From Owenia fusiformis (Eukaryota > Annelida > Polychaeta > Sabellida > Oweniidae), in contig CAIIXF020000012.1 in the NCBI GenBank assembly GCA_903813345.2, positions 29,708,684-29,772,683 on the forward strand: a stretch of 64,000 nt of DNA. The letters are read 5' to 3'. The notes below the pieces were generated by a model. That model made no database searches, had not been told where the DNA came from, and saw only the letters and a program-made list of their open reading frames with translations. The position numbers and the translations under genes are program-made. Every line of letters begins with the position of its first letter. Position 1 is the stretch's first letter. This document shows, piece after piece, positions 1 to 64,000 of this stretch.

Positions 1-1150
1 TTTGGAATACATTTATTTGAATATCCAAGATGGCCCTGATAGGAAGTACCATCTCAATTGTACCCTCTTCATCGCAGCAATGAACTGGATTGTGAAAGCA
101 GAAGAGTCCAAGTAAAGAGGTCTCAAAGTGAATGATGACACAAAACATCCTTCTTGCCAAGCCTTTATGGACATCATCACTGTTATGACCTAGTCATTCC
201 CTGGAGCACAACAGATTCTAAGCTGCCTCGAGATGATGGCCAATTGGGCATGTATCTAGTGCAATCCAAGGAATCTTTTCAGCTGAGTGGTATACAAAGG
301 CAGCTAATGTGCAATTATTCTTACTATCCATGATGAGATAATTGAATATCTAGGAAAATATTTTGATGAGTTTTTTAAAGATATCAACAGCATCTGTGAG
401 AACTAGAAAAATGAATGAAAGCTATTGACCTTAGCCATGTAGGGAGTTGGTTCAAAGTCTCATACTTTCAGTTTGGTGTTATTCTCCTATGACTTTTCCA
501 ACTATGTAACTTCCATTACAACAACAGAGGCTGAGGAGAAAGAGCAACATCAACAGAGTAAGAAGGGGTGACTTGCAAAGGTTACCTGGGAGTAGATAGG
601 CAACTTTGGTTTCAATAATCTCAAACAAACACACACCCCAAAATAAAGTATTTTAGCACTCTGGGAATCAGCTCTTGACAATGGACCAAGTTAAATTTTG
701 GTGTATCCCGAAAGCTCTAATTGACTCTAATTCCAAGAAAAAAGAAAAAGAGAAAAACAAAGAAAATGAAAAGACAAAGAAAACACATATTGAGAAAACA
801 CAAATAAAGCAAGAAAATTGAAAGGCAGCAAAGAAAACAAAAGAAATAAAACAAAAAACAAAGGCAAAAATGAAAACAACAAAGAACACTGAAAAATATA
901 GGGGTTATAACAGATAAAGAGAGAAATAAGCTAGAAAATAGGAAAAAACTTAACCAACAGCCAATTTGGCAGCGATTTTGGCAGCCATCTTTGATTTTCA
1001 TCAAGACAACAATTTAACAATTAAAGTAAAAAGAAAAAAATTCAATGGTAACTGAAATCCTCAATCCCTAGATCCTAGTAAACTAGTCAATGATACCACA
1101 ATCACTTGCCAACATCCTCTGTTAATGCTTAAAGATATACATGTATGTAC
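1..1150. other. No gene recognised; AT-rich, decayed sequence
   Basis: No intact reading frame with a recognisable domain is visible. Short stop-interrupted coding-like stretches occur in the first 300 bases, which may be an old retroelement or pseudogene, but I cannot name it. Bases 730-890 are A-rich low-complexity sequence that produces long antisense frames rich in F, L and C; these look like composition artefacts. Confidence 0.5.
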
Positions 1151-1154
1151 ATGT

Positions 1155-1830
1155 AAATATTCATTTTGGCAGCCATTTTGAATTTTAATATGAGGAAAGG
1201 TTAAGATGACTTTGGTAAAGGCTAAATCGAAAATATTTTCCCCTGAAATGTAGTTTCAGATATCTATTACGTACATTACATTTCCAATTTTTCTATGTGT
1301 GTATCCATTTTGGCAGCCATTTCAAATTTCTATACAAAGGTATTCTTTAATCACCTAGATTTATCCATGGATGGAATCTGTATTAACCTCTAAAACCCTA
1401 TCATGGTCTGCAAAAGCACTTTTTTACTGTTCTTTGAGTTGATATAAATAGTTTACATATTCATTTTGGCACTCATTTTGGTGGCCATCTTGGAATTTCA
1501 TATAAAGGATATCTACTATTTCTTAAATTTATACACAAATAAAATCCTCGGCCTCTTAAACCTATTCATGGTCTCCAAAGTCACTTTTTAACCGTTCTTT
1601 GAGCTTTTTTTTTTTATCTTATATCAATAGTAACATATTTGTTTTGAGACCCATTTTGGTGGCCATCTTGGATTTCCATATAAAGCAATTTTTTGATGAC
1701 TTAGATTTTGACATAAATGAAATCCTTGACCCCTAAAACCCAGAAATAGACTTCAAAATCACTGTTTTTGCCTCTCATTGTACTAAGATATGATTTCTTT
1801 TATTTGGTAAAAAGCGCAATAGCAGCCATT
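1155..1830. repeat. Degenerate tandem repeat, units of about 145-180 bp
   Basis: Units begin near 1161, 1304, 1461 and 1637 with variants of TTTTGGCAGCCATTTTG or GGTGGCCATCTTGGA. Each continues through a shared body (a CCTCTAAAACCC-like block, then CTTTTTTACTGTTCTTTGAG). A fifth head lies near 1825. The units have diverged, so the array is old. It lies directly upstream of the vWA exon. Confidence 0.6.
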
Positions 1831-2048
1831 TTGAAAAATGGGCGATAACACCCATAAGCTACCACTCCTGCAATGCTATCACATATTTTCTTACTCTGGA
1901 AGTATTTACCTTGCTAAAAATCACTATGAGCATTATTCCCCTAACTTGGTACCGATAACCTAAATTTGGGGGTGAAGCTGATGGCCTATATGTTTCAATT
2001 GTAGAATATTTCTGGCTCATAACCCCATTTGCTTTTAATTGATTTTAG

Positions 2049-2538
2049 ATGGGTCTTGTAACATTCGATAACTTTGTCTATGAAGAATTCTTCTTGAATA
2101 CGTACAACTCGTCGAGTCAAATTGCAAGTCACATTGAAAGAATGGATATTCACCCCGATAATGATAATATGACGAGATGTGGTCGTAGACGAGATTTAGC
2201 CCTCATATCAGCTAAAACATTGCAACTCACAAGTGATCAGGGTATTCGGGATCCAATGGGTATAGAGAATCCACCAATAAAACAGGAAGTACTGATTATC
2301 ACTACTGACGGTGTTACGCTTCCTAAATATTTTGCCCCGGATACCATAAAAGAAGGAGGGGCGCTCAAACAAGATACAAGAGCTGAGGTATTCGTGATTT
2401 CTTTATCAATCGAGGAATCTAAAGACGGTATTGATGAATTCTCCGCCATTGCCAGTCAGCCTACCGACGATTTCCTTATCAAGAATGATTTCGACACATT
2501 ACTTCCTTCCCTGGAAAAAAACCTGGGATGTTTCTGTG
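2049..2538 (+). CDS. von Willebrand factor A domain exon (partial gene)
   Basis: An internal exon encoding about 163 residues of a vWA (collagen-VI/integrin-type) domain. The frame opens with GLVTFDNFV, a typical central vWA strand, and contains LIITTDGV, which carries the T-D-G metal-site segment. It ends at LGCFCG, about where vWA domains finish. A polypyrimidine tract and AG precede 2049, and the donor GTAAGT starts at 2539, splitting a codon after its first base. The N-terminal part of the domain with the DxSxS metal-site loop must lie on an exon to the left, which I could not find. vWA domains bind extracellular matrix or protein ligands. No downstream exon is recognisable, and a mariner-like element begins 7 bp after the exon, so this could be a live gene fragment or a decaying remnant. 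Confidence 0.72.
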
Positions 2539-2545
2539 GTAAGTA

Positions 2546-3531
2546 CAGGGTGTCCAAAAAACAGGACCGTAAGAAACTTGAATAACTCGGTCAATTTTGC
2601 ATATTTTGCCTTGGAATTTCAGAATTATTTAGTTCATTCAATGTGAATTTTGTTGTGTAAGTTTGATAATAATCTACTGAGTCAAAAACTACAGCTCCTT
2701 ACAAAACATGCCCAAAATGTGTAAATCTCATCTCTATGCACAATTCAATCCGGCGAACAAAGCTGTTGATGATCCTCCTACACACATGTCTTTCTGAATG
2801 GACAAATTTGTTCCAAGAACAATTGCTACTGGGGCTTACATCCTCCTGATGAAGGGTTACAGCATCCATTGCATTCTGAACAATGCACTCCCTGGGTGGC
2901 AATGAGGAAACATGGAATCATCAGTCCCTTTTGGTTCGAAGGTGACTGGGGACTTGCTATCACCATGAACAAGGACCAGTAAGTTCTCACCAAGTTTTGG
3001 AGGTCACTAAGCACCAGAAGGGACATCTAAGATAATTAAGCAGTGGTTTCAACAAGCCAATACCACCCCAACACTGCAAATGATATGCTGAAATGGTTTA
3101 GGCAATGCTTTGGTGGTCAGCTCAAAAGTTGCAGAACGCAAACCATATGGGCAGCTCATTCGCCTGATCTAAATCCCCCAAATTTTTATTTTTGAGGATT
3201 TCTCAAAGCCAATGTGTATACTGACAGGCCCCTAACAATCTTAAGAGGGCAATAACTACCCCAATATTCACCATCCACATTAATGTGTATAGGTAAGGGT
3301 CATTAACAACTTTGTTCGCAGGATTCGTTTGTGCATAGAGAGGAGAAGTGCCCACTCTGAGCATGTTTTGTAAAGGACTGTAGTTTTTGACGCAATAAAC
3401 AGATTATCACCAAACCTTCAGAACAAAATTCACTTTGAATGAAGTAAATAATTCTTAAATTTCAAGGCAAAATATGCAAAATTGACCGAGTGATTCAACT
3501 TTCTTACGGTCCTGTTTTTTTGGACACCCTG
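2546..3531. mobile_element. Mariner-family foldback element (986 bp) with TA target site
   Basis: Ends are CAGGGTGTCCAAAAAACAGG and its reverse complement, flanked by TA on both sides (2544-2545 and 3532-3533). Inside, on the plus strand near 3130-3370, are stop-broken remains of a transposase C-terminus (a SPDLNPPNFYF-like stretch). The same C-terminal coding sequence also appears inverted near 2700-2790, so the left arm is a copy of the right end and the terminal inverted repeats reach about 240 bp. The transposase is related to the better-preserved copy at 36.4 kb. The element is non-autonomous and dead. Confidence 0.85.
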
Positions 3532-3539
3532 TAGATCTC

Positions 3540-4127
3540 TCTAATATAGCTTAATTCTATTTAACCGTTTAACTCAACTTACATTCAATTTCTCCGAGTC
3601 TACTTTCTTCTTTGATATGAACGTCCCACTACTTATCAAACAATGATGTTAATCTGTTTCAACTTCAAACTACAGGTATTCCTAACTAAAGCGCAATTTA
3701 AAATACCGATATCAAACTTGACAAAATTCGAATTTGAATTTGATGGCGCTTTAATACAGCGTGCAAAGCGGCTTTGCACACCGCATTAAAGTGCCGTTGG
3801 TGTGAACCTAGCTTAACAAAATGTTCAGAGGATATTTTTGCATTGTAGTCAATGAAATCACCATTTGAGTTGTCTTACAAATAAGGCAGGTACATATGTA
3901 ACCAGGCTATTTCATATTTTGAATTTCATATTGATCAATCCCCATTTGTTTCCTTGTTCATTTTAACAGGTCCTTTTAATCCTCTTGCATCAACTACTTT
4001 TACATCCAGTATTTCAGATATTTATAACCATGTTGTTTGCAAGTCACTTTTGTATATATGCTCTATTGTTTAAACCAGTTTTGTATGTTATTTCATGCTG
4101 TGTTTTTACTTTTCATTCATGTCTTCA
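3540..4127. other. Intergenic; contains one GGCGC-family palindromic MITE
   Basis: AT-rich sequence without a supported gene. Bases 3738-3807 hold a short palindromic MITE of the family seen at 7.3-8.4 kb, recognised by TGATGGCGCTTTAA near one end and CCGTTGGTGTGAA at the other around a GCAAAGCGGCTTTGC core. Confidence 0.5.
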
Positions 4128-4314
4128 TGTTATATATATAGATCACATTCACTCACTCAGTTGAGTTTGGGTGTTGCCCAGTAAGTCAGTTAGTTAGTCA
4201 ATTGTTGCAGAGATACATGTATCAGATTTTGAAATAGACCTTTTTAGACATTTTAAATCATAGTTTCTGTTGTATTTTATTCGCCACCCACGGCCTTCCA
4301 TCGCCCATTTACAT

Positions 4315-4331
4315 TGGTACCAGGAGTGGGG
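4315..4331 (+). other. Primer-binding site complementary to a tRNA-Leu 3' end
   Basis: TGGTACCAGGAGTGGGG is the complement of CCCCACTCCTGGTACCA, which I recognise as the 3' end (with CCA) of animal tRNA-Leu(UAA). This identification is from memory of tRNA sequences and was not searched. Confidence 0.6.
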
Positions 4332-4400
4332 TAGGCAAATATAACAGCGTGTGAGGTGAGCAAATAGTTTATAGCTGACTGACTGAATTTTAGCAACACA

Positions 4401-4826
4401 ATGGATTTATCACTCGTGACCTGTTGGTTTTGTAAAGGAAGAGGTCATCGTAAAAGACAATGCATTTCGTTTATACAAGAGATATATTATTGTTTATTAT
4501 GTGGAACTAATGGAATGCATCGCACCAAGGATTGTCAATCATCTTTGACTGTAAATTGTAAATCTGTGCAGGTACAGACAAAGCCAAAAACGCACAACAA
4601 GTACAGCCAAGCAGAATCTGTAAATATGGACGTTTATACCAATGCAATTTCCGATTATAAACGGATCGAAAGTGAACTCTTTGGACAGAAGAAAGGAAAT
4701 CAGATGTATAAAGAAAAAATTGCAAAATTGGAAGTTGAACGATTGGACGACAAAACTCAGCTGAAAACACAAAGGAAATTGATAAAATCTCTGGAAAACG
4801 ATATTCGTGAATATAGTGATAAATAA
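4401..4826 (+). CDS. gag-like protein with two CCHC zinc knuckles and a coiled coil
   Basis: A 141-residue ORF. Residues 8-21 form a zinc knuckle CX2CX4HX4C (CWFCKGRGHRKRQC). Residues 31-45 form a second, CX2CX5HX4C. The rest, roughly residues 70-141, is charged and lysine/glutamate-rich with heptad-like spacing, probably a coiled coil. Retroelement gag proteins use such knuckles to bind RNA. Here they are N-terminal, whereas gag proteins normally carry them near the C-terminus, so this could instead be the tail of a longer gag whose front is missing, or a host zinc-knuckle protein. The ORF ends at a stop after which similar coding sequence continues, first in frame and then frameshifted. It is therefore a disabled retroelement gene more likely than a working host gene. 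Confidence 0.55.
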   Translation: MDLSLVTCWFCKGRGHRKRQCISFIQEIYYCLLCGTNGMHRTKDCQSSLTVNCKSVQVQTKPKTHNKYSQAESVNMDVYTNAISDYKRIESELFGQKKGNQMYKEKIAKLEVERLDDKTQLKTQRKLIKSLENDIREYSDK

Positions 4827-5149
4827 TATATCTCGACCAGTGAATCTAGTCTTCTGCAATCTAAACTTCAGGAATCCGTAAAACAAATTTCTGCACTTTC
4901 ATCACGTTCCACGAATATTCAGCTATAATTGCGGACATCGAAAATAAACTTAAGGATCGAACGCAAGATTTAGAAACATATTCATCAGTGATCCGATCTC
5001 AACAAATCAGAGTCGATGACCTTGTCAAATCGTCTACTGGAAATTCCAACTTCTGGGGACTACTAGGAAATCGTATCCTTCAGAAAACCTCATCACACAA
5101 TCCATATTCCACGCTTACCAACCAACCACTTATCTTTGATGTCTGAGGA

Positions 5150-6010
5150 ACTCTTGTGTGTGTCAACTAGCGACTATATGATGATATGAGATGATATAAT
5201 ATAACACTGCTGTTGATATAATTCTGTTGAAATGATATATTGATTGCTGATATGATAACGATGCTGATGTGATATTGATAGTGATATGATAACGATGCTG
5301 ATGTGATATTGATAGTGATATTATTGACTTTAGAATCAATGTGTTTCAATTTTATACATAATATTATAATCTAACATTTTCTTTAAGTTTGACTTAAATA
5401 ATGATAATCATGCAAGTAATTACATTTGTATCTTTGCTGCATTAATAGTTAAACCATTTACAATCTCAATATTTGCAGATGTTTATTTAATTATAATCTC
5501 TAGTGGTGTATAGCTTTGCCTTAAATGGTGTATTGCTTGGTCTTAATTGATGCATAACTGCTTTAAATGGTGTATAACATAGCCAATCATGGTGAACTAC
5601 TTTGCCACAAAATGGTGTATATGTAAGCCTATATTGGTGTATATAACTGCCTACCATGGTGCACTATTTTGCCTATTGTGGTGTGGGATGATATAAACCT
5701 ATAATGGTGCTGCCAAGAGATACAATTTTAAACATTTTGCTTATATTCTTCAGGTTTATCATAACACAGTGCAAATTTCAGTATCTAAAATGTAGCATTG
5801 ATTCAAGTATGATGCCACTTCATTACTGTTTTCTTTTGTTATTCAATTAATGTATTATGTGCATGCGTTAATTCTTAGGCACTTCAATATGGTGTTATTT
5901 ATATTGTATTTTGTTAAGGTCGTGGATGTTTTTCAGGGGAGGATAAACCTTTACTAAATATTTTATTGTAAATCATTTTGAAAAGTGCAGTTTATTATGT
6001 TTTTGTAACT
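5150..6010. repeat. AT-rich low-complexity region with GATATGATAACGATGCTG and TGGTGTAT repeats
   Basis: A 35-bp block GATATGATAACGATGCTGATGTGATATTGATAGT occurs twice between about 5250 and 5325. From 5500 to 5710 there are about eight degenerate copies of a 25-30-bp unit built on ATGGTGTATA and TTTGCC. From 5720 to 6010 I see no gene. AATAAA-like signals readable on the minus strand near 5960-6000 could serve the gene ending at 6023. Confidence 0.5.
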
Positions 6011-6022
6011 TATTTTTAATGT

Positions 6023-7075
6023 TTATGGCTGAATAAGGTTTAATGTGGGACCATTAAAGACGTTGATCAATGAAGGCTGAAATGGTAACTCAGGCAGGCT
6101 AAATAGTTCTTTGAACGTTCTTCTAACTGCTTCAATATCCACTGTAGTGCTATTATCTTCAACTACAGATTTAGTTTTGGTAGTGTTGGCAGAAGTGTCT
6201 ACATTTTCCCTAACTTTTACACCTGCTAAGTCATCATCAGAATCACCAGATGGATTGTTCTTTACAGCTTCACTTTCACTCAATACAGACTTGCCCGATT
6301 CCGATTTTAACACGTCTGATGTCTCTGAGTTCAAATTAGCCGCGTCAGATTTTGGAATATTTGATTTTCCAGTGCAAGGTTCTGATTGGTCACTACAATC
6401 TGTTTGTTCTTCTGATTCGTCCTTATCTTTGTCTTCATCTTCAAGTTGTGCGTTCATTTCTTCTTTACTTGGTTGGATCTGGAAACTGAGCTCTAGCGAC
6501 TCCTGGTTATTGAAGACGCTCCCAATGATACGTATGAGTTGAGACCAGTTTTTGGTGGCTTTACATTCCTCTATGATGGCTGCAACTTTCGCCTCTGTCA
6601 AGTATGGAGTTTCTTTCTTGGCTGGTGGAGAAGGGGTCTTTTTATTTTTATGAGCACTCTCAATAGGTGGTGCTTTGGTAGAGCTAGAGGCCCCTGAAGT
6701 GGAAGGTGAGTCAGTGGAGGCATCTGGTGACAACTTCTCTGGGACTTTTGCTATCTTTGTGGGTGTGTCTTCACATATTGGAGCTTTCTCTTTAAACAGC
6801 TGTATTGCTTGCACACCAGCCTGATTCCTCGTTAGGTCCTTCATGTAAAACTGACCACTGGAGGCACAGTGTTTATTGGAGCATGACGTATCTCCACAGC
6901 CCTCCGTCAGTTGGAAGAAATACTTCTCGATGAGTTGTTTAGCTGCTGCTCTTTTCATGGTTTCAGAGTTCTGGGATTGAGGTTTTCCTGAGGGCGCCTG
7001 AGAGGATGATAGGTCAGTATTTGCAGCTTGTGCTCCTTCCTCTCTCTCCTCACTCTGGTTGTCGTTTAAGCTCAT
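6023..7075 (-). CDS. UBE3A/E6AP-like N-terminal protein with AZUL domain; HECT domain absent
   Basis: The frame encodes 350 residues from the ATG at 7075. Residues 40-101 match the AZUL zinc domain of the ubiquitin ligase UBE3A. It begins MKRAAAKQLIEKYFFQLTEG and has four cysteines (60, 65, 70, 101) in the family's CX4CX4CX30C pattern; in UBE3A the domain binds zinc and docks the ligase to the proteasome. Further UBE3A-like blocks follow: TPYLTEAKVAAIIEECK, then SQLIRIIGSVFNNQESL, an acidic DEDKDKDESEEQ stretch and VDIEAVRRTFKELFSLPE. The frame then stops at 6023 without reaching the HECT catalytic domain. No good splice donor is visible near the end, and AATAAA-like signals follow. On the 5' side TATATGTTCAG stands just before the exon as an acceptor, so the upstream frame is intron or UTR. 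It may be a truncated retrocopy, a short AZUL-only product, or an exon whose donor I missed. Confidence 0.75.
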   Translation of the reverse strand: MSLNDNQSEEREEGAQAANTDLSSSQAPSGKPQSQNSETMKRAAAKQLIEKYFFQLTEGCGDTSCSNKHCASSGQFYMKDLTRNQAGVQAIQLFKEKAPICEDTPTKIAKVPEKLSPDASTDSPSTSGASSSTKAPPIESAHKNKKTPSPPAKKETPYLTEAKVAAIIEECKATKNWSQLIRIIGSVFNNQESLELSFQIQPSKEEMNAQLEDEDKDKDESEEQTDCSDQSEPCTGKSNIPKSDAANLNSETSDVLKSESGKSVLSESEAVKNNPSGDSDDDLAGVKVRENVDTSANTTKTKSVVEDNSTTVDIEAVRRTFKELFSLPELPFQPSLINVFNGPTLNLIQP

Positions 7076-7283
7076 ACGAGTAACTGAACATATATAAAAT
7101 GAGGTGGTTGGATAAATTAAATCGCCGTCAGATAGATTTTCGGCTCGTCCATTTTTGGAAATTTGGACTGTCTGAGAAGATCGTACTACTGCCTTCACAA
7201 GGAACGAATATATATTGGGATATTGACCCTCATTGGAATATGGACACTCATTTCACTTTAAAAAGTTATCTTGGATTACTTAA

Positions 7284-7378
7284 TTCACACCAAAGGCGCT
7301 TTGATGGCGTTTTAAAGCGCCGTGCAAAGTGGCTTTGCACGCCGCTTTGAAGCGCCATCAAAGAGCCGTTGGTGTGAA
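7284..7378. mobile_element. GGCGC-family palindromic MITE
   Basis: A near-perfect palindrome: TTCACACCAAAGGCGCTTTG on the left and its near reverse complement CCGTTGGTGTGAA on the right, around a GCAAAGTGGCTTTGC centre. Related copies lie at 3738-3807, 7939-8245 and 8320-8355. It is too short to encode a protein. Confidence 0.7.
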
Positions 7379-7379
7379 C

Positions 7380-7935
7380 TTAGCTTTATGGTTCGGCCAA
7401 AGTTCTAAAAAGGAAGCCCAATGTTCTGCTTATAAACCCATATTCTTACTATTGGAAATGGGTTCTACTAATACTATCCCACATGAATCTACTTGTTGAG
7501 ACTTGATCAACTTGAGCTCTTCTGAGATAATGACGAGTTCGAGCAAGGGTGTATCGACTTAACAAGGGCCTGTGGTTATACACAATTGACTAAAAGCTGC
7601 ACATCATCATGTCATCATACATTGGGATATATACAAAAATCCTCATTGTCTCAGAAGGACTCAAGTTGATCGAGTCTCAACAAGTAGATTCATTTGGGAG
7701 AGTATTCTACTATTGGGAGAATCCATTTTCAATAGTAAAAATTTGGCTTTTAAAACAGTACATTAAAGTTAAACTAAAGTCTTTTTGGAGATTTTGGTTA
7801 GCTCTAATAAAATGTTTTGCCCCTTTCATTCCAATGTTTGTCTTGTTATATTCAAACATTTAACATGGCTGAAACTAAATTGCAAACTAATTCCCTAAAT
7901 CCCAACGTTACAACGTTACAAAATTACAATTAATT
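7380..7935. other. Intergenic; no gene supported
   Basis: A frame at 7609-7863 lacks recognisable motifs and coding character. The segment at 7435-7530 and that at 7610-7720 share an inverted relationship around 'ATTGGGA..CAAGTAGATTCAT', suggesting another decayed foldback element. Confidence 0.4.
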
Positions 7936-7938
7936 TTG

Positions 7939-8356
7939 GCGCTCTTCCCGAATATCCCGCTTTCCTCCGAACTTTTCTACGACCTATTACGACCCCGACG
8001 CTTTAATCAAGCTTTGTTACGCTTTGGTGCCGCTTTACAAGCCGCTTTAAAGCGCCATCAAAGCGCCGTTGGTGCGAACGCTTAAACAGTTTAAATTTTT
8101 AGCGCTCTTGCCGAATATCCCGCTTTACTCCCGAGCTTTTCTACGATGTATTACGACCCCGACGCTTTAATCAAGCTTTGTTACGCTTTAGTGCCGCTTT
8201 ACAAGCCGCTTTAAAGCGCCATCAAAGCGCCGTTGGTGTGAACGTAGCTTTAAGACGTCATGAGCATCGTCTGTGATATTGCACAGAGTGTCGCAGAAAC
8301 GTACCTTCTTGGTAAAGTTAAGTTCACACCAACGGCGCTTTGGTGGCGCTTTAATG
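7939..8356. repeat. Tandem pair of 163-bp MITE-derived units plus an inverted end
   Basis: Two units start at 7939 and 8102 with GCGCTCTTCCCGAATATCCC (second copy with a G for C). They run through ACGACCCCGACGCTTTAATC and end in the GGCGC MITE end GCGCCATCAAAGCGCCGTTG. A further inverted end, TTCACACCAACGGCGCTTTG, lies near 8323-8345. The structure looks like a MITE that was duplicated together with its flank. Confidence 0.65.
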
Positions 8357-9400
8357 CTCTCCAATAAATAAAAGCGGAGGAAATATAGAAACATGAACAT
8401 AAACATAACACCTCCCTCACAAAAGTTGTTTTTCCTTTGAATTACTCATCCAAATTAATTTTCGTAAACGGAACTTCAAAAAACGGTTAGGACATGCAGT
8501 TAAGATTTTGCAAACAAAAATCCAAAAGTGACCTTTAATAATCAAATGTTAATACCAAGAGACATACAGTATATTGGAAGTTCAAACCTGTAAGCAGTTT
8601 CTACGGAAATGCGCAGTAGACGATCGCGACAGACAAGAAAAATGAGGGAGATAATAAAATATAACACATCAGCACTTAAGCAGCACTGGCGGATCCAGAA
8701 GCTAACAAGTGGGGGAATTTTGAGTCAGGAAAAAAAAATTTGGGCCCCTAAACCTTAAAATTGGGCCAAATTTTGAAAAATTTCCCCATTTTCTGATAAT
8801 TTGGCCTACTTAAGGCCAAAATTATGCCCAAATAGGTCTATTTTGGGGGCCCTTTTTTCTTGGGGCGGGGACTCGGGCCCCATGCCCCCCTGAATCCCCA
8901 AGTGAGCATGGTATGCATCATGCCGATATCTGATCAGAAAAGGGATACAAATAGCTATGCATCCTATGCAGTACACGTGTGTGCAATCATCCTCCTGAGC
9001 AGGTGTCCAGAATACGTACCCCCTCCTTCAAATAAAGATGTTCCAAGCAAAAATATAAACTTTAGGTGAATGCAAAATAAGTTTTGGCCTGTGTTGTTCA
9101 TTCATCATGTAAGAAGAAATACAATAAGCAGATGTGTAGACTCATAACCAGGATCCGATAATGTGATTTAGGCAGACAGTTGCCTACAGCTTTCACCTAT
9201 TTCCTTTTTTTATATTTTGAATATGCAATGCATATCTTACTTGCGGGAAGAGAACTGCTTAGCGAACACCAGGGAGCATTTCAGAAAGGTTTGAGCCTAA
9301 GAAAAGGAGGCCAAGAGGCAACGGTCATTTTTGAAAGGGACATTTCTAAAACTACATGTAAGCCGTTTTGGAACTTCAAATATACTCATATATATGTTTA
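8356..9400. other. Intergenic with MITE ends; no gene
   Basis: At 8356-8408 the sequence CTCTCCAATAAA followed by an ATAAACATAA tail recurs at 27.78 kb and looks like the 3' end of a dispersed element. At 8690-8900 is one end of a G/C-run MITE (CACTGGCGGATCCAGAAGC) with A+T-rich spacers between runs of G and C. Bases 9230-9300 resemble 27430-27490 and so mark the left side of the oxidase gene duplication. Confidence 0.5.
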
Positions 9401-9401
9401 A

Positions 9402-10196
9402 TTGACACCTAATATCAATAAAATTGTGAAAATAAAAGTGTAATTCATTCTATAACGACGCAGTATGCATTCAACCTATCCCCAACCTATATATTTTGAA
9501 ATTGTCGTTTTTATAAAGCGTCCCCAGCATTCATAAAAATGGTGTTCAAGATACACTATCCAAATCATTTTGGCATCTTTGAAGCTAGACAGTTTCTGTG
9601 TGATTTTATGACAATTCGGAAATGTTCATCAGATAAGAGCCCAAAGATTTCCCAAAGATGACCTTTCGTATTGGCACGTTCGATAACCAATTTTATAAAC
9701 AGGCCTCATTTGCCATTAAAAATGGATCTCACAATGTTCGCTGTTGTTTTATGAGAATTTCTACAAGTATGGATCGAGCAACTTCAATAGTATTACCGTA
9801 GTTTTGAAATGGTGATGTTGAAATGAGTTTAACTGAAATAATCGCCATTTCCACGATTTCAAATTTTACTTTGTGCATGCTCGGACTGAGAGAGCACATG
9901 TTCATAATTGTTCACGTGATAACATCTTGCAATTTGATTGGACATCATATATTGGGAAATCCCCGAATACGATAGAAGATGATAGTATTATGGGAGCTAC
10001 TCACTTCCTCTGCCGTTTGATGATATAATGATATTTTGTGTTGTGAGAGTACTTGCTGGACCACGTCAACTTTTTGAGACGCTGTCTAAAAACGACAATT
10101 TCAAAATATATAGGCCGTTGATAGGTTTAGTGTATGCTGCGTCGCATATAGAATGAATAACACTATTTTCACAATTTTATTGATATTAGGTGTCAA
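9402..10196. mobile_element. Foldback TIR element, about 795 bp
   Basis: Termini TTGACACCTAATATCAATAA and the exact reverse complement ending GGTGTCAA. The arms remain alignable for about 115 bp (left to about 9520, right from about 10085), including AAATTGTCGTTTTTA and its complement. The centre has no ORF. The target duplication is not clear. It is a non-autonomous DNA transposon. Confidence 0.78.
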
Positions 10197-10254
10197 CTAC
10201 ACACGTATGAGACACGTATTGTTATGTTTTATGTTATACGTTGTGTTATGTTTA

Positions 10255-10954
10255 GCCTTGCCCCAAGTCGGTATTTTTTACTTTATCTGATCTTGAATTA
10301 TTACCGCCTTGTGTAATCCGATACATCTCCACTGTTATTATGCTAAATTATGCACCAACTATTACGCGTGCGCTATAGCATTAGCCAATAGCGGTAGTCA
10401 TACACAAAAATCAATAAATAAATCCACGTGTTCGCCATGCGGTTGTGAAGTTAAATGCGGCATGCTTGCAGTCTGCAAATCTAGGTATCTCCCTTACAAA
10501 TAAAACGCATTCACCAGAAACATAATAACTTTTCATTATCCTTTTCACCGCATAACTATAAGTGTTTATATGTGAACTGATCAGTCATCAACTTTCTGAT
10601 ATTAAATCGGTTCACTACATTCAAATAACTTTCAATTATATTTAGCAGATAAAACGTTTATCGATTTTGCGAGGGTCATTTTCAGTTTTGCTAGCTGATG
10701 AAAGTAATGCGAGGTAGGACTACCCACAATGCCACTATCAAAGGTTCCGATACTAACTTGCTGATTGGAGCAAAATCAACAACTGTATTACCTCGTGTGT
10801 TTGTAACCTAAATTTAGACATTGAAAGATCGCGTGCTATTGGTCAAAATCACCGACATAAACAAACTGTCGGTAAAGCACGTGGCTTTCTCTTTGGTACA
10901 AGGCGGTCATAATAGAAATTAAGATAAGTAAAAGAGACCGACTTGGGGCAAGGC
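10255..10954. mobile_element. TA-flanked MITE (700 bp) inside a TTATG simple repeat
   Basis: Terminal repeats GCCTTGCCCCAAGTCGGT and its exact reverse complement, with similarity extending to about 60 bp per side (both include a CCGCCTTGT block). Both ends are flanked by TA, as expected of Tc1/mariner-type transposition. The surrounding sequence on both sides is the same TTATG-type repeat, so the element split a simple-repeat array. Confidence 0.8.
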
Positions 10955-10956
10955 TA

Positions 10957-11265
10957 TGTTATGTTATGTTGTTATGAAATACTAAGTTATATTATATTAT
11001 GCTATGTTATGTCATGTTATATTATGTATTGTTATGAAATGTCATGAATTGTTATCTTATACGTTATGTTATGTATTGTTATGTTATACGTTATGGTATG
11101 CTGTGTATTGCAATGTTATGTTATATAATCTATTGTTATGTAATGTAATGTCATGTTATGGTATGTTCCGTTCTGGTTATGTTACGTTACGCTATGTGAC
11201 GTTACGTTAATAGGTTACGCTATTTTTATGTTATGTTGTGTTGCGTTATGTTATGTTATTTAGTG
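10957..11265. repeat. (TTATG)n-type simple repeat
   Basis: About 300 bp of TTATG, TTATA and TTACG variants. The same repeat precedes the MITE at 10205-10253. Open frames across it are artefacts. Confidence 0.85.
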
Positions 11266-11874
11266 TGTTCTTTGTTTCCTTACATAATTAAAACATTTAA
11301 AGATCTCAAACAAGTATATTAGGACATGATTTTTGTTCTCGTGTAGTGTGAGAAAGACGTCCTGAATTAAACCAACGGATCCAAATTGATTATGTTAAAT
11401 AATGTGTGTCGTGTTTTGTCCTAGTCTGTACCTTAAGAGCAATTTGAACCAAAAGATCCAAAGGATTGCATTAATGTATTGTAACAAAGCCCCCCGGATC
11501 ATGCCTTTGTGCCTATAACTATGCTGAGATAAGTGAATTTAATAAGTTAGTTATAACTATGCATCCCTGTGAATCAGATCACCAGATGTCCATATTTATA
11601 AATCTCTTACTTTATACCTTGTAGGAATATAATTTTGAAAGTAATACTTCCTCTACCACTAGGGCAACCTGGCAATACCATGGCTTAAGTGTAGAATTCA
11701 TGAGTCGACCCCTGACCCTACGTCCATAAAAAACATTTGTTAAAACCGTTGGCCTTCTTGAAGCTAAATACGTACAGAAGCGAAATTTAGCCATTTAGTA
11801 ACATTTGACACATGTACAGCTATATTTTAATAAAGTATTTAATTCAATTCAATTTAACTACTATACGCATCGAG
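11266..11874 (+). promoter_or_regulatory. Upstream region of oxidase gene 1, conserved with oxidase gene 2
   Basis: Parts of this stretch match the sequence upstream of the second oxidase gene: a GTGTCGTGTTTTGTCCTAGT block against GTGTCATGTTTCGTTCTAGT near 28020, and TTTAGTAA...CAATAAAGTA near both start codons. The shared block just before both ATGs (AATAAAGTA then TTCAATTC) is probably 5'UTR or proximal promoter. No clear TATA box was assigned. Confidence 0.4.
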
Positions 11875-14800
11875 ATGGACATAAACAGACACATACTTCT
11901 CACTGTATGTCAAGTGGTAAGTAATTAAATTCAATCGTCTTGCTCAATTTGTGTTACATGGGCTCGTATAGTAAAAGCATATGCATGAATAGAAAAACTA
12001 AGTAAGAAAAATTAAATCCCAGACATATTTCATTAATAGAAGACATTTGTGCCAGACATATGCACTTATATAAAAAAAAATATATTATGGAATAATAGAA
12101 AACATGTACTATTGGGACATGCACTCATAGAATACATTTCTTTTTCAGTATCAAGCGAAGGTAACTGGGATTTTGGTTTCACGACCGTTACCGTATCATA
12201 CATATTTCCAGCTACCTTCCCTTTAATTCGATGAAAACTTCGCTTGATATTGACCAGTGATACATGGAGTCTCAGACAAAATTTTAATGGAAAACACATG
12301 TACACTAGCATCAACGAAATATATGTTTAAATATACTAAAAAAATGCACGTACTCCTAGACATATAAATGACTGAAGAGTATACCCAAAAATACAAAATA
12401 AGACATAAATAATTTTTTCCTGTGGTTTTGATATATGATCTTTTGATAAAAATGATCCAATTTCAATATATAGTCTACAACAGCATACAATTATTGTTTT
12501 CTTTGAGTTATTACTAAGTCTATATTTTTCTATGTATCAGCTACTTGTGGTCGGTAGTGTTGCAGAATCTGACCTAGAGTCTCTCCTCCCTCAACTGAAT
12601 AAATACCTAGATGGCCAACCTAATGTCAACCTCACAGAGTTTACAAACCAAGCCAAGCGACAGACAAGTCTCGTGTTCTATGCAGAACCAAAGAGTGTTA
12701 AGCAGGTGATTCTATTATTTATTGATTCTTTAGTTTTTTCCAAATGTTTAATAATTCTTCAGCTGATTTAATTGTGACCTACATGGGCTAATCCAAACCT
12801 TGCAAAATAAAATCAACCAACTAATTTGGTTTATTTATTTAGATCAAACAACTTCAATTGATTTAAGTGTGACCTACATGGGCTAATCCAAACCTTGCAA
12901 AATAAAATCAACCAACTAAGTTGGTTTATTTATTTAGATCAAACAACTTCAATTGATTTAAGTGTGACCTACATGGGCTAATCCAAACCTTGCAAAATAA
13001 AATCAACCAACTAATTTGGTTTATTTATTTAGATCCAACAACTTGTAAATGCCGCTAATAAGTTTGGTCTGCAAATAAGAGCTGTGGGAGCAAGCCATTC
13101 AGTGTCACCTTTATATCCTAACACAGGAGCTATAGCTGTGAACCTCTTCAATTTAGAGGGGAAAAAATTCAGCGGGAATAAGGTAATATGAGTTGTTTTT
13201 AATATCTCAATATAGTGTTGAAAATGTATTTAAGAATTGGAAGATCTTATTACTTATATGATAAAGTACTTAGTACTTTATATGGAATATGACATCAACT
13301 CCGTACATTATATAATTCAGGACTTTCTCAAATTTTTGGCCATATTTTTTTTATCTGAGCAAGCGCGGATATTTTCCGCCCTTTCTCTGTTTTTCAGTAA
13401 CCCTTTTTATGTTTTGTTAAACTTTACTGGCGGATCCATAGATAGTCTGTATCCGACAGACCCCCTTACAAAAAACATGCAATGGGCAGCAGTTCTTCAG
13501 AGCATGGATATTTTATTGGAATTAATTCATATATTTTATGATACATAGGAGCGTACAAGAGCCTCGGTTCTTGCATCGGCAACTGCACTGGAGTTCTATA
13601 GGTTTAACAAGGCAAACCGTGTCACAGTACCCAGTGTTCCTGTCATAGGAACTTCTAGTTTCCAAGGAATGATAGGGACCGCGTCACATGTGAGTATAAG
13701 GAGTATATATTCTAATTTTCGAAGAAGATTCACATGGTTAAGTTAATTTCTTCCTCAGTGGAGTCCTATGCTGTATCATTCCATACATTGTCTACATCTT
13801 TCAGTTTTTCACAAAGAGTGCATAAACATTTACACATAGCTAGGCAAGATATAACAAATATCAGCCAATCGGAACATGCTATTTCATGTAACTGACTTAG
13901 TTATATAACCAACAATCAACCCAAGGTCAATTAGATTAAAGTGAAATCCAGGCCCGTATTCAGGGGGGGGGGGGGGTTCGGGGGGTTCCCCCCTGGACAA
14001 AATTTCTTTCATATTCATGCAGTTTTCACCATTCTGACTATTTTTTGAGTGATTTTTTGACCAAATTTTCCAAAGTGAACCCCCTCGATTTTTTTGAAAA
14101 GTGAACCCCCTTGGAAAATTCTAGCTACAGACCTGAAATCTATAGATAGTATCAAAGGGAATGGCAAGCGTCAATAGTCATTTAATCGTCACTTATAATC
14201 TGGTAAGATTTATGTACCCATTTTGCAAATTTATAAGATGAAGACCATGTAAAGAGTATCTTTTTTCAGAGACAACACTTGATTCTGAAAGTTTGCAATA
14301 TTATGTAACTTTTCATAAGGAACAAACATTATATTGTATCATATCATATTATATTAATATTATGTTATGTTATATTAGTCATGTTAATGTTGAAGGGAGC
14401 TGCCCCCACTGAGGCTTCCCCAGCTAGCAGGGTTGTTGCAATAGATTTGGTTGATGGCAATGGTGACATCAGACACTTTGATGAGGAAACGGAGCCTGAT
14501 GTTCTGAGGGCATGTAGGGCACATTTGGGATTGTGTGGCATCGTATACAACACAACAGTCAAGGTAATAATTAATATTTTACTTGTTACTCTCTCTTTGA
14601 TGAGGAAACGGAGCCTGATGTTCTGAGGGCATGTAGGGCACATTTGGGATTGTGTGGCATCGTATACAACACAACAGTTGAGGTAGTAGCTGACATTGTT
14701 CTTTTAAGCTTTAATCTCTCTCCTCGGCATATTTGTTGATTACAGGAATCTCAACAATGTAAAAATTAGTCCCATATTCATGCACAACTCAACAACCTGA

Positions 14801-17800
14801 ACATTGCTCACATGCTCACTGACACACAACAATATAAGGAATGCTCAAATGATCATGTGCGACTCAACAATCAGAACATTGCTCACATGTTCATGATTGA
14901 CACATCAAGTTGGGAACATAAATAATGACTAACACTATGAAAAAGACATTCTGTCGCACATGTACTAAATTCTTACCTCGATCAGTAAATTGAGTGCTCT
15001 TTTTTTCTCCGTCCTGTAACGTGTAAATATAGTAGAATTTGTGTCCATAATGACAATTAGGAACTTAAAAATTTGAAGTGATATTCACATGTTCATGCCG
15101 ACTCTTCAAATGTTGAGGTGATTTTGGAGCCCGATTACTCCGCAAGAAGATTGGCTCCCATAATGCAACATGACACGTGACAGCTTTCAAAATGCAGTTC
15201 CGCCATTTTGAAACCTGTCACGAGTAAATAAGGTTAACTGATGTTACATTCTGGGAGTCAATCCTCCTTGAAACACAAGAATGGCGATCCATGAAAACAT
15301 TCGTTCGATTTGGTTGGAATTTATCCATCATTTGCAGGTATGAAGCGTTGGATTAATTTATTGTCCTACAAGAGTGAAAGGGAATTATTTTTCTACCGTT
15401 TGGGAGAGTCAGTTTGAGACATAAAACTAAGAATTTTGCTCATTTTGACAACTTTTGATGGCTGCGGTTTATAAAAGTTTTCCAGTTTAACTATCAAAAG
15501 AACGCTTTGATGGTATTGGCAACTCCACAAAATAATTTTTAGATTGTACCTGATAAAGTTGTGAAGTTCGCACACTCCCGTATACCAGTGGATGCCATTC
15601 TGTACAACAAAGAGAACAGGAGAGCCTTCATACATAGCCACTTCGCTATCAACATTGTGTGGGTTAGCTACAATGGTGCAACAGCGCAACAACGCAGATA
15701 CACAGAAAATGATGGACTCCGCAGGGCACATGAGACTTGGACTGCTAAACAGGACATGTTAGACGTCTGGTAAATATGTATTCAGATTTAAATTAACTTG
15801 GTGATGAATGTCAATGTTTGAAACAGTTGGAATTGCTTTAAAGTAACCGAACACGATTTTCAAAAGTAATTTGATAATAAATATGTATTCGTAGTAGATG
15901 AATAAAAACAAGGAGCACATGCGTCTCGAACTCGCTACCTCGTGGTTACGCCGCCCAATCGCCCAGCCTGAACGAGCTGGCGCTCAAGCCCTCTCGGCCA
16001 ACTCGGAAGTGTTTAAAAATCTTTATTTTAACTAAAAACTCTGACAAATTATATTGAGTTCAACTTAATGATGATACAGTTTAATGAGAATGTTACAATT
16101 TTATGACTGTCTCGACAATTGACCAATCAGTAGAGCTAAACCATGCCTCTTTTAAATATATTAGGACTGCTTCAAAAGTTAACAAATCTGATGAATATAA
16201 TCTAAATGGGGATATTCAACATGATAACACCATGTACCATAGTAACTACAGCTATATGACATTGTCAGATTCGCTATTGTTTGAACCATGGGGTGAAGAC
16301 AAATGCACAAAGATAAGTGGTTTCACTTGTTTTGCTACACCCGAGACTGATGATTTTACTGGAAGCTCTAAGACACTTGAGGTAATTAGATACGCCAACC
16401 TTTGTAATGTATTTAAATGTAAATGTAAGTGAACTCATATATACAGTATAGCCTTTTTGGTATCAACCCAATGACTTAAAGAGACTCTATTGAGACTTCT
16501 CTGTGGCATTTTTTCTTTATTCCTTTTTGTTTTGAATTTTTAACACCATAACATTAACAAACTACTCAATACGCAACTTTTCATGACGTAGAATTTTAAA
16601 ATATTAAGTTTGAAAATTCCATTTTTATAATGGAGCTCAATGAGAAAAAAAAGACACAATATGAATTATTTTCAAACGTAGCGGTGCAATTTCCTTGAAA
16701 TTGACAGATATAATAAATATTGGTAAGGCGAAATGTTTGAAGAAAAATGAAGAAAATTCACCTTCCTGGTTACGCAAAATATAGAAAAATGTGAATCATA
16801 AAAACCTGTAAAAATAGATTGAAGGGGGTGATATTCATTTTTAATGTGCCTCTCACTACTACAGGGTAACCATAGTTTTGGTAATGGTTTACTAATTTTA
16901 AAAGCATATCTTCCAGCATGTGTATCAAGCACAAGTAATACAATAAGTGAGTTATCATTAATTGGAATGGTATTATTGTATTCCTCAGCAATGACGACAA
17001 AAAGGTAAAATCGATCATATCACATACTAGTTCTCACCATCAGATCGATCGATTATAATGCATTTTAAACAATATGGCAATAGATCTTCAAATTCAAGTA
17101 CTGAGCTAAATTGTAAGATAATAAATAAATTGGTAATCCCTTATAACTGTATAATCCCCTTCTCCGAATCATACTGAATTATAATATTTCGATATGCTTA
17201 TTTTAGCTGCTGTAGTTTAGGTCACTTGATGAGATATTCAGTAACATGCTAAATAATCACTCGTAATAAGCAATATGAATTCTTCAACACAATCATTTTC
17301 AACAGCTTTTCAACACAATCATGAATTTAGTGCTCTGACCCTTAAAATACTTTTCAGGGGGAATAGTTTGTCCACCTGTAGACATGTAGCATCTTTTTCT
17401 AGCCATATTTTCCTAGGCCTGCTGGAATACATATTTCAGTGTGCAAGTTTAGCATTGTTTTCCCATTGATCATTTGAGTTCTCACGTCAATATTATGTGG
17501 AAATAAAAATGATAAGATGTCAAAAAGAGTAGTTTACTTTATTGTAAGAAATCAAAAATAAAATAAGGTTTGGGCAGGAAGGGAATAGGTGAAATCCTTG
17601 GGATACATGAATTAATTAATTATACGAAACATATTCATGTTTCTACAATTTAGGGTAACCCTGTGTTTTATTCTACTGGGACTGGTTATACCGGTGCAAA
17701 ATATTACAAAAATATTATTTACTTATTATCATAATTCAATGTGACAATATCAGTCTTATCTTCAAAGGACGATTCTCGGTTTGGAGAACGAAGTTCATCA

Positions 17801-20800
17801 ATCTAAATGAGCATTATCCCTGCTTCGGACAAATTTGATTTTTCTACATAATAAAGATTTGAATGTCTTCTTTTGATTAGTCATAATTTAATTTGGGTAA
17901 TATTTCTAGATTTTTCGCAAAAAAATATTAGCTCAGTACACTGATGGACTTCTTTCCCCGAATCGAGACTTGTATTTATATTGAATCGGTCTATTTGAGC
18001 ATTATCCCTGCTTCAGACCAATTTGTTATCTTTACATCTTGTAGATTTAAATGTCCTCTTTTGAATATTCATAGTTTAATTTGGGTAATATTTCTATATT
18101 TTTCATGAAAAAAATTATTAGCCCAGGAGACTGTTCTCCAAACCGAGAATCGTCCTTTGTCTATAATAGTTTGCCTGTTAGGTTGGGCAAGCCGTCTTTT
18201 ACGTTGATTGTATAAGATGTTGATTTTGCAAACCTCTTATGGGCTAATTCTACAATAAGTACTGTAACATATATGTAAGGGTGCCAGTATGTAGTCCAGT
18301 ATATAGTAAACAAAGGAGTATTTTGGTCAACTCAATACATCTGATAAACACTACATGAAGTGTTTTCTATGCAATGATTATATACAGGCACTTATTCATT
18401 GTTACTGTGAATTTCAAAAGCCTCCAAATTGTGTGGAATAGAGCATGCAATGTTTTTCAGTTTCAAGCAGGTTTAAGTACATTCTGACCAATTGTATTTT
18501 CAGAATTATTCATTTCAAGATTATGTAATACTGACCTACTTATCTGCCTAGTATATCTTTAACTAATTGCAAGAGATATCCGGACTTCAAAAATCAATGC
18601 CCAGGAAGTTAAGTTTCGTTTAGTGCATTGAGTTGCACGCGCACGCATATACATATATGATTATCCAAATGTAATATTATGGGGCCTTATTACCTTTTGA
18701 AGTGCACTTATCCCAGGCAAGAAAAATAATTATTATAGCATCAAAAGACACACAATAATGCATTTAATGTAACAAAATATGGTGGTATTCCTAATGTAAA
18801 AAAAAACATCATGAAGGAAAACATCACAATTCTTTCATTTCAACTGCTCTCAGCAAACATTTCTCAAGGGTGAATCAAGATTGATGGCAAATCCAGGTTA
18901 ACCTTATCTTGATATCAAGTTTGATCCAACATTGAAAAAATCAAGCTTAATGCAAAATTGATATCCTCAACCTTGATTCAAGCCTGAAAATCAACACTGA
19001 ATCAAGCTTGATATATTGACCCTGCGTTGAATCAACGTTGATTCAAGCTTGAATCAAGCTTGATGTTACACTCAATCAACCCAAGGGCAAGTGTGGCTTA
19101 TCAATACTTCAGAAAGTCAATGTTGAATCAATGTTGATTTTCATTGAATCAACATTGAGAAATGTTTACTGTGTAGTGTGTACCCTTCACACAGGTGGTC
19201 ATGGTTACCATAGGGGCAGAATATTGAATATAACATGTTGAAATTGTTTATGTATGTATAATTATTAGATTAACATTCTGTGAGAAATTGAGCCAGAATC
19301 ATTTATTGATGTTGACAATATAGTTAAAGCACTTTTCATCTTACCGTCTTTGTACACCCTGTATTATAGATACAGTATTACTCTGGAACATTAATTCTTA
19401 CACATATGGTGCTTTATTCCAGAACTTCGTCCAAATTGTTGAAAAAGGGCTTAAAAACATTGGCATTTTTAACCTGTCACCCTTTGCCTACTTTAGATGG
19501 CAGACACACAATTCAAACTGTCCCCTCTGTCACACTAAGGTAAATAACTTGTACTCTCTCTTCTGTTATAATAAGGGAAACAACTTATACTCTCTCTTCT
19601 GTCATACTAAAGTATAAAACTTTTATACCCGAGTAAATAATTTAATGCATAATTCTGAATCCTTAATGACAAAAATATCATTCGATGCACAAACATCGAC
19701 TGTCGAGCAATACACTATCCTCATCACCGCTGCTAAATGCTATTGACTGCTTCTAGTGTACTGTTGACCGCTAACATTACATATCTGGCTGGTGGCATCG
19801 AAGCTGTAGGAGATTTAACATCTCATTATTTCTACTAGCAATGTCCCATTAGCTGATACTATTCAAGTAAATTCACGATAACAGTCTCCGCTATTATGTC
19901 TGTGTTATAGGTGGCGGGAGAAAATGGCAGGGCACTCATACCAGAGCTGGTATTTCGCTATAACGACTGTCTTCATCCTAGGCACGCTGATGATGAAATA
20001 AGTGCACTTCAAAACTTTGAAACACTGGTACGTATATTCAAAATATTTTCTGTGTGACAACAAAATTGGTCCAGAATATACAAACCATTTAAAATACCAT
20101 GTGCAAATTCCAATTTAGAAAGATAGTTAAACAGTCAAAGTTTTCCTCGGAGCTAGCACTAAATTTTTGCTACCCTTAAATAGTACATATATGACAACAA
20201 TAATTCCAAAGTACTCTACATACCATTTTTAGGACACTTTTTAGTCGTATGCTTTATAAGGTCTTATAGCTTAGTATTGTGGAAAACAATGGTCTGACAA
20301 TTATTGACCGAATGCACTTAAGAAAAAATGAAGAAATTATGTTGGCAGATTTCAATTTTTCGAATATAAGAGGGACAATCTTTAGATTTTTAGCTCACAT
20401 CTTTCACTTCCAACAAATAGTTAAGGGTCCATTTTTAGAATGTAGATAAAACGAATGCATTCAATTGAGATACCTTATCCATTATCCTTGGTTTTTTAAA
20501 TAACCCATTACTACTTGCCTCTTTAGTTGACAGATGGAATGCTCCAAAACGCGACACACATCGCACCACATTGGGCCAAGTACGACATTCACACTCCTAA
20601 TGTGCCTGACCTCATCCGTGAAGTCTTCAAGAATGAGCTCAGTGAATTTATAGCAACCCGTAATATGCACAAACTGGACACTGGAAATATATTTATGAAT
20701 GATCATCTCAGAGATATATTTAGGAATGAGAAACTAGTAACTGGAAATAGTGTGTCAACTATCCATACTTTCAACATGTTTACATGTTTAACAATTGTAT

Positions 20801-20820
20801 TAGGTGTCTTAAAAGCATAA
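11875..20820 (+). CDS. Secreted FAD-linked sugar-lactone oxidase, paralogue 1
   Basis: Ten exons: 11875-11916, 12541-12705, 13033-13182, 13549-13689, 14396-14563, 15543-15769, 16165-16381, 19423-19539, 19911-20027, 20527-20820 (545 aa). All introns are GT..AG and phases agree throughout. Family: L-gulonolactone / D-arabinono-1,4-lactone oxidases, which oxidise aldonolactones with FAD and oxygen. Exons 1-2 give a signal peptide (core ILLTVCQVLLVVGSVA). Exons 2-5 form the FAD-binding PCMH domain; the loop usually VGxGHS, whose His binds FAD covalently, reads VGASHS (residues 87-92), so the His remains but the preceding Gly is Ser. The C-terminal ALO domain keeps HWAKYD and a LDTGNIFMNDHLRDIF end like the family's LDPxGxFxNxYL. 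Exon 8 has a CPLC pair. The last 18 residues are hydrophobic, perhaps a membrane or GPI signal. AATAAA at 20941 may be the poly(A) signal. The exon 5 acceptor is weak. Substrate cannot be told. Confidence 0.88.
12774..13050 (+). repeat. 95-bp tandem triplication carrying the exon-3 splice acceptor
   Basis: Three near-identical units with GTGACCT at 12774, 12869 and 12964 (exact 95-bp period). Each unit ends in TTTATTTATTTAG followed by ATCAAACAACTT or, in the third, ATCCAACAACTTG, which is the true start of exon 3 at 13033. The first two AGs (12841-12842 and 12936-12937) are thus decoy acceptors followed by the first dozen exon bases and then an in-frame TAA. Confidence 0.92.
13949..14135. 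mobile_element. CAGGCCCGTAGCC-type MITE with 5-bp target duplication
   Basis: Ends CAGGCCCGTATTCAG and AGCTACAGACCTG (imperfect inverted repeats), flanked by AAATC on both sides (13944-13948, 14136-14140). The body has G and C runs (GGGGGGTTC, AAGTGAACCCCC). It lies in intron 4 of oxidase gene 1. Related copies lie at 41634, 44853 and 57553. Confidence 0.8.
14595..14684 (+). pseudogene. Partial duplicate of oxidase exon 5 with its donor
   Basis: Bases 14595-14684 repeat 14476-14565 with very few changes: the last ~88 bases of exon 5 and the donor, offset 119 bp. No AG acceptor stands at its left edge, so it is not an independent exon. Splicing from its donor would include intron sequence that runs into a stop (TGA within the copy). 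It is a dead exon piece in intron 5. Confidence 0.85.
14750..14900 (+). repeat. CTCAACAATC / AACATTGCTCACATG repeats in intron 5
   Basis: Several copies of a unit containing CTCAACAATC, AGAACATTGCTCACATGTTC. The same unit recurs at 33290-33560 in intron 5 of the paralogous gene, so it predates the gene duplication. Confidence 0.6.
15914..16010 (-). repeat. tRNA-derived SINE or tRNA pseudogene
   Basis: On the minus strand a perfect polymerase-III A box (TGGCCGAGAGG, 15989-15999) is followed about 65 bp later by a B-box-like GCGAGTTCGAGAC (15922-15934). The spacing and the GGGCTTGAGCGCCAG segment resemble a type-II (Leu/Ser-like) tRNA with a long variable arm. The acceptor and T stems do not pair well, so a SINE head or degenerate tRNA is more likely than a working tRNA. 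It lies in intron 6 of oxidase gene 1. Confidence 0.55.
16480..18565. repeat. Segmental duplication, copy A (inside oxidase intron 7)
   Basis: This intronic segment matches 21565-24280 in the same orientation with many small differences. Matching blocks: 16480-17065 with 21570-22250, 17090-17760 with 23135-23870, and 18160-18560 with 23880-24275. Copy A uniquely carries the element at 17767-18155, copy B that at 22257-23128. Confidence 0.85.
17767..18155. mobile_element. Spy-like DNA transposon (389 bp), no target duplication, AAA|TTT site
   Basis: Inverted termini GGACGATTCTCGGTTTGGAG and its reverse complement. The left flank ends AAA (17764-17766) and the right flank begins TTT (18156-18158). 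The duplicated segment lacking the element reads CTTCAAATTTGTC at 23868-23880, so insertion occurred between AAA and TTT without any duplication. That is the defining habit of the Spy group. Internally a block of about 200 bp (TGAGCATTATCCCTGCTTC ... TTTAATTTGGGTAATATTTC) is present twice. No ORF. Confidence 0.85.
18849..19174. mobile_element. MITE rich in GAATCAAGCTTGATTC-like motifs
   Basis: Ends CAGCAAACATTTCTCAA and TTGAGAAATGTTTACTGTG are inverted repeats. The interior is packed with degenerate palindromes of TTGATTCAAGCTTGAATCAA type. It lies in intron 7 of oxidase gene 1. No coding capacity. Confidence 0.7.
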
Positions 20821-20829
20821 TCCCATATG

Positions 20830-21560
20830 TTTTGCAACGAGTTATATAAGGTACACTATACTAAAGTTTCGTGAATATGTGGTCTGGACATTTCATTTAG
20901 TCAACAACACATCTTAATTATTTTCATAGAAATGGATTTTAATAAATGTTAGTCTTGCTTAAAAGTAGATATGTGGATAAGAAATCAATTATAAAATTTA
21001 AAGAATTGGTGTGAAAATTCGTGAGTTGAAACAAGCATTGTCAACAGCAATAACTCTGTGAATATATTGTTATATTGAAATAATAATTTAAATTGTTACT
21101 ATTATTATTGTTACTCCTAAGACCAAGAACAATTATATATCTAACTTGAATCACACACTGAATCTTATAAAAGGTAAATGGTTTTTACTTTTCAACGATT
21201 GAGTGATTGAATAATGTGTAACTAGTACATGTGACAGTCCCCGTGTAACCATCGAACATGGATGTAGCAGAATTTGTAAGTAAGCTTAGATCAATACACT
21301 CTACTATACCTAACACCTAGAAATGCATAAGATACTCTGTTTGTCTAATTGTATTGTTTAGTATATTTTTGAAAATACCTTATTAACATCTAATAAACAT
21401 CCGATAAACCATTCATAAGGAACAGACACATAAAAACAAATAACATTATCATTACTAATAAGCCAAATGGGTTGCTTATGAACACCAAATGCAAGGTATG
21501 GTAGAGTGAATACTGTCTAGGTGGTAACACACAAACTTCTAAATTGTTTTATCTTAAAAA
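20830..21560. other. 3' flank of oxidase gene 1; no further gene
   Basis: AT-rich sequence, with AATAAA at 20941 a candidate polyadenylation signal 121 bp after the stop. I see no other feature. Confidence 0.4.
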
Positions 21561-21564
21561 GTTG

Positions 21565-24280
21565 TTAATGAGACTTCTCCATGGCGTTTTTTCTTTATTC
21601 CTTTTTGTTTTGGATTTTTTACACCATAACTACTCAATATGCAACTTTTCATTACGTAGAATTTAAAAATATTAAGTTTGAAAATTCCGTTTTTATAATG
21701 GAGCTCAATGGGAAAAATGACAAAATTTGAATTATTTTCAAACGTAGCGGCGCGATTTTCTTGAAATTGACAGATATAATAAATATTGGTAAGACGAAAT
21801 GTTTGAAGAAAAATGAAGAAAATTCACCATCCTGGTTACGCAAAATATAGAAAAATGTGAAATAATCATAAAAACCTGTTAAAATAGATTGAAGGGGGTG
21901 ATATTCATTTTTAATGTGCCTTTCACTACTACAGGGTAACCATAGTTTTGGTAATGGTTTACTAATTTTAAAAGAATATCTTCCAGCATGTGTATCAATC
22001 ACAAGTAATACATTAAGTGAGTTATCATCAATTGGAATGGTATTATTGTATTCCTTAGCAATGATGACAAAAAGGTAATGGACAGGTTTACTAATTTTAA
22101 AAGCATATCCAGCATGTGTATCAAGCACAAGTAATACAATAAGTGAGGTATCATTAATTGTATTCCTTAGCAATGATGACAAAAAGGTAAAATCGATCAT
22201 ATCACATACTAGTTAACCATCAAATCAATCTATTATAATGCATATTAAACAATATACACTCCCCTCCATAAGTTTGGCAACCTTTTTTCCCCATTGAACT
22301 ACGTGTTAAAGCCTCTTTACCTTTGAATTTTTATTTACTTAACCTGCGATGAAAATACTTATACTATTGATCGAAACGTAATTTAACTTTAATTCCAATA
22401 CCTCAAAATTTTCTCAATTTTTTTCCTCAATTACAATAGGTCGAAAATTGATGATAAATTTGATGAATTTTTGAAAATCGACATTCCCATGTTAACCAAT
22501 GGGAAATGGTAGGTTTGCCGCAAGTCATATGACAGAATATCCATCCATATGAGTCCTTGCAAAAAATACGAGTTAGGCAGGAAATTGAATTTGCTAACTT
22601 TATTTAACAAAAAATTGATATGTTTCTTTAGGTTCAACAAAGTTATAGGGCTTTAAAGTCAAAATTGTTTTTCAAAAAACCTCTCCCATTGAAATAACAC
22701 AAGAGGCGAAAAATTATTTTCAAAAATGACTTTGAAGTGCGGTAACTTTAATATTCATCAAATAAACTAAACACTTAGTGTTCAAAAAAGTTAGACAATT
22801 CAATTTTCTATATAAATTTTTTTTGCTGAATCTTTTACTGAAAAGATATCCTGATTTCTGATTTGCCCCGAACCCTTCATTTCCCATTGGATTACATGGG
22901 AATGACGATTTTCAAAGATTCGTCAAATTTATCATCAATTTTCGACCTATTGTAATTGAGAAAAAAATTGAGAAAATTTGGAGGTATTGGAAATAAAGTC
23001 AAGTTACGTTTCCGTTAATATTATAAGTTATTTCATCGCCGGTTAAGTAAATAAAAATTCAAACGTAAAGAGGCTTTAACACGTAGTTCAATGGGGGAAA
23101 AAGGTTGCCAAACTTATGGAGGGGAGTGTAGCAGTAGATCTTCAAATTCAAGAATTGAGCTAAATTGTAAGATAATAAATAAATTGCTAATCCCTTATAA
23201 TTGTATAACCCCCTTCTCCGAACTATACTGAATTATTTCAGTATGCTTATTTTAGCTGCTGTAGTTTAGGTCACTTGATGAGATATTCAGTAACATCCTG
23301 TCACTAGAGACAAAACTTGACACTAAATAATCACTCGAAATAAATTACATGAATTCTTCATATTTTAGTCTTTGGTAATAAATCCATTCTTGAAAATTAG
23401 CATTCAGAGATTTTCAATGCAATCATGAATTTAGTGATCTGACCCTTAAAGTACTTTTCAGGTGGAATAGTTTGTCCACCTGTAGCCCTCAGGTGTAGCA
23501 TCTTTTTCGAGCCATATTTTCCTAGGCCTGCTGGAATACCTATTTCAGTGTGCAAGTTTAGCATTGTTTTTCCATTGATCATTTGAATTCTCACGTCAAT
23601 AACATATGGAAATAAAAATGATAAGATGGCAAAAAGAGTAGTTTATTTTATTGTAAAAAATCAAAAATCAAACAAGGTTTGGCCAAGAAGGGAACAGGTG
23701 AAATCCTTGAGATATATAAATTAATTAATTACAAGAAACACATTCATGTTACAACAAGTTAGGGTAACCCTGTATTATTCTACTGTGCATGGTTATACCC
23801 GTGCAAAATATTACAAAAATATTATTTACTTATTATCATAATTCAATTTGACAATATCAGTCTTCTCTTCAAATTTGTCTCTAATAATTTGCCTGTAAGG
23901 TTGGGCAAGCCGTCTATTATGTTGATAGTATAAGATGTTGATTTTGCAAAGCTATTATGGGCTTAATCTACAATATGTACAGTAACATATATGTAAGGGT
24001 GCCAATATGAAGTCCAGTATATAGTAAACAAAGGGATATTTTGGTCAACTCAATACATCTGATAAACACTACATGAAGTGTTTTCTATGCAATGATTATA
24101 TACAGGCACTTATTCATTGTTACTGCGAATTTCAAAAGCCTCTGAATTGTGTGGAATAGAGCATGCAATGTTTTTCAGTTTCAAGCAGGTTTTAGTACAT
24201 TCTGACCAATTGTATTTTCAGACTTATTCATTTCATGATTATATAATACTGACCTACTTATCTGTTTAACATCTCTTTAA
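21565..24280. repeat. Segmental duplication, copy B (downstream of oxidase gene 1)
   Basis: Matches the intron-7 segment at 16480-18565 in direct orientation. It includes a further local duplication (AGCATATC...CAAGCACAAGTAATAC occurs twice between 21975 and 22195) and the inserted element at 22257-23128. The open frames in it are not conserved as coding between the copies. Confidence 0.85.
22257..23128. mobile_element. 872-bp long-TIR element with TA target site and preserved empty site
   Basis: Ends CACTCCCCTCCATAAGTTTG and its reverse complement. The inverted arms align for about 250 bp on each side (to about 22510 and from about 22880). It is flanked by TA (22255-22256, 23129-23130). The paralogous segment at 17070-17085 reads through without it (ACAATATGGCAATAGATC), confirming a clean insertion. 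No transposase ORF, so non-autonomous, probably Tc1/mariner-mobilised. Confidence 0.85.
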
Positions 24281-24462
24281 AGAACGCGCAGCAACAAGAA
24301 AAGAGTAGATGTACATTTACATATTTTCAAATGATGGAAACTAATAAAAACTGTCAATCATCTTATGTTCCACACTGGCTTTCTTTTTTTGCTTTGATGC
24401 ATTTCGATGCATTTTGCTTTTGGAATTTTTGGTGGTGGAGCTTGGTTTCAAGACACAAATAC

Positions 24463-26831
24463 CACTGGGGGGTATCGTGATGCAACAACACCGTGTTGTT
24501 GCATCAAGATGGCCAGACTTCCGGTGATAGATTTTCGTACGATATTTTGTTTTCCCAATTTAAACCCATTTCTAGGACGAGTTACTCAATAATCATACAT
24601 GTGCAGTTAGCTCATGATCTATATTTTAAAAAACTCTCACTAGTATGCATGTAGCATCATCAAGAAGCGAGAAATTCGCGGTTTTAATTCCTCACTATTG
24701 ATGCAACAACACCACTCTGTTTATTATCGATGATGCAACAACACCAATGTGCTGATGCAAAAACGCCAATATAATGTATCATTGAATATCAAGAGAAACT
24801 GTTTTATGTTCTGTTTATAGGTGTTGGTCGGGACATGAATAAAACGCGTGAGTGCGTGGTTCATGAATGAAACGTATTTTGTTTGGTTCCTTAATGTATT
24901 TGTCTTTATCAAAGTTAAAAGGATATACAAGGTAAACTAAATACATAGGCTAAGTAATCCCAGGGAGCCAACCTCATTGATATTGTATCTAAAAATAAAG
25001 ATTATTCATTTTCTAAATTAAATCCCCTTGATTTACCGTATAGTATGGAACTTGTTTACAAAGAACTAATATAACTAGACTTTGGAAACAAGTCCAATTT
25101 CAGACTCCAGATCTAGAGTCATCCAGAAAAAGATGGATGGGTGGATGGATGGATGGAATAGGAAGGAGGGATATGACAGAATAGAATGGAACGATAGGAG
25201 AGAATAGAGAAGAAAGATAGGATAGAATAGCAATGGAGGAGGAAGGATAGGAAGGAAAGGATATGAAGGATAAATAGGAAGGAACGGATAGGGATAAAAA
25301 GGATGGGATAGGAAGGATAGGATAGAATAAGAAGGAACGATAGAATAGAATAGTAGGATAGGATAGGAAGGATTTTTCAATATTTTCTTCGCTACTCTTG
25401 ACTTTCTATCAGGATAACATCAGATCGATTTTTATTGAAATTTCAAAACGCCATAACTTCGGATCGAAATTTGGTTTGCAGATTCTGATTCCTGAGAAAA
25501 TTATATTCTTCATTCATAACTCAAACGTTTTATTTTGACCTACTTTTTGGACACCATATCTCAAAAGTGGATTAAAATACTTTCTGACGGCAAAAGGCTA
25601 ACACTATTAGTACACTCTTGGCTACATGTATACACAATATCGAAGAATATAATTGAAGTGTAGTGTCAGAATCACAAAAATAAGGAAAACTTCGAATTTG
25701 ACCTAGATTTTGACCTAGACATTTTTGTGTCCAAATTTTGAAGCTAGATTGCTTTTGAGGTACTCTTCATTTAAAGGCTTTCATTAAATTAAGCTGTACT
25801 CGGTCGTATATATGTCGTATTTTACACTTCAAAAAAAATATTTTTCCCATTGACTTAACATGGGGCACCAAATTTAGCGATTTTGAGTTTTCAAAACGCC
25901 ATAACTTCCGATGAGTGTTGGTTTAATGATATTGCAGTTGTACAATGCTATTATATAGAGGTTATTTACTGAGAGGGATTCAATATTGGTTTTATTCCGG
26001 GAGACATTATGATATTTCCCGAGGGCCCAGGGGGAATCTGGGATTACTGTACCCCTATCAATTTACCTTTTCGGGACCTAAATCCTATTACCTACCTTTA
26101 TACTCAATCGGGGAGAACGAATCCAAAGAGAACAATACTTCTACATGTGCGCCCTGCAAGATTTCCAATAGCTCGTCGTGTTTACCGAGAACGAAAGATG
26201 TTTGTCCACCATTTAGAATGATACTAACTGGTATCAGGGTCATCAAGCTATCGAACAGGGGTTTATGAAAATAGATTGGGTTACTATAGCTTGTAATGTT
26301 AAAGGCGATTGAACTATGTTATAAAACAACTTCCAGTGCATTATGATATTTAAAAGTATAAATTTTTGAAAATACATATATATACATATAGAATCTTCGC
26401 CCACAGGACGTGTATTTTGAATGCCTGAGAAGAACGCAAATGGGTACTGGCCCGGTGTTGCAATAGTAGCATTTAAAAATGTGTTCCTCCCGAGATTTAT
26501 GGTCTTCTGAAATAATACTATTAATTGGTGTTGTTGCATCATTGCTCAAATCTAGAGGAGTGTTGTTGCATCTTCGGTTTGGTGTTGTTGCATCAATAGT
26601 GAGGAACTAAAACCGTGAACTTCTTGCTTCTTGATGATGCTACATGTATACTAATGACAGTTTCTTTAAATATAGACCGTGTGCTAACTTCACGTGTATG
26701 GTTATTGAGAAACTCGTCCTAGAAATGGGTTTAAATTGGGGAAACAACATATCGTACGAAAATCTATCACCGGAAGTCTGGCCATCTTGATGCAACAACA
26801 CGGTGTTGTTGCATCACGATACTCCCCAGTG
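24463..26831. mobile_element. 2.37-kb CAC-terminal TIR element with 5-bp target duplication
   Basis: Termini CACTGGGGGGTATCGTGATG and CATCACGATACTCCCCAGTG; inverted arms run about 300 bp (to about 24765, from about 26510). Target duplication AATAC is exact (24458-24462, 26832-26836). Copies of GATGCAACAACACC stand in each subterminal region in opposite orientations (24 to 30 bp apart at the tips), like transposase-binding sites. The interior has a GGATA/GGAAG simple repeat (25125-25375) and a 107-codon frame (25945-26268) with no recognised domain. Similar termini occur at 28802 and 52088. Confidence 0.85.
25125..25375. repeat. Degenerate GGATA/GGAAGGATA simple repeat
   Basis: Purine-rich tandem repeat of GGATGGATGG, GGAAGGATAGG and GATAGAATA variants inside the TIR element. 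A 101-codon antisense frame across it (PYPFLPIYPSYP-like) is a repeat artefact. Confidence 0.85.
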
Positions 26832-26836
26832 AATAC

Positions 26837-28360
26837 ACTAAATTAAAAAAAAACATGGCCTTTGATAAAAAGTTATGACAATTCATCCTATTAACGATGC
26901 AGATTGTGAACAAAGGAGGTTTCAGGCTTCCCAGCTATCCACCAACGCAAACATTCCTTGTACGTGAACCATGATTCTTACATCACGAACATAAAATCTT
27001 ATGTCGCGCACCACCATTGCCTCGCCCCCGAACATATTTCTCCTCTCGCGCACAGAGATCCGAGCCCGTGAACAATTTGTGCATAGTGCATCCGGGTATT
27101 TGGGATTCCAAGTTATATGGAGTTTAAAGATCCTGTTATCTTCAATATATTCAATATATAGATATTCATCAACATGCGTGAAAACTTGGAAAGCAATTCT
27201 TCCGAATAATTACAAATAAAAACATGTCCAGAACAAAACATGGCCAGAAAGTACTCATGGTGAAAAATAAGACAATCTAAAACCACTTGCAATACTGCAC
27301 ATGGCCCTTTGTGCGTTAACAGACAACTAGACTTATAGCTAGCATTTGTTAATATGGTTTAAGAGCACAATTGCCCACATGTTTCCACATTTGCTTTTTT
27401 ATTATGTAATGATTAATGTACAGCGCACATCTTTCTGGAAGGGAGTAAATTGTTCACTGAACACAGGGGAGCGTCTCGGAAAGGTTTGAGCAATATCTGT
27501 ATCGAGCTTCATTGGGAAATTGAAATTAAACTGTTTCGTCGATATATATACCGTTTCGTGATTTACATGACATTGGGCCTAAGGTCTCAATAATGAATGG
27601 TTTAGTCATGTACCTGACCTTAGGCCTACGGTCTCATCATTGAAAACTTCAATACACCGACCTTAGGCCTAAGGTATAAATGACATATTACATACCTTAG
27701 GGGGGTTAGTTGAGAATGTAACTGAAAAGTTGAGAACCTGATATATTTTTGTAATGTGATATGCATGTATGAATTGTTTTGCTCTCCAATAAAACGGAGG
27801 AAATAAAGAAACATAAACATAAAACCGATTATATCATATTTTGTCTGTTATGTTTAAGTACAATCTAAACCAATTGATCCAAAATAATTATGTCATTTCC
27901 AGTTTTGGATCTGTCATCGACAAGTATGCAATGATACGTGTATGTGTGCCTCGTTATGTTATTTAGCATAATCAAAACAAAAGGGCGGACCCAAAACAAA
28001 TATGGTATACCATATATGTGTCATGTTTCGTTCTAGTGATGGGCGAATGACAAAATGTATTGAATGTACATTGGCTGAGAACTTGTATGAAGATTATGCA
28101 AGTCCCGATCTGAGAGTTCCGCAAACAATACCTCCCCGACCACAAAGTTACACAATAGCTAAAGCATAGAATTTATTATACAACCACCTGCTGCTGCTGC
28201 TGCGCTCATAAATGTTTCGTGAAACATTTGGTTATCTTGAACCTAGACACAGCGCTGTTTAGAACATGTGAACCTGGGTCATTTAGTAATATCTCACACA
28301 TGCAGACAAACGTTTCAATAAAGTAATTCAATTCTGTCGACGTCGAGTATATAATGTGAG
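26837..28360 (+). other. Intergenic and upstream region of oxidase gene 2
   Basis: No gene is supported. Bases 27430-27490 and 27880-28060 match regions 9230-9300 and 11330-11430 upstream of oxidase gene 1, so the gene duplication included at least 2-2.5 kb of 5' flank. At 27560-27680 the motif GACCTTAGGCCTAAGGT recurs in direct and inverted form. At 28188-28202 is a short CTG/GCT run. CAATAAAGTAATTCAATTC just before the start codon is shared with gene 1. Confidence 0.45.
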
Positions 28361-31300
28361 ATGGACATCTTTAGACGCATTCTGCTCATTGCTTGTCATG
28401 TGGTAAGTAAATTGAATTATCAACTAAATTTGTGATCAATAAATGAATTCTCATACATTATGTATTAACGGATGATTTAATGTACTCTCAAATATAGGTA
28501 CTAAAGGCCCACTAAAAGTAAATATGAACTACCAAGTTCAGCGACTTCTCCAAAGTGGCAATAGAGATGGTCGAAAGGAGCTAGCTGCTTTCGTGCCGTG
28601 GGAAGAGATATGCGGCCGATTACTCAATTAGTACAAAATTAGTTTAATTAGCACTCTGGTAAAAGTACGATCATGAGCACTCATGCCATGAGTGCTAATT
28701 TAGTATTTATTTTGTACTATCTGAGTAATCGGAATATGTATGAGTGCTCATTGAGTAATGGAAGATCAATGAAATTACTGCTATTTTGTCACTCATCATA
28801 TCACAGGCTGGTATCGAAATATTTGTCCGCTGTGACGGAGCATGCTATTTTTCATAAAAACACTAAGAATACTTCACGATTTATTTTTTAACTAATATGT
28901 TTCGTTATACCATACAAAATTACTTACTCCATGCAATGGATATATCATTTGCGGGTAACTTTCACTTCTGTTTGAAGTCCAATTACGCTGGGAAGAAAAG
29001 CTATTGAAAATGGCGCCGGAGTATCATACTTCAAAATGTACCATTTCTTGTTTAACTTTCTAATGGCACGATATAGTGACACGATAATATTTACACATGG
29101 TTTCAGCATAACTATGAGGGTATAAATGAGATGTTGATGTATTTGGTCTTTTTAATTCTTTTATAAAAAATATTGTTTAATTTTTTTGTCCGCTGTGACG
29201 GAGCAGTTGCAATTGTGAACTGTCAAAATGCTCCGTCACAGCGGACAAAAAATATTAATATTATTTTTTATAAAAAAATTTAAAAGACCCAATGCATTAA
29301 TATCTCATTAATACATTCAGAGTTATGCTGAAAACATATGTTAATATTATCGTGTCACTATATCATGCCATTAAAAAGTTAAAAAAGAAATGGTACATTT
29401 TAGAGTTTGATACTCTGGCGCCGTTTTCAATAGATTTTACTCCTAGCCTTATTGGACTTCAAACAGAAGTGGAGGTTACACGTAAATGATATATCCATTG
29501 CATGGAGTAAGTAATTATCTTTGATATAACGAAACATATGAGTTAAAAATAAATCGTGAAGCATTCTTAGTGTTTTTATGAAAAAGAGCATGCTCCGTCA
29601 CAGCGGACAAATGTTTCGATACCAGCCTGTGCATATGAGTACTCATTTAGTACAAAAAATCAATAATTCAGTACTCATGTCATTAGTGCTCATTTAGCAC
29701 TAATATGTACTGATATGAGTACCCACTTAGTGCTTGAATGCCATGAATACTATTTTGGTACTCTGCTATCTCCTGTATAAAAAATATGAACTCTCGGGAG
29801 TATGCACGATAAACAGTATTTGTTAAAGTTATCGGTTTGAATCAAGTTGAAAAATACCTTTCTGACCTTTTTGACTTTGAGAGGGTCATCAGAGGTCAAA
29901 TCTGAAACCTAAATTGAACTGTGAACTTCTGATAACTTGCAGATGATTTTAAAAAAGTTGGTCAATTTAAAAATACCCTTTCACCTTTTTTACCTTGAGA
30001 AGGTCGTATGTCAAATCTCAAGTCAGATTCTGAGAACATCTGCATTATTTGTTTCTCTGATTAGACTGTATTATTTCCATGTGCCAGTTCCTAGTGACTG
30101 GCAGTTTTGCAGGGTCTGACCTCGAGTCTCTCCTCCCTCAACTGAATGAATACATTGATGGCCAACCTAATGTCAACATCACGGAAATTACGGAACAGGG
30201 CGAGCGACATACAAGTCATGTGTTCTATGCAGAACCAAAGAGTGTTAAGCAGGTACATGTAAAAGTGACTTTAATTTTTTAAATATTGAGCTATGAATTC
30301 TTCATTGGATCTAAAAATAACTTCCTGGTTCATTCGAAAAAAATCTTGAAACAATTTCTTCAAAATAATTCAATAACCTAGTCAGTCTTGTAATTGAATC
30401 CAATAATAACATCCACTGATCCGCATGATACATCATAATTAAAATCCTTTTTAAAACCGGTATTTCATATATATTATACATACCTTCTCGCAGTTGTGAG
30501 CGAGATGATAAAACTGGTCAAGTGAACTCGTTTTAGTTATCTATTCGCCGTAAAAATATCACGGAATGTGTGTATGCATGAATAGTGTAGCTTTGGTTTG
30601 GTAAATCAATGAAGTATGCGGATGAGTAAATATAGATTATTTAAACAAAAGCGAAAACATCTTCCATTGAAAAGTAGAGAGACGGGCACTTACGATACAT
30701 TACATGTACATGACTGCATTCACATAGCACAGTGTTTAATCTTTCTTTTAAAATATCAAAATATTTGGAAAATCAATAAACTTATATTCAGTATAATGTT
30801 CACCGAGCACAAATGATGGCATTTTGTTCAATTGTTTTGTTTTTAGGTCTAATGTCATTTTCGCTAGCACTGATTGGGAAAACATAGTATGAAGTACACT
30901 ATTTATAGCTACAACAAACGTTATTTCTTCATAAATTATTTCTCATTTTCAATTTTCGTTTTCTATATTGTCGTGATTGCCTAAGCCAACTCACACTCAC
31001 CAACTTGAATATATTTTTAAAAATATCAAGTATTGATGAAGTTAGAACAAAATTTTTTTAAAGACTTTTTTGGACAATCTTCGTAGAGTGCTCCTATAGA
31101 AACCTTTAATAAAATCAACCTACTCTAGTTAATTTCTTTCTCTCTATTTTCTTTCTTTCTTTCTTTCTTTCTTTAGATCCAACAACTTGTTAATGCTGCT
31201 AATAAGTTTGGTCTGCAAGTAAGAGCTGTGGGCTCAGGCCATTCATATTCACCTGTATACCCTGACACTGGAGCTTTAGCTTTGAACCTATTCAATTTAG

Positions 31301-34300
31301 AGGAGCAAGCATTCACCTTAGATAAGGTAAGCTAGTGTGTCTTTGAAGAGAGAGAGAGAGAGAGAGAGAGACATACCTTCACTCATACTATATAATAGGA
31401 CATGATATTTACTCAGTACATTATACAATATAGGACATTCCCTCATCATGATAAACCATGACGTCTCATTTTCTCTCAGTCCTGAGGTTTCAGGTGAAAC
31501 AGAAAGATGCTATGAGTATCAGAATGACCTTCCATCAACAGAACCTCCTCTACTTAACTTTATTTAGTACTTTATTTATCACAGAACATTAAAGACCCGC
31601 TATACTTAATTTAGAAGAAAAAAGAAAAAATAATCATTGAAAAATGTTATTCACACACTCGCTCAAATATGAAACAAAGTTTGATTAGCTTTAATATTGA
31701 ACCCAAAAAAACATAAGTCACATAGAAAAAAGCATTTGAAGTTCAGAGATAATTTGTGGTGCATGCACATGCTCAACAAAGTGCATGTTTTAAAAAACTT
31801 TTGCTTTAAAAGATGGAGACACGTCTACAAAAATGTAGGACCTTTACTCATTACTTTATATAGGACAGGGTATTAAGTCAGGACATTATATGATTTAGGA
31901 CCTAAACTTAGAATATGTATATCTTGGTCACGCAGTACATCATGCAATACGGGCATTTACTCGGTAAATGTAATGCAGGACCTTCTCCCAGTATTTCTGA
32001 TAGTACAGGATAATAAATCAGTTCACTCAGGTCTTTAACTCAGTAGATATATATATATATTTCAATACCTTCACTCAGTACATGCATAAAATGCAGAACT
32101 TCACTCAGAAAGTAGGATAATACATTAAGTCAGTGCATGTACATGAACTGTATATACTGGACCTATATAGTCATGTATACTGTATGTTTGCCACTATACT
32201 TGCATGTAGGAGCGTACAAGAGCCTCGGTTCTTGCATCAGCGACCGTACAGGAGTTCTATAAGTTTAACAAGGCAAACCGTGTCACAGTACCCAGTGCCC
32301 CTGTCATAGCACCTTGTAGCTTCCAAGGAATGACAGCCACTGCTTCGATTGTGAGTATGAAGACCATATATGCAGCATCGAGTGCTAATTTTAGGAAACA
32401 ACGCCTGCAAGGAATTGTCATTCTACAATGCATTGAGTATATGGCTTAAATTCTGTTCACATGTTACAATTCTTTTTTACAATATCACTAAAAAATATGA
32501 AATGACCTTAAAGAATATATTTTTCAAGTAAACTTTATGCAATGGTCAATTTGTCACTTCTGTTTGTGTCAGTCGTTATCATCGATTCTCATCATGACAA
32601 CCATACAACACTCAACATTTGACCTGCATAAGCACCACCGTTTTTGTATAGTTTCTATCATTAAAAAATGTTCCCGTGCATTCTTTAAAAATAATTTTTA
32701 ATTCTGTGTTGCCGCTTACAATATTAAACAAAGCTTACTTTCAAATTCTCCTTTTACTGTTGAAGGGAGCTGCCCCCACCGAGGCGTCCCCAGCTAGCAG
32801 GGTTGTTGCCATGGATCTGGTTGATGGCAATGGTGACATCAGACACTTTGATGAGGAAACGGAGCCTGATGTACTGAGGGCCTGTAGGGCACATTTGGGA
32901 TTGTGCGGCATCATATACAACACAACAGTCAAGGTACAGTGCTCACCATAAATAAATGACACCTGGATTTTCTATCACCATTTCAAGACCATGGTGATTT
33001 GAGACCTCATACTTTCCAATAATGTCTAGATACACATCCCTTAGGTTTTGTATATTTTACATTTTGTAAACACTCATCCACTGATGTATACATGTAGCCT
33101 CTCAGAAGAGGCTCTTGAAAATTCTCTTCTTTTTAACATGGGAAATCCTCACTTCAGCAAATCTAGGTGCCATGTATTTATGGTGAGCACTGTAATAACA
33201 GATATTTTACTTGTTACTCTCTCCTATACATATTTGTGGATAACAGCTAGGCGGGCAGTTAGGAAACTCAACAATGTAAAAGTTGTTCCATGTTCGTGAA
33301 CAACTCAACAATCTTAACATTGCTCACATGTTCAGGTACACGCAACAATCTAATAATTACTGTCAAATGTTTACATACGGCTCAACAATCAGAACATTGC
33401 ACCACGTGTTCATGAACACGCAACAAACTCTCGGAGGTTTACATCAGCTCAATAATGTTAACATTGCTCACGTGTTCATGTACACACAACAATCTAATAA
33501 TTACTCTAAAATGTTCATATACGGCTCAACAACAAACTGAACACTACTCACATGTATATGGACACAGAACAATCTGATGATTGCTCAAATGTTATACTGA
33601 AATGAACAATTGTAGGTCGTGCCTGACGAAGCTGTGAAGTTCTCACACTCCCTTATACCAGTGGATGCCATAATATTCAACAGAGAGAACAGAAGAGCCT
33701 TCGTCAACAGCCACTTTGCCATCAACACGATGTGGAATATCTACAATGGTGCAACGGCGCAACAACGTAGATACACAGAAAATGATGGACTCAGCAGGGC
33801 ACATGAGAGTTGGACTGCTAAACAGGACATGTTGGACTTCTGGTAAATATGTAGCCACATTTCATAACTTGCTCATTGATGCCGATGTTTGAAATTATCT
33901 GTATATCGGTAGGAATTGAATACCCTCTGTATCAAAAGTCTTTTCCTAATAAGTTAATCCTCAGATAACTTTAGTAAATGACCAGAAAACTTAATGAAAC
34001 ATTGCACAGATAGTTAAAGGCATATGATACACATTAACCGAAAATTTGAAAACGATTGATTAATTTTTACTCAATATTACATATAGAACATAGCATACAC
34101 CAAAAACACCAATGTGACTTTTTCCAAGTTTGTGACGTCAAAGTTACCTAAGATTGCCAAACTAACCAAAGTCAGGCTGTTCTGTAAAACAAAGCGGACA
34201 AAGGTCTGTAGATATAAAATGCTTATTATGAGCAATCAGAATGTGACTTTACAAATGATCCTGTTCATGACAGTTGTATATTTCATAAAATAAAGATGTC

Positions 34301-37300
34301 ACTGAAAGTTGTATAATAACAATATGCAAAAGTCCTTACACTTGGGTCTTATAATAGTTTTGCTAACTGTTCATTGTTATGCCATATTTCCTCAATACTT
34401 ACCCCTTTCCTGCCCAATGACATGAATTAGTATGATTTTGTGACTAATGTGTCAATTTGATTTTCTCAGGTGTTCATCCTATAAATATTCGAGGTGTAAT
34501 TTTGGTATTTGATTCAAATAAATCGATCATATTTCCATTTTATTGCAATAATTTTGAATCATAATGCATTGAACATTGATGTATTAATGATATCAGTGCC
34601 TGTTGTGATGACATGTATCTTACTCCTCAAATGATTTTGGGCAGGAAAGGGTTAAATGTAGTATAACATGGTCTAGGGCTGTTAGTAAAATGTATGAGGA
34701 CATTCAGAGTATATTTAATAACACATTCTGCTCATAATTAGCATTTTATATAGAAAAACTTTTGTCTGCATACTTTTACAGAGAAACCTGATTTTGGTCA
34801 TTTTGGCAATCTTAGGTAAGTTTGACGTCACTAACTTGTAAAAAGTCACATCAGTGTTTAGGTATATGCTATGTTCTATATGCGATGTTTTGAGTAAAAA
34901 GTAATCAATTGTCTCCAAATTTTCACAGAAGGTGTATTATATGCCTTAAATTATGTGTGAAAAGTTTCATTAAGTTTACTTGCCATTCACAAAAGTTACT
35001 TAAGGGTTTTCTCAATAGGAAAAGACTTTTGATACAGAGGGTACATGTATTGAAAGGTTGTCAATGTGACAACTGAACTCTGCAGATTGAAATTGATACT
35101 TTGCCAACTTGACCCTTACAAAAGATTTCTTTGAAAATACGTTCTTTCAGTGATTGCATGTCTTTGAGATGATCACATAAAGTATTGTGCAATGTGTGAA
35201 AAGATTTTAAGCCAAGGATATGATGCATTGTGGCTGATTCATTCCACTCGGCCGTTATTTCATAAACAACACCTTTATGAGATTCAGGCCACATTGCACT
35301 GAGTCCAGAGCTTAACCTAAACCATGCCTGTTTGTTAATAGGACTGCTTCAAAAGTTGACCAATCTGGTGATTATAATCTAAATGGGGATATTCAACATG
35401 AACGACTAATGCTACAGGATAATACCATGTACCATAGTAACTACAGCTATATAACATTATCAGATTCGCTATTGTTTGAATCATGGGGTGAAGACAGATG
35501 TACAAAAATAAACAGTGTCACTGGTTTTGCTACACCAGAGACTGAAGATTTTACTGCTAGCTCCAAGACACTTGAGGTAAGAGGCATTTAATACAATATA
35601 ATCTTGTATTTGCGAATGCAACTAACCCATGTCTGCTACTGGATTATCTTATGCCTTGGTCACATTTGCTCAAATTTTCTCTACGGCGCCTGTATGAGTA
35701 TATTGTTCAAAATTGAATGCAATGTTGAACAAAACACTCAATCGGGCGGGTACCGGCCGATGGATCGGAGCAAATGTGACCAAGGCATTATTATTTTATC
35801 ACTAACTCATGTAAATATGAATGGAATAGTGGCAGGTACTATTCATATCTAAATGAGTTACCCATAAAATAGTAGGTTAATCCGGTAGATGACAGGCGTT
35901 AGTTGCAATTGCTTAGATATGCCACTATGGGACAAGGTTGTGTCACATGTAGACCTCAGGCATATATTCAATGAATATATGCCTGAGGTCTGACGTCAAT
36001 ACATAACACACGATGCCCATGTCAATCTGCGCGCCTACTAGGCTTGAAACTGCGCGCATATTTCAAAATGGAAGACGGGGAGGACACGACTCCTAAAAAG
36101 AGACAAAATACGAAAAACACAAGGTTAGTCTCGTGAAAATCCCACCACTGCCACCATGTTTCAAGATGAGAGTTTATTTAAGTAAAAGACAATGCTTGAG
36201 ATATATAAAGAGTATAGCTTTATTGATCCAACATAGGGAAATGAAGCATCAGATTCAAAACTACATAGATATATTTTACATAGACTGGTCCATTATGATA
36301 TATAGAGGTGATAGGTTCTTAAAGCTCATATTGCAACACCTACATTCTTCATTTCTTCTGGGTAGAAACTAGACTAATGTATGACAAAATGACACCATAA
36401 TGGGTACTGCAGCTTAGGTATTAATCATGCCATGGACGATAGAAGAAAAGACTTATATTGTTCGAAAGTATATCGAGACAAAATCCTATAAAGAGACACA
36501 AACTGCCTATTGGAGAGATCACAGGGCAAGAAGAGCCCCTTGCAAGTTGCAGATCTTTAGGCTTGTACAGAAGTTTGATTCAGAAAGAACTGTAAAACCA
36601 ACAAAGAAGAAAAGTGATGGTAAACCAACCTATTCGGGGAGACAGAGGTCTGTCGGAACTCAAGACAACTCAACAGTCAACACAGAACGTTGCATCCCTA
36701 ACGTTCGAAAGTTTTGGAGAGCGCTGGGTAGACAACGTGACTTGAGAAGGGACCAGCAATGGTTCCAACAAGATGTTGTCACACACCACACTTCTAATGA
36801 GTCCATTCGATGGCTTCAGGCTTACTTTGGTGATCGATTAATCAGTCGCCGTACCCGCCACATCTGGGCCCCCGACTCCCCTGATTTGAACTCCCCAGAT
36901 TTTTATCTGTGGGGGTATCTCAAGGATAATGTGTATACAGATAGTCCACTGACCATTGGTGACCTCAAATTCAACATTGGAAGACTAATTAGAGAGATAG
37001 ACAGAGATGAATGCAGTTGGGTCATTGACAATTTTGCAAGAAGAATCCAACCCTGCATCCAACGTCGTGGTGCACATTTGGAGCACATTATCTAAACGTG
37101 CCCTATTTAGAGACTAATTGAGCAAAAATGCCCAAACTTTGACATCTTGTCATACATTCAGTTGACTATACATGTACCAAATAACTAAGCTCAATATGCA
37201 CGAAGTTACCAGTTTTTGTCACCCTGTTATATGTAGAAATGTGTGAAAAAGACCTGTTTTTGATTGGACGAGTTGCAGCCTTCAAGCAATGGCACTATCA

Positions 37301-40135
37301 CTCCAGCCAATGCGCAGGGTGGTCAGAAAACAGAAGGCAAACCTGCACAAGTTGTTAATGTCCCGACTGCATTCCTCAGCAGGTATGGCCTGAACGACAT
37401 GGATAATTCCCCTTTTTAGGTCTGCAAATACCCTGGGGTCATTCTTGTAAACTATACACTCTATATTCGGGGTATCTCCACAAGTAGAAGGCAGGTATCG
37501 ACATTTTCGACAAAGTGTGCATGCTTGCCTAAAGCGCAATAGTGGCCACTCAATCATGTTGTTTAAGTGCTATAGCCACAGTTGTAACAGGCTGATGGTC
37601 AGATATGGAAGATAGCGTCAATGTTTTCATTTTAATGACCCCTTATAATACCCTTTTTATATAACCAAATGTGACTGGGTATATTTGAAAGGTCGTTTTG
37701 AGCACAATCGTCAAACAAAGAAGATGTGACTCTACCGTGTACACAGATGGGGGCATTTTCAACATGATGGTGATTTCGATTTCTTCTTTTTCATTTCCCA
37801 TTTACTTGTCACTTTAAATGCTGACTGATTAGTCCAATGTGTACAATACCAAATTCCTTACAACCCTCAAATCGGGGGCAACATTCATGGGACACAGGAT
37901 GGCAATGCTAACATCATCACAGAACGGAATATACGTAAAACGCTATTCAATTCGGTTCACGACCCCTTCCTTCCAACTCTAGACTGACGTTAAAAACCGA
38001 ATTGTTGAAAACAAATTTAACAAGTACAGGGCAATGAATGAGTCAGTTGAGTATTCGGGTGAGTATTTAAGTTGTACTCGACGTAATACTCAGCTGAATT
38101 ATATTTAGAATATGGTGCTTTTTCCAGAACTCCGTCCACATTATTGAAAAGGGACTAAAAAACATCGGGCTTGTTAACAAGTTACCCTATGGCTACTTCA
38201 GATGGCAGACACATAACCCAAACTGCCTATTTTGCCACACAAAGGTAAACAACATGTATTGTTTGCACCTCATTTGAAATACACAATTCTAATTGGTTAA
38301 TTAAAGATGAACAATATGTACCGTTGACTTGTTCAAATGTGAAAAATGAAAAAGAATTGAATAAAAAGTTTTGAAATTATATGAAACTAAGGAAAATAAT
38401 GAAATCGCTTTGCAAAAAGGAGTGATATTCGATGGTTTGGGGATTTTTTGCTAAAATATGATATCTTGATTCTTTTATATCAAATATACACTCACGTGAT
38501 ATTCGATATAATCGCTGGTCTCATTTTTTCTCAAGTATTAAGAATCACACAAAAACCATGTATAAACCAAAATATGGTTAGTTTCTATGATTAAAATAAA
38601 TTGAGACAGAACTGGACAAGGTGTGTCTAATTTCAGCCAATCCGAACACAGTCTTTTAGGTGATATGGTAAAAATATTTTGCAATGTGTGAAAAGAATTT
38701 AAGCCCACGACTCAATGCATTGTGTAATTACCATTCCACATTGCACTGAGTCAAGGGCTTAAATCCTTAAACAATGTTGGCACAATTTTATTGTTAACAT
38801 AAAGACGATTATCAATATGGCTACAAATAACAATGATATTTTGGCGAGATGTGATATCAGCCCGAAGGCCGTAGGTCCCGAAGGTAGATATATTGTATTG
38901 GCCAAGGGATAATTCATACGTCCTGAACCGACTATAGGATGATCTGTTTATCCCATACTTATCTTGGTCATCTCACAGTTCAGAAAGTTCAACCAACAGT
39001 GCAAATGTTTTATAGAATATTCATGTCCAGTTTTGTTTTCTTGGCAATGGCCGGGTTTTCCTGCTCTTTCAGATGTTCATCCACATTTATTTTCTCAAAT
39101 TTTTTATTATTATTAACAGGAAGCTCCTTCCCTTCTTTAAACCATCAAACAGATAGCGATTGTCTGCGTTTTTCTCCATTGTCGTTTACAGTTATCATGC
39201 GAACGTTACAAAAATCTGCTGTGTTTCGTAGGTGGCAGGAAAGAATGGCATGACGTTGGTGCAATCCTTAGTATTTCGCTATAACGGCTGTCTTCATCGA
39301 ACGCCCTCTGATAAAGATATAAGGGGACTTGAAAACTTCGAAATGCTGGTACGCAGAACATAACAAAACGATTGCATTCAATTTTAGAAGATCGTGTGCT
39401 CGTTCTAATTTTAAGAGAAAATATTATTTGAAAATCAGTCAATAAAAGTTTACCTCGAAAGTACTGAATTTTTGCCATCACTAGATGAGCGAAGTCACGG
39501 GAAAAGGGTCTTATCACAGATTATTTCAATATTCTGATTTTTGTTAATCTTAAATAGGACAAAATGACATTTCAAAAGGCTCGTGTCTTAACAATTTTCT
39601 CTTGCATATATCAACCAAAAAGTCGGATTTCAATTTAGCATATTTTCCTCTTAATCTTGAGCACATTTTTGGCTCTGAAGCACACTTAATTTTTGTGATA
39701 AGACCGCTTTTTCTATGGTCAGGTTTGAATATTCTTTAGAGAGACATTACCCATTTTGTGTGGCTTTTGAGATAACCCAGTATTGCTTGCAAAAACAAGC
39801 TTAAGGTAGAGTAAATGCATTTAAACTATTTCCATCTTCAGTTTACAGATGGAATGCTAATAAACGCGACCCGCATTGCAACCCACTGGGCCAAGTACGA
39901 CGTTAACACTCCTCATGTGCCTGACCTCATCCGTGAAGTCTTCAAGAATGAACTCAGTGAATTCATAGCAACCCGTAATAAGCACAAACTGGACGTTGGA
40001 AATATATTCATGAATGATCATCTCAGAGATATATTTAGGAATGAGAAGCTAATAACTGGAAATGGTGTGTCAACCATCCATGTATTCAACATGTTTACAT
40101 GTTTAACAGTTGTATTAGGATGCCTCTTGTTCTGA
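28361..40135 (+). CDS. Secreted FAD-linked sugar-lactone oxidase, paralogue 2
   Basis: Ten exons: 28361-28402, 30088-30252, 31177-31326, 32210-32350, 32766-32933, 33616-33842, 35342-35576, 38128-38244, 39232-39348, 39842-40135 (551 aa). Exon lengths and phases equal those of paralogue 1 except exon 7, which is 18 bp longer (an ERLMLQ insertion). All splice sites are GT..AG. The signal peptide starts MDIFRRILLIACHV and is completed by exon 2. The FAD loop is canonical VGSGHS (residues 87-92, His91 the presumed covalent FAD ligand), followed by YPDTGALALN. The C-terminal ALO domain carries THWAKYD (residues 468-474) and KLDVGNIFMNDHLRDIF; a hydrophobic tail ends the protein. By my count 81 of 97 residues of the last exon are identical to paralogue 1. 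This copy looks more enzyme-like because the loop glycine is kept. It may act in ascorbate-type or other aldonolactone oxidation outside the cell; substrate unknown. A candidate AATAAA is at 40475. Confidence 0.9.
28802..29631. mobile_element. 830-bp nearly complete palindrome, CAC termini, 5-bp target duplication
   Basis: Termini CACAGGCTGGTATCGAAATA and its near reverse complement; exact target duplication CATAT (28797-28801, 29632-29636). The two halves are inverted copies almost to the centre at about 29215. TGTCCGCTGTGACGGAGC occurs at both tips and again, inverted, on either side of the centre (four copies), a likely protein-binding repeat. It has no ORF. It lies in intron 1 of oxidase gene 2. 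Confidence 0.88.
31147..31176 (+). repeat. (CTTT)n microsatellite acting as polypyrimidine tract
   Basis: About seven CTTT units end in CTTTAG exactly at the exon 3 acceptor of oxidase gene 2. Gene 1 has a different, TTTATTTATTTAG, tract here. Shortly after the exon's donor, a (GA)n run lies at 31347-31371. Confidence 0.85.
31380..32165 (+). repeat. Degenerate ACTCAGTACATTATAC-type repeat in intron 3
   Basis: Many imperfect copies of a unit built on AGGACATT-TACTCAGTACATTATACAAT, with short insertions. A (TA)n run lies near 32047. The paralogous intron lacks this expansion. Confidence 0.6.
33290..33560 (+). repeat. Tandem CTCAACAATC...CACATGTTCATG repeat in intron 5
   Basis: Three to four degenerate units of roughly 70-85 bp, each with CTCAACAATC, AACATTGCTCACATGTTCA, and CACGCAACAATCTAATAATTAC. 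Its shorter counterpart is at 14750-14900 in gene 1. Reading frames through it are artefacts. Confidence 0.65.
33923..35041. mobile_element. 1.1-kb long-TIR element with TA target site
   Basis: Ends CCCTCTGTATCAAAAGTCTT and its reverse complement, flanked by TA (33921-33922, 35042-35043). Arms align for over 300 bp, including GACGTCAAAGTTACCTAAGA on the left matched by TCTTAGGTAAGTTTGACGTC on the right. No ORF. It lies in intron 6 of oxidase gene 2. Confidence 0.82.
35185..35315. mobile_element. MITE with TTAAGCC..GGGCTTAA-like ends
   Basis: GCAATGTGTGAAAAGATTTTAAGCC on the left and CACATTGCACTGAGTCCAGAGCTTAA on the right form imperfect inverted ends. A related copy is at 38680-38770. Both lie in introns of oxidase gene 2. 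Confidence 0.55.
35652..35787. mobile_element. 136-bp MITE with perfect 20-bp TIR
   Basis: Ends TGCCTTGGTCACATTTGCTC and its exact reverse complement; TTA flanks both ends (35649-35651, 35788-35790), which fits a PIF/Harbinger-type target. It lies in intron 7 of oxidase gene 2. The core is C/G-richer than its surroundings. Confidence 0.78.
35951..35991. repeat. Perfect 20+1+20 bp palindrome
   Basis: AGACCTCAGGCATATATTCA, one A, then the exact reverse complement. It is followed by TGACGTCA (a CRE-like octamer, 35991-35998) and then by CG-richer sequence leading into an ATG. It may be the tip of an unrecognised element or a regulatory palindrome. Confidence 0.8.
36068..36123 (+). CDS. Possible orphan first exon (MEDGEDTTPKKRQ...)
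   Basis: An ATG frame encoding 18 residues, acidic then lysine/arginine-rich, ending at a GTTAGT donor (36124). It follows a locally CG-rich stretch (CTGCGCGCC, CTGCGCGCAT), unlike the rest of this intron. Such a short charged N-terminus with a donor often starts a host or transposon gene, but no downstream exon is identified; the defective mariner-family element follows at once. The call is weak. Confidence 0.25.
36427..37228 (+). pseudogene. Mariner-superfamily (IS630-Tc1-mariner) transposase with internal deletion
   Basis: A 222-codon frame. Residues 1-55 form a helix-turn-helix DNA-binding region (IEEKTYIVRKYIETKSYKET). Residues 111-170 are the catalytic C-terminal half: QQWFQQD (Asp116), then SPDLNSPDFYLWGYLKDNVY with a second Asp at 158, 41 residues apart. 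The segment that should carry the first catalytic Asp is missing, and 222 residues is clearly shorter than the usual 330-360, so the enzyme cannot be active. Downstream the sequence TTTTTGTCACCCTG (ending 37226) looks like a right end of CAGGGTGAC type; I found no matching left end, so the element is truncated there. It lies in intron 7 of oxidase gene 2, in the same orientation. The remnant at 2546-3531 is a close relative. Confidence 0.82.
37282..37557 (-). CDS. Unassigned 91-codon frame, Cys-rich
   Basis: A minus-strand frame with a CTLCRKCRYLPSTC cluster and a compositionally ordinary remainder. It reads more like protein than its neighbours, but no domain is recognised. It stands directly right of the mariner-family remnant and inside intron 7 of oxidase gene 2, so it may be a fragment of another transposon or of a displaced gene. 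No splice sites were assigned. It may also be chance. Confidence 0.25.
   Translation of the reverse strand: MIEWPLLRFRQACTLCRKCRYLPSTCGDTPNIECIVYKNDPRVFADLKRGIIHVVQAIPAEECSRDINNLCRFAFCFLTTLRIGWSDSAIA
37560..38100 (+). other. Intron 7 of oxidase gene 2, remainder; nothing recognised
   Basis: Unique-looking sequence without a supported gene, element or repeat between the Cys-rich frame and exon 8. Confidence 0.4.
38860..39225. repeat. Dispersed repeat R1, copy 1, abutting oxidase exon 9
   Basis: Matches 59240-59640 in the same orientation: shared blocks CCGTAGGTCCCGAAGGTAGA / CCGTAGTTCCCGAGGGTAGA, GGCCAAGGGATAAT, CCTGAACCGACTATAGGATG, ATTCATGTCCAGTTTTGTTT, and CATTGTCGTTTACAGTTAT. Copy 1 ends only about 20 bp before the exon 9 acceptor (39231). 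The inner AGATATAT palindromic block suggests a DNA-transposon origin. Confidence 0.75.
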
Positions 40136-40139
40136 TAAG

Positions 40140-40735
40140 ACCTTGGTGCCCTTATAAGGCGCATTTCCGCATTTTTGCAAGTTTGTCCCATGCTCTGTGT
40201 GATTTTTGGATAACTTCGATGCAATTTATTTTGGGGGATTTTTAAGCAATTTTTACATGTTAACGTATTAATTAAACCCACTAACCCGCCATCTTTTGAC
40301 AGTCTTTAAGGCCATTGCGATCTGCATTACGAATTTATGTATAGATATTATTTTCTTATAATGCATTTTAAATTATTACTTTAACATATACCGTTATAAA
40401 CTGGATGTAAGGGGTCGGGGAAAATATCACTGACCCAGAGCCCAATGCAATGACTATTGTTATTGTTTTGAAATAATAAAGTAAGGTTCTTCAATGAGAG
40501 ATATAACCTTATTTGTTTTCTATAATTATACCTGACTATAAATTCACAATCACCAGTCCAAAAGATTCGAACCAAAGTCTTGATCACTTCTTATGTGTTT
40601 TGGATTTCTTGTTTTGAAATAAAACCTAATTTCACGATTCAAATTCTGAAGTAAACAAAATGACGGCTGTTTGAATTCGAATTTGTATTCACGATATATA
40701 TCCATATACAGTATGGCAGAATCGAGATGGAAGCC
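40140..40735. other. 3' flank of oxidase gene 2
   Basis: Candidate AATAAA at 40475-40480. No other feature is supported. Confidence 0.35.
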
Positions 40736-40826
40736 TGGGATCCAATCCTCCTTGCTAAAGAGAGATAAATTAATAACTCCCCATTGCTCCCCATTACTCC
40801 CCATTGATCCCCATTGCTGCTGCCCA
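40736..40826. repeat. Short CTCCCCATTGCT-type repeat
   Basis: Seven or so bases CCCCATT recur at 12-13-bp spacing between 40776 and 40820 (CTCCCCATTGCTCCCCATTA). It directly precedes the kinase-exon fragment. Confidence 0.6.
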
Positions 40827-40837
40827 AAACATATGCA

Positions 40838-40925
40838 CGTATGTTTCATTTGCATCTTGACATCGTGCCCATCCAACCAGACTTATATGGAATAAGAGCA
40901 TACCAGCATGCATTGTATTACGAAA
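40838..40925 (-). pseudogene. Decayed copy of kinase exon 2
   Basis: The minus strand resembles bases 50945-51060 of the kinase gene: the segment for WLDGHDVKMQM is kept almost exactly, then a gap of about 25 bp is followed by the CCAGCATGCATTG segment. It is an isolated exon fragment with stops and no neighbours, about 10 kb from the intact gene, implying an old duplication. Confidence 0.7.
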
Positions 40926-40929
40926 TGTA

Positions 40930-41630
40930 ATAGATTATTGCAATAAAAATGGTAACCTCACCCTTCATAGGAAATGGAAATGTTGTTAAATTCCCGGGTA
41001 AAGTCACAACAAGTTCGAAGGGCGACGCTAAATGGTATGCTCTGGGAAATTGTAAGGACAACTAACGTAAATATCTCCAAACAATTTCAGTGGCAGACTT
41101 TTGATCTATGGCCACAAATAAATACTGAAGGACTCTTGCATCTTACATACATGGGACATATTCCTTTAGACAAATCACATTTCCAAAATATATGCAGTTT
41201 CAGAAATGTCAATAAATATGTAATTGCCAGTCATTTCAAAACAATCAAGCTATAAGCGTAGCCTTTTTGACGATAGATGGCATTTCTAGCTACACCATAG
41301 AGAACTACACGGTTACGAACGCTCTAAGTGATGAATGATGAATACCCTAAGATGATTCATCCTAGTGAATACCCAACTGTGCTACGTCTTAACACATTTT
41401 TTAGATTGGACCATTTATAGAATGCATAAAAGTGTAGCATTTCGTATGAACACGTGGCATTGGATCAAATGTTCTAAAATGGTGAAATCATTTATTTAGA
41501 GATACGGACGGCGCTGACCTGCTCAGTTTGTGTACGAAAAAAGTAATGACAACTTTTCAAAGATTAAACAAAGGACATTTGATCGCTAAGGCCCAACGCC
41601 TTTTTTCAACCATAAATATTGTAAAAACGC
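40930..41630. other. Intergenic; no gene supported
   Basis: A 93-codon frame at 40974-41255 has no recognisable motif and no splice context. Nothing else noted. Confidence 0.35.
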
Positions 41631-41633
41631 CAA

Positions 41634-41840
41634 CAGGCCCGTAGCCATGGGGGGGGAGTGGTTGAACCCCTTCCACCCTGGTTAAAAATTCTTTCAAAAT
41701 CATACAGATATTCACCATTCTAAGCACTTTTTTTAGTGATTTTGACCATTTTTGGACCAAACTTATGAAAAGTGAACCCCCCGGGGAATTTTTCACAAAG
41801 TGAACCCCCCCCCCATTGGCAAATTCTGGCTACGGGTCTG
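41634..41840. mobile_element. CAGGCCCGTAGCC-type MITE with 5-bp target duplication
   Basis: Ends CAGGCCCGTAGCCATGG and GGCTACGGGTCTG; exact target duplication GCCAA (41629-41633, 41841-41845). Body contains AAAGTGAACCCCCC and G runs as in the copies at 13949 and 57553. Confidence 0.85.
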
Positions 41841-41845
41841 GCCAA

Positions 41846-42940
41846 TCTGTATATAAACGGTAAAATTGGCTCATGATGTCTTGTTAAGAGCGAGCCACAA
41901 TTAGATTTAAAATAAAATAAAAAACAACAAAAAATAAATAGTACCGTGGGTACTGGGCTCACATGGTGTTGCTCAAAAGTGAATAATGGCTAAAAATGTA
42001 AAATGACAGAAAATAAAAAACGGATGTAATCTTTTGCCGATTTTTTATAACAAAATTATTTCATACAACTACTCTTTACAAAGACATGGCTTTTTTACAA
42101 TGCAGGACACCTGAAATTATTTGTAAAGCTAGGAAATGGGCCAAAAGTGAATTTCGCGAGACAAAAATGGCGGCCATTTTGAAAATAGGCGAGCTTTTGA
42201 ACAACGAGTCATAGGGGAGTTTTCTGTATTGATGTTGAACAGAAATAACTTAAAACAGGAATCCTATGGACAGAGGTTTTTAAACGTGCCACTATTGTTG
42301 ACGGACGGATGGACAGACAAACAGACAAGTGAGTGATTACAAAAGCTCACCATGTGAGCTAACAAGTATGTGTTGTCCATCCTGTATTCGTCAGATCATA
42401 TGGTAAATAGTGTTAGTATTATGCTCAAATCTTGGATTCTCATTTATTTGAAGAATAGGCTCATTCATATCGCATCTTTTAACATAAAAACGTCAAATGT
42501 CATCAAAATATATTTATTTATTTTTCAATAATCTGGAAGGAAAAGCTGCTTATTTGTACTTATGATATACACAATCCCATTCAAAACATAATTTTTATCA
42601 TATTTTATCATATTATATTAGTATGAAACGTCTGTATTCATTTTTGGCAAATGAAAACAAGAACTACTGTTATTTAGTGATAAACACACTACATGCAAAT
42701 AATGGTTTTCTACATATTCAAGCAGTCCTTTTAAATGTTTAGAATAGAAGGGGTGGGAGAGTTCAGCACCTCTAAGATAGGTAGAAATTGAAGGTAGTAC
42801 TAGTGCAAGCCTCTGATGCTGGTAGCAAATGGTGGTGGATAGGGGTCTCAATGCTTTTCATGAAGGTAGAGATTGGGGGAGGGGGTACATTTTCAAGACT
42901 TCTAACACAGGTAGAAAATAGGGGTGTGATTACAAAGGTA
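41846..42940. other. Intergenic; no gene supported
   Basis: AT-rich sequence. GACGGACGGATGGACAGACAAACAGACA at 42300-42327 is a short GACA/GACG simple repeat. Nothing else recognised. Confidence 0.4.
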
Positions 42941-42941
42941 A

Positions 42942-43994
42942 CTGGTCAACTCAACCCCAAGTCAACTCAACCCAAGTCAACTCAACCCTTAGTCAAGTCG
43001 ACCCCAAGTCAAGTCGACCCTTAGTCAAGTCGACCCTAAGTCATCTCGACCCTTAGTCAACTCGACCCCAAGTCATCTCAACCCTTGGTCAACTCAACCC
43101 TTAGTCAAGTCGACCCAAATGATTTTACTTGTTTTAAGTAGATTAAAATACAATATAATCCAATTGTTTGTGCAGTTTGATTTGAAATCAAACTTCAAAG
43201 AAAAAAACATTTCTGTCACCTTTCTGTCATAGATCAAAACGAAGATTTAAACTGGATCATAAAATCCCAATCTGATTGTTTATGACACCTGACATATGAG
43301 TAAGATAATGGAAAATAGAAAAACATAAATCCCATTGTTTGTTCAGTCTTGTTTTAAAATCTTACATCAAAAAAATAAACATTTCTATCGCCTGTAGATC
43401 AGAAGGAAGATTTGAACCGGATCATATTGTTTATTATTATTATCAAAATATAAAATCATTCAATACAAAGTAATGGATGGATGTTGGCACAATGCACATG
43501 TTGCATAAGTTACCTGTTGTCGAAAATACTGTTGCAACAATTTCGGTATAACAGAAAAGTGTATAGATAATTTTTTTATTTCAGAGAGATTAAACAAGCT
43601 CAAATATTAAGGGGTGAAATATATGTATAGCATCGTGAATAGTCCTATTAAGATTAATCAAATATTATTTTGTTATTTATAAAAATTATAAATGTGTTAA
43701 GCACAAACTTCAATAGTTGATAATTTTATTTTGGAAAATTAGCATTTTAGTCCCTCATTCTTTCAAAATTCATCAATATCATACCATGAAAATAGTATAT
43801 CTATTTGTTTTTTATGATGGGGTCGAGTTGACTAAGGGTTGAGATGACCAAGGGTTGAGATGACTTGGGGTCGAGTTGACTAAGGGTCGAGATGACTTAG
43901 AGTCGACTTGACTAAGGGTCGACTTGACTTGGGGTCGACTTGACTAAGGGTTGAGTTGACTTGGGTTGAGTTGACTTGGGGTTGAGTTGACCAG
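42942..43994. mobile_element. Foldback element whose arms are CTCAACCC/GTCGACCC minisatellites
   Basis: The left arm (42942-43120) is about a dozen 13-15-bp units alternating TCAACTCAACCC and TCAAGTCGACCC with AAG or TTAG spacers. The right arm (43818-43994) is the same array inverted. Outer ends CTGGTCAACTCAACCCC and its reverse complement match exactly. The central 700 bp is AT-rich without ORFs, with an internal repeat pair (ATCATAAAATCCCAATCTGATT-like at 43256 and similar at 43325-43430). A clear target duplication was not found. Confidence 0.75.
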
Positions 43995-44850
43995 GAAGCA
44001 TTACAAAGGCTTCATGTGTTAAGGACTCTCGTTATTTTAACTACAAAAATTTTGTAGTCATGAACTTTAGTCACAATGTGTTTTGGAAACAATTTTTCAA
44101 AATAGACCTGAATGATAAATTACATTCACCATCAATACATCAATAAATAAATACTAAAATAATATAAAATTAAAGTATGTATACTGTTACAATTGTAATA
44201 CTTTAAACATATTACACAATACTGTATACATCAATTAAATATACAAAAGAATCCAATTCTTTGAATCATGATTTCTACTTTCTGTATCTGTAAACATGCA
44301 GGTAAACATTTAATTTTCTTTTTTAATAAACATTTAATTTTTTGAAAATCTGGTTTGATTGCAAAAATCAAGATTTAATAACACATTAACAATATCATTG
44401 TTACAGGTACCTTACTTTTAAATTATTGTAGGAAAGATAAACAAACTTTAGTTTATAAACATGACTTGAAATTATTATTGCTGTACTAATGCATTTTATT
44501 TGCTACTAAAATCCTATTAGGTTTCTGGAGGGCAATATTGCATGTTGCTTAATAAGTAAGGACAATCTATATATTTGCGTATTTTTGTAACTTCTGTCCA
44601 ATTTCTAAAATTCAATTGTTTATTCAGCACCTGGTTTATGTAGCAACTTGTAATACTTATGAAAAGTGGTTGCCATGGAAATACAATTATGGATATTTGC
44701 GTAGCTAATGTTTCTATTTGCACTTAAACAATGACTACTAAGTGAAAAAGAAAGAAACAAGACATGGGCTTTTATGAAGCAAAATACAATCCTGGTGATG
44801 TAAGCTTCTATCTATGATTATAGAGAAAGAAATCTGAACAAACACAAACT
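43995..44850. other. Intergenic; no gene supported
   Basis: AT-rich sequence with no recognised gene or repeat. Confidence 0.35.
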
Positions 44851-44852
44851 CA

Positions 44853-45037
44853 TAGCCCAGGAGGGAGGTTCGATGGGTTCGAACGAAACCCCCCTTGCCT
44901 AAAAATTCTTTCAAAACCATACAGTTTTTCACCATTCTGAGCACTTTTACAGTGATTTTCGCCATTGTTGTCAAAAGTGAACCCCCTGGAATTTTTCAAA
45001 ATGTGAACCCCCTTGGCGAATCCTGGCTACGGGCCTG
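44853..45037. mobile_element. CAGGCCCGTAGCC-type MITE, degraded left end
   Basis: The right end GGCTACGGGCCTG is intact (to 45037); the left end near 44853 (AGCCCAGGAGGGAGG) is damaged. The body ACAGTTTTTCACCATTCTGA ... AAGTGAACCCCC matches the other copies. It lies downstream of the kinase gene. Confidence 0.75.
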
Positions 45038-45039
45038 AA

Positions 45040-46435
45040 CATGTATGCCTTAATCACTTCATATCTCTGTTGAAAAAACTTGAAAATACAGAAAATTGTT
45101 ATTTGGATCATCCCAATAAGTAGAACACTTTTCAGTGTCCTGTAACCTCTGGCCTAATGTTAAATGAACCTATTAATAAGTGAAACATATCCGAAGTGGA
45201 ACACTTTTCGATGTTGACACTTCCCAAAGGTATCTTGGGTGAACCACCTGCACAAGTTTTGCTGTACCTTAGGTTTATAAACTAACAAATAAAGCTGATA
45301 TACAATTAAACCTAATCCTAACAACTCTGGAACTGGTATAAAGTGTTCAGATTAGTAGGTGTTCATATTTCAAGGTTTTATAAACATATAAGTTGATGAG
45401 AGAAAATAAATTTGAGACCAATAAAAAGTATACAGATAACAGAGGTGTTTGGATATACAGGCTTCACTGTACGATGGTGCACATAATCTTATAATACTGC
45501 AATATCAAACAGTCTAAAAATCTATAATACATAAAATGAGCAAAGTTATCACATATATATAAACAATAGGCATTAACATGCAAAATGTCACTACCATTTG
45601 TTATAGACTCTATTTGTTCATGTTGTTACAGACGCTGAATGCCGAACACCAATAGCCGTTCACAAAAAAGTTGGAGACTAAAACAATATGTCAACACTTG
45701 TGGCGGTGACATGAGAAGAATATGTTTAGTAGTTGAACAGTATGTAAGTAGTACATATCAATTAAACAGATCAGTCAATCCATGATAAAATGTAAGTAAA
45801 TATACCCTAAAAAGCTGTATAATGTAAAACATTGTGTATAAAGTAGTTAGAATTATGACATATTCACATGTAAATGAAATGGAAATCTTCAGTACATAAC
45901 ATTTGGTAAAAACTAAATTTCAAAGTAATCAAAAACTCCCACAACGTGTACTGCATTTCAAAATTTAATTGTACATTTATAGAGAACATAAATTGTTTAT
46001 ACATGTAAAAACATGTTTTGATTCAGCATTTGTGTTTTCAGATTGTCCAATACATGTACGTAGCAGAATTGCTTGTCTAAAATCCTCACATTTGTAATTG
46101 TGGGTATTGACCTCAACCTGTTCACAAGTTTAACACTTATGACCAATACGAACTTAATAATGAAAACCCCTTACTTATGGAAAAAACATATCAATTGAAA
46201 AGCTGATATAATGCATCAACCAAAGTCGCTAGTATTGCTGTAAAAGCATCTACATAGTAAGCTAAACTAAAATCACAAATACCAAAGAGACATCTTCTTG
46301 AGAACATACTTGCATATAAATATGTGCAAATATCTAATGCAAGAATTCAACTGAATATCGTCTGCTTCCACTCTAGCTGCTCTGTCTCAAAGCTCAAGTG
46401 AGTCTCTTGTTGAACATTCATGAAATCTTCCACAG
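45040..46435. repeat. Intergenic with dispersed repeat R2 copy; no gene
   Basis: Bases 45570-45690 (GCATTAACATGCAAAATGTC ... GTTACAGACGCTGAATGCCG ... AAAGTTGGAGAC) match 55330-55440 and 56425-56540, a dispersed repeat of about 110 bp. The rest is AT-rich sequence without a supported gene. Confidence 0.5.
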
Positions 46436-46437
46436 CT

Positions 46438-46560
46438 TTAGTGCACTTCTAAGCTTTAGTGTACTTCTAAGCTTTAGTGTACTTCTAAGCTTTAGTGCAC
46501 TTATAAGCTTTAGTGTAAGCTTGTGCCTCTAAACTTGTGCCTCTAAACTTGTGCAACATT
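46438..46560. repeat. 22-bp tandem repeat at the 3' end of the kinase gene
   Basis: About five units of TTCTAAGCTTTAGTGTAC (with GTGCAC variants, 46442-46515), then three units of CTCTAAACTTGTGC. It lies 30-150 bp past the kinase stop codon, therefore probably in the 3'UTR. Confidence 0.75.
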
Positions 46561-46586
46561 CATCAGCCTGAGTGTGTCTTATATAT

Positions 46587-49500
46587 CTATGCAATTGTGC
46601 ACATTTGCATCAGCAGCATCTCCTCGAGTGCATGCGTATCTATAGCAACATCACAAAATGTTAATGTATCCGGCAATTCAGGGATGGAACTCCCAGAGCT
46701 GGAAAGTAGCTCAGAACTATCAGTGGCTATCTGCAAATGTTTCTGTGACGCATAGTCTGTGACATCATCAGAATCTGTGACCTCACAGGGTTCTGCGTCA
46801 CCGCCACCTAGCTGCTTGCTGTGTAGAGGGTGCTTCTGCTGTAGTGCAGGAGGGGGTGGCGGTGCTGCGGGAATACCCTGCAATATATAAGTTGTAATTG
46901 TTGAAATCATCAATTAACTGAGTCTCAAATTGTTATTCAATCTAAATCTATCTATATAATCACAAAGTAAATACGTTGTCATCTGAGTTAACTGAGCCTC
47001 TTATTAATAATTTAAGAAAAATGAATACATGTACTTTAATTTGAAATCATGTTTCATTTTTCTATTTCATCAGAAAATAAACACAAGATTTGTGTGCCGC
47101 AAGACCAACTATAGATAGTATGCATCCACAAAAGCCCTGTGGCACAAGACAAGGACAATATGGCACTTTTCTAAAGTGCAGAAAAAACACTGAAGATTGT
47201 TTTTATTCCTTTGAAACCTGGTAATACTAACTCGGAGAAAATAAAACTTCCCATCTCAATAATTAGTTGTCAAGGAATCAAATGTTAGTGGACTAGCCTA
47301 CATACCTGACGCTTATTATCTTGAACATATGTTTGATGAGGGGGGCCATCCACAGAGTGAAGATCCTGCAAAACAAAACCTTATCATTATCAACAAGATT
47401 TTTGTTACATCATTATTTTGAAATAAAGTGAAATTAAATTAAAAACAATATTATATTAAAAGCATTTAATTTGACTGTTTATATTTATTTACATTTATAT
47501 ATTAATTTAAAATAATTTATAAACATACATTTTTTGAAGTTTTAATTGACACATGAAATCTTATTATTGTCAATAATTAATATAGATAAATAGATGGTAC
47601 ACGTTTGTTCCAACTGGTTCTAACGTCTTGAAAACGTCTTGAAATATTTTGTCTAAATTACAGAGCTTTTGTGTTGCTGAAACTTGGAATGTCAGGCATT
47701 TATTTATAATTCCCATGCATAACGATTGTTTCTGTGACATTGTCAGACAACAAGAAGAAGTTCTAACTGGTTCTAACAATTACAAGTATGCATTATCCAA
47801 AACGTCTTGAAATATTTTGTCTAATTTATTTTATCCAATTTAGCTTTTGTGTTGCTGAAATTTGGTATGTCAGGCATTCATTTATAATTCCCATACAAAG
47901 ACATCAATATTATGCATAACAATTGCTCCTGTGACATTGTCAGACTATGAGAAGAAGCACAATGTGTTTTCAACACTTACCACATCAACATCAGGGAATA
48001 ACTTCTTCCTTACTTCCTCCAAAGTCTTCAACTTCGCTACAATAAAAAAACAAAGTACAATGAAAATGACTTGGTCAACTTTCACAAATTCATAAATGTA
48101 TGTATTCTTTGTTTAAATGGCAGTATTAAATATAAAAGCACACAAGTACGCAAAGTAAACATTTCCAAAATTCATGTTTCCAGTTTCAAAATCCTTAATC
48201 TTCATGTTTAGATGGCAGTTCACCAATTTTCTCTAAAGGGTTGTTATTCATATCTGTCCCATTGGTTTACGTGTAACTGCTATATGCTATTTCAATATCA
48301 TGAGGTTTCGGATACCATTTTCATTGAAATCTAATTTAGAGATTTTTGGAGCAATTTTTACATGTTAAGGTATGCAATTCAACCCACTGAATTCTTCGCT
48401 AGTTAGGGATTTATTGACAGCCCTTATAAGGCAATTAAAGTGCCTTACTTGGTGTGTTTGGTAGTTTAGACTTGATCAGCTTCTCAAAGTCCAGCCTGGA
48501 GGCGAGAGTAATCCCACCTTCTATTATTGTATAGACAATCTGCTTGATATCATTCTGCTGATCTAAACTGAAATCTTGTGTGTACTGAAAAACAGCAATG
48601 GTTATTTTCATAAACATTTAAAAGTCGTAATAATGTTTCAGCAAAGGCCCTGTACCTTATGTAGTATCTACATTCTATATGCACATGTATTTTATCAGAA
48701 ATAAATTAATACATTTAAACCAAATAAATAAAGATTTTTTTGCTAAATTATGGATTTGAAGGCTATAAATAGAGAAAGTGAAGTGTAACTGAGTTTCTGA
48801 CGAAATTCATATACCTCGTTGAGAACTTCCTCTACATTTTCTTTACTCATTTCCATAATGTTGCCGAACATGTATCCAGTGACTAGAGCAATGTAGATGC
48901 GTATAGCGTTCCTCATGTCATCTCTGAAGGCTTGTAGACTTATAGGGTCATCAGGGTCAGTAGACGTGGCACTCCCAAAGTCAATGATCTTAACAGGCAG
49001 ACCCTCCTTGTTCTGTAGTAATACATTACCGGCTGAAAAATAATGGGAAACTACAGTTTGTAGCCCAGGATAATGCAGGCTGGCGATACTCAAGACTAAA
49101 AGAATTGAGGGTGAAACTATTGAAGAAATTGTTGATGGATATATGTTTTAAATATACCCTATTATTTTAGAAAAGATAAAGACTATTGCATGTAAGATCA
49201 TTAATGTGCTCCTGATCATGACTTACTGGGTCATTGATGTCTATGATTATTCCCGATAAGGTTATAGATATGTTAACAAATATTCCTTATCTTAGGTCAT
49301 TAATATGCTTATAATCATTGAGATGTAAATGATTATTCCTGATAAGGTCATTGATATGTAAATGATTATTCCTAATAAGGTCATTGATATGTTAATGATT
49401 ATTCCATAAGGCCATAATATGTAAACAAAAGACCTTATAAGGTCATTGATATGTTTATGATTATTCCTTATAATGATATAATTGCACTCAATCTACGTAC

Positions 49501-51641
49501 ATACCATGCATGTCCTTATGCTGCCATCCCTTAGATTGCATCTGATTAATTGCACTTGTTAACTCATGGATTACGTAGATACTAAAAAATGATTTTAAAT
49601 TCTTGTCTTGAATGTAACCAACATTTTCACAGTCTATCACATCCTGCATGGTAGTTCCTAGAAAAACAATGTTTAAGGATATTACATGTATTGTATATTG
49701 CAGAGTTTTAGAACATGTTATATTTACATATTGTATATTGCAATGTTTTAGAACATATCATATTCACATATTGCAAAAAGTTCAAGAACATGTTATGTTC
49801 ACATATTGTATATTGCAATGTTTTAGAACATATCATATTCACATATTGCAAAAAGTTCAAGAACATGTTATGTTCACATATTGAATATTGCAATATTTCA
49901 AAATGATTATTTTCACATATTGTATATTGCAATGTTTTAGAACATAGATTCACATATTGTATATTGCAATGTTTTAGAACATAGATTCACATATTGTATA
50001 TTGCAATGTTTTAGAACATATTATATTCACATATTGCAAAAAATTCAAGAACATGTTATGTTCACATATTGTGTATTGCCATGTTTAAGAACATAGATTC
50101 ACATATTGTGTATTGCCATGTTTAAGAACATAGATTCATATATTGTATATTGCAATGTTTAAGAACATAGATTCACATATTGTATATCGCAATGTTTAAG
50201 AACATATCATATTCACATATTGTACATGTATATTGCAAAAAGTTCAAGGACATGTTATGTTCACATATTGAATATTGCAATATTTCAAAATAATTATATT
50301 CACATATTGTATATTGCAATGTTTTAGAACATAGATTCACTTATTGTATATTGCAATGTTTTAGAACATAGATGCACATATTGCATATTGCAATGTTTAA
50401 GAACATATCATATTCACATATTGTATATTGCAAAAAGTTCAAGAACATGTTATGTTCACATATTGAATATTGCAATATTTCAAAATGGTTATATTCACAT
50501 ATTGTATATTGCAATGTTTTAGAACATAGATTCACATATTGTATATTGCAATGTTTTAGAACATAGATTCACATATTGTATATTGCAACGTTTTAGAACA
50601 TATCATATTCACATATTGTACACTGTGTTTTACAACATGTTAAAATTGAATACTGTTCAGAACATGATATGTTCACATATCAGTGATCTCACCAGCATTA
50701 AAGCAAGTGGGCGCAGCACCCACCTGAGATTTTGAAAATAGGCTTGCACCCACCTCAAAATCCATTTGCACTCATTTGAAAATAAGAAAAATCATGAAAA
50801 ATTGGCAAATTTTGGCCTGAATTGTGAAAATGAGAATTTTGCACCCACCTGAGAAAAAATCCTGGGGAGATCACTGCATATTGTACATTGCAATATTTCA
50901 GAAAAAGCAAAAATGAGTGAGTAGATGGGAAGGGTTCAATACCTTTGTCTACATGTTCCATTTGCATCTTGACATCATGCCCATCAAGCCAGACTTTATA
51001 CAGAGTAGGTGTGTACCCAGAATCCTCTAAGTCCAGCATGCATTGCACTTCATTTTTATTGAAACTAGCGAAGAATACCTGGAAGGTTACCACATATTTT
51101 TAACTTCATATGCCCTTGAATTAATTGACTTTAATTGACCATTCTTATGGCGTGTTTATACATGTTTTTTGAGTAAGTATATGATATATCCATGGGTGAG
51201 TGTGCCAAATGAGTGAATATATATCATACACTCACAATAATATAAAAAACCACAATATACAGAATTGACAATTATATTAACTTATTGCTAATATTAAAGA
51301 CCAGATAAAAAATATTTTCATCAAATAATTACTTGATCTCAGAGTTTTATCTTTCAAGATAAGATTTTCACATGTTATCAACTCATGCATCTAATGGACA
51401 AACAAGTGGTACGAGACTAGAACCAGTTTACTTAAAAATATCAGGGAATTCATTTCCAACAGATAGAATTATTGAAGAATAGAACTAGAATTCCATTAAT
51501 TTATCTTCATTTCTTAAACAAAAGTATTACTGATTTTTCTGCTGCTGTTTGTCCACCCTTTTCTTTAAGTACAACTTTTCCAAGCATTCCTTCTCCAAGT
51601 ATCTTTGTAAACTCTTCTTTCTGTACGTCATCATCTATGGC
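46587..51641 (-). CDS. Protein kinase with HKDMHAGN catalytic loop (N-terminus not found)
   Basis: Eight exons in transcription order: 51641-51531, 51078-50943, 49657-49505, 49032-48815, 48584-48449, 48036-47981, 47365-47306, 46877-46587 (386 residues, 5' partial). All introns are GT..AG and phases match. Numbering from the first exon: glycine loop GEGMLGKV (16-23), catalytic loop HKDMHAGN (129-136, equivalent to HRDLKxxN), then DFGSA (151-155). These are the active-site elements that bind ATP and carry out phosphotransfer. The lysine of the usual VAIK motif is not evident: the expected strand reads VFFASF (38-43). The tail has a helical region (LDFEKLIKSKL), a PPPPP stretch and an acidic/serine-rich end. 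The HKDMHAGN loop recalls divergent, aminoglycoside-kinase-like or lineage-specific kinases, and I cannot assign a subfamily. The first exon opens in phase 0 on an acceptor, so at least one upstream exon is missing. Confidence 0.82.
49685..50640. repeat. About 36-bp minisatellite in kinase intron 2
   Basis: Roughly 25 units of TTCACATATTGTATATTGCA + ATGTTTTAGAACATA, with recurrent variants: a longer one containing AAAAAGTTCAAGAACATGTT and one with AATATTTCAAAAT. Variants are arranged in higher-order groups. Reading frames on both strands are artefacts. Confidence 0.9.
50681..50876. mobile_element. CAGTGATCTCC-type MITE with 5-bp target duplication
   Basis: Ends CAGTGATCTCACCAG and TGGGGAGATCACTG; exact target duplication CATAT (50676-50680, 50877-50881). 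Body contains GCACCCACCTGAGA near both ends and TTTTGAAAATAGG. It is in kinase intron 2, between the minisatellite and exon 2. Other copies are at 54627 and 59986. Confidence 0.85.
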
Positions 51642-51654
51642 CTGAAGTTACACA

Positions 51655-52087
51655 GAGGAGAAGGCTAAACTACAAATTTTTAATCTGTCCTAAAGTTACA
51701 AAGAGGGAAAATATGAAAAGTGAATAAGGAGGTTAAACTACAATTTTTTAATCTATGACCTGAAGTTACACAGAGGGAAGCCTGAAAAGTCATCTAAGAG
51801 GTTAAACTAAAAAATTTTAATCTGTGAACTGAAGTTACACAGAGGGAAAATGTGGAAAGTAAATAAGGAAGCTCCCTCTCCAAGTATCTTTGTAAACTCC
51901 TCTTTCTGTACGTCATCATCTATGGCCTGAAGTTAAAAAGAGGGAAAATGTTAAAAGTGAATAAGGAGGTTAAACTACAATTTTTTAATCTATGGCCTGA
52001 AGTTACACAGAGGGCAGCCTGAAAAGCCATTTAAGAGGTTAAACTAAAAATTTTAATCTGTGAACTGAAGTTACACAGAGGGAAAAC
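51655..52087 (-). repeat. Tandem repeats of the kinase first-exon acceptor, with a partial exon copy
   Basis: Units of about 65-70 bp repeat the sequence that straddles the exon acceptor (CCTCTGTGTAACTTCAG then GCCATAGAT on the minus strand): true copy near 51641, others near 51755, 51822, 51929, 51993 and 52065. At 51872-51930 the unit also includes some 50 bases of the exon itself (GATGACGTACAGAAAGAGGA ... CTTGGAGAG, minus strand). The array is interrupted by the element at 52088. Confidence 0.82.
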
Positions 52088-53694
52088 CACGGGGTACCAT
52101 CGAATAATTTTGGCAACGTACCGGAGAACGACATTTTACTAAGAAATGGCAATAATTTAGCACAATATATTTTTTAACTAGAGTTCTATTTTGATTTTGA
52201 CAAAAGTAAGTATTCCATGCAATGACTATTTCATTCATGAGTTTGTAGGAATTCTGTTGGAACCCAGTTCTGATCAAGTACGAAGTTATTGAAATCTGCG
52301 CAGACGGACTTTACTCCGAAAGATGGTTTTTCGATTATAACTTTTCACAACATTTAAGTATAGACTTTTGAAAAAAGTACAGAATAGTCCTTATACTTTT
52401 GAATAATTCTGTTATTTCTGATTCACACGACTCTGATTTGTTTAATTAAAAAAAAAATTTAAAAATATTACTTAGGAACGTAACCGGAGCTGGGAACGTA
52501 ACCGGAGCAGATCAGTTGAATTATTTAATCAAAAAAATTAAAATATATGATTTAAAGCACATATACTAATTTAAAAACATACGGGATTGTTCGAATGCGT
52601 ATTTATTACATTTTATTTAAAGAAAAAAATTTATCCATTGTGAAAAATTAAATTTGGTATTTACCATGCATAAGTGCACTTACCTTAGAAAGGCTATCAA
52701 ACATAGAACAATCATTGTATGGAGAATGAAGTGATTAAATGTAGTAAGCAAATAATTCCATTTGATTTCACCCATTGTATTTGTTCAGCGAACTATTAGA
52801 ACCCACTCTGTTATACTAATTTCGTATATATATACTGTTTATACATACATGTATTATACTACTAGGACAACTTCTCTTTTTCAGGGGAAATAAAAACATT
52901 TAAATGCTAGATTATTAAAAAAGTTAGGATACAACGAACTGTATATAGCGTAGGTGTGTTAAGTACTTGTCATGTGCTCGACCAAATCGAATCAACATAT
53001 GCTTTCTGAAATTCTTCACCTAACCCCCCCCCCCTCCATATAAACGTAAGATGTTTAAGTGAGTGCCCGTTTATTGTTTTATGCAAAACCAGTTGTTATC
53101 CATCTTTGTTTCGATAAACCCAGGCGTGGGTCATTAAGCAAGTAAGAAAGTGAATGATTTTTTCTAGTTAAACTACAGAACATTGCTTTTCAGTCGTTAA
53201 TAGACATCAAGTAAGCTGACATATGTGTTTGTAAATAATATATATGCTTTAAATCATATATTTCAACTGATCTGCTCCGGTTACGTTCCCAGCTCCGGTT
53301 ACGTTCCTAAGTAATATTTTTAAAACTTTTTTTAAATTAAACAAATCAGAGTCGTGTGAATCAGAAATAACAGAATTATTCAATAGTATTAGGACTATCC
53401 TGTACTTTTTTCAAAAGTCTATACTTAAATGTTGTAAAAAGTTATAATCGAAAAACCATCTTTCAGAGTAAAGTCTGTCTGCGCCGATTTCAATAACTTC
53501 GTACTTGATCAGAACTGGGTTCCAACAGGATTCCTACAAACTCATGAATGAAATAGTTATTGCATGGAATACTTACTTTTGTCAAAATCAAAATAGAACT
53601 CTAGTTAAAAAATATATTGTGCTAAATTATTGCCATTTCTTAGTAAAATGTCGTTCTCCGGTACGTTGCCCAAATTATTTGATGGTACCCCGTG
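52088..53694. mobile_element. 1.6-kb long-TIR element, CAC termini, 5-bp target duplication
   Basis: Ends CACGGGGTACCATCGAATAA and its near reverse complement; exact target duplication AAAAC (52083-52087, 53695-53699). Removing element and one duplicate restores GGGAAAACATGGAAAGTG, as in sister repeat units. The inverted arms run about 480 bp each. Each contains a direct pair of GGAACGTAACCGGAGC at the arm's inner side. The centre lacks a convincing ORF, so the element is non-autonomous. It sits in the repeat array 5' of the first kinase exon found. Confidence 0.88.
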
Positions 53695-53699
53695 AAAAC

Positions 53700-54290
53700 A
53701 TGGAAAGTGAATAAGGAGGTTAAACTACATATTTTTAATCTGTGGCCTATATTTTCCAGGGACTGAACTACAACAATTTTCCTTATACCTTTCATAATCA
53801 ATTGACTATTTTCTCTATAAATGGAAAAATAGATGGCAGCATGGGTTTTGGTTGGGCCAGAATACATGAAAACATATTACAAGAGTCACTTAATTTATTG
53901 ACGTAATGAATAGTTCCATTTCACTCAACTTAAAACACCATTGGAATGTAACTATATGAGCTTGTTGACACATGGATTGCGATTTATCATTAAAATTGTG
54001 ATCCTTATGATTATGAAAGTAAATGAACTTTTAAAGGATTTTTTTAAAGAAAATGTTGGTCTTTAATGGCTTAAAATGCAGACCCCTAAAAGCTAGACTT
54101 CAACGAGATTTCCGAAGCTTTATGGAAGACTCTATAAGACAAGTAAATATTATGAAGGGGAAAAATAAAACAAAACATGATGAATGTTTTATATAATAGC
54201 CTTTATACTTAATTGTGCAAGTAAATACTACAAAGGGGAACCAATCCCATGTTCAGGTCCAAGTTCCCTTAGCTTTATTATACAGGGTAG
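53700..54290. other. Intergenic; tail of acceptor-repeat array then no feature
   Basis: 53700-53760 resumes the interrupted 65-70-bp repeat. Beyond it I see no gene. Bases 53800-53950 (GAAAAATAGATGGCAGCATG, CACCATTGGAATGTAA) have an inverted, diverged counterpart at about 59020-59170, so another dispersed repeat is present. Confidence 0.4.
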
Positions 54291-54626
54291 CCCAAAAATA
54301 GGGTTTCAGAAAGAGATTGTTGAATAACTAAACCAACTCTTGGACCACCCAGTACATAATTACAAAGTCAATCTGTCACAGTATGATTCATTGCCATGTC
54401 AACCAATATTGACTTAAGTCTGAAGATATCCATAGCATGCTGATAAGAAGTGATCACTGTATGTCAATCAAACTGGTATCTCGATCAGTTTATCAAAATA
54501 GAACACATGTTAGAAGTGTTTCAAGTCCCACAATGTATTTAAATAGTTACAACTTTGAGTCGATATAACCTCAATCTTAAGTTATAGTTCATTATTAATG
54601 AATAAATGCTATGTTAAATATGGCCT

Positions 54627-54775
54627 CAGTGTTCTCCCTAAGATTTTTTCTCAAGTGGGTGCAAAATTCTCATTTTCCGATTCAGTCCAAAATATGCCAG
54701 TTTTACACAATTTTTCTCATTTTCAAGTTGGTGCAAATGAAATTTCAGGTGGGTGCAAGCCTGGGAAGATCACTG
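54627..54775. mobile_element. CAGTGATCTCC-type MITE
   Basis: Ends CAGTGTTCTCCCTAAG and GGGAAGATCACTG, inverted. Flanks GGCCT and GTCTT match at only three of five positions. Body as in the copies at 50681 and 59986 (AAGTGGGTGCAAAATTCTCA). Confidence 0.75.
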
Positions 54776-54877
54776 GTCTTGAATCAATCAATAATATGTT
54801 GCCATGGTTATAGATATTGACTGTTCAAAGTGATATCAAGTCAACCTGAACATGTAAATGGTAACATAAAAGTATTA

Positions 54878-55290
54878 CAGTAAAACCTGTCTAATCCAAG
54901 CACAACTGGGACCAGCAAAGTGTTCAAATTGGCAGATGCCAGCAAAGTGTTCAAATTGGCAGGTGCCAGCAAAGTGTTCAAATTGGCAGATGCCAGCAAA
55001 GTGTTCAAATTGGCAGATGCCAGCAAAGTGTTCAAATTGGCAGATGCCAGCAAAGTGTTCAAATTGGCAGATGCCAGCAGTGTTCAAATTGGCAGATGCC
55101 AGCAAAGTGTTCAAATTGGCAGATGCCAGCAGTGTTCAAATTGGCAGATGCCAGCAAAGTGTTCAAATTGGCAGATGCCAGCAAAGTGTTCAAATTGGCA
55201 GATGCCAGCAGTGTTCAAATTGGCAGATGCCAGCAAAGTGTTCAAATTGGCAGATGCCAGCAAAGTGTTCAAATTGGCAGATGTTAACAT
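54878..55290. repeat. 24/27-bp minisatellite derived from a CAGTAAAACCTGTCT MITE
   Basis: Begins with TACAGTAAAACCTGTCTAAT, the end of the MITE seen intact at 58337. About 14-15 units follow, of two lengths: 27 bp (TGTTCAAATTGGCAGATGCC + AGCAAAG) and 24 bp lacking AAG. It is open in several frames on both strands (KVFKLADAS, ICQFEHFAG), purely because unit lengths are multiples of three. Confidence 0.9.
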
Positions 55291-56411
55291 TACAAGGACC
55301 ATGGAATCACATGGAAATCTATGGCAGATTAATTAAGGCCTTCACATGCAAAAAGTCACCACCTGTCATTTGTTACAGATGCCGAACATCAACTGGTGAC
55401 CAATGCCACAAAATAGTTATGGACTACAGTGTGTCTCAAGAAAATGTTACAGTTGCAAAAAGTTCAACATCTTTCATGATTTTGACTTTTCCCCTAAAAT
55501 ATACTTAGATACCAACAGACCAGCCTTTCTCGAATATATCCACACCATCTGATTAAAAATCTGTCCATGATTGGCTGCACAGGACTGATTTTATAGATGC
55601 ATGTGAAATCTGATTTGCACCAACTTCTCAGTGGTTGGATATGTGGTGATCAATTCTTTTTTGGTGTGAATGCTGTGGACAGTGATATCTTGATATGATC
55701 AATGATTTAGTTGTTTCTTTCCTGGATAGAAATGCAAAATTTCATTGTCAAAGGTTCAATTTCATTACGTATGATGGCAACAGGATGGTGCAAAGGCCTG
55801 TGGCAGATCATTTGGTAGAACTGTTTGGAAATCAGAAGATAGCATTGAATTACCCAATTGATTGGCCCCAAGGGTCATTCCACTTTACAGCCTTGATTTT
55901 TTGAAGGGCCTCTGAAAGCGCTTAACAGCATCACAAACTAACCTAAATGAACTTCAACATTTTATTCTAAAATAATTGATGGAATTAGAGTGACATTACA
56001 ATGCATGTTCGCATGGGCAAGGGTACCTCAGACCCTCAGATCTTCTTTCACATTCAATATGTTGAGGGGACCACATGTTTATGTGGATAGACCTAATGAC
56101 CATTTGTAAGACAAATAGTAAAATTACAGAATGACTCAGTTAAAGGTCAAGCTTCTGCTCAAATAAATTGTTCCTCTTTTGTCATTTGGTCCATCCAATC
56201 ACTTAGAAGTTGGCGCAAGTCAGATTTTACTATGGGACACTAAAAGCTGTCCTGTGGAGCCAATCAAGGACAGATTTTGAATCTGATGGTGTCAAATTAT
56301 TCGAGAAAGATTTGTCTTTTGGTATCCAAAGTATATTTTGGGGGAAAGTCAAAATTATGAAAGATATTGAACTTTTTGTAAGTGTAACATTTTTTTTGAG
56401 ACACTCTGTAT

Positions 56412-57550
56412 AACAATATGTAACAAGGCATAAACATGCAAAACGTAACCCAATGTTACAGATTTGTTACAGATGCCAAACTCCAAACGACAACTGCCAT
56501 TCAAAGTCCACAAAAAAAGTTGGAGATTATAATTGAGTTGTGATTAAATTTGAAAACTGCCCTTTTATTGCAATCATGTGTGTTTATTGAAAAACAACAA
56601 AAAGGTGCCAAGTTGTTCACATTTTGACTTTACAGACAAGTTTTCGAATCCAAAATGTTAACTTTAAAATGAACCAATCAAATCAATTATAGAGTTCTAT
56701 ACCAAAATGCATCTCGCTATTGCAACTTTTTTACTAAATGACTTGCTTGAAATTGTATAGAGCTAATTTTTCATTTCCTAGGCTACATTGATTCAAAGTT
56801 CTAAATAGGATGTTTTTTTTAAATTCTTCTTCACTCCCCATACTTCCAACCCATTCCATGATAATTTCTCTTAAATTTCTTTTAAACAGGAATTAATTAG
56901 TATTGCTAAGTGAACATCCTTAGTCAGATAAACAGAGATATGTCAAAAGATAAGATTGATTTGAAATATGTCGCATATATAACTTGACTAACAATAGGGG
57001 TGGAACAAGAAAATCATCAAATTAAAATCAAATAATTAGAAAACACTTCTGTTGAAAAACACTTCAGATTCAGATTTCGAGGTTTAAAAAATAAAAAAAT
57101 CTTATTTAATTAAATCACAATATTTCCCACTTGATTCACCCTGTATCTAAAACCTCCCAGTACATAACTAAATTTATCCCATAGTTGAGGCCAAATCTGT
57201 ATGAGAGCATGTAAATATCTTTATGATATTTGGCAGATGCGTGAAAAATGTGATATCTGTGGAATATGGAGATACAGTAGATATCACCCTTTTTCACGCA
57301 CTAAGCCAATGTGACGTATATTGTTACATGGTGATTTAATGGTGTCACATAATAAATAAATGAAAGAATGTTGTTTTGAAATGCTTGGTTCAGATTTATA
57401 GGTGAATCATTAGGATGTTTAGAACATGAATATTCATGATCTAACCTTAATTCACTTATTGATATCAATATCTGCACTCAATACACTCATTCATCCAGAT
57501 ATTGATATCAACTCATGGATATAAATGATACCACTCAAAATTATAGGATA
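56412..57550. other. Intergenic; dispersed repeat R2 and a small palindromic element
   Basis: 56425-56540 is a copy of repeat R2. At 57233-57296 GCGTGAAAAATGTGATATCT and AGATATCACCCTTTTTCACGC form inverted ends of a 64-bp palindromic element. The remainder shows no gene. Confidence 0.5.
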
Positions 57551-57552
57551 TC

Positions 57553-57768
57553 CAGGCCCGTAGCCAGGATTTGCCAAGGGGGGGGTTCAGTTTTCAAAAA
57601 TTTCCAAGGGGGTAAAAATGTGACAATTTTGGCACTAATATGGCTAAAATCACTTGAGAAGTGCTAAAAATGGTGAAAAACTGCATGATTTTGAAAGAAT
57701 TTTTGGCCAGGTGGGGGGGGGGGGGGGGTTCGCCCGAACCCTGCGAACCCCCCCTGGCTACGGGCCTG
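57553..57768. mobile_element. CAGGCCCGTAGCC-type MITE, best-preserved copy
   Basis: Ends CAGGCCCGTAGCCAGG and CCTGGCTACGGGCCTG are perfect inverted repeats; target duplication ATATC is exact (57548-57552, 57769-57773). It contains a 16-base G run. Its orientation is opposite to the copies at 13949 and 41634. Confidence 0.9.
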
Positions 57769-58157
57769 ATATCCTATATACTTAACAATAAACACTCTCA
57801 CAAGATTAACTTATTTGTAAGTGCAACTTCTTATTCAGCCAAGTTTACTAATGACCAAAATGTGTCATTGGAATGTGTCACTAGTGTGTCACATCTAGAT
57901 CCTCCACATCAGAGATAATTTCATAATCAAAATAAACAAGCCAACACTACAGGTACAAATATTTATTTTTTATTGAAAGTCATTTACAGCCATTTACTAT
58001 GTTTACTACTTCAACCACATGCAACATCTAGATCCTCCATGACACGTGAGAGATAATTTCATAATCATTTAAATAAACATGTCAACAGGTGCAACTTGAG
58101 TATTAAAAGAACAGTGAAAAGATCAGACACACAGAATACACTTTAGACAAGTCCACA

Positions 58158-61100
58158 ATGCAGACAATAAAGATTGTATTAATAGTTCTGGTGCTGCTGG
58201 CCCAGCTACAGGGAACGGCAGCATTTGGACCATTCTTTAGGAGACTTCTATCACGCTTTATAACTGTGACGCCAGTTCCAGAATTAGACTTGCCAAAATA
58301 TTTGGGAAGATGGTACCAGGTGAGGATAAACATTTACAGTAAAACTTGTGTATAGTGAACATTTTTTTGCCAAGAAAAAGCGTTCACTGTAGGTAGGTGT
58401 TCACTAGAGAGAGGGTAATTTATACAGAAGTCAGTGGACTATGTGCGTAGAAAGGGTGTCCACTAGAGACAGGTGTTCACTAGAGAGAGGTGTTCACTAA
58501 GACAGGTTTTACTGTACTTTCAAATAATTGTGACATCATGCATGAGTGACGTCGTTTCTATAGCAATGAGTTTGTATCTATACCAGCCAAAAGGGAAGCA
58601 AATAAGGATAGTAACCAAAATATATATTTCTGAAAGATACAAGTCAAGACCTTCCATATGGTACATGTACCAAACATGTAAAGTTGTATGGGGATTGTAT
58701 AAACCTGACCTATTCTTCCCAAATTGTCAACTGTTTATAGTGCTATAATGGTCCTTTTTCTATATAGCTTTGAAATCTCATTAAAGGCTCGTTTTAAATG
58801 AGATTTAGGAGATCTGCATTTTTAACCATTAAAGACTAACATTTACTTCTATTTGATGCCATATTTGAATTCTGTGTGTTATTTTATATATTTAAACAAC
58901 TTTGATTTGATTTATTTAACTTTATTCAAATTCATAAGATTTTCTACTGTTTAAAAAAAGGTTGGGCTAAATCCCATAGTCATGTGAAACCACAATCCAC
59001 ATGTCAATAAGATCATATTGTTACATTCCAATGGTGTTTTAAGTTTATCCAAATGGAATTACTTCTTAAATCAAGAAATTAAGTGACTCTTCAAAATAGA
59101 TTACCATGTATTCTAAGCCCTACCAACACCTATGATGTCATCTATTTTTCAATTTATATGGAAAATGGTCAATTGCATCATGTTGACAATAAATGATATC
59201 AAGAGAATATATGATATTAGATTATAGAGATTATCCTATATGAGGTTCAGGATATTGGGATTATCCTGAGGCCAATATAATATATCTGCCCGAGGGCCGT
59301 AGTTCCCGAGGGTAGATATATTATATTGGCCAAGGGATAATCCCAATATCCTGAACCGACTATAGGATGATCTGTTTATCCCATACAAATCTTGGTCATC
59401 ATCTGGTTCACATTGTTCAATTGGCCACAGTTCAAGCATGGAAATATCTTTATTCATGTCCAGTTTTGTTTCCTTGGTCGTGGCTGGATTTTCCTGTTCT
59501 TTCAGATATTCCCACATTTATTTTCTTTAATTTCTAATTAACTGAATGCTCCTTCCCTTCTTTAAACCATCAAACAGATCGCGAAATTGTCTGTGTTTCT
59601 CTCCATTGTCGTTTACAGTTATTATGCGAACGTTACTAAAATTAACTAATATGCGAGCTGTGATTATGACGTAGGGGGCAGATATACTATATCTGCCCAC
59701 TCGGAGCGGGACGTAAAGCTATATCTGCCTTTTTACAAATCTGCTTTATGAACCTGTAACAAGTATGTCCAAGTATGGGATAAATCCCATTTATCCTACA
59801 TTCTTAGGTGTTTTTTTTATAATTTTTAAAGTAAAAGTAAAACATGCGTAATTGGAACCTTTGATACATCTAGTTTTCTACTTGGAAAGTGTTATGCTTA
59901 CAAAGGTTCATTTAATATTAAGTCAATTGGCTAAAGGACAAGTGTGACACTTTACATGTTATACTGTATGTATACGAAGGGGTATCAGTGATCTCCTCAG
60001 GATATTTTCTCAGGTGGCTGCAAAATACTCATCTTCACGATTCAGACCAAAATTGGTCAAAATATGGTAATTTTTCATGATTTTCTCATTTTCAAGTGGG
60101 TGCAAATGGATTTTCAGGTGGGTGCAATCCTTCTTTCAAAATCTCAGGTAAATGCTGCGCCCACTTGCTTTAGGGAGATCACTGGGTATACTTTTTCAAT
60201 AGAATGAGTTCAGCAGATGATTCTACGTTTTGTATAAAATGCTCACCTCAAGATTTTACAATTTGAAACTGAGATGTTCACTCAATCCATACTCTATTAA
60301 TTAAATGATTTCATGCAAATGAAAAATAAACTATTAAATAAGCTATAAAAGGCTCAGCCAATAAAAGTCAGAATAGCATTATTTCTTCTATTTCAGATGT
60401 ATACAAGCCCTGTTGTTTTGAACACATTTGAAAGAGATGCTGTCTGTGTATATGCCGAATGTAAGTACTGTGTAAGCCCTATGTTACATACATGTCTTTT
60501 CTCCATCAGAAATTATCATGGGCATGAATCAGCCTGCATCATACACATACAATATAATTCAGCGGTGATTCGGCATCGCTAAAATTAGGCGCTATTCCTG
60601 CACCGTTCCGGCACCAAAACCTTTCGACACCAAAATTTGGCACTGGCCTAGTCAGTCCATTTGGTGCCGAAATGGCACCGAAACAGCGTTGAAAACCAGA
60701 TTGCATTTTGGGGGTATATCTTGAGCATTTCAGGCTTTCAGTACACTTCTTTGCTTAATTAAGGATTATACATTAAAGGATTCAAATCCAGGGGTCCATG
60801 ATTGAGGGTGATTTAAAGCAGGAGTTTGTTGTATGAAACTCTAAACGAGGGTAGGAGCCTGAAATTCTTGAACAAGGTAGATTTAAAGATACAAGTGCAT
60901 TTATCACCCACGGTTTATTAAATGCGCTTAAAGTCTTTCAAATATAGCAAAAGATTTTGAACAATATGACTAAAGAGAATGAAACTTTTTTGCAATGTTA
61001 ACATTTTGATACTTGGCTAATCATTATAACATTACAAGTTATTGAATGATTTGAAGTGCAATACAGGATATATCATGCTCAAGAAATTATGTATTGGCAT

Positions 61101-62482
61101 GAGACAAAGTCAAGTTGAATTACAAAATATCAAGGGCACAATATATCCTGTGTTGCACTTCAAATCATTCTATAACGTTTTTATCGTGTGATCTAAGGCA
61201 ATTATTCAGTTATTAGGGAGCTTATCTCCAGGAAATAATCTGTATTCTCTATATTGCTACTGAGACTGTCCTCTCCGTACCAATAATTTCTGTATTGCTA
61301 CAAAGTGGGGGCAATCTCAATACAGCAATACAGAATGGTACAGCACAAGAACTGACCAATCAGAGGACTTCATTTTACAGATTAAATAAGATATTATGAA
61401 AGTTATCCACTGGTTACAAAAACACCATTTTTATATTGACATAAGACATTGTACATCCATAATTTACTTTAAATTCACATATTTTGCGTGTTTTCAGATG
61501 CTTTGAGACCAGATGGCAAGAGCATCTCAGTGTTTAACGCTAACAGAGTGAAAGTACCAACAGGGCCTCCTAAGAACATAACTGGCTATGCAACCCTCAC
61601 TGACCAACCTGGCTATCTGATGGTTAAGTTCCCTGTGGCACCTGTCGCTGCGCCATGTAAGTATACATTAACATTTGGGGTTATCCCGTGGCACCTGTCG
61701 CTGCGCCATGTAAGTATACATTAAAATTTGGGGTTATCCCGTGGCACCTGTTGCTGCGCTATGTAAGTATACATTAAGATTTGGGGTTATCCCGTGGCAC
61801 CTGTCGCTGCACCATGTAAGTATACATTAACATTTGGGGTTATCCCGTGGCACCTGTTGCTGCGCCATGTAAGTATACATTAACATTTGGGGTTATCCCG
61901 TGGCACCTGTTGCTGCGCCATGTAAGTATACATTAACATTTGGGGTTATCCCGTGGCACCTGTTGCTGCGCCATGTAAGTATACATTAAGATTTGGGGTT
62001 ATCCCGTGGCACCTGTTGCTGCGCCATGTAAGTATACATTAACATTTGGGGTTATCTTACAGTTTCACATTCAATGGAATGGTTTAAAGAAACTGCATAA
62101 TTATGAGTTTTCCACTGGTTACAAAAATACCCTTTTTATATCTGAAATTCACAGCAAATATGCTATTGGATACTAACCATTATCAAATACAACATGAATT
62201 TGTCCATAATATCAAAAATTATTATCAAAATTATTATTTAATGATAAATTATTTTTTGTTTTAGATATTGTGATAAAGCTTGGGCCAGTTGTAAATGGAG
62301 AATACCAATACAGTGTTGTGACTGACAACTTTAAGGCCTCACTCTTTGTTCTTGCCAGAGACGTACAGGAGTTCTACGCAAAATACAATGCTGAAGTTCT
62401 ACCATTCTTGAAAGCTGAAGGGTTTACTAACTTCCTTAACAAGCCTGTCAAGACAAATCAAGATCCTACTTGCATATATTAG
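58158..62482 (+). CDS. Secreted lipocalin, apolipoprotein-D-like
   Basis: Four exons: 58158-58319, 60397-60460, 61498-61656, 62265-62482, giving a complete 200-residue protein; introns are GT..AG in phases 0, 1, 1. Residues 1-23 are a signal peptide (core IVLIVLVLLAQL). The lipocalin signature GxW is YLGRWYQ (48-54). Exons 2-3 continue as in apolipoprotein D: a CVYAEY strand (Cys71) and a DGKSISVFN segment, then ITGYATLTDQPGYLMVKF. Exon 4 has the YQYSVVTD strand and the helix VQEFYAKYNAEVLPFLKAEG. The only mature cysteines, 71 and 198, match one conserved ApoD disulfide. The protein probably binds small hydrophobic ligands outside the cell. TATTAAAAG at 58101, 57 bp before the ATG, is a possible TATA element. 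The exon 3 donor lies in the 53-bp array and the last six codons lie in the first unit of the 71-bp array. Confidence 0.93.
58337..58514. mobile_element. TA-flanked CAGTAAAAC MITE in lipocalin intron 1
   Basis: Ends CAGTAAAACTTGTGTATAGT and GTTCACTAAGACAGGTTTTACTG are inverted and flanked by TA. The interior repeats GTGTTCACTAGAGAGAGG several times. It starts 17 bp after the exon 1 donor. The same MITE end heads the 55-kb minisatellite. Confidence 0.75.
58520..59210 (+). other. Lipocalin intron 1, first part; nothing recognised apart from a repeat
   Basis: AT-rich sequence. 59020-59170 is an inverted, diverged copy of bases near 53800-53950. No gene or regulatory element assigned. Confidence 0.35.
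59215..59790. repeat. Dispersed repeat R1, copy 2
   Basis: The longer copy of the repeat also at 38860-39225. It contains an inverted pair around ATATATCTGCCCGAGGGCCG and CCCGAGGGTAGATATAT, and further inverted blocks GATTATCCTATA ... TATAGGATGATC and GGCAGATATACTATATCTGCC. A 93-codon minus-strand frame (59236-59517) runs through it. Because the other copy does not keep this frame open, I treat it as repeat sequence and not a gene. Confidence 0.7.
59986..60184. mobile_element. CAGTGATCTCC-type MITE with 5-bp target duplication
   Basis: Ends CAGTGATCTCCTCAGG and TAGGGAGATCACTG; exact target duplication GGTAT (59981-59985, 60185-60189). It lies in lipocalin intron 1. Confidence 0.87.
60462..61497 (+). 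other. Lipocalin intron 2
   Basis: At 61039-61174 a MITE has inverted ends TTATTGAATGATTTGAAGTG and CACTTCAAATCATTCTATAA with ACAGGATATAT / ATATATCCTG inside them. A GGCACCGAAA / TTTCGACACC-like internal pair lies at 60590-60690. The remainder shows nothing. Confidence 0.55.
61635..62050 (+). repeat. 53-bp tandem array carrying eight copies of the exon-3 splice donor
   Basis: Units of exactly 53 bp: GTGGCACCTGTCGCTGCGCC then ATGTAAGTATACATTAACAT and TTGGGGTTATCCC. GTAAGTAT occurs at 61657, 61710, 61763, 61816, 61869, 61922, 61975 and 62028. The first is the functional donor of lipocalin exon 3; each unit also holds the last ~22 bases of that exon. Use of a downstream donor would add a multiple of 53 bases and shift the frame. 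Confidence 0.95.
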
Positions 62483-63940
62483 AACAATACTTGCATATAC
62501 CTACTTGCATCAACTAGAACAGGAATCATCAGGACCCTACTTGCATATATTAGAACAATACTTGCATATACCTACTTGCATAGACTAGAACAGGAATCAT
62601 CAGGACCCTACTTGCATATATTAGAACAATACTTGCATATACCTACTTGCATAGACTAGAACAGGAATCACCAGGACCCTACTTGCATATATTAGAACAA
62701 TACTTGCATAAACTTACTTGCATAGACTAGAACAGGAATCATCAGGACCCTACTTGCATATATTAGAACAATACTTGCATAAACTTACTTGCATAGACTA
62801 GAACAGGAATCATCAGGACCCTACTTGCATATATTAGAACAATACTTGCATAAACTTACTTGCATAGACTAGAACAGGAATCATCAGGACCCTACTTGCA
62901 TATATTAGAACAATACTTGCATAAACTTACTTGCATAGACTAGAAAAGGAATCATCAGGACCCTACTTGCATATATTAGAACAATACTTGCATATACCTA
63001 CTTGCATCAACTAGAACAGGAATCATCAGGACCCTACTTGCATATATTAGAACAATACTTGCATAAACTTACTTGCATAGACTAGAACAGGAATCATCAG
63101 GACCCTACTTGCATATATTAGAACAATACTTGCATATACCTACTTGCATCAACTAGAACAGGAATCATCAGGACCCTACTTGCATATATTAGAACAATAC
63201 TTGCATATACCTACTTGCATCAACTAGAACAGGAATCATCAGGACCCTACTTGCATATATTAGAACAATACTTGCATATACCTACTTGCATCAACTAGAA
63301 CAGGAATCATCAGGACCCTACTTGCATATATTAGAACAATACTTGCATATACCTACTTGCATCAACTAGAACAGGAATCATCAGGACCCTACTTGCATAT
63401 ATTAGAACAATACTTGCATATACCTACTTGCATCAACTAGAACAGGAATCATCAGGACCCTACTTGCATATATTAGAACAATACTTGCATATACCTACTT
63501 GCATCGACTAGAACAGGAATAATCAGGACCCTACTTGCATATATTAGAACAATACTTGCATATACCTACTTGCATCGACTAGAACAGGAATGATCAGGAC
63601 CCTACTTACATATATTAGAACAATACTTGCATATACCTACTTGCATTGACTAGAACAGGAATCACCAGGACCCTACTTGCATATATTAGAACAATACTTG
63701 CATATACCTACTTGCATCAACTAGAACAGGAATAATCAGGACCCTACTTGCATATATTTGAACAATACTTGCCTATACCTACTTGCATAGACTAGAACAG
63801 GAATCATCTAAATTCTACTTGCATAAACAGAACAATAGTCTCCAGGACCCTACTTGCATATACTAGAACAATTGTCATCGGGACCCTATTTGCATACTTG
63901 CATACATTAGAACAATACTCATAAGGACCCTACTTGCATA
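62461..63940 (+). repeat. 71-bp minisatellite that begins inside the lipocalin stop region
   Basis: Nineteen regular units; GGACCC occurs every 71 bp from 62532 to 63739. Each unit contains CCTACTTGCATATATTAG, which in the first unit (62463-62482) encodes the lipocalin's last residues and stop. The unit itself has a shorter internal ACTTGCATA motif three times. After 63809 the units become irregular and fade near 63940. Confidence 0.95.
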
Positions 63941-64000
63941 ACAGATACTTTGCTTTATAACAATGCAATATACTGTGATTTTAATATCACAATATCATAT

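Follow-up and report, generated by a model that had tools for sequence, protein, structure and literature searches.

The window, by which is meant the whole 64-kb stretch of Owenia fusiformis DNA that was analysed, contains two oxidase genes in tandem, a kinase-like gene fragment and a lipocalin gene, modelled from splice consensus and from the comparison of the two oxidase paralogues. Tandem arrays, detected by Tandem Repeats Finder (TRF) and self-alignment of the window, touch several of their borders:

11875-20820, + strand: oxidase A gene model, 10 exons, the first provisional (Pfam FAD_binding_4, E=1.2e-11)
30088-40135, + strand: oxidase B gene model, paralogue in tandem with oxidase A, 9 modelled exons (no first exon found)
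48815-51641, - strand: kinase-like gene fragment, 4 exons modelled, putative reading frame across the exons
58158-62482, + strand: lipocalin gene, 4 exons (Lipocalin_2, E=7.9e-16)
12757-13044, + strand: array of 3.0 copies of 95 bp spanning the acceptor of oxidase A exon 3 (TRF)
14476-14688, + strand: two-copy duplication at an offset of 119 bp, oxidase A exon-5 donor
19526-19622, + strand: array of 2.7 copies of 36 bp across the oxidase A exon-8 donor (19539/19540)
51588-52088, - strand: compound array across the acceptor of the kinase-like exon 51531-51641
61630-62056, + strand: array of 8.0 copies of 53 bp across the lipocalin exon-3 donor (61656/61657)
62457-63896 by TRF, feature drawn to 63940, + strand: array of 20.3 copies of 71 bp (19 in the initial annotation), lipocalin stop region

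The initial annotation had listed five of these arrays, all of which were confirmed by TRF and self-alignment, while the sixth, at the exon-8 donor of oxidase A, was absent from its list and was found by TRF. Oxidase A exon 3 starts at 13033; the 95-bp array reaches 12 bp into it and includes two upstream decoy acceptors, with boundaries at 12842 and 12937. The duplication at exon 5 consists of two 94-bp copies (14476-14569 and 14595-14688, 97% identical in the self-alignment and unlisted by TRF) and contains the last 88 bp of the exon with its donor (14563/14564), the decoy donor being at 14682. The exon-8 array has one decoy in which GT is kept and one in which it is lost, and in the lipocalin exon-3 array GTAAGT is present in all seven decoy donors. 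The kinase array is composed of TRF units of 68-69 bp and a 63-bp copy at offset 285; seven copies carry the acceptor, six of them as decoys. The lipocalin reading frame ends at 62482, and its final 26 bp, stop codon included, lie in the first unit of the 71-bp array; a stop region is not a splice border. Altogether the window has 49 splice borders, five of which lie within an array, namely three donors (oxidase A exons 5 and 8, lipocalin exon 3) and two acceptors (oxidase A exon 3 and one of the kinase gene). None of the modelled splice borders of oxidase B, the exons of which are 86% identical to those of oxidase A, is covered by a listed array.

The tested kinase exon matches the Pfam profile Pkinase weakly (E=0.035, below the cut-off), and the name therefore rests on HKDMHAGN...DFG, read by eye over two exons. 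In the same gene, two more arrays (49193-50680) flank exon 49505-49657 and end 10 and 23 bp short of its borders. An element with inverted 447-bp arms that are 96% complementary (52088-53694) lies at the kinase array's outer end. It has a possible AAAAC target duplication, seen by eye, and as array-like sequence was seen by eye on both sides of it, the kinase array is probably older than this insertion. A second element, at 42942-43994, has 175-bp inverted ends (98% complementary), each built from tandem copies of a 16/32-bp unit. The window also contains an open frame of 408 amino acids (6023-7249, - strand) that encodes an AZUL domain, a domain also present N-terminally in ubiquitin ligases of the UBE3A type, and an open frame with a DUF4817 helix-turn-helix (36421-37092), the remainder of which resembles, by eye, a mariner-type transposase.

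The arrays look locally born, unlike a dispersed satellite, because in a genome search, which diverged copies may escape, the 95-bp unit had three matches and the 71-bp unit 19, all of them in their own arrays. For these two units, the ones searched, there are thus no copies at other loci as in a dispersed satellite or a transposon-borne repeat. The lipocalin region 61480-62480 likewise had no second full-length match in the search of this one assembly, which diverged copies may escape; its last exon has a 72% match over 123 bp on contig C6, which may be a paralogue.

Arrays make up 12.7% of the window and 13.9% of its intron bases, and are thus common everywhere; of its modelled exon bases they make up 4.9%. 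Whether it is unexpected that so many of them straddle exon edges, as had been supposed in the initial annotation, depends on the null. When whole arrays are placed at random, 4.3 straddled splice borders are expected and 5 of 49 (10.2%) observed (P=0.43), or 2.9-3.4 and 3 with the TRF arrays only, and by this measure nothing is unexpected. Such a placement lets arrays overwrite exons, which is why a second null was added, in which every array is cut down to one founding unit before placement; this null is fairer because array growth is self-copying. With it, 1.75 straddled borders are expected against the 5 observed (P=0.025), or 0.76 against 3 with the TRF arrays only (P=0.038). The supposition is borne out in part only. 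As the window was picked for these arrays, neither P value stands alone.

The question was carried to a sample of the genome assembly (498 Mb, 525 contigs), in which exons were found by profile search with four Pfam families. From the 486 listed matches, 228 were chosen by eye before their DNA was read (myosin head 58 of 92, kinesin 79 of 144, protein kinase 62 of 144, P450 29 of 106); this hand-filtered pool excludes many matches that were long, weaker, clustered, multi-stop or seemingly without introns, and also the myosin exons repeated on contig C9 and all but two rows of a kinesin array. The C9 exons are twelve matches to the same myosin-head stretch (about 27-81 of the profile), spaced by 0.3-1.9 kb (C9:37986009-37994334, - strand), and look like a bank of mutually exclusive muscle myosin exons. 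From the pool, 178 exons were drawn at random, each with 600 bp on both sides, and 58 rows of the list supplied 16 further exons that do not overlap the drawn loci, which gives 194 exons and 276,366 bp. The locus with the kinesin array (L179) is outside the 194, whereas the neighbouring exon L186, which overlaps it, is included. TRF found 62 arrays with a period of at least 20 in this sample, and for the founding-unit tests all 388 match ends were treated as borders.

The borders of L129 and the donors of L134 and L135 had to be set by eye, because the profile matches ran into decoys; automatic border calling missed L129, left the L135 donor just below threshold and misplaced that of L134. By the automatic calls, 9 (TRF) or 10 (with BLAST, L148 included) of 309 borders in the first 178 loci are straddled, against 4.0 and 5.6 expected (P=0.014 and 0.047). 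L148, a straddler by self-BLAST, was dropped, as it is a pair of diverged, probably mutually exclusive kinase exons, 178 bp apart, 68% alike and matching the same profile stretch (C10:2256296-2257645); the gene is presumably a GSK3-like kinase. The straddled exons of the full sample, and the kinesin array outside it, are the following:

Sample exons with a straddled border: L020, L042, L043, L047, L050, L057, L066, L129, L134 (both borders), L135, L185, L188
C2:23265700-23270300, gene on the - strand: L179 kinesin array, acceptor and 114-bp profile-matching stretch, 18 copies at 159 bp

Accordingly, 13 of the 388 borders are straddled (3.4%, 95% interval 1.8-5.7%), nine acceptors and four donors, and 12 of the 194 exons, or roughly 1 in 16, have such a border (6.2%, 95% interval 3.2-10.6%). 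One kinase exon, L134 (C5:68821-70377), has arrays at both borders, and L185 and L188 (C6:40705560-40710884), exon matches about 4 kb apart that probably belong to one kinesin gene, have one array each, which is why border arrays may cluster by gene. As in the window, the comparison with chance has two outcomes. The bulk density of arrays in the flanks predicts 24 covered borders, and the 13 observed are thus a deficit (P=0.008), whereas the founding-unit null predicts 5.7-7.1 straddlers, so that the same 13 are a roughly twofold excess (P=0.006-0.021). This excess weakens, without vanishing, once part of the flanks is taken to be other exons: with 15% of the flanks exonic about 8.0 straddlers are expected (P=0.05), and with 30% P becomes 0.13-0.14.

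A further result of the sample concerns the exon interiors. By the founding-unit null, 10.4 of the 62 arrays should lie wholly inside an exon match in the 194 exons, and none does (P=3e-5). One of the two explanations offered in the initial annotation, that selection lets arrays grow only on the side of the intron, is supported by this. Its statement that the repeats nucleate exactly on exon borders is not supported, since the border lies anywhere from 13 to 90% of the unit, array coverage drops towards the exon, and fewer borders are covered than the bulk density predicts. Over 309 called borders in 178 loci, coverage drops from 8.9% at 400-550 bp from the border to 3.75% over the first 10 bases of the intron; such a drop would also arise from arrays pushing the flanks apart, even with random birth. 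Five arrays (the second array of L042, and those of L111, L136, L164 and L173) stay within the intron, ending 8-14 bp away from the called border, and were not counted as straddlers, and an array at L096, within 40 bp of a match, likewise ends short of the border; the ends of arrays may thus pile up beside splice signals.

Sharp nucleation on the border is therefore not supported, while arrays may be founded near borders about twice as often as expected, though this is not proved. Such an excess could be taken to mean that exon borders are mutational hot spots at which duplication starts more often. The cause may be, for example, intermediates of transcription or splicing, such as R-loops or the copying of unspliced RNA, or else the low-complexity tract that precedes acceptors. 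Besides the twofold excess in both sample and window, it fits with such a hot spot that 18 of the 62 arrays cross a match end or come within 15 bp of one, where 9.4 would be expected (P=0.004), but this margin was chosen post hoc, and with 15 or 30% of the flanks exonic the expectation rises to 10.6 (P=0.014) or 12.2 (P=0.05). The excess of straddlers by themselves also loses significance under such modest corrections, the border has no fixed position within the unit, bulk coverage declines towards exons, and acceptors and donors are both affected. A hot spot thus appears unlikely. The exonic share of the units has a mean of 0.64 and is skewed upwards (KS P=0.035, 17 arrays), and the unit length is a multiple of three in 7 of 19 arrays, without frame bias.

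In the straddling arrays the splice site is copied along with the unit. The initial annotation had held that the outermost or innermost unit is functional and the others are decoys. Judged from reading frame and homology, by which the functional copy was assigned, this would be the last copy in acceptor arrays and the first in donor arrays, but an end copy has to be the functional one on geometric grounds alone. In L179, continuation into the rest of the exon is found only from the last copy. The acceptor arrays of a myosin exon (L042, at about 32 bp) and a kinesin exon (L043, mostly at 29-33 bp) have at least 19 copies each, these counts being lower bounds as both arrays reach the end of the fetched piece, and up to 18 decoy acceptors thus lie upstream of the putative functional one. 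In oxidase A exon 3 and at the L134 acceptor, the decoys are identical and the functional copy differs from them, which is not so in L047 and L129.

Decoys were aligned to the functional site in 17 arrays (five of the window, eleven of the sample and the kinesin array, with L185 and L188 outside the set), and 90 of 93 have kept AG or GT. It is conceivable that the arrays are kept for a function, the repeated splice sites buffering or tuning splicing or giving alternative exon ends, and in line with this the dinucleotide columns (3 of 34 variable) vary less often than those of the intron (44 of 170; P=0.04). They do not differ significantly from the exon part (34 of 192, P=0.31) or from all other columns (P=0.12), however, and as the copies are related by descent, the columns are not fully independent, so that neither selection for decoys nor selection against them is clearly indicated. 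Use of a decoy would keep the frame without adding a stop at 18 of 89 positions (18 arrays, L179 not among them), in oxidase exon 8, L043, L050, L135 and L188, two of these 18 having lost GT, whereas the remaining 71 would shift the frame or bring a stop; none of the seven lipocalin decoys is among the 18. Maintenance for function is thus quite improbable. Even less can be said for an artefact, in which the repeat copies would come from assembly error or the borders would be mis-called. The copy numbers of arrays are indeed hard to assemble, but the nine exons modelled in both oxidases have their borders in common, the oxidase and lipocalin exons, when joined, have no stop in translation before the final one, the units within most arrays differ from one another, and the same anatomy recurs at the 13 sampled borders and in the 18-copy kinesin array, which makes an artefact very improbable.

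The best reading, for which we put the probability at about 0.76, is that these are ordinary minisatellites, born in place, purged inside exons and tolerated across borders. In the mechanism that we infer, a local tandem duplication of about 30-160 bp would by chance include an exon border, and the duplicated unit would then expand via slippage or unequal exchange. Selection would remove duplications inside exons, while a border-crossing one would survive because the exon-contiguous copy still has a complete splice site, which splicing would presumably go on using, so that the array could be tolerated and absorbed as part of the intron. With minisatellites so abundant in this genome, arrays would be expected at a few per cent of borders. 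Against this reading stands the twofold founding-unit excess in sample and window, which random birth with selection does not predict, and the excess of arrays within 15 bp of match ends and the upward skew of the exonic share also count against it. One could instead combine a genuine, roughly twofold founding hot spot at borders with a proximity rule by which the exon-contiguous copy (last acceptor, first donor) is always picked from rows of up to 19 near-identical acceptors, border arrays then being both made and tolerated by how splicing works, but this combination is rather unlikely as well.

Minisatellites of this kind are known from amphioxus, where tandem repeats spanning exon-intron boundaries are called "mirage" minisatellites, a name given for Adh3 and applied to globin genes (PMC3087553) and also to PGBD5 (PMC3902484). 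As far as these two accounts go, the set comprises Adh3, the globins BflGb6 and BflGb9, TnC and PGBD5, with arrays on 5' or on 3' borders, unit lengths of 10-160 bp and many AG/GT decoys; RT-PCR suggests normal splicing, and somatic instability is described for Adh3. The Owenia arrays resemble these accounts in that units span the exon-intron boundary (at five window and 13 sampled borders), donors and acceptors are both affected, and nearly all decoys keep AG or GT. They differ from what is described there for single lancelet genes with RT-PCR in the annelid host, in copy numbers of up to 19 and in the frequency from a genome sample, and are known here from the DNA of one assembly. In that assembly three partial matches to the haemoglobin-linker family PF16915, which is restricted to annelids, exceed the family's cut-off, with none in 14 control genomes, all of them non-animal; GFP-family matches were found neither in it nor in control genomes, and a COX1 search of it gave none. 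Internal tandem repeats at exon-intron boundaries have further been reported for human genes in segmental duplications (De Grassi and Ciccarelli 2009, PMC2812944); from what is accessible of that study, these are alike in being minisatellite expansions at exon borders that vary between paralogues, but they concern recent paralogues and often change the transcript, whereas the Owenia reading frames imply that the intron absorbs the array. In the potato RdRp gene, intron gain by tandem genomic duplication has been described (PMC4974935), which, on the part of that description considered here, is similar as a within-gene tandem duplication tied to splice sites, but the Owenia arrays sit in existing introns, and no new intron is seen with them. 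An earthworm paper (PMC12783039) mentions intron minisatellites and, in its accessible portions, does not place them on splice sites, and no report of mirages in annelids was found in searches of open-licence papers. The Owenia arrays fit mirages, as a known kind of feature in a new host group and with a first rough frequency.

If about 6% of annelid exons carry copied splice sites, mirages would be a general outcome of minisatellite birth in intron-rich genomes, beyond lancelets, and border arrays would be a steady source from which new introns and alternative exon ends could arise. They are also a trap for annotation, as profile matches repeat in the decoys or extend into them. The long acceptor arrays (18 copies at 159 bp and at least 19 at 29-33 bp in kinesins, at least 19 at about 32 bp in a myosin) are natural experiments on the choice of the spliceosome among identical sites, and if the last copy is indeed the functional one, a first-AG or first-come rule would choose the wrong acceptor.
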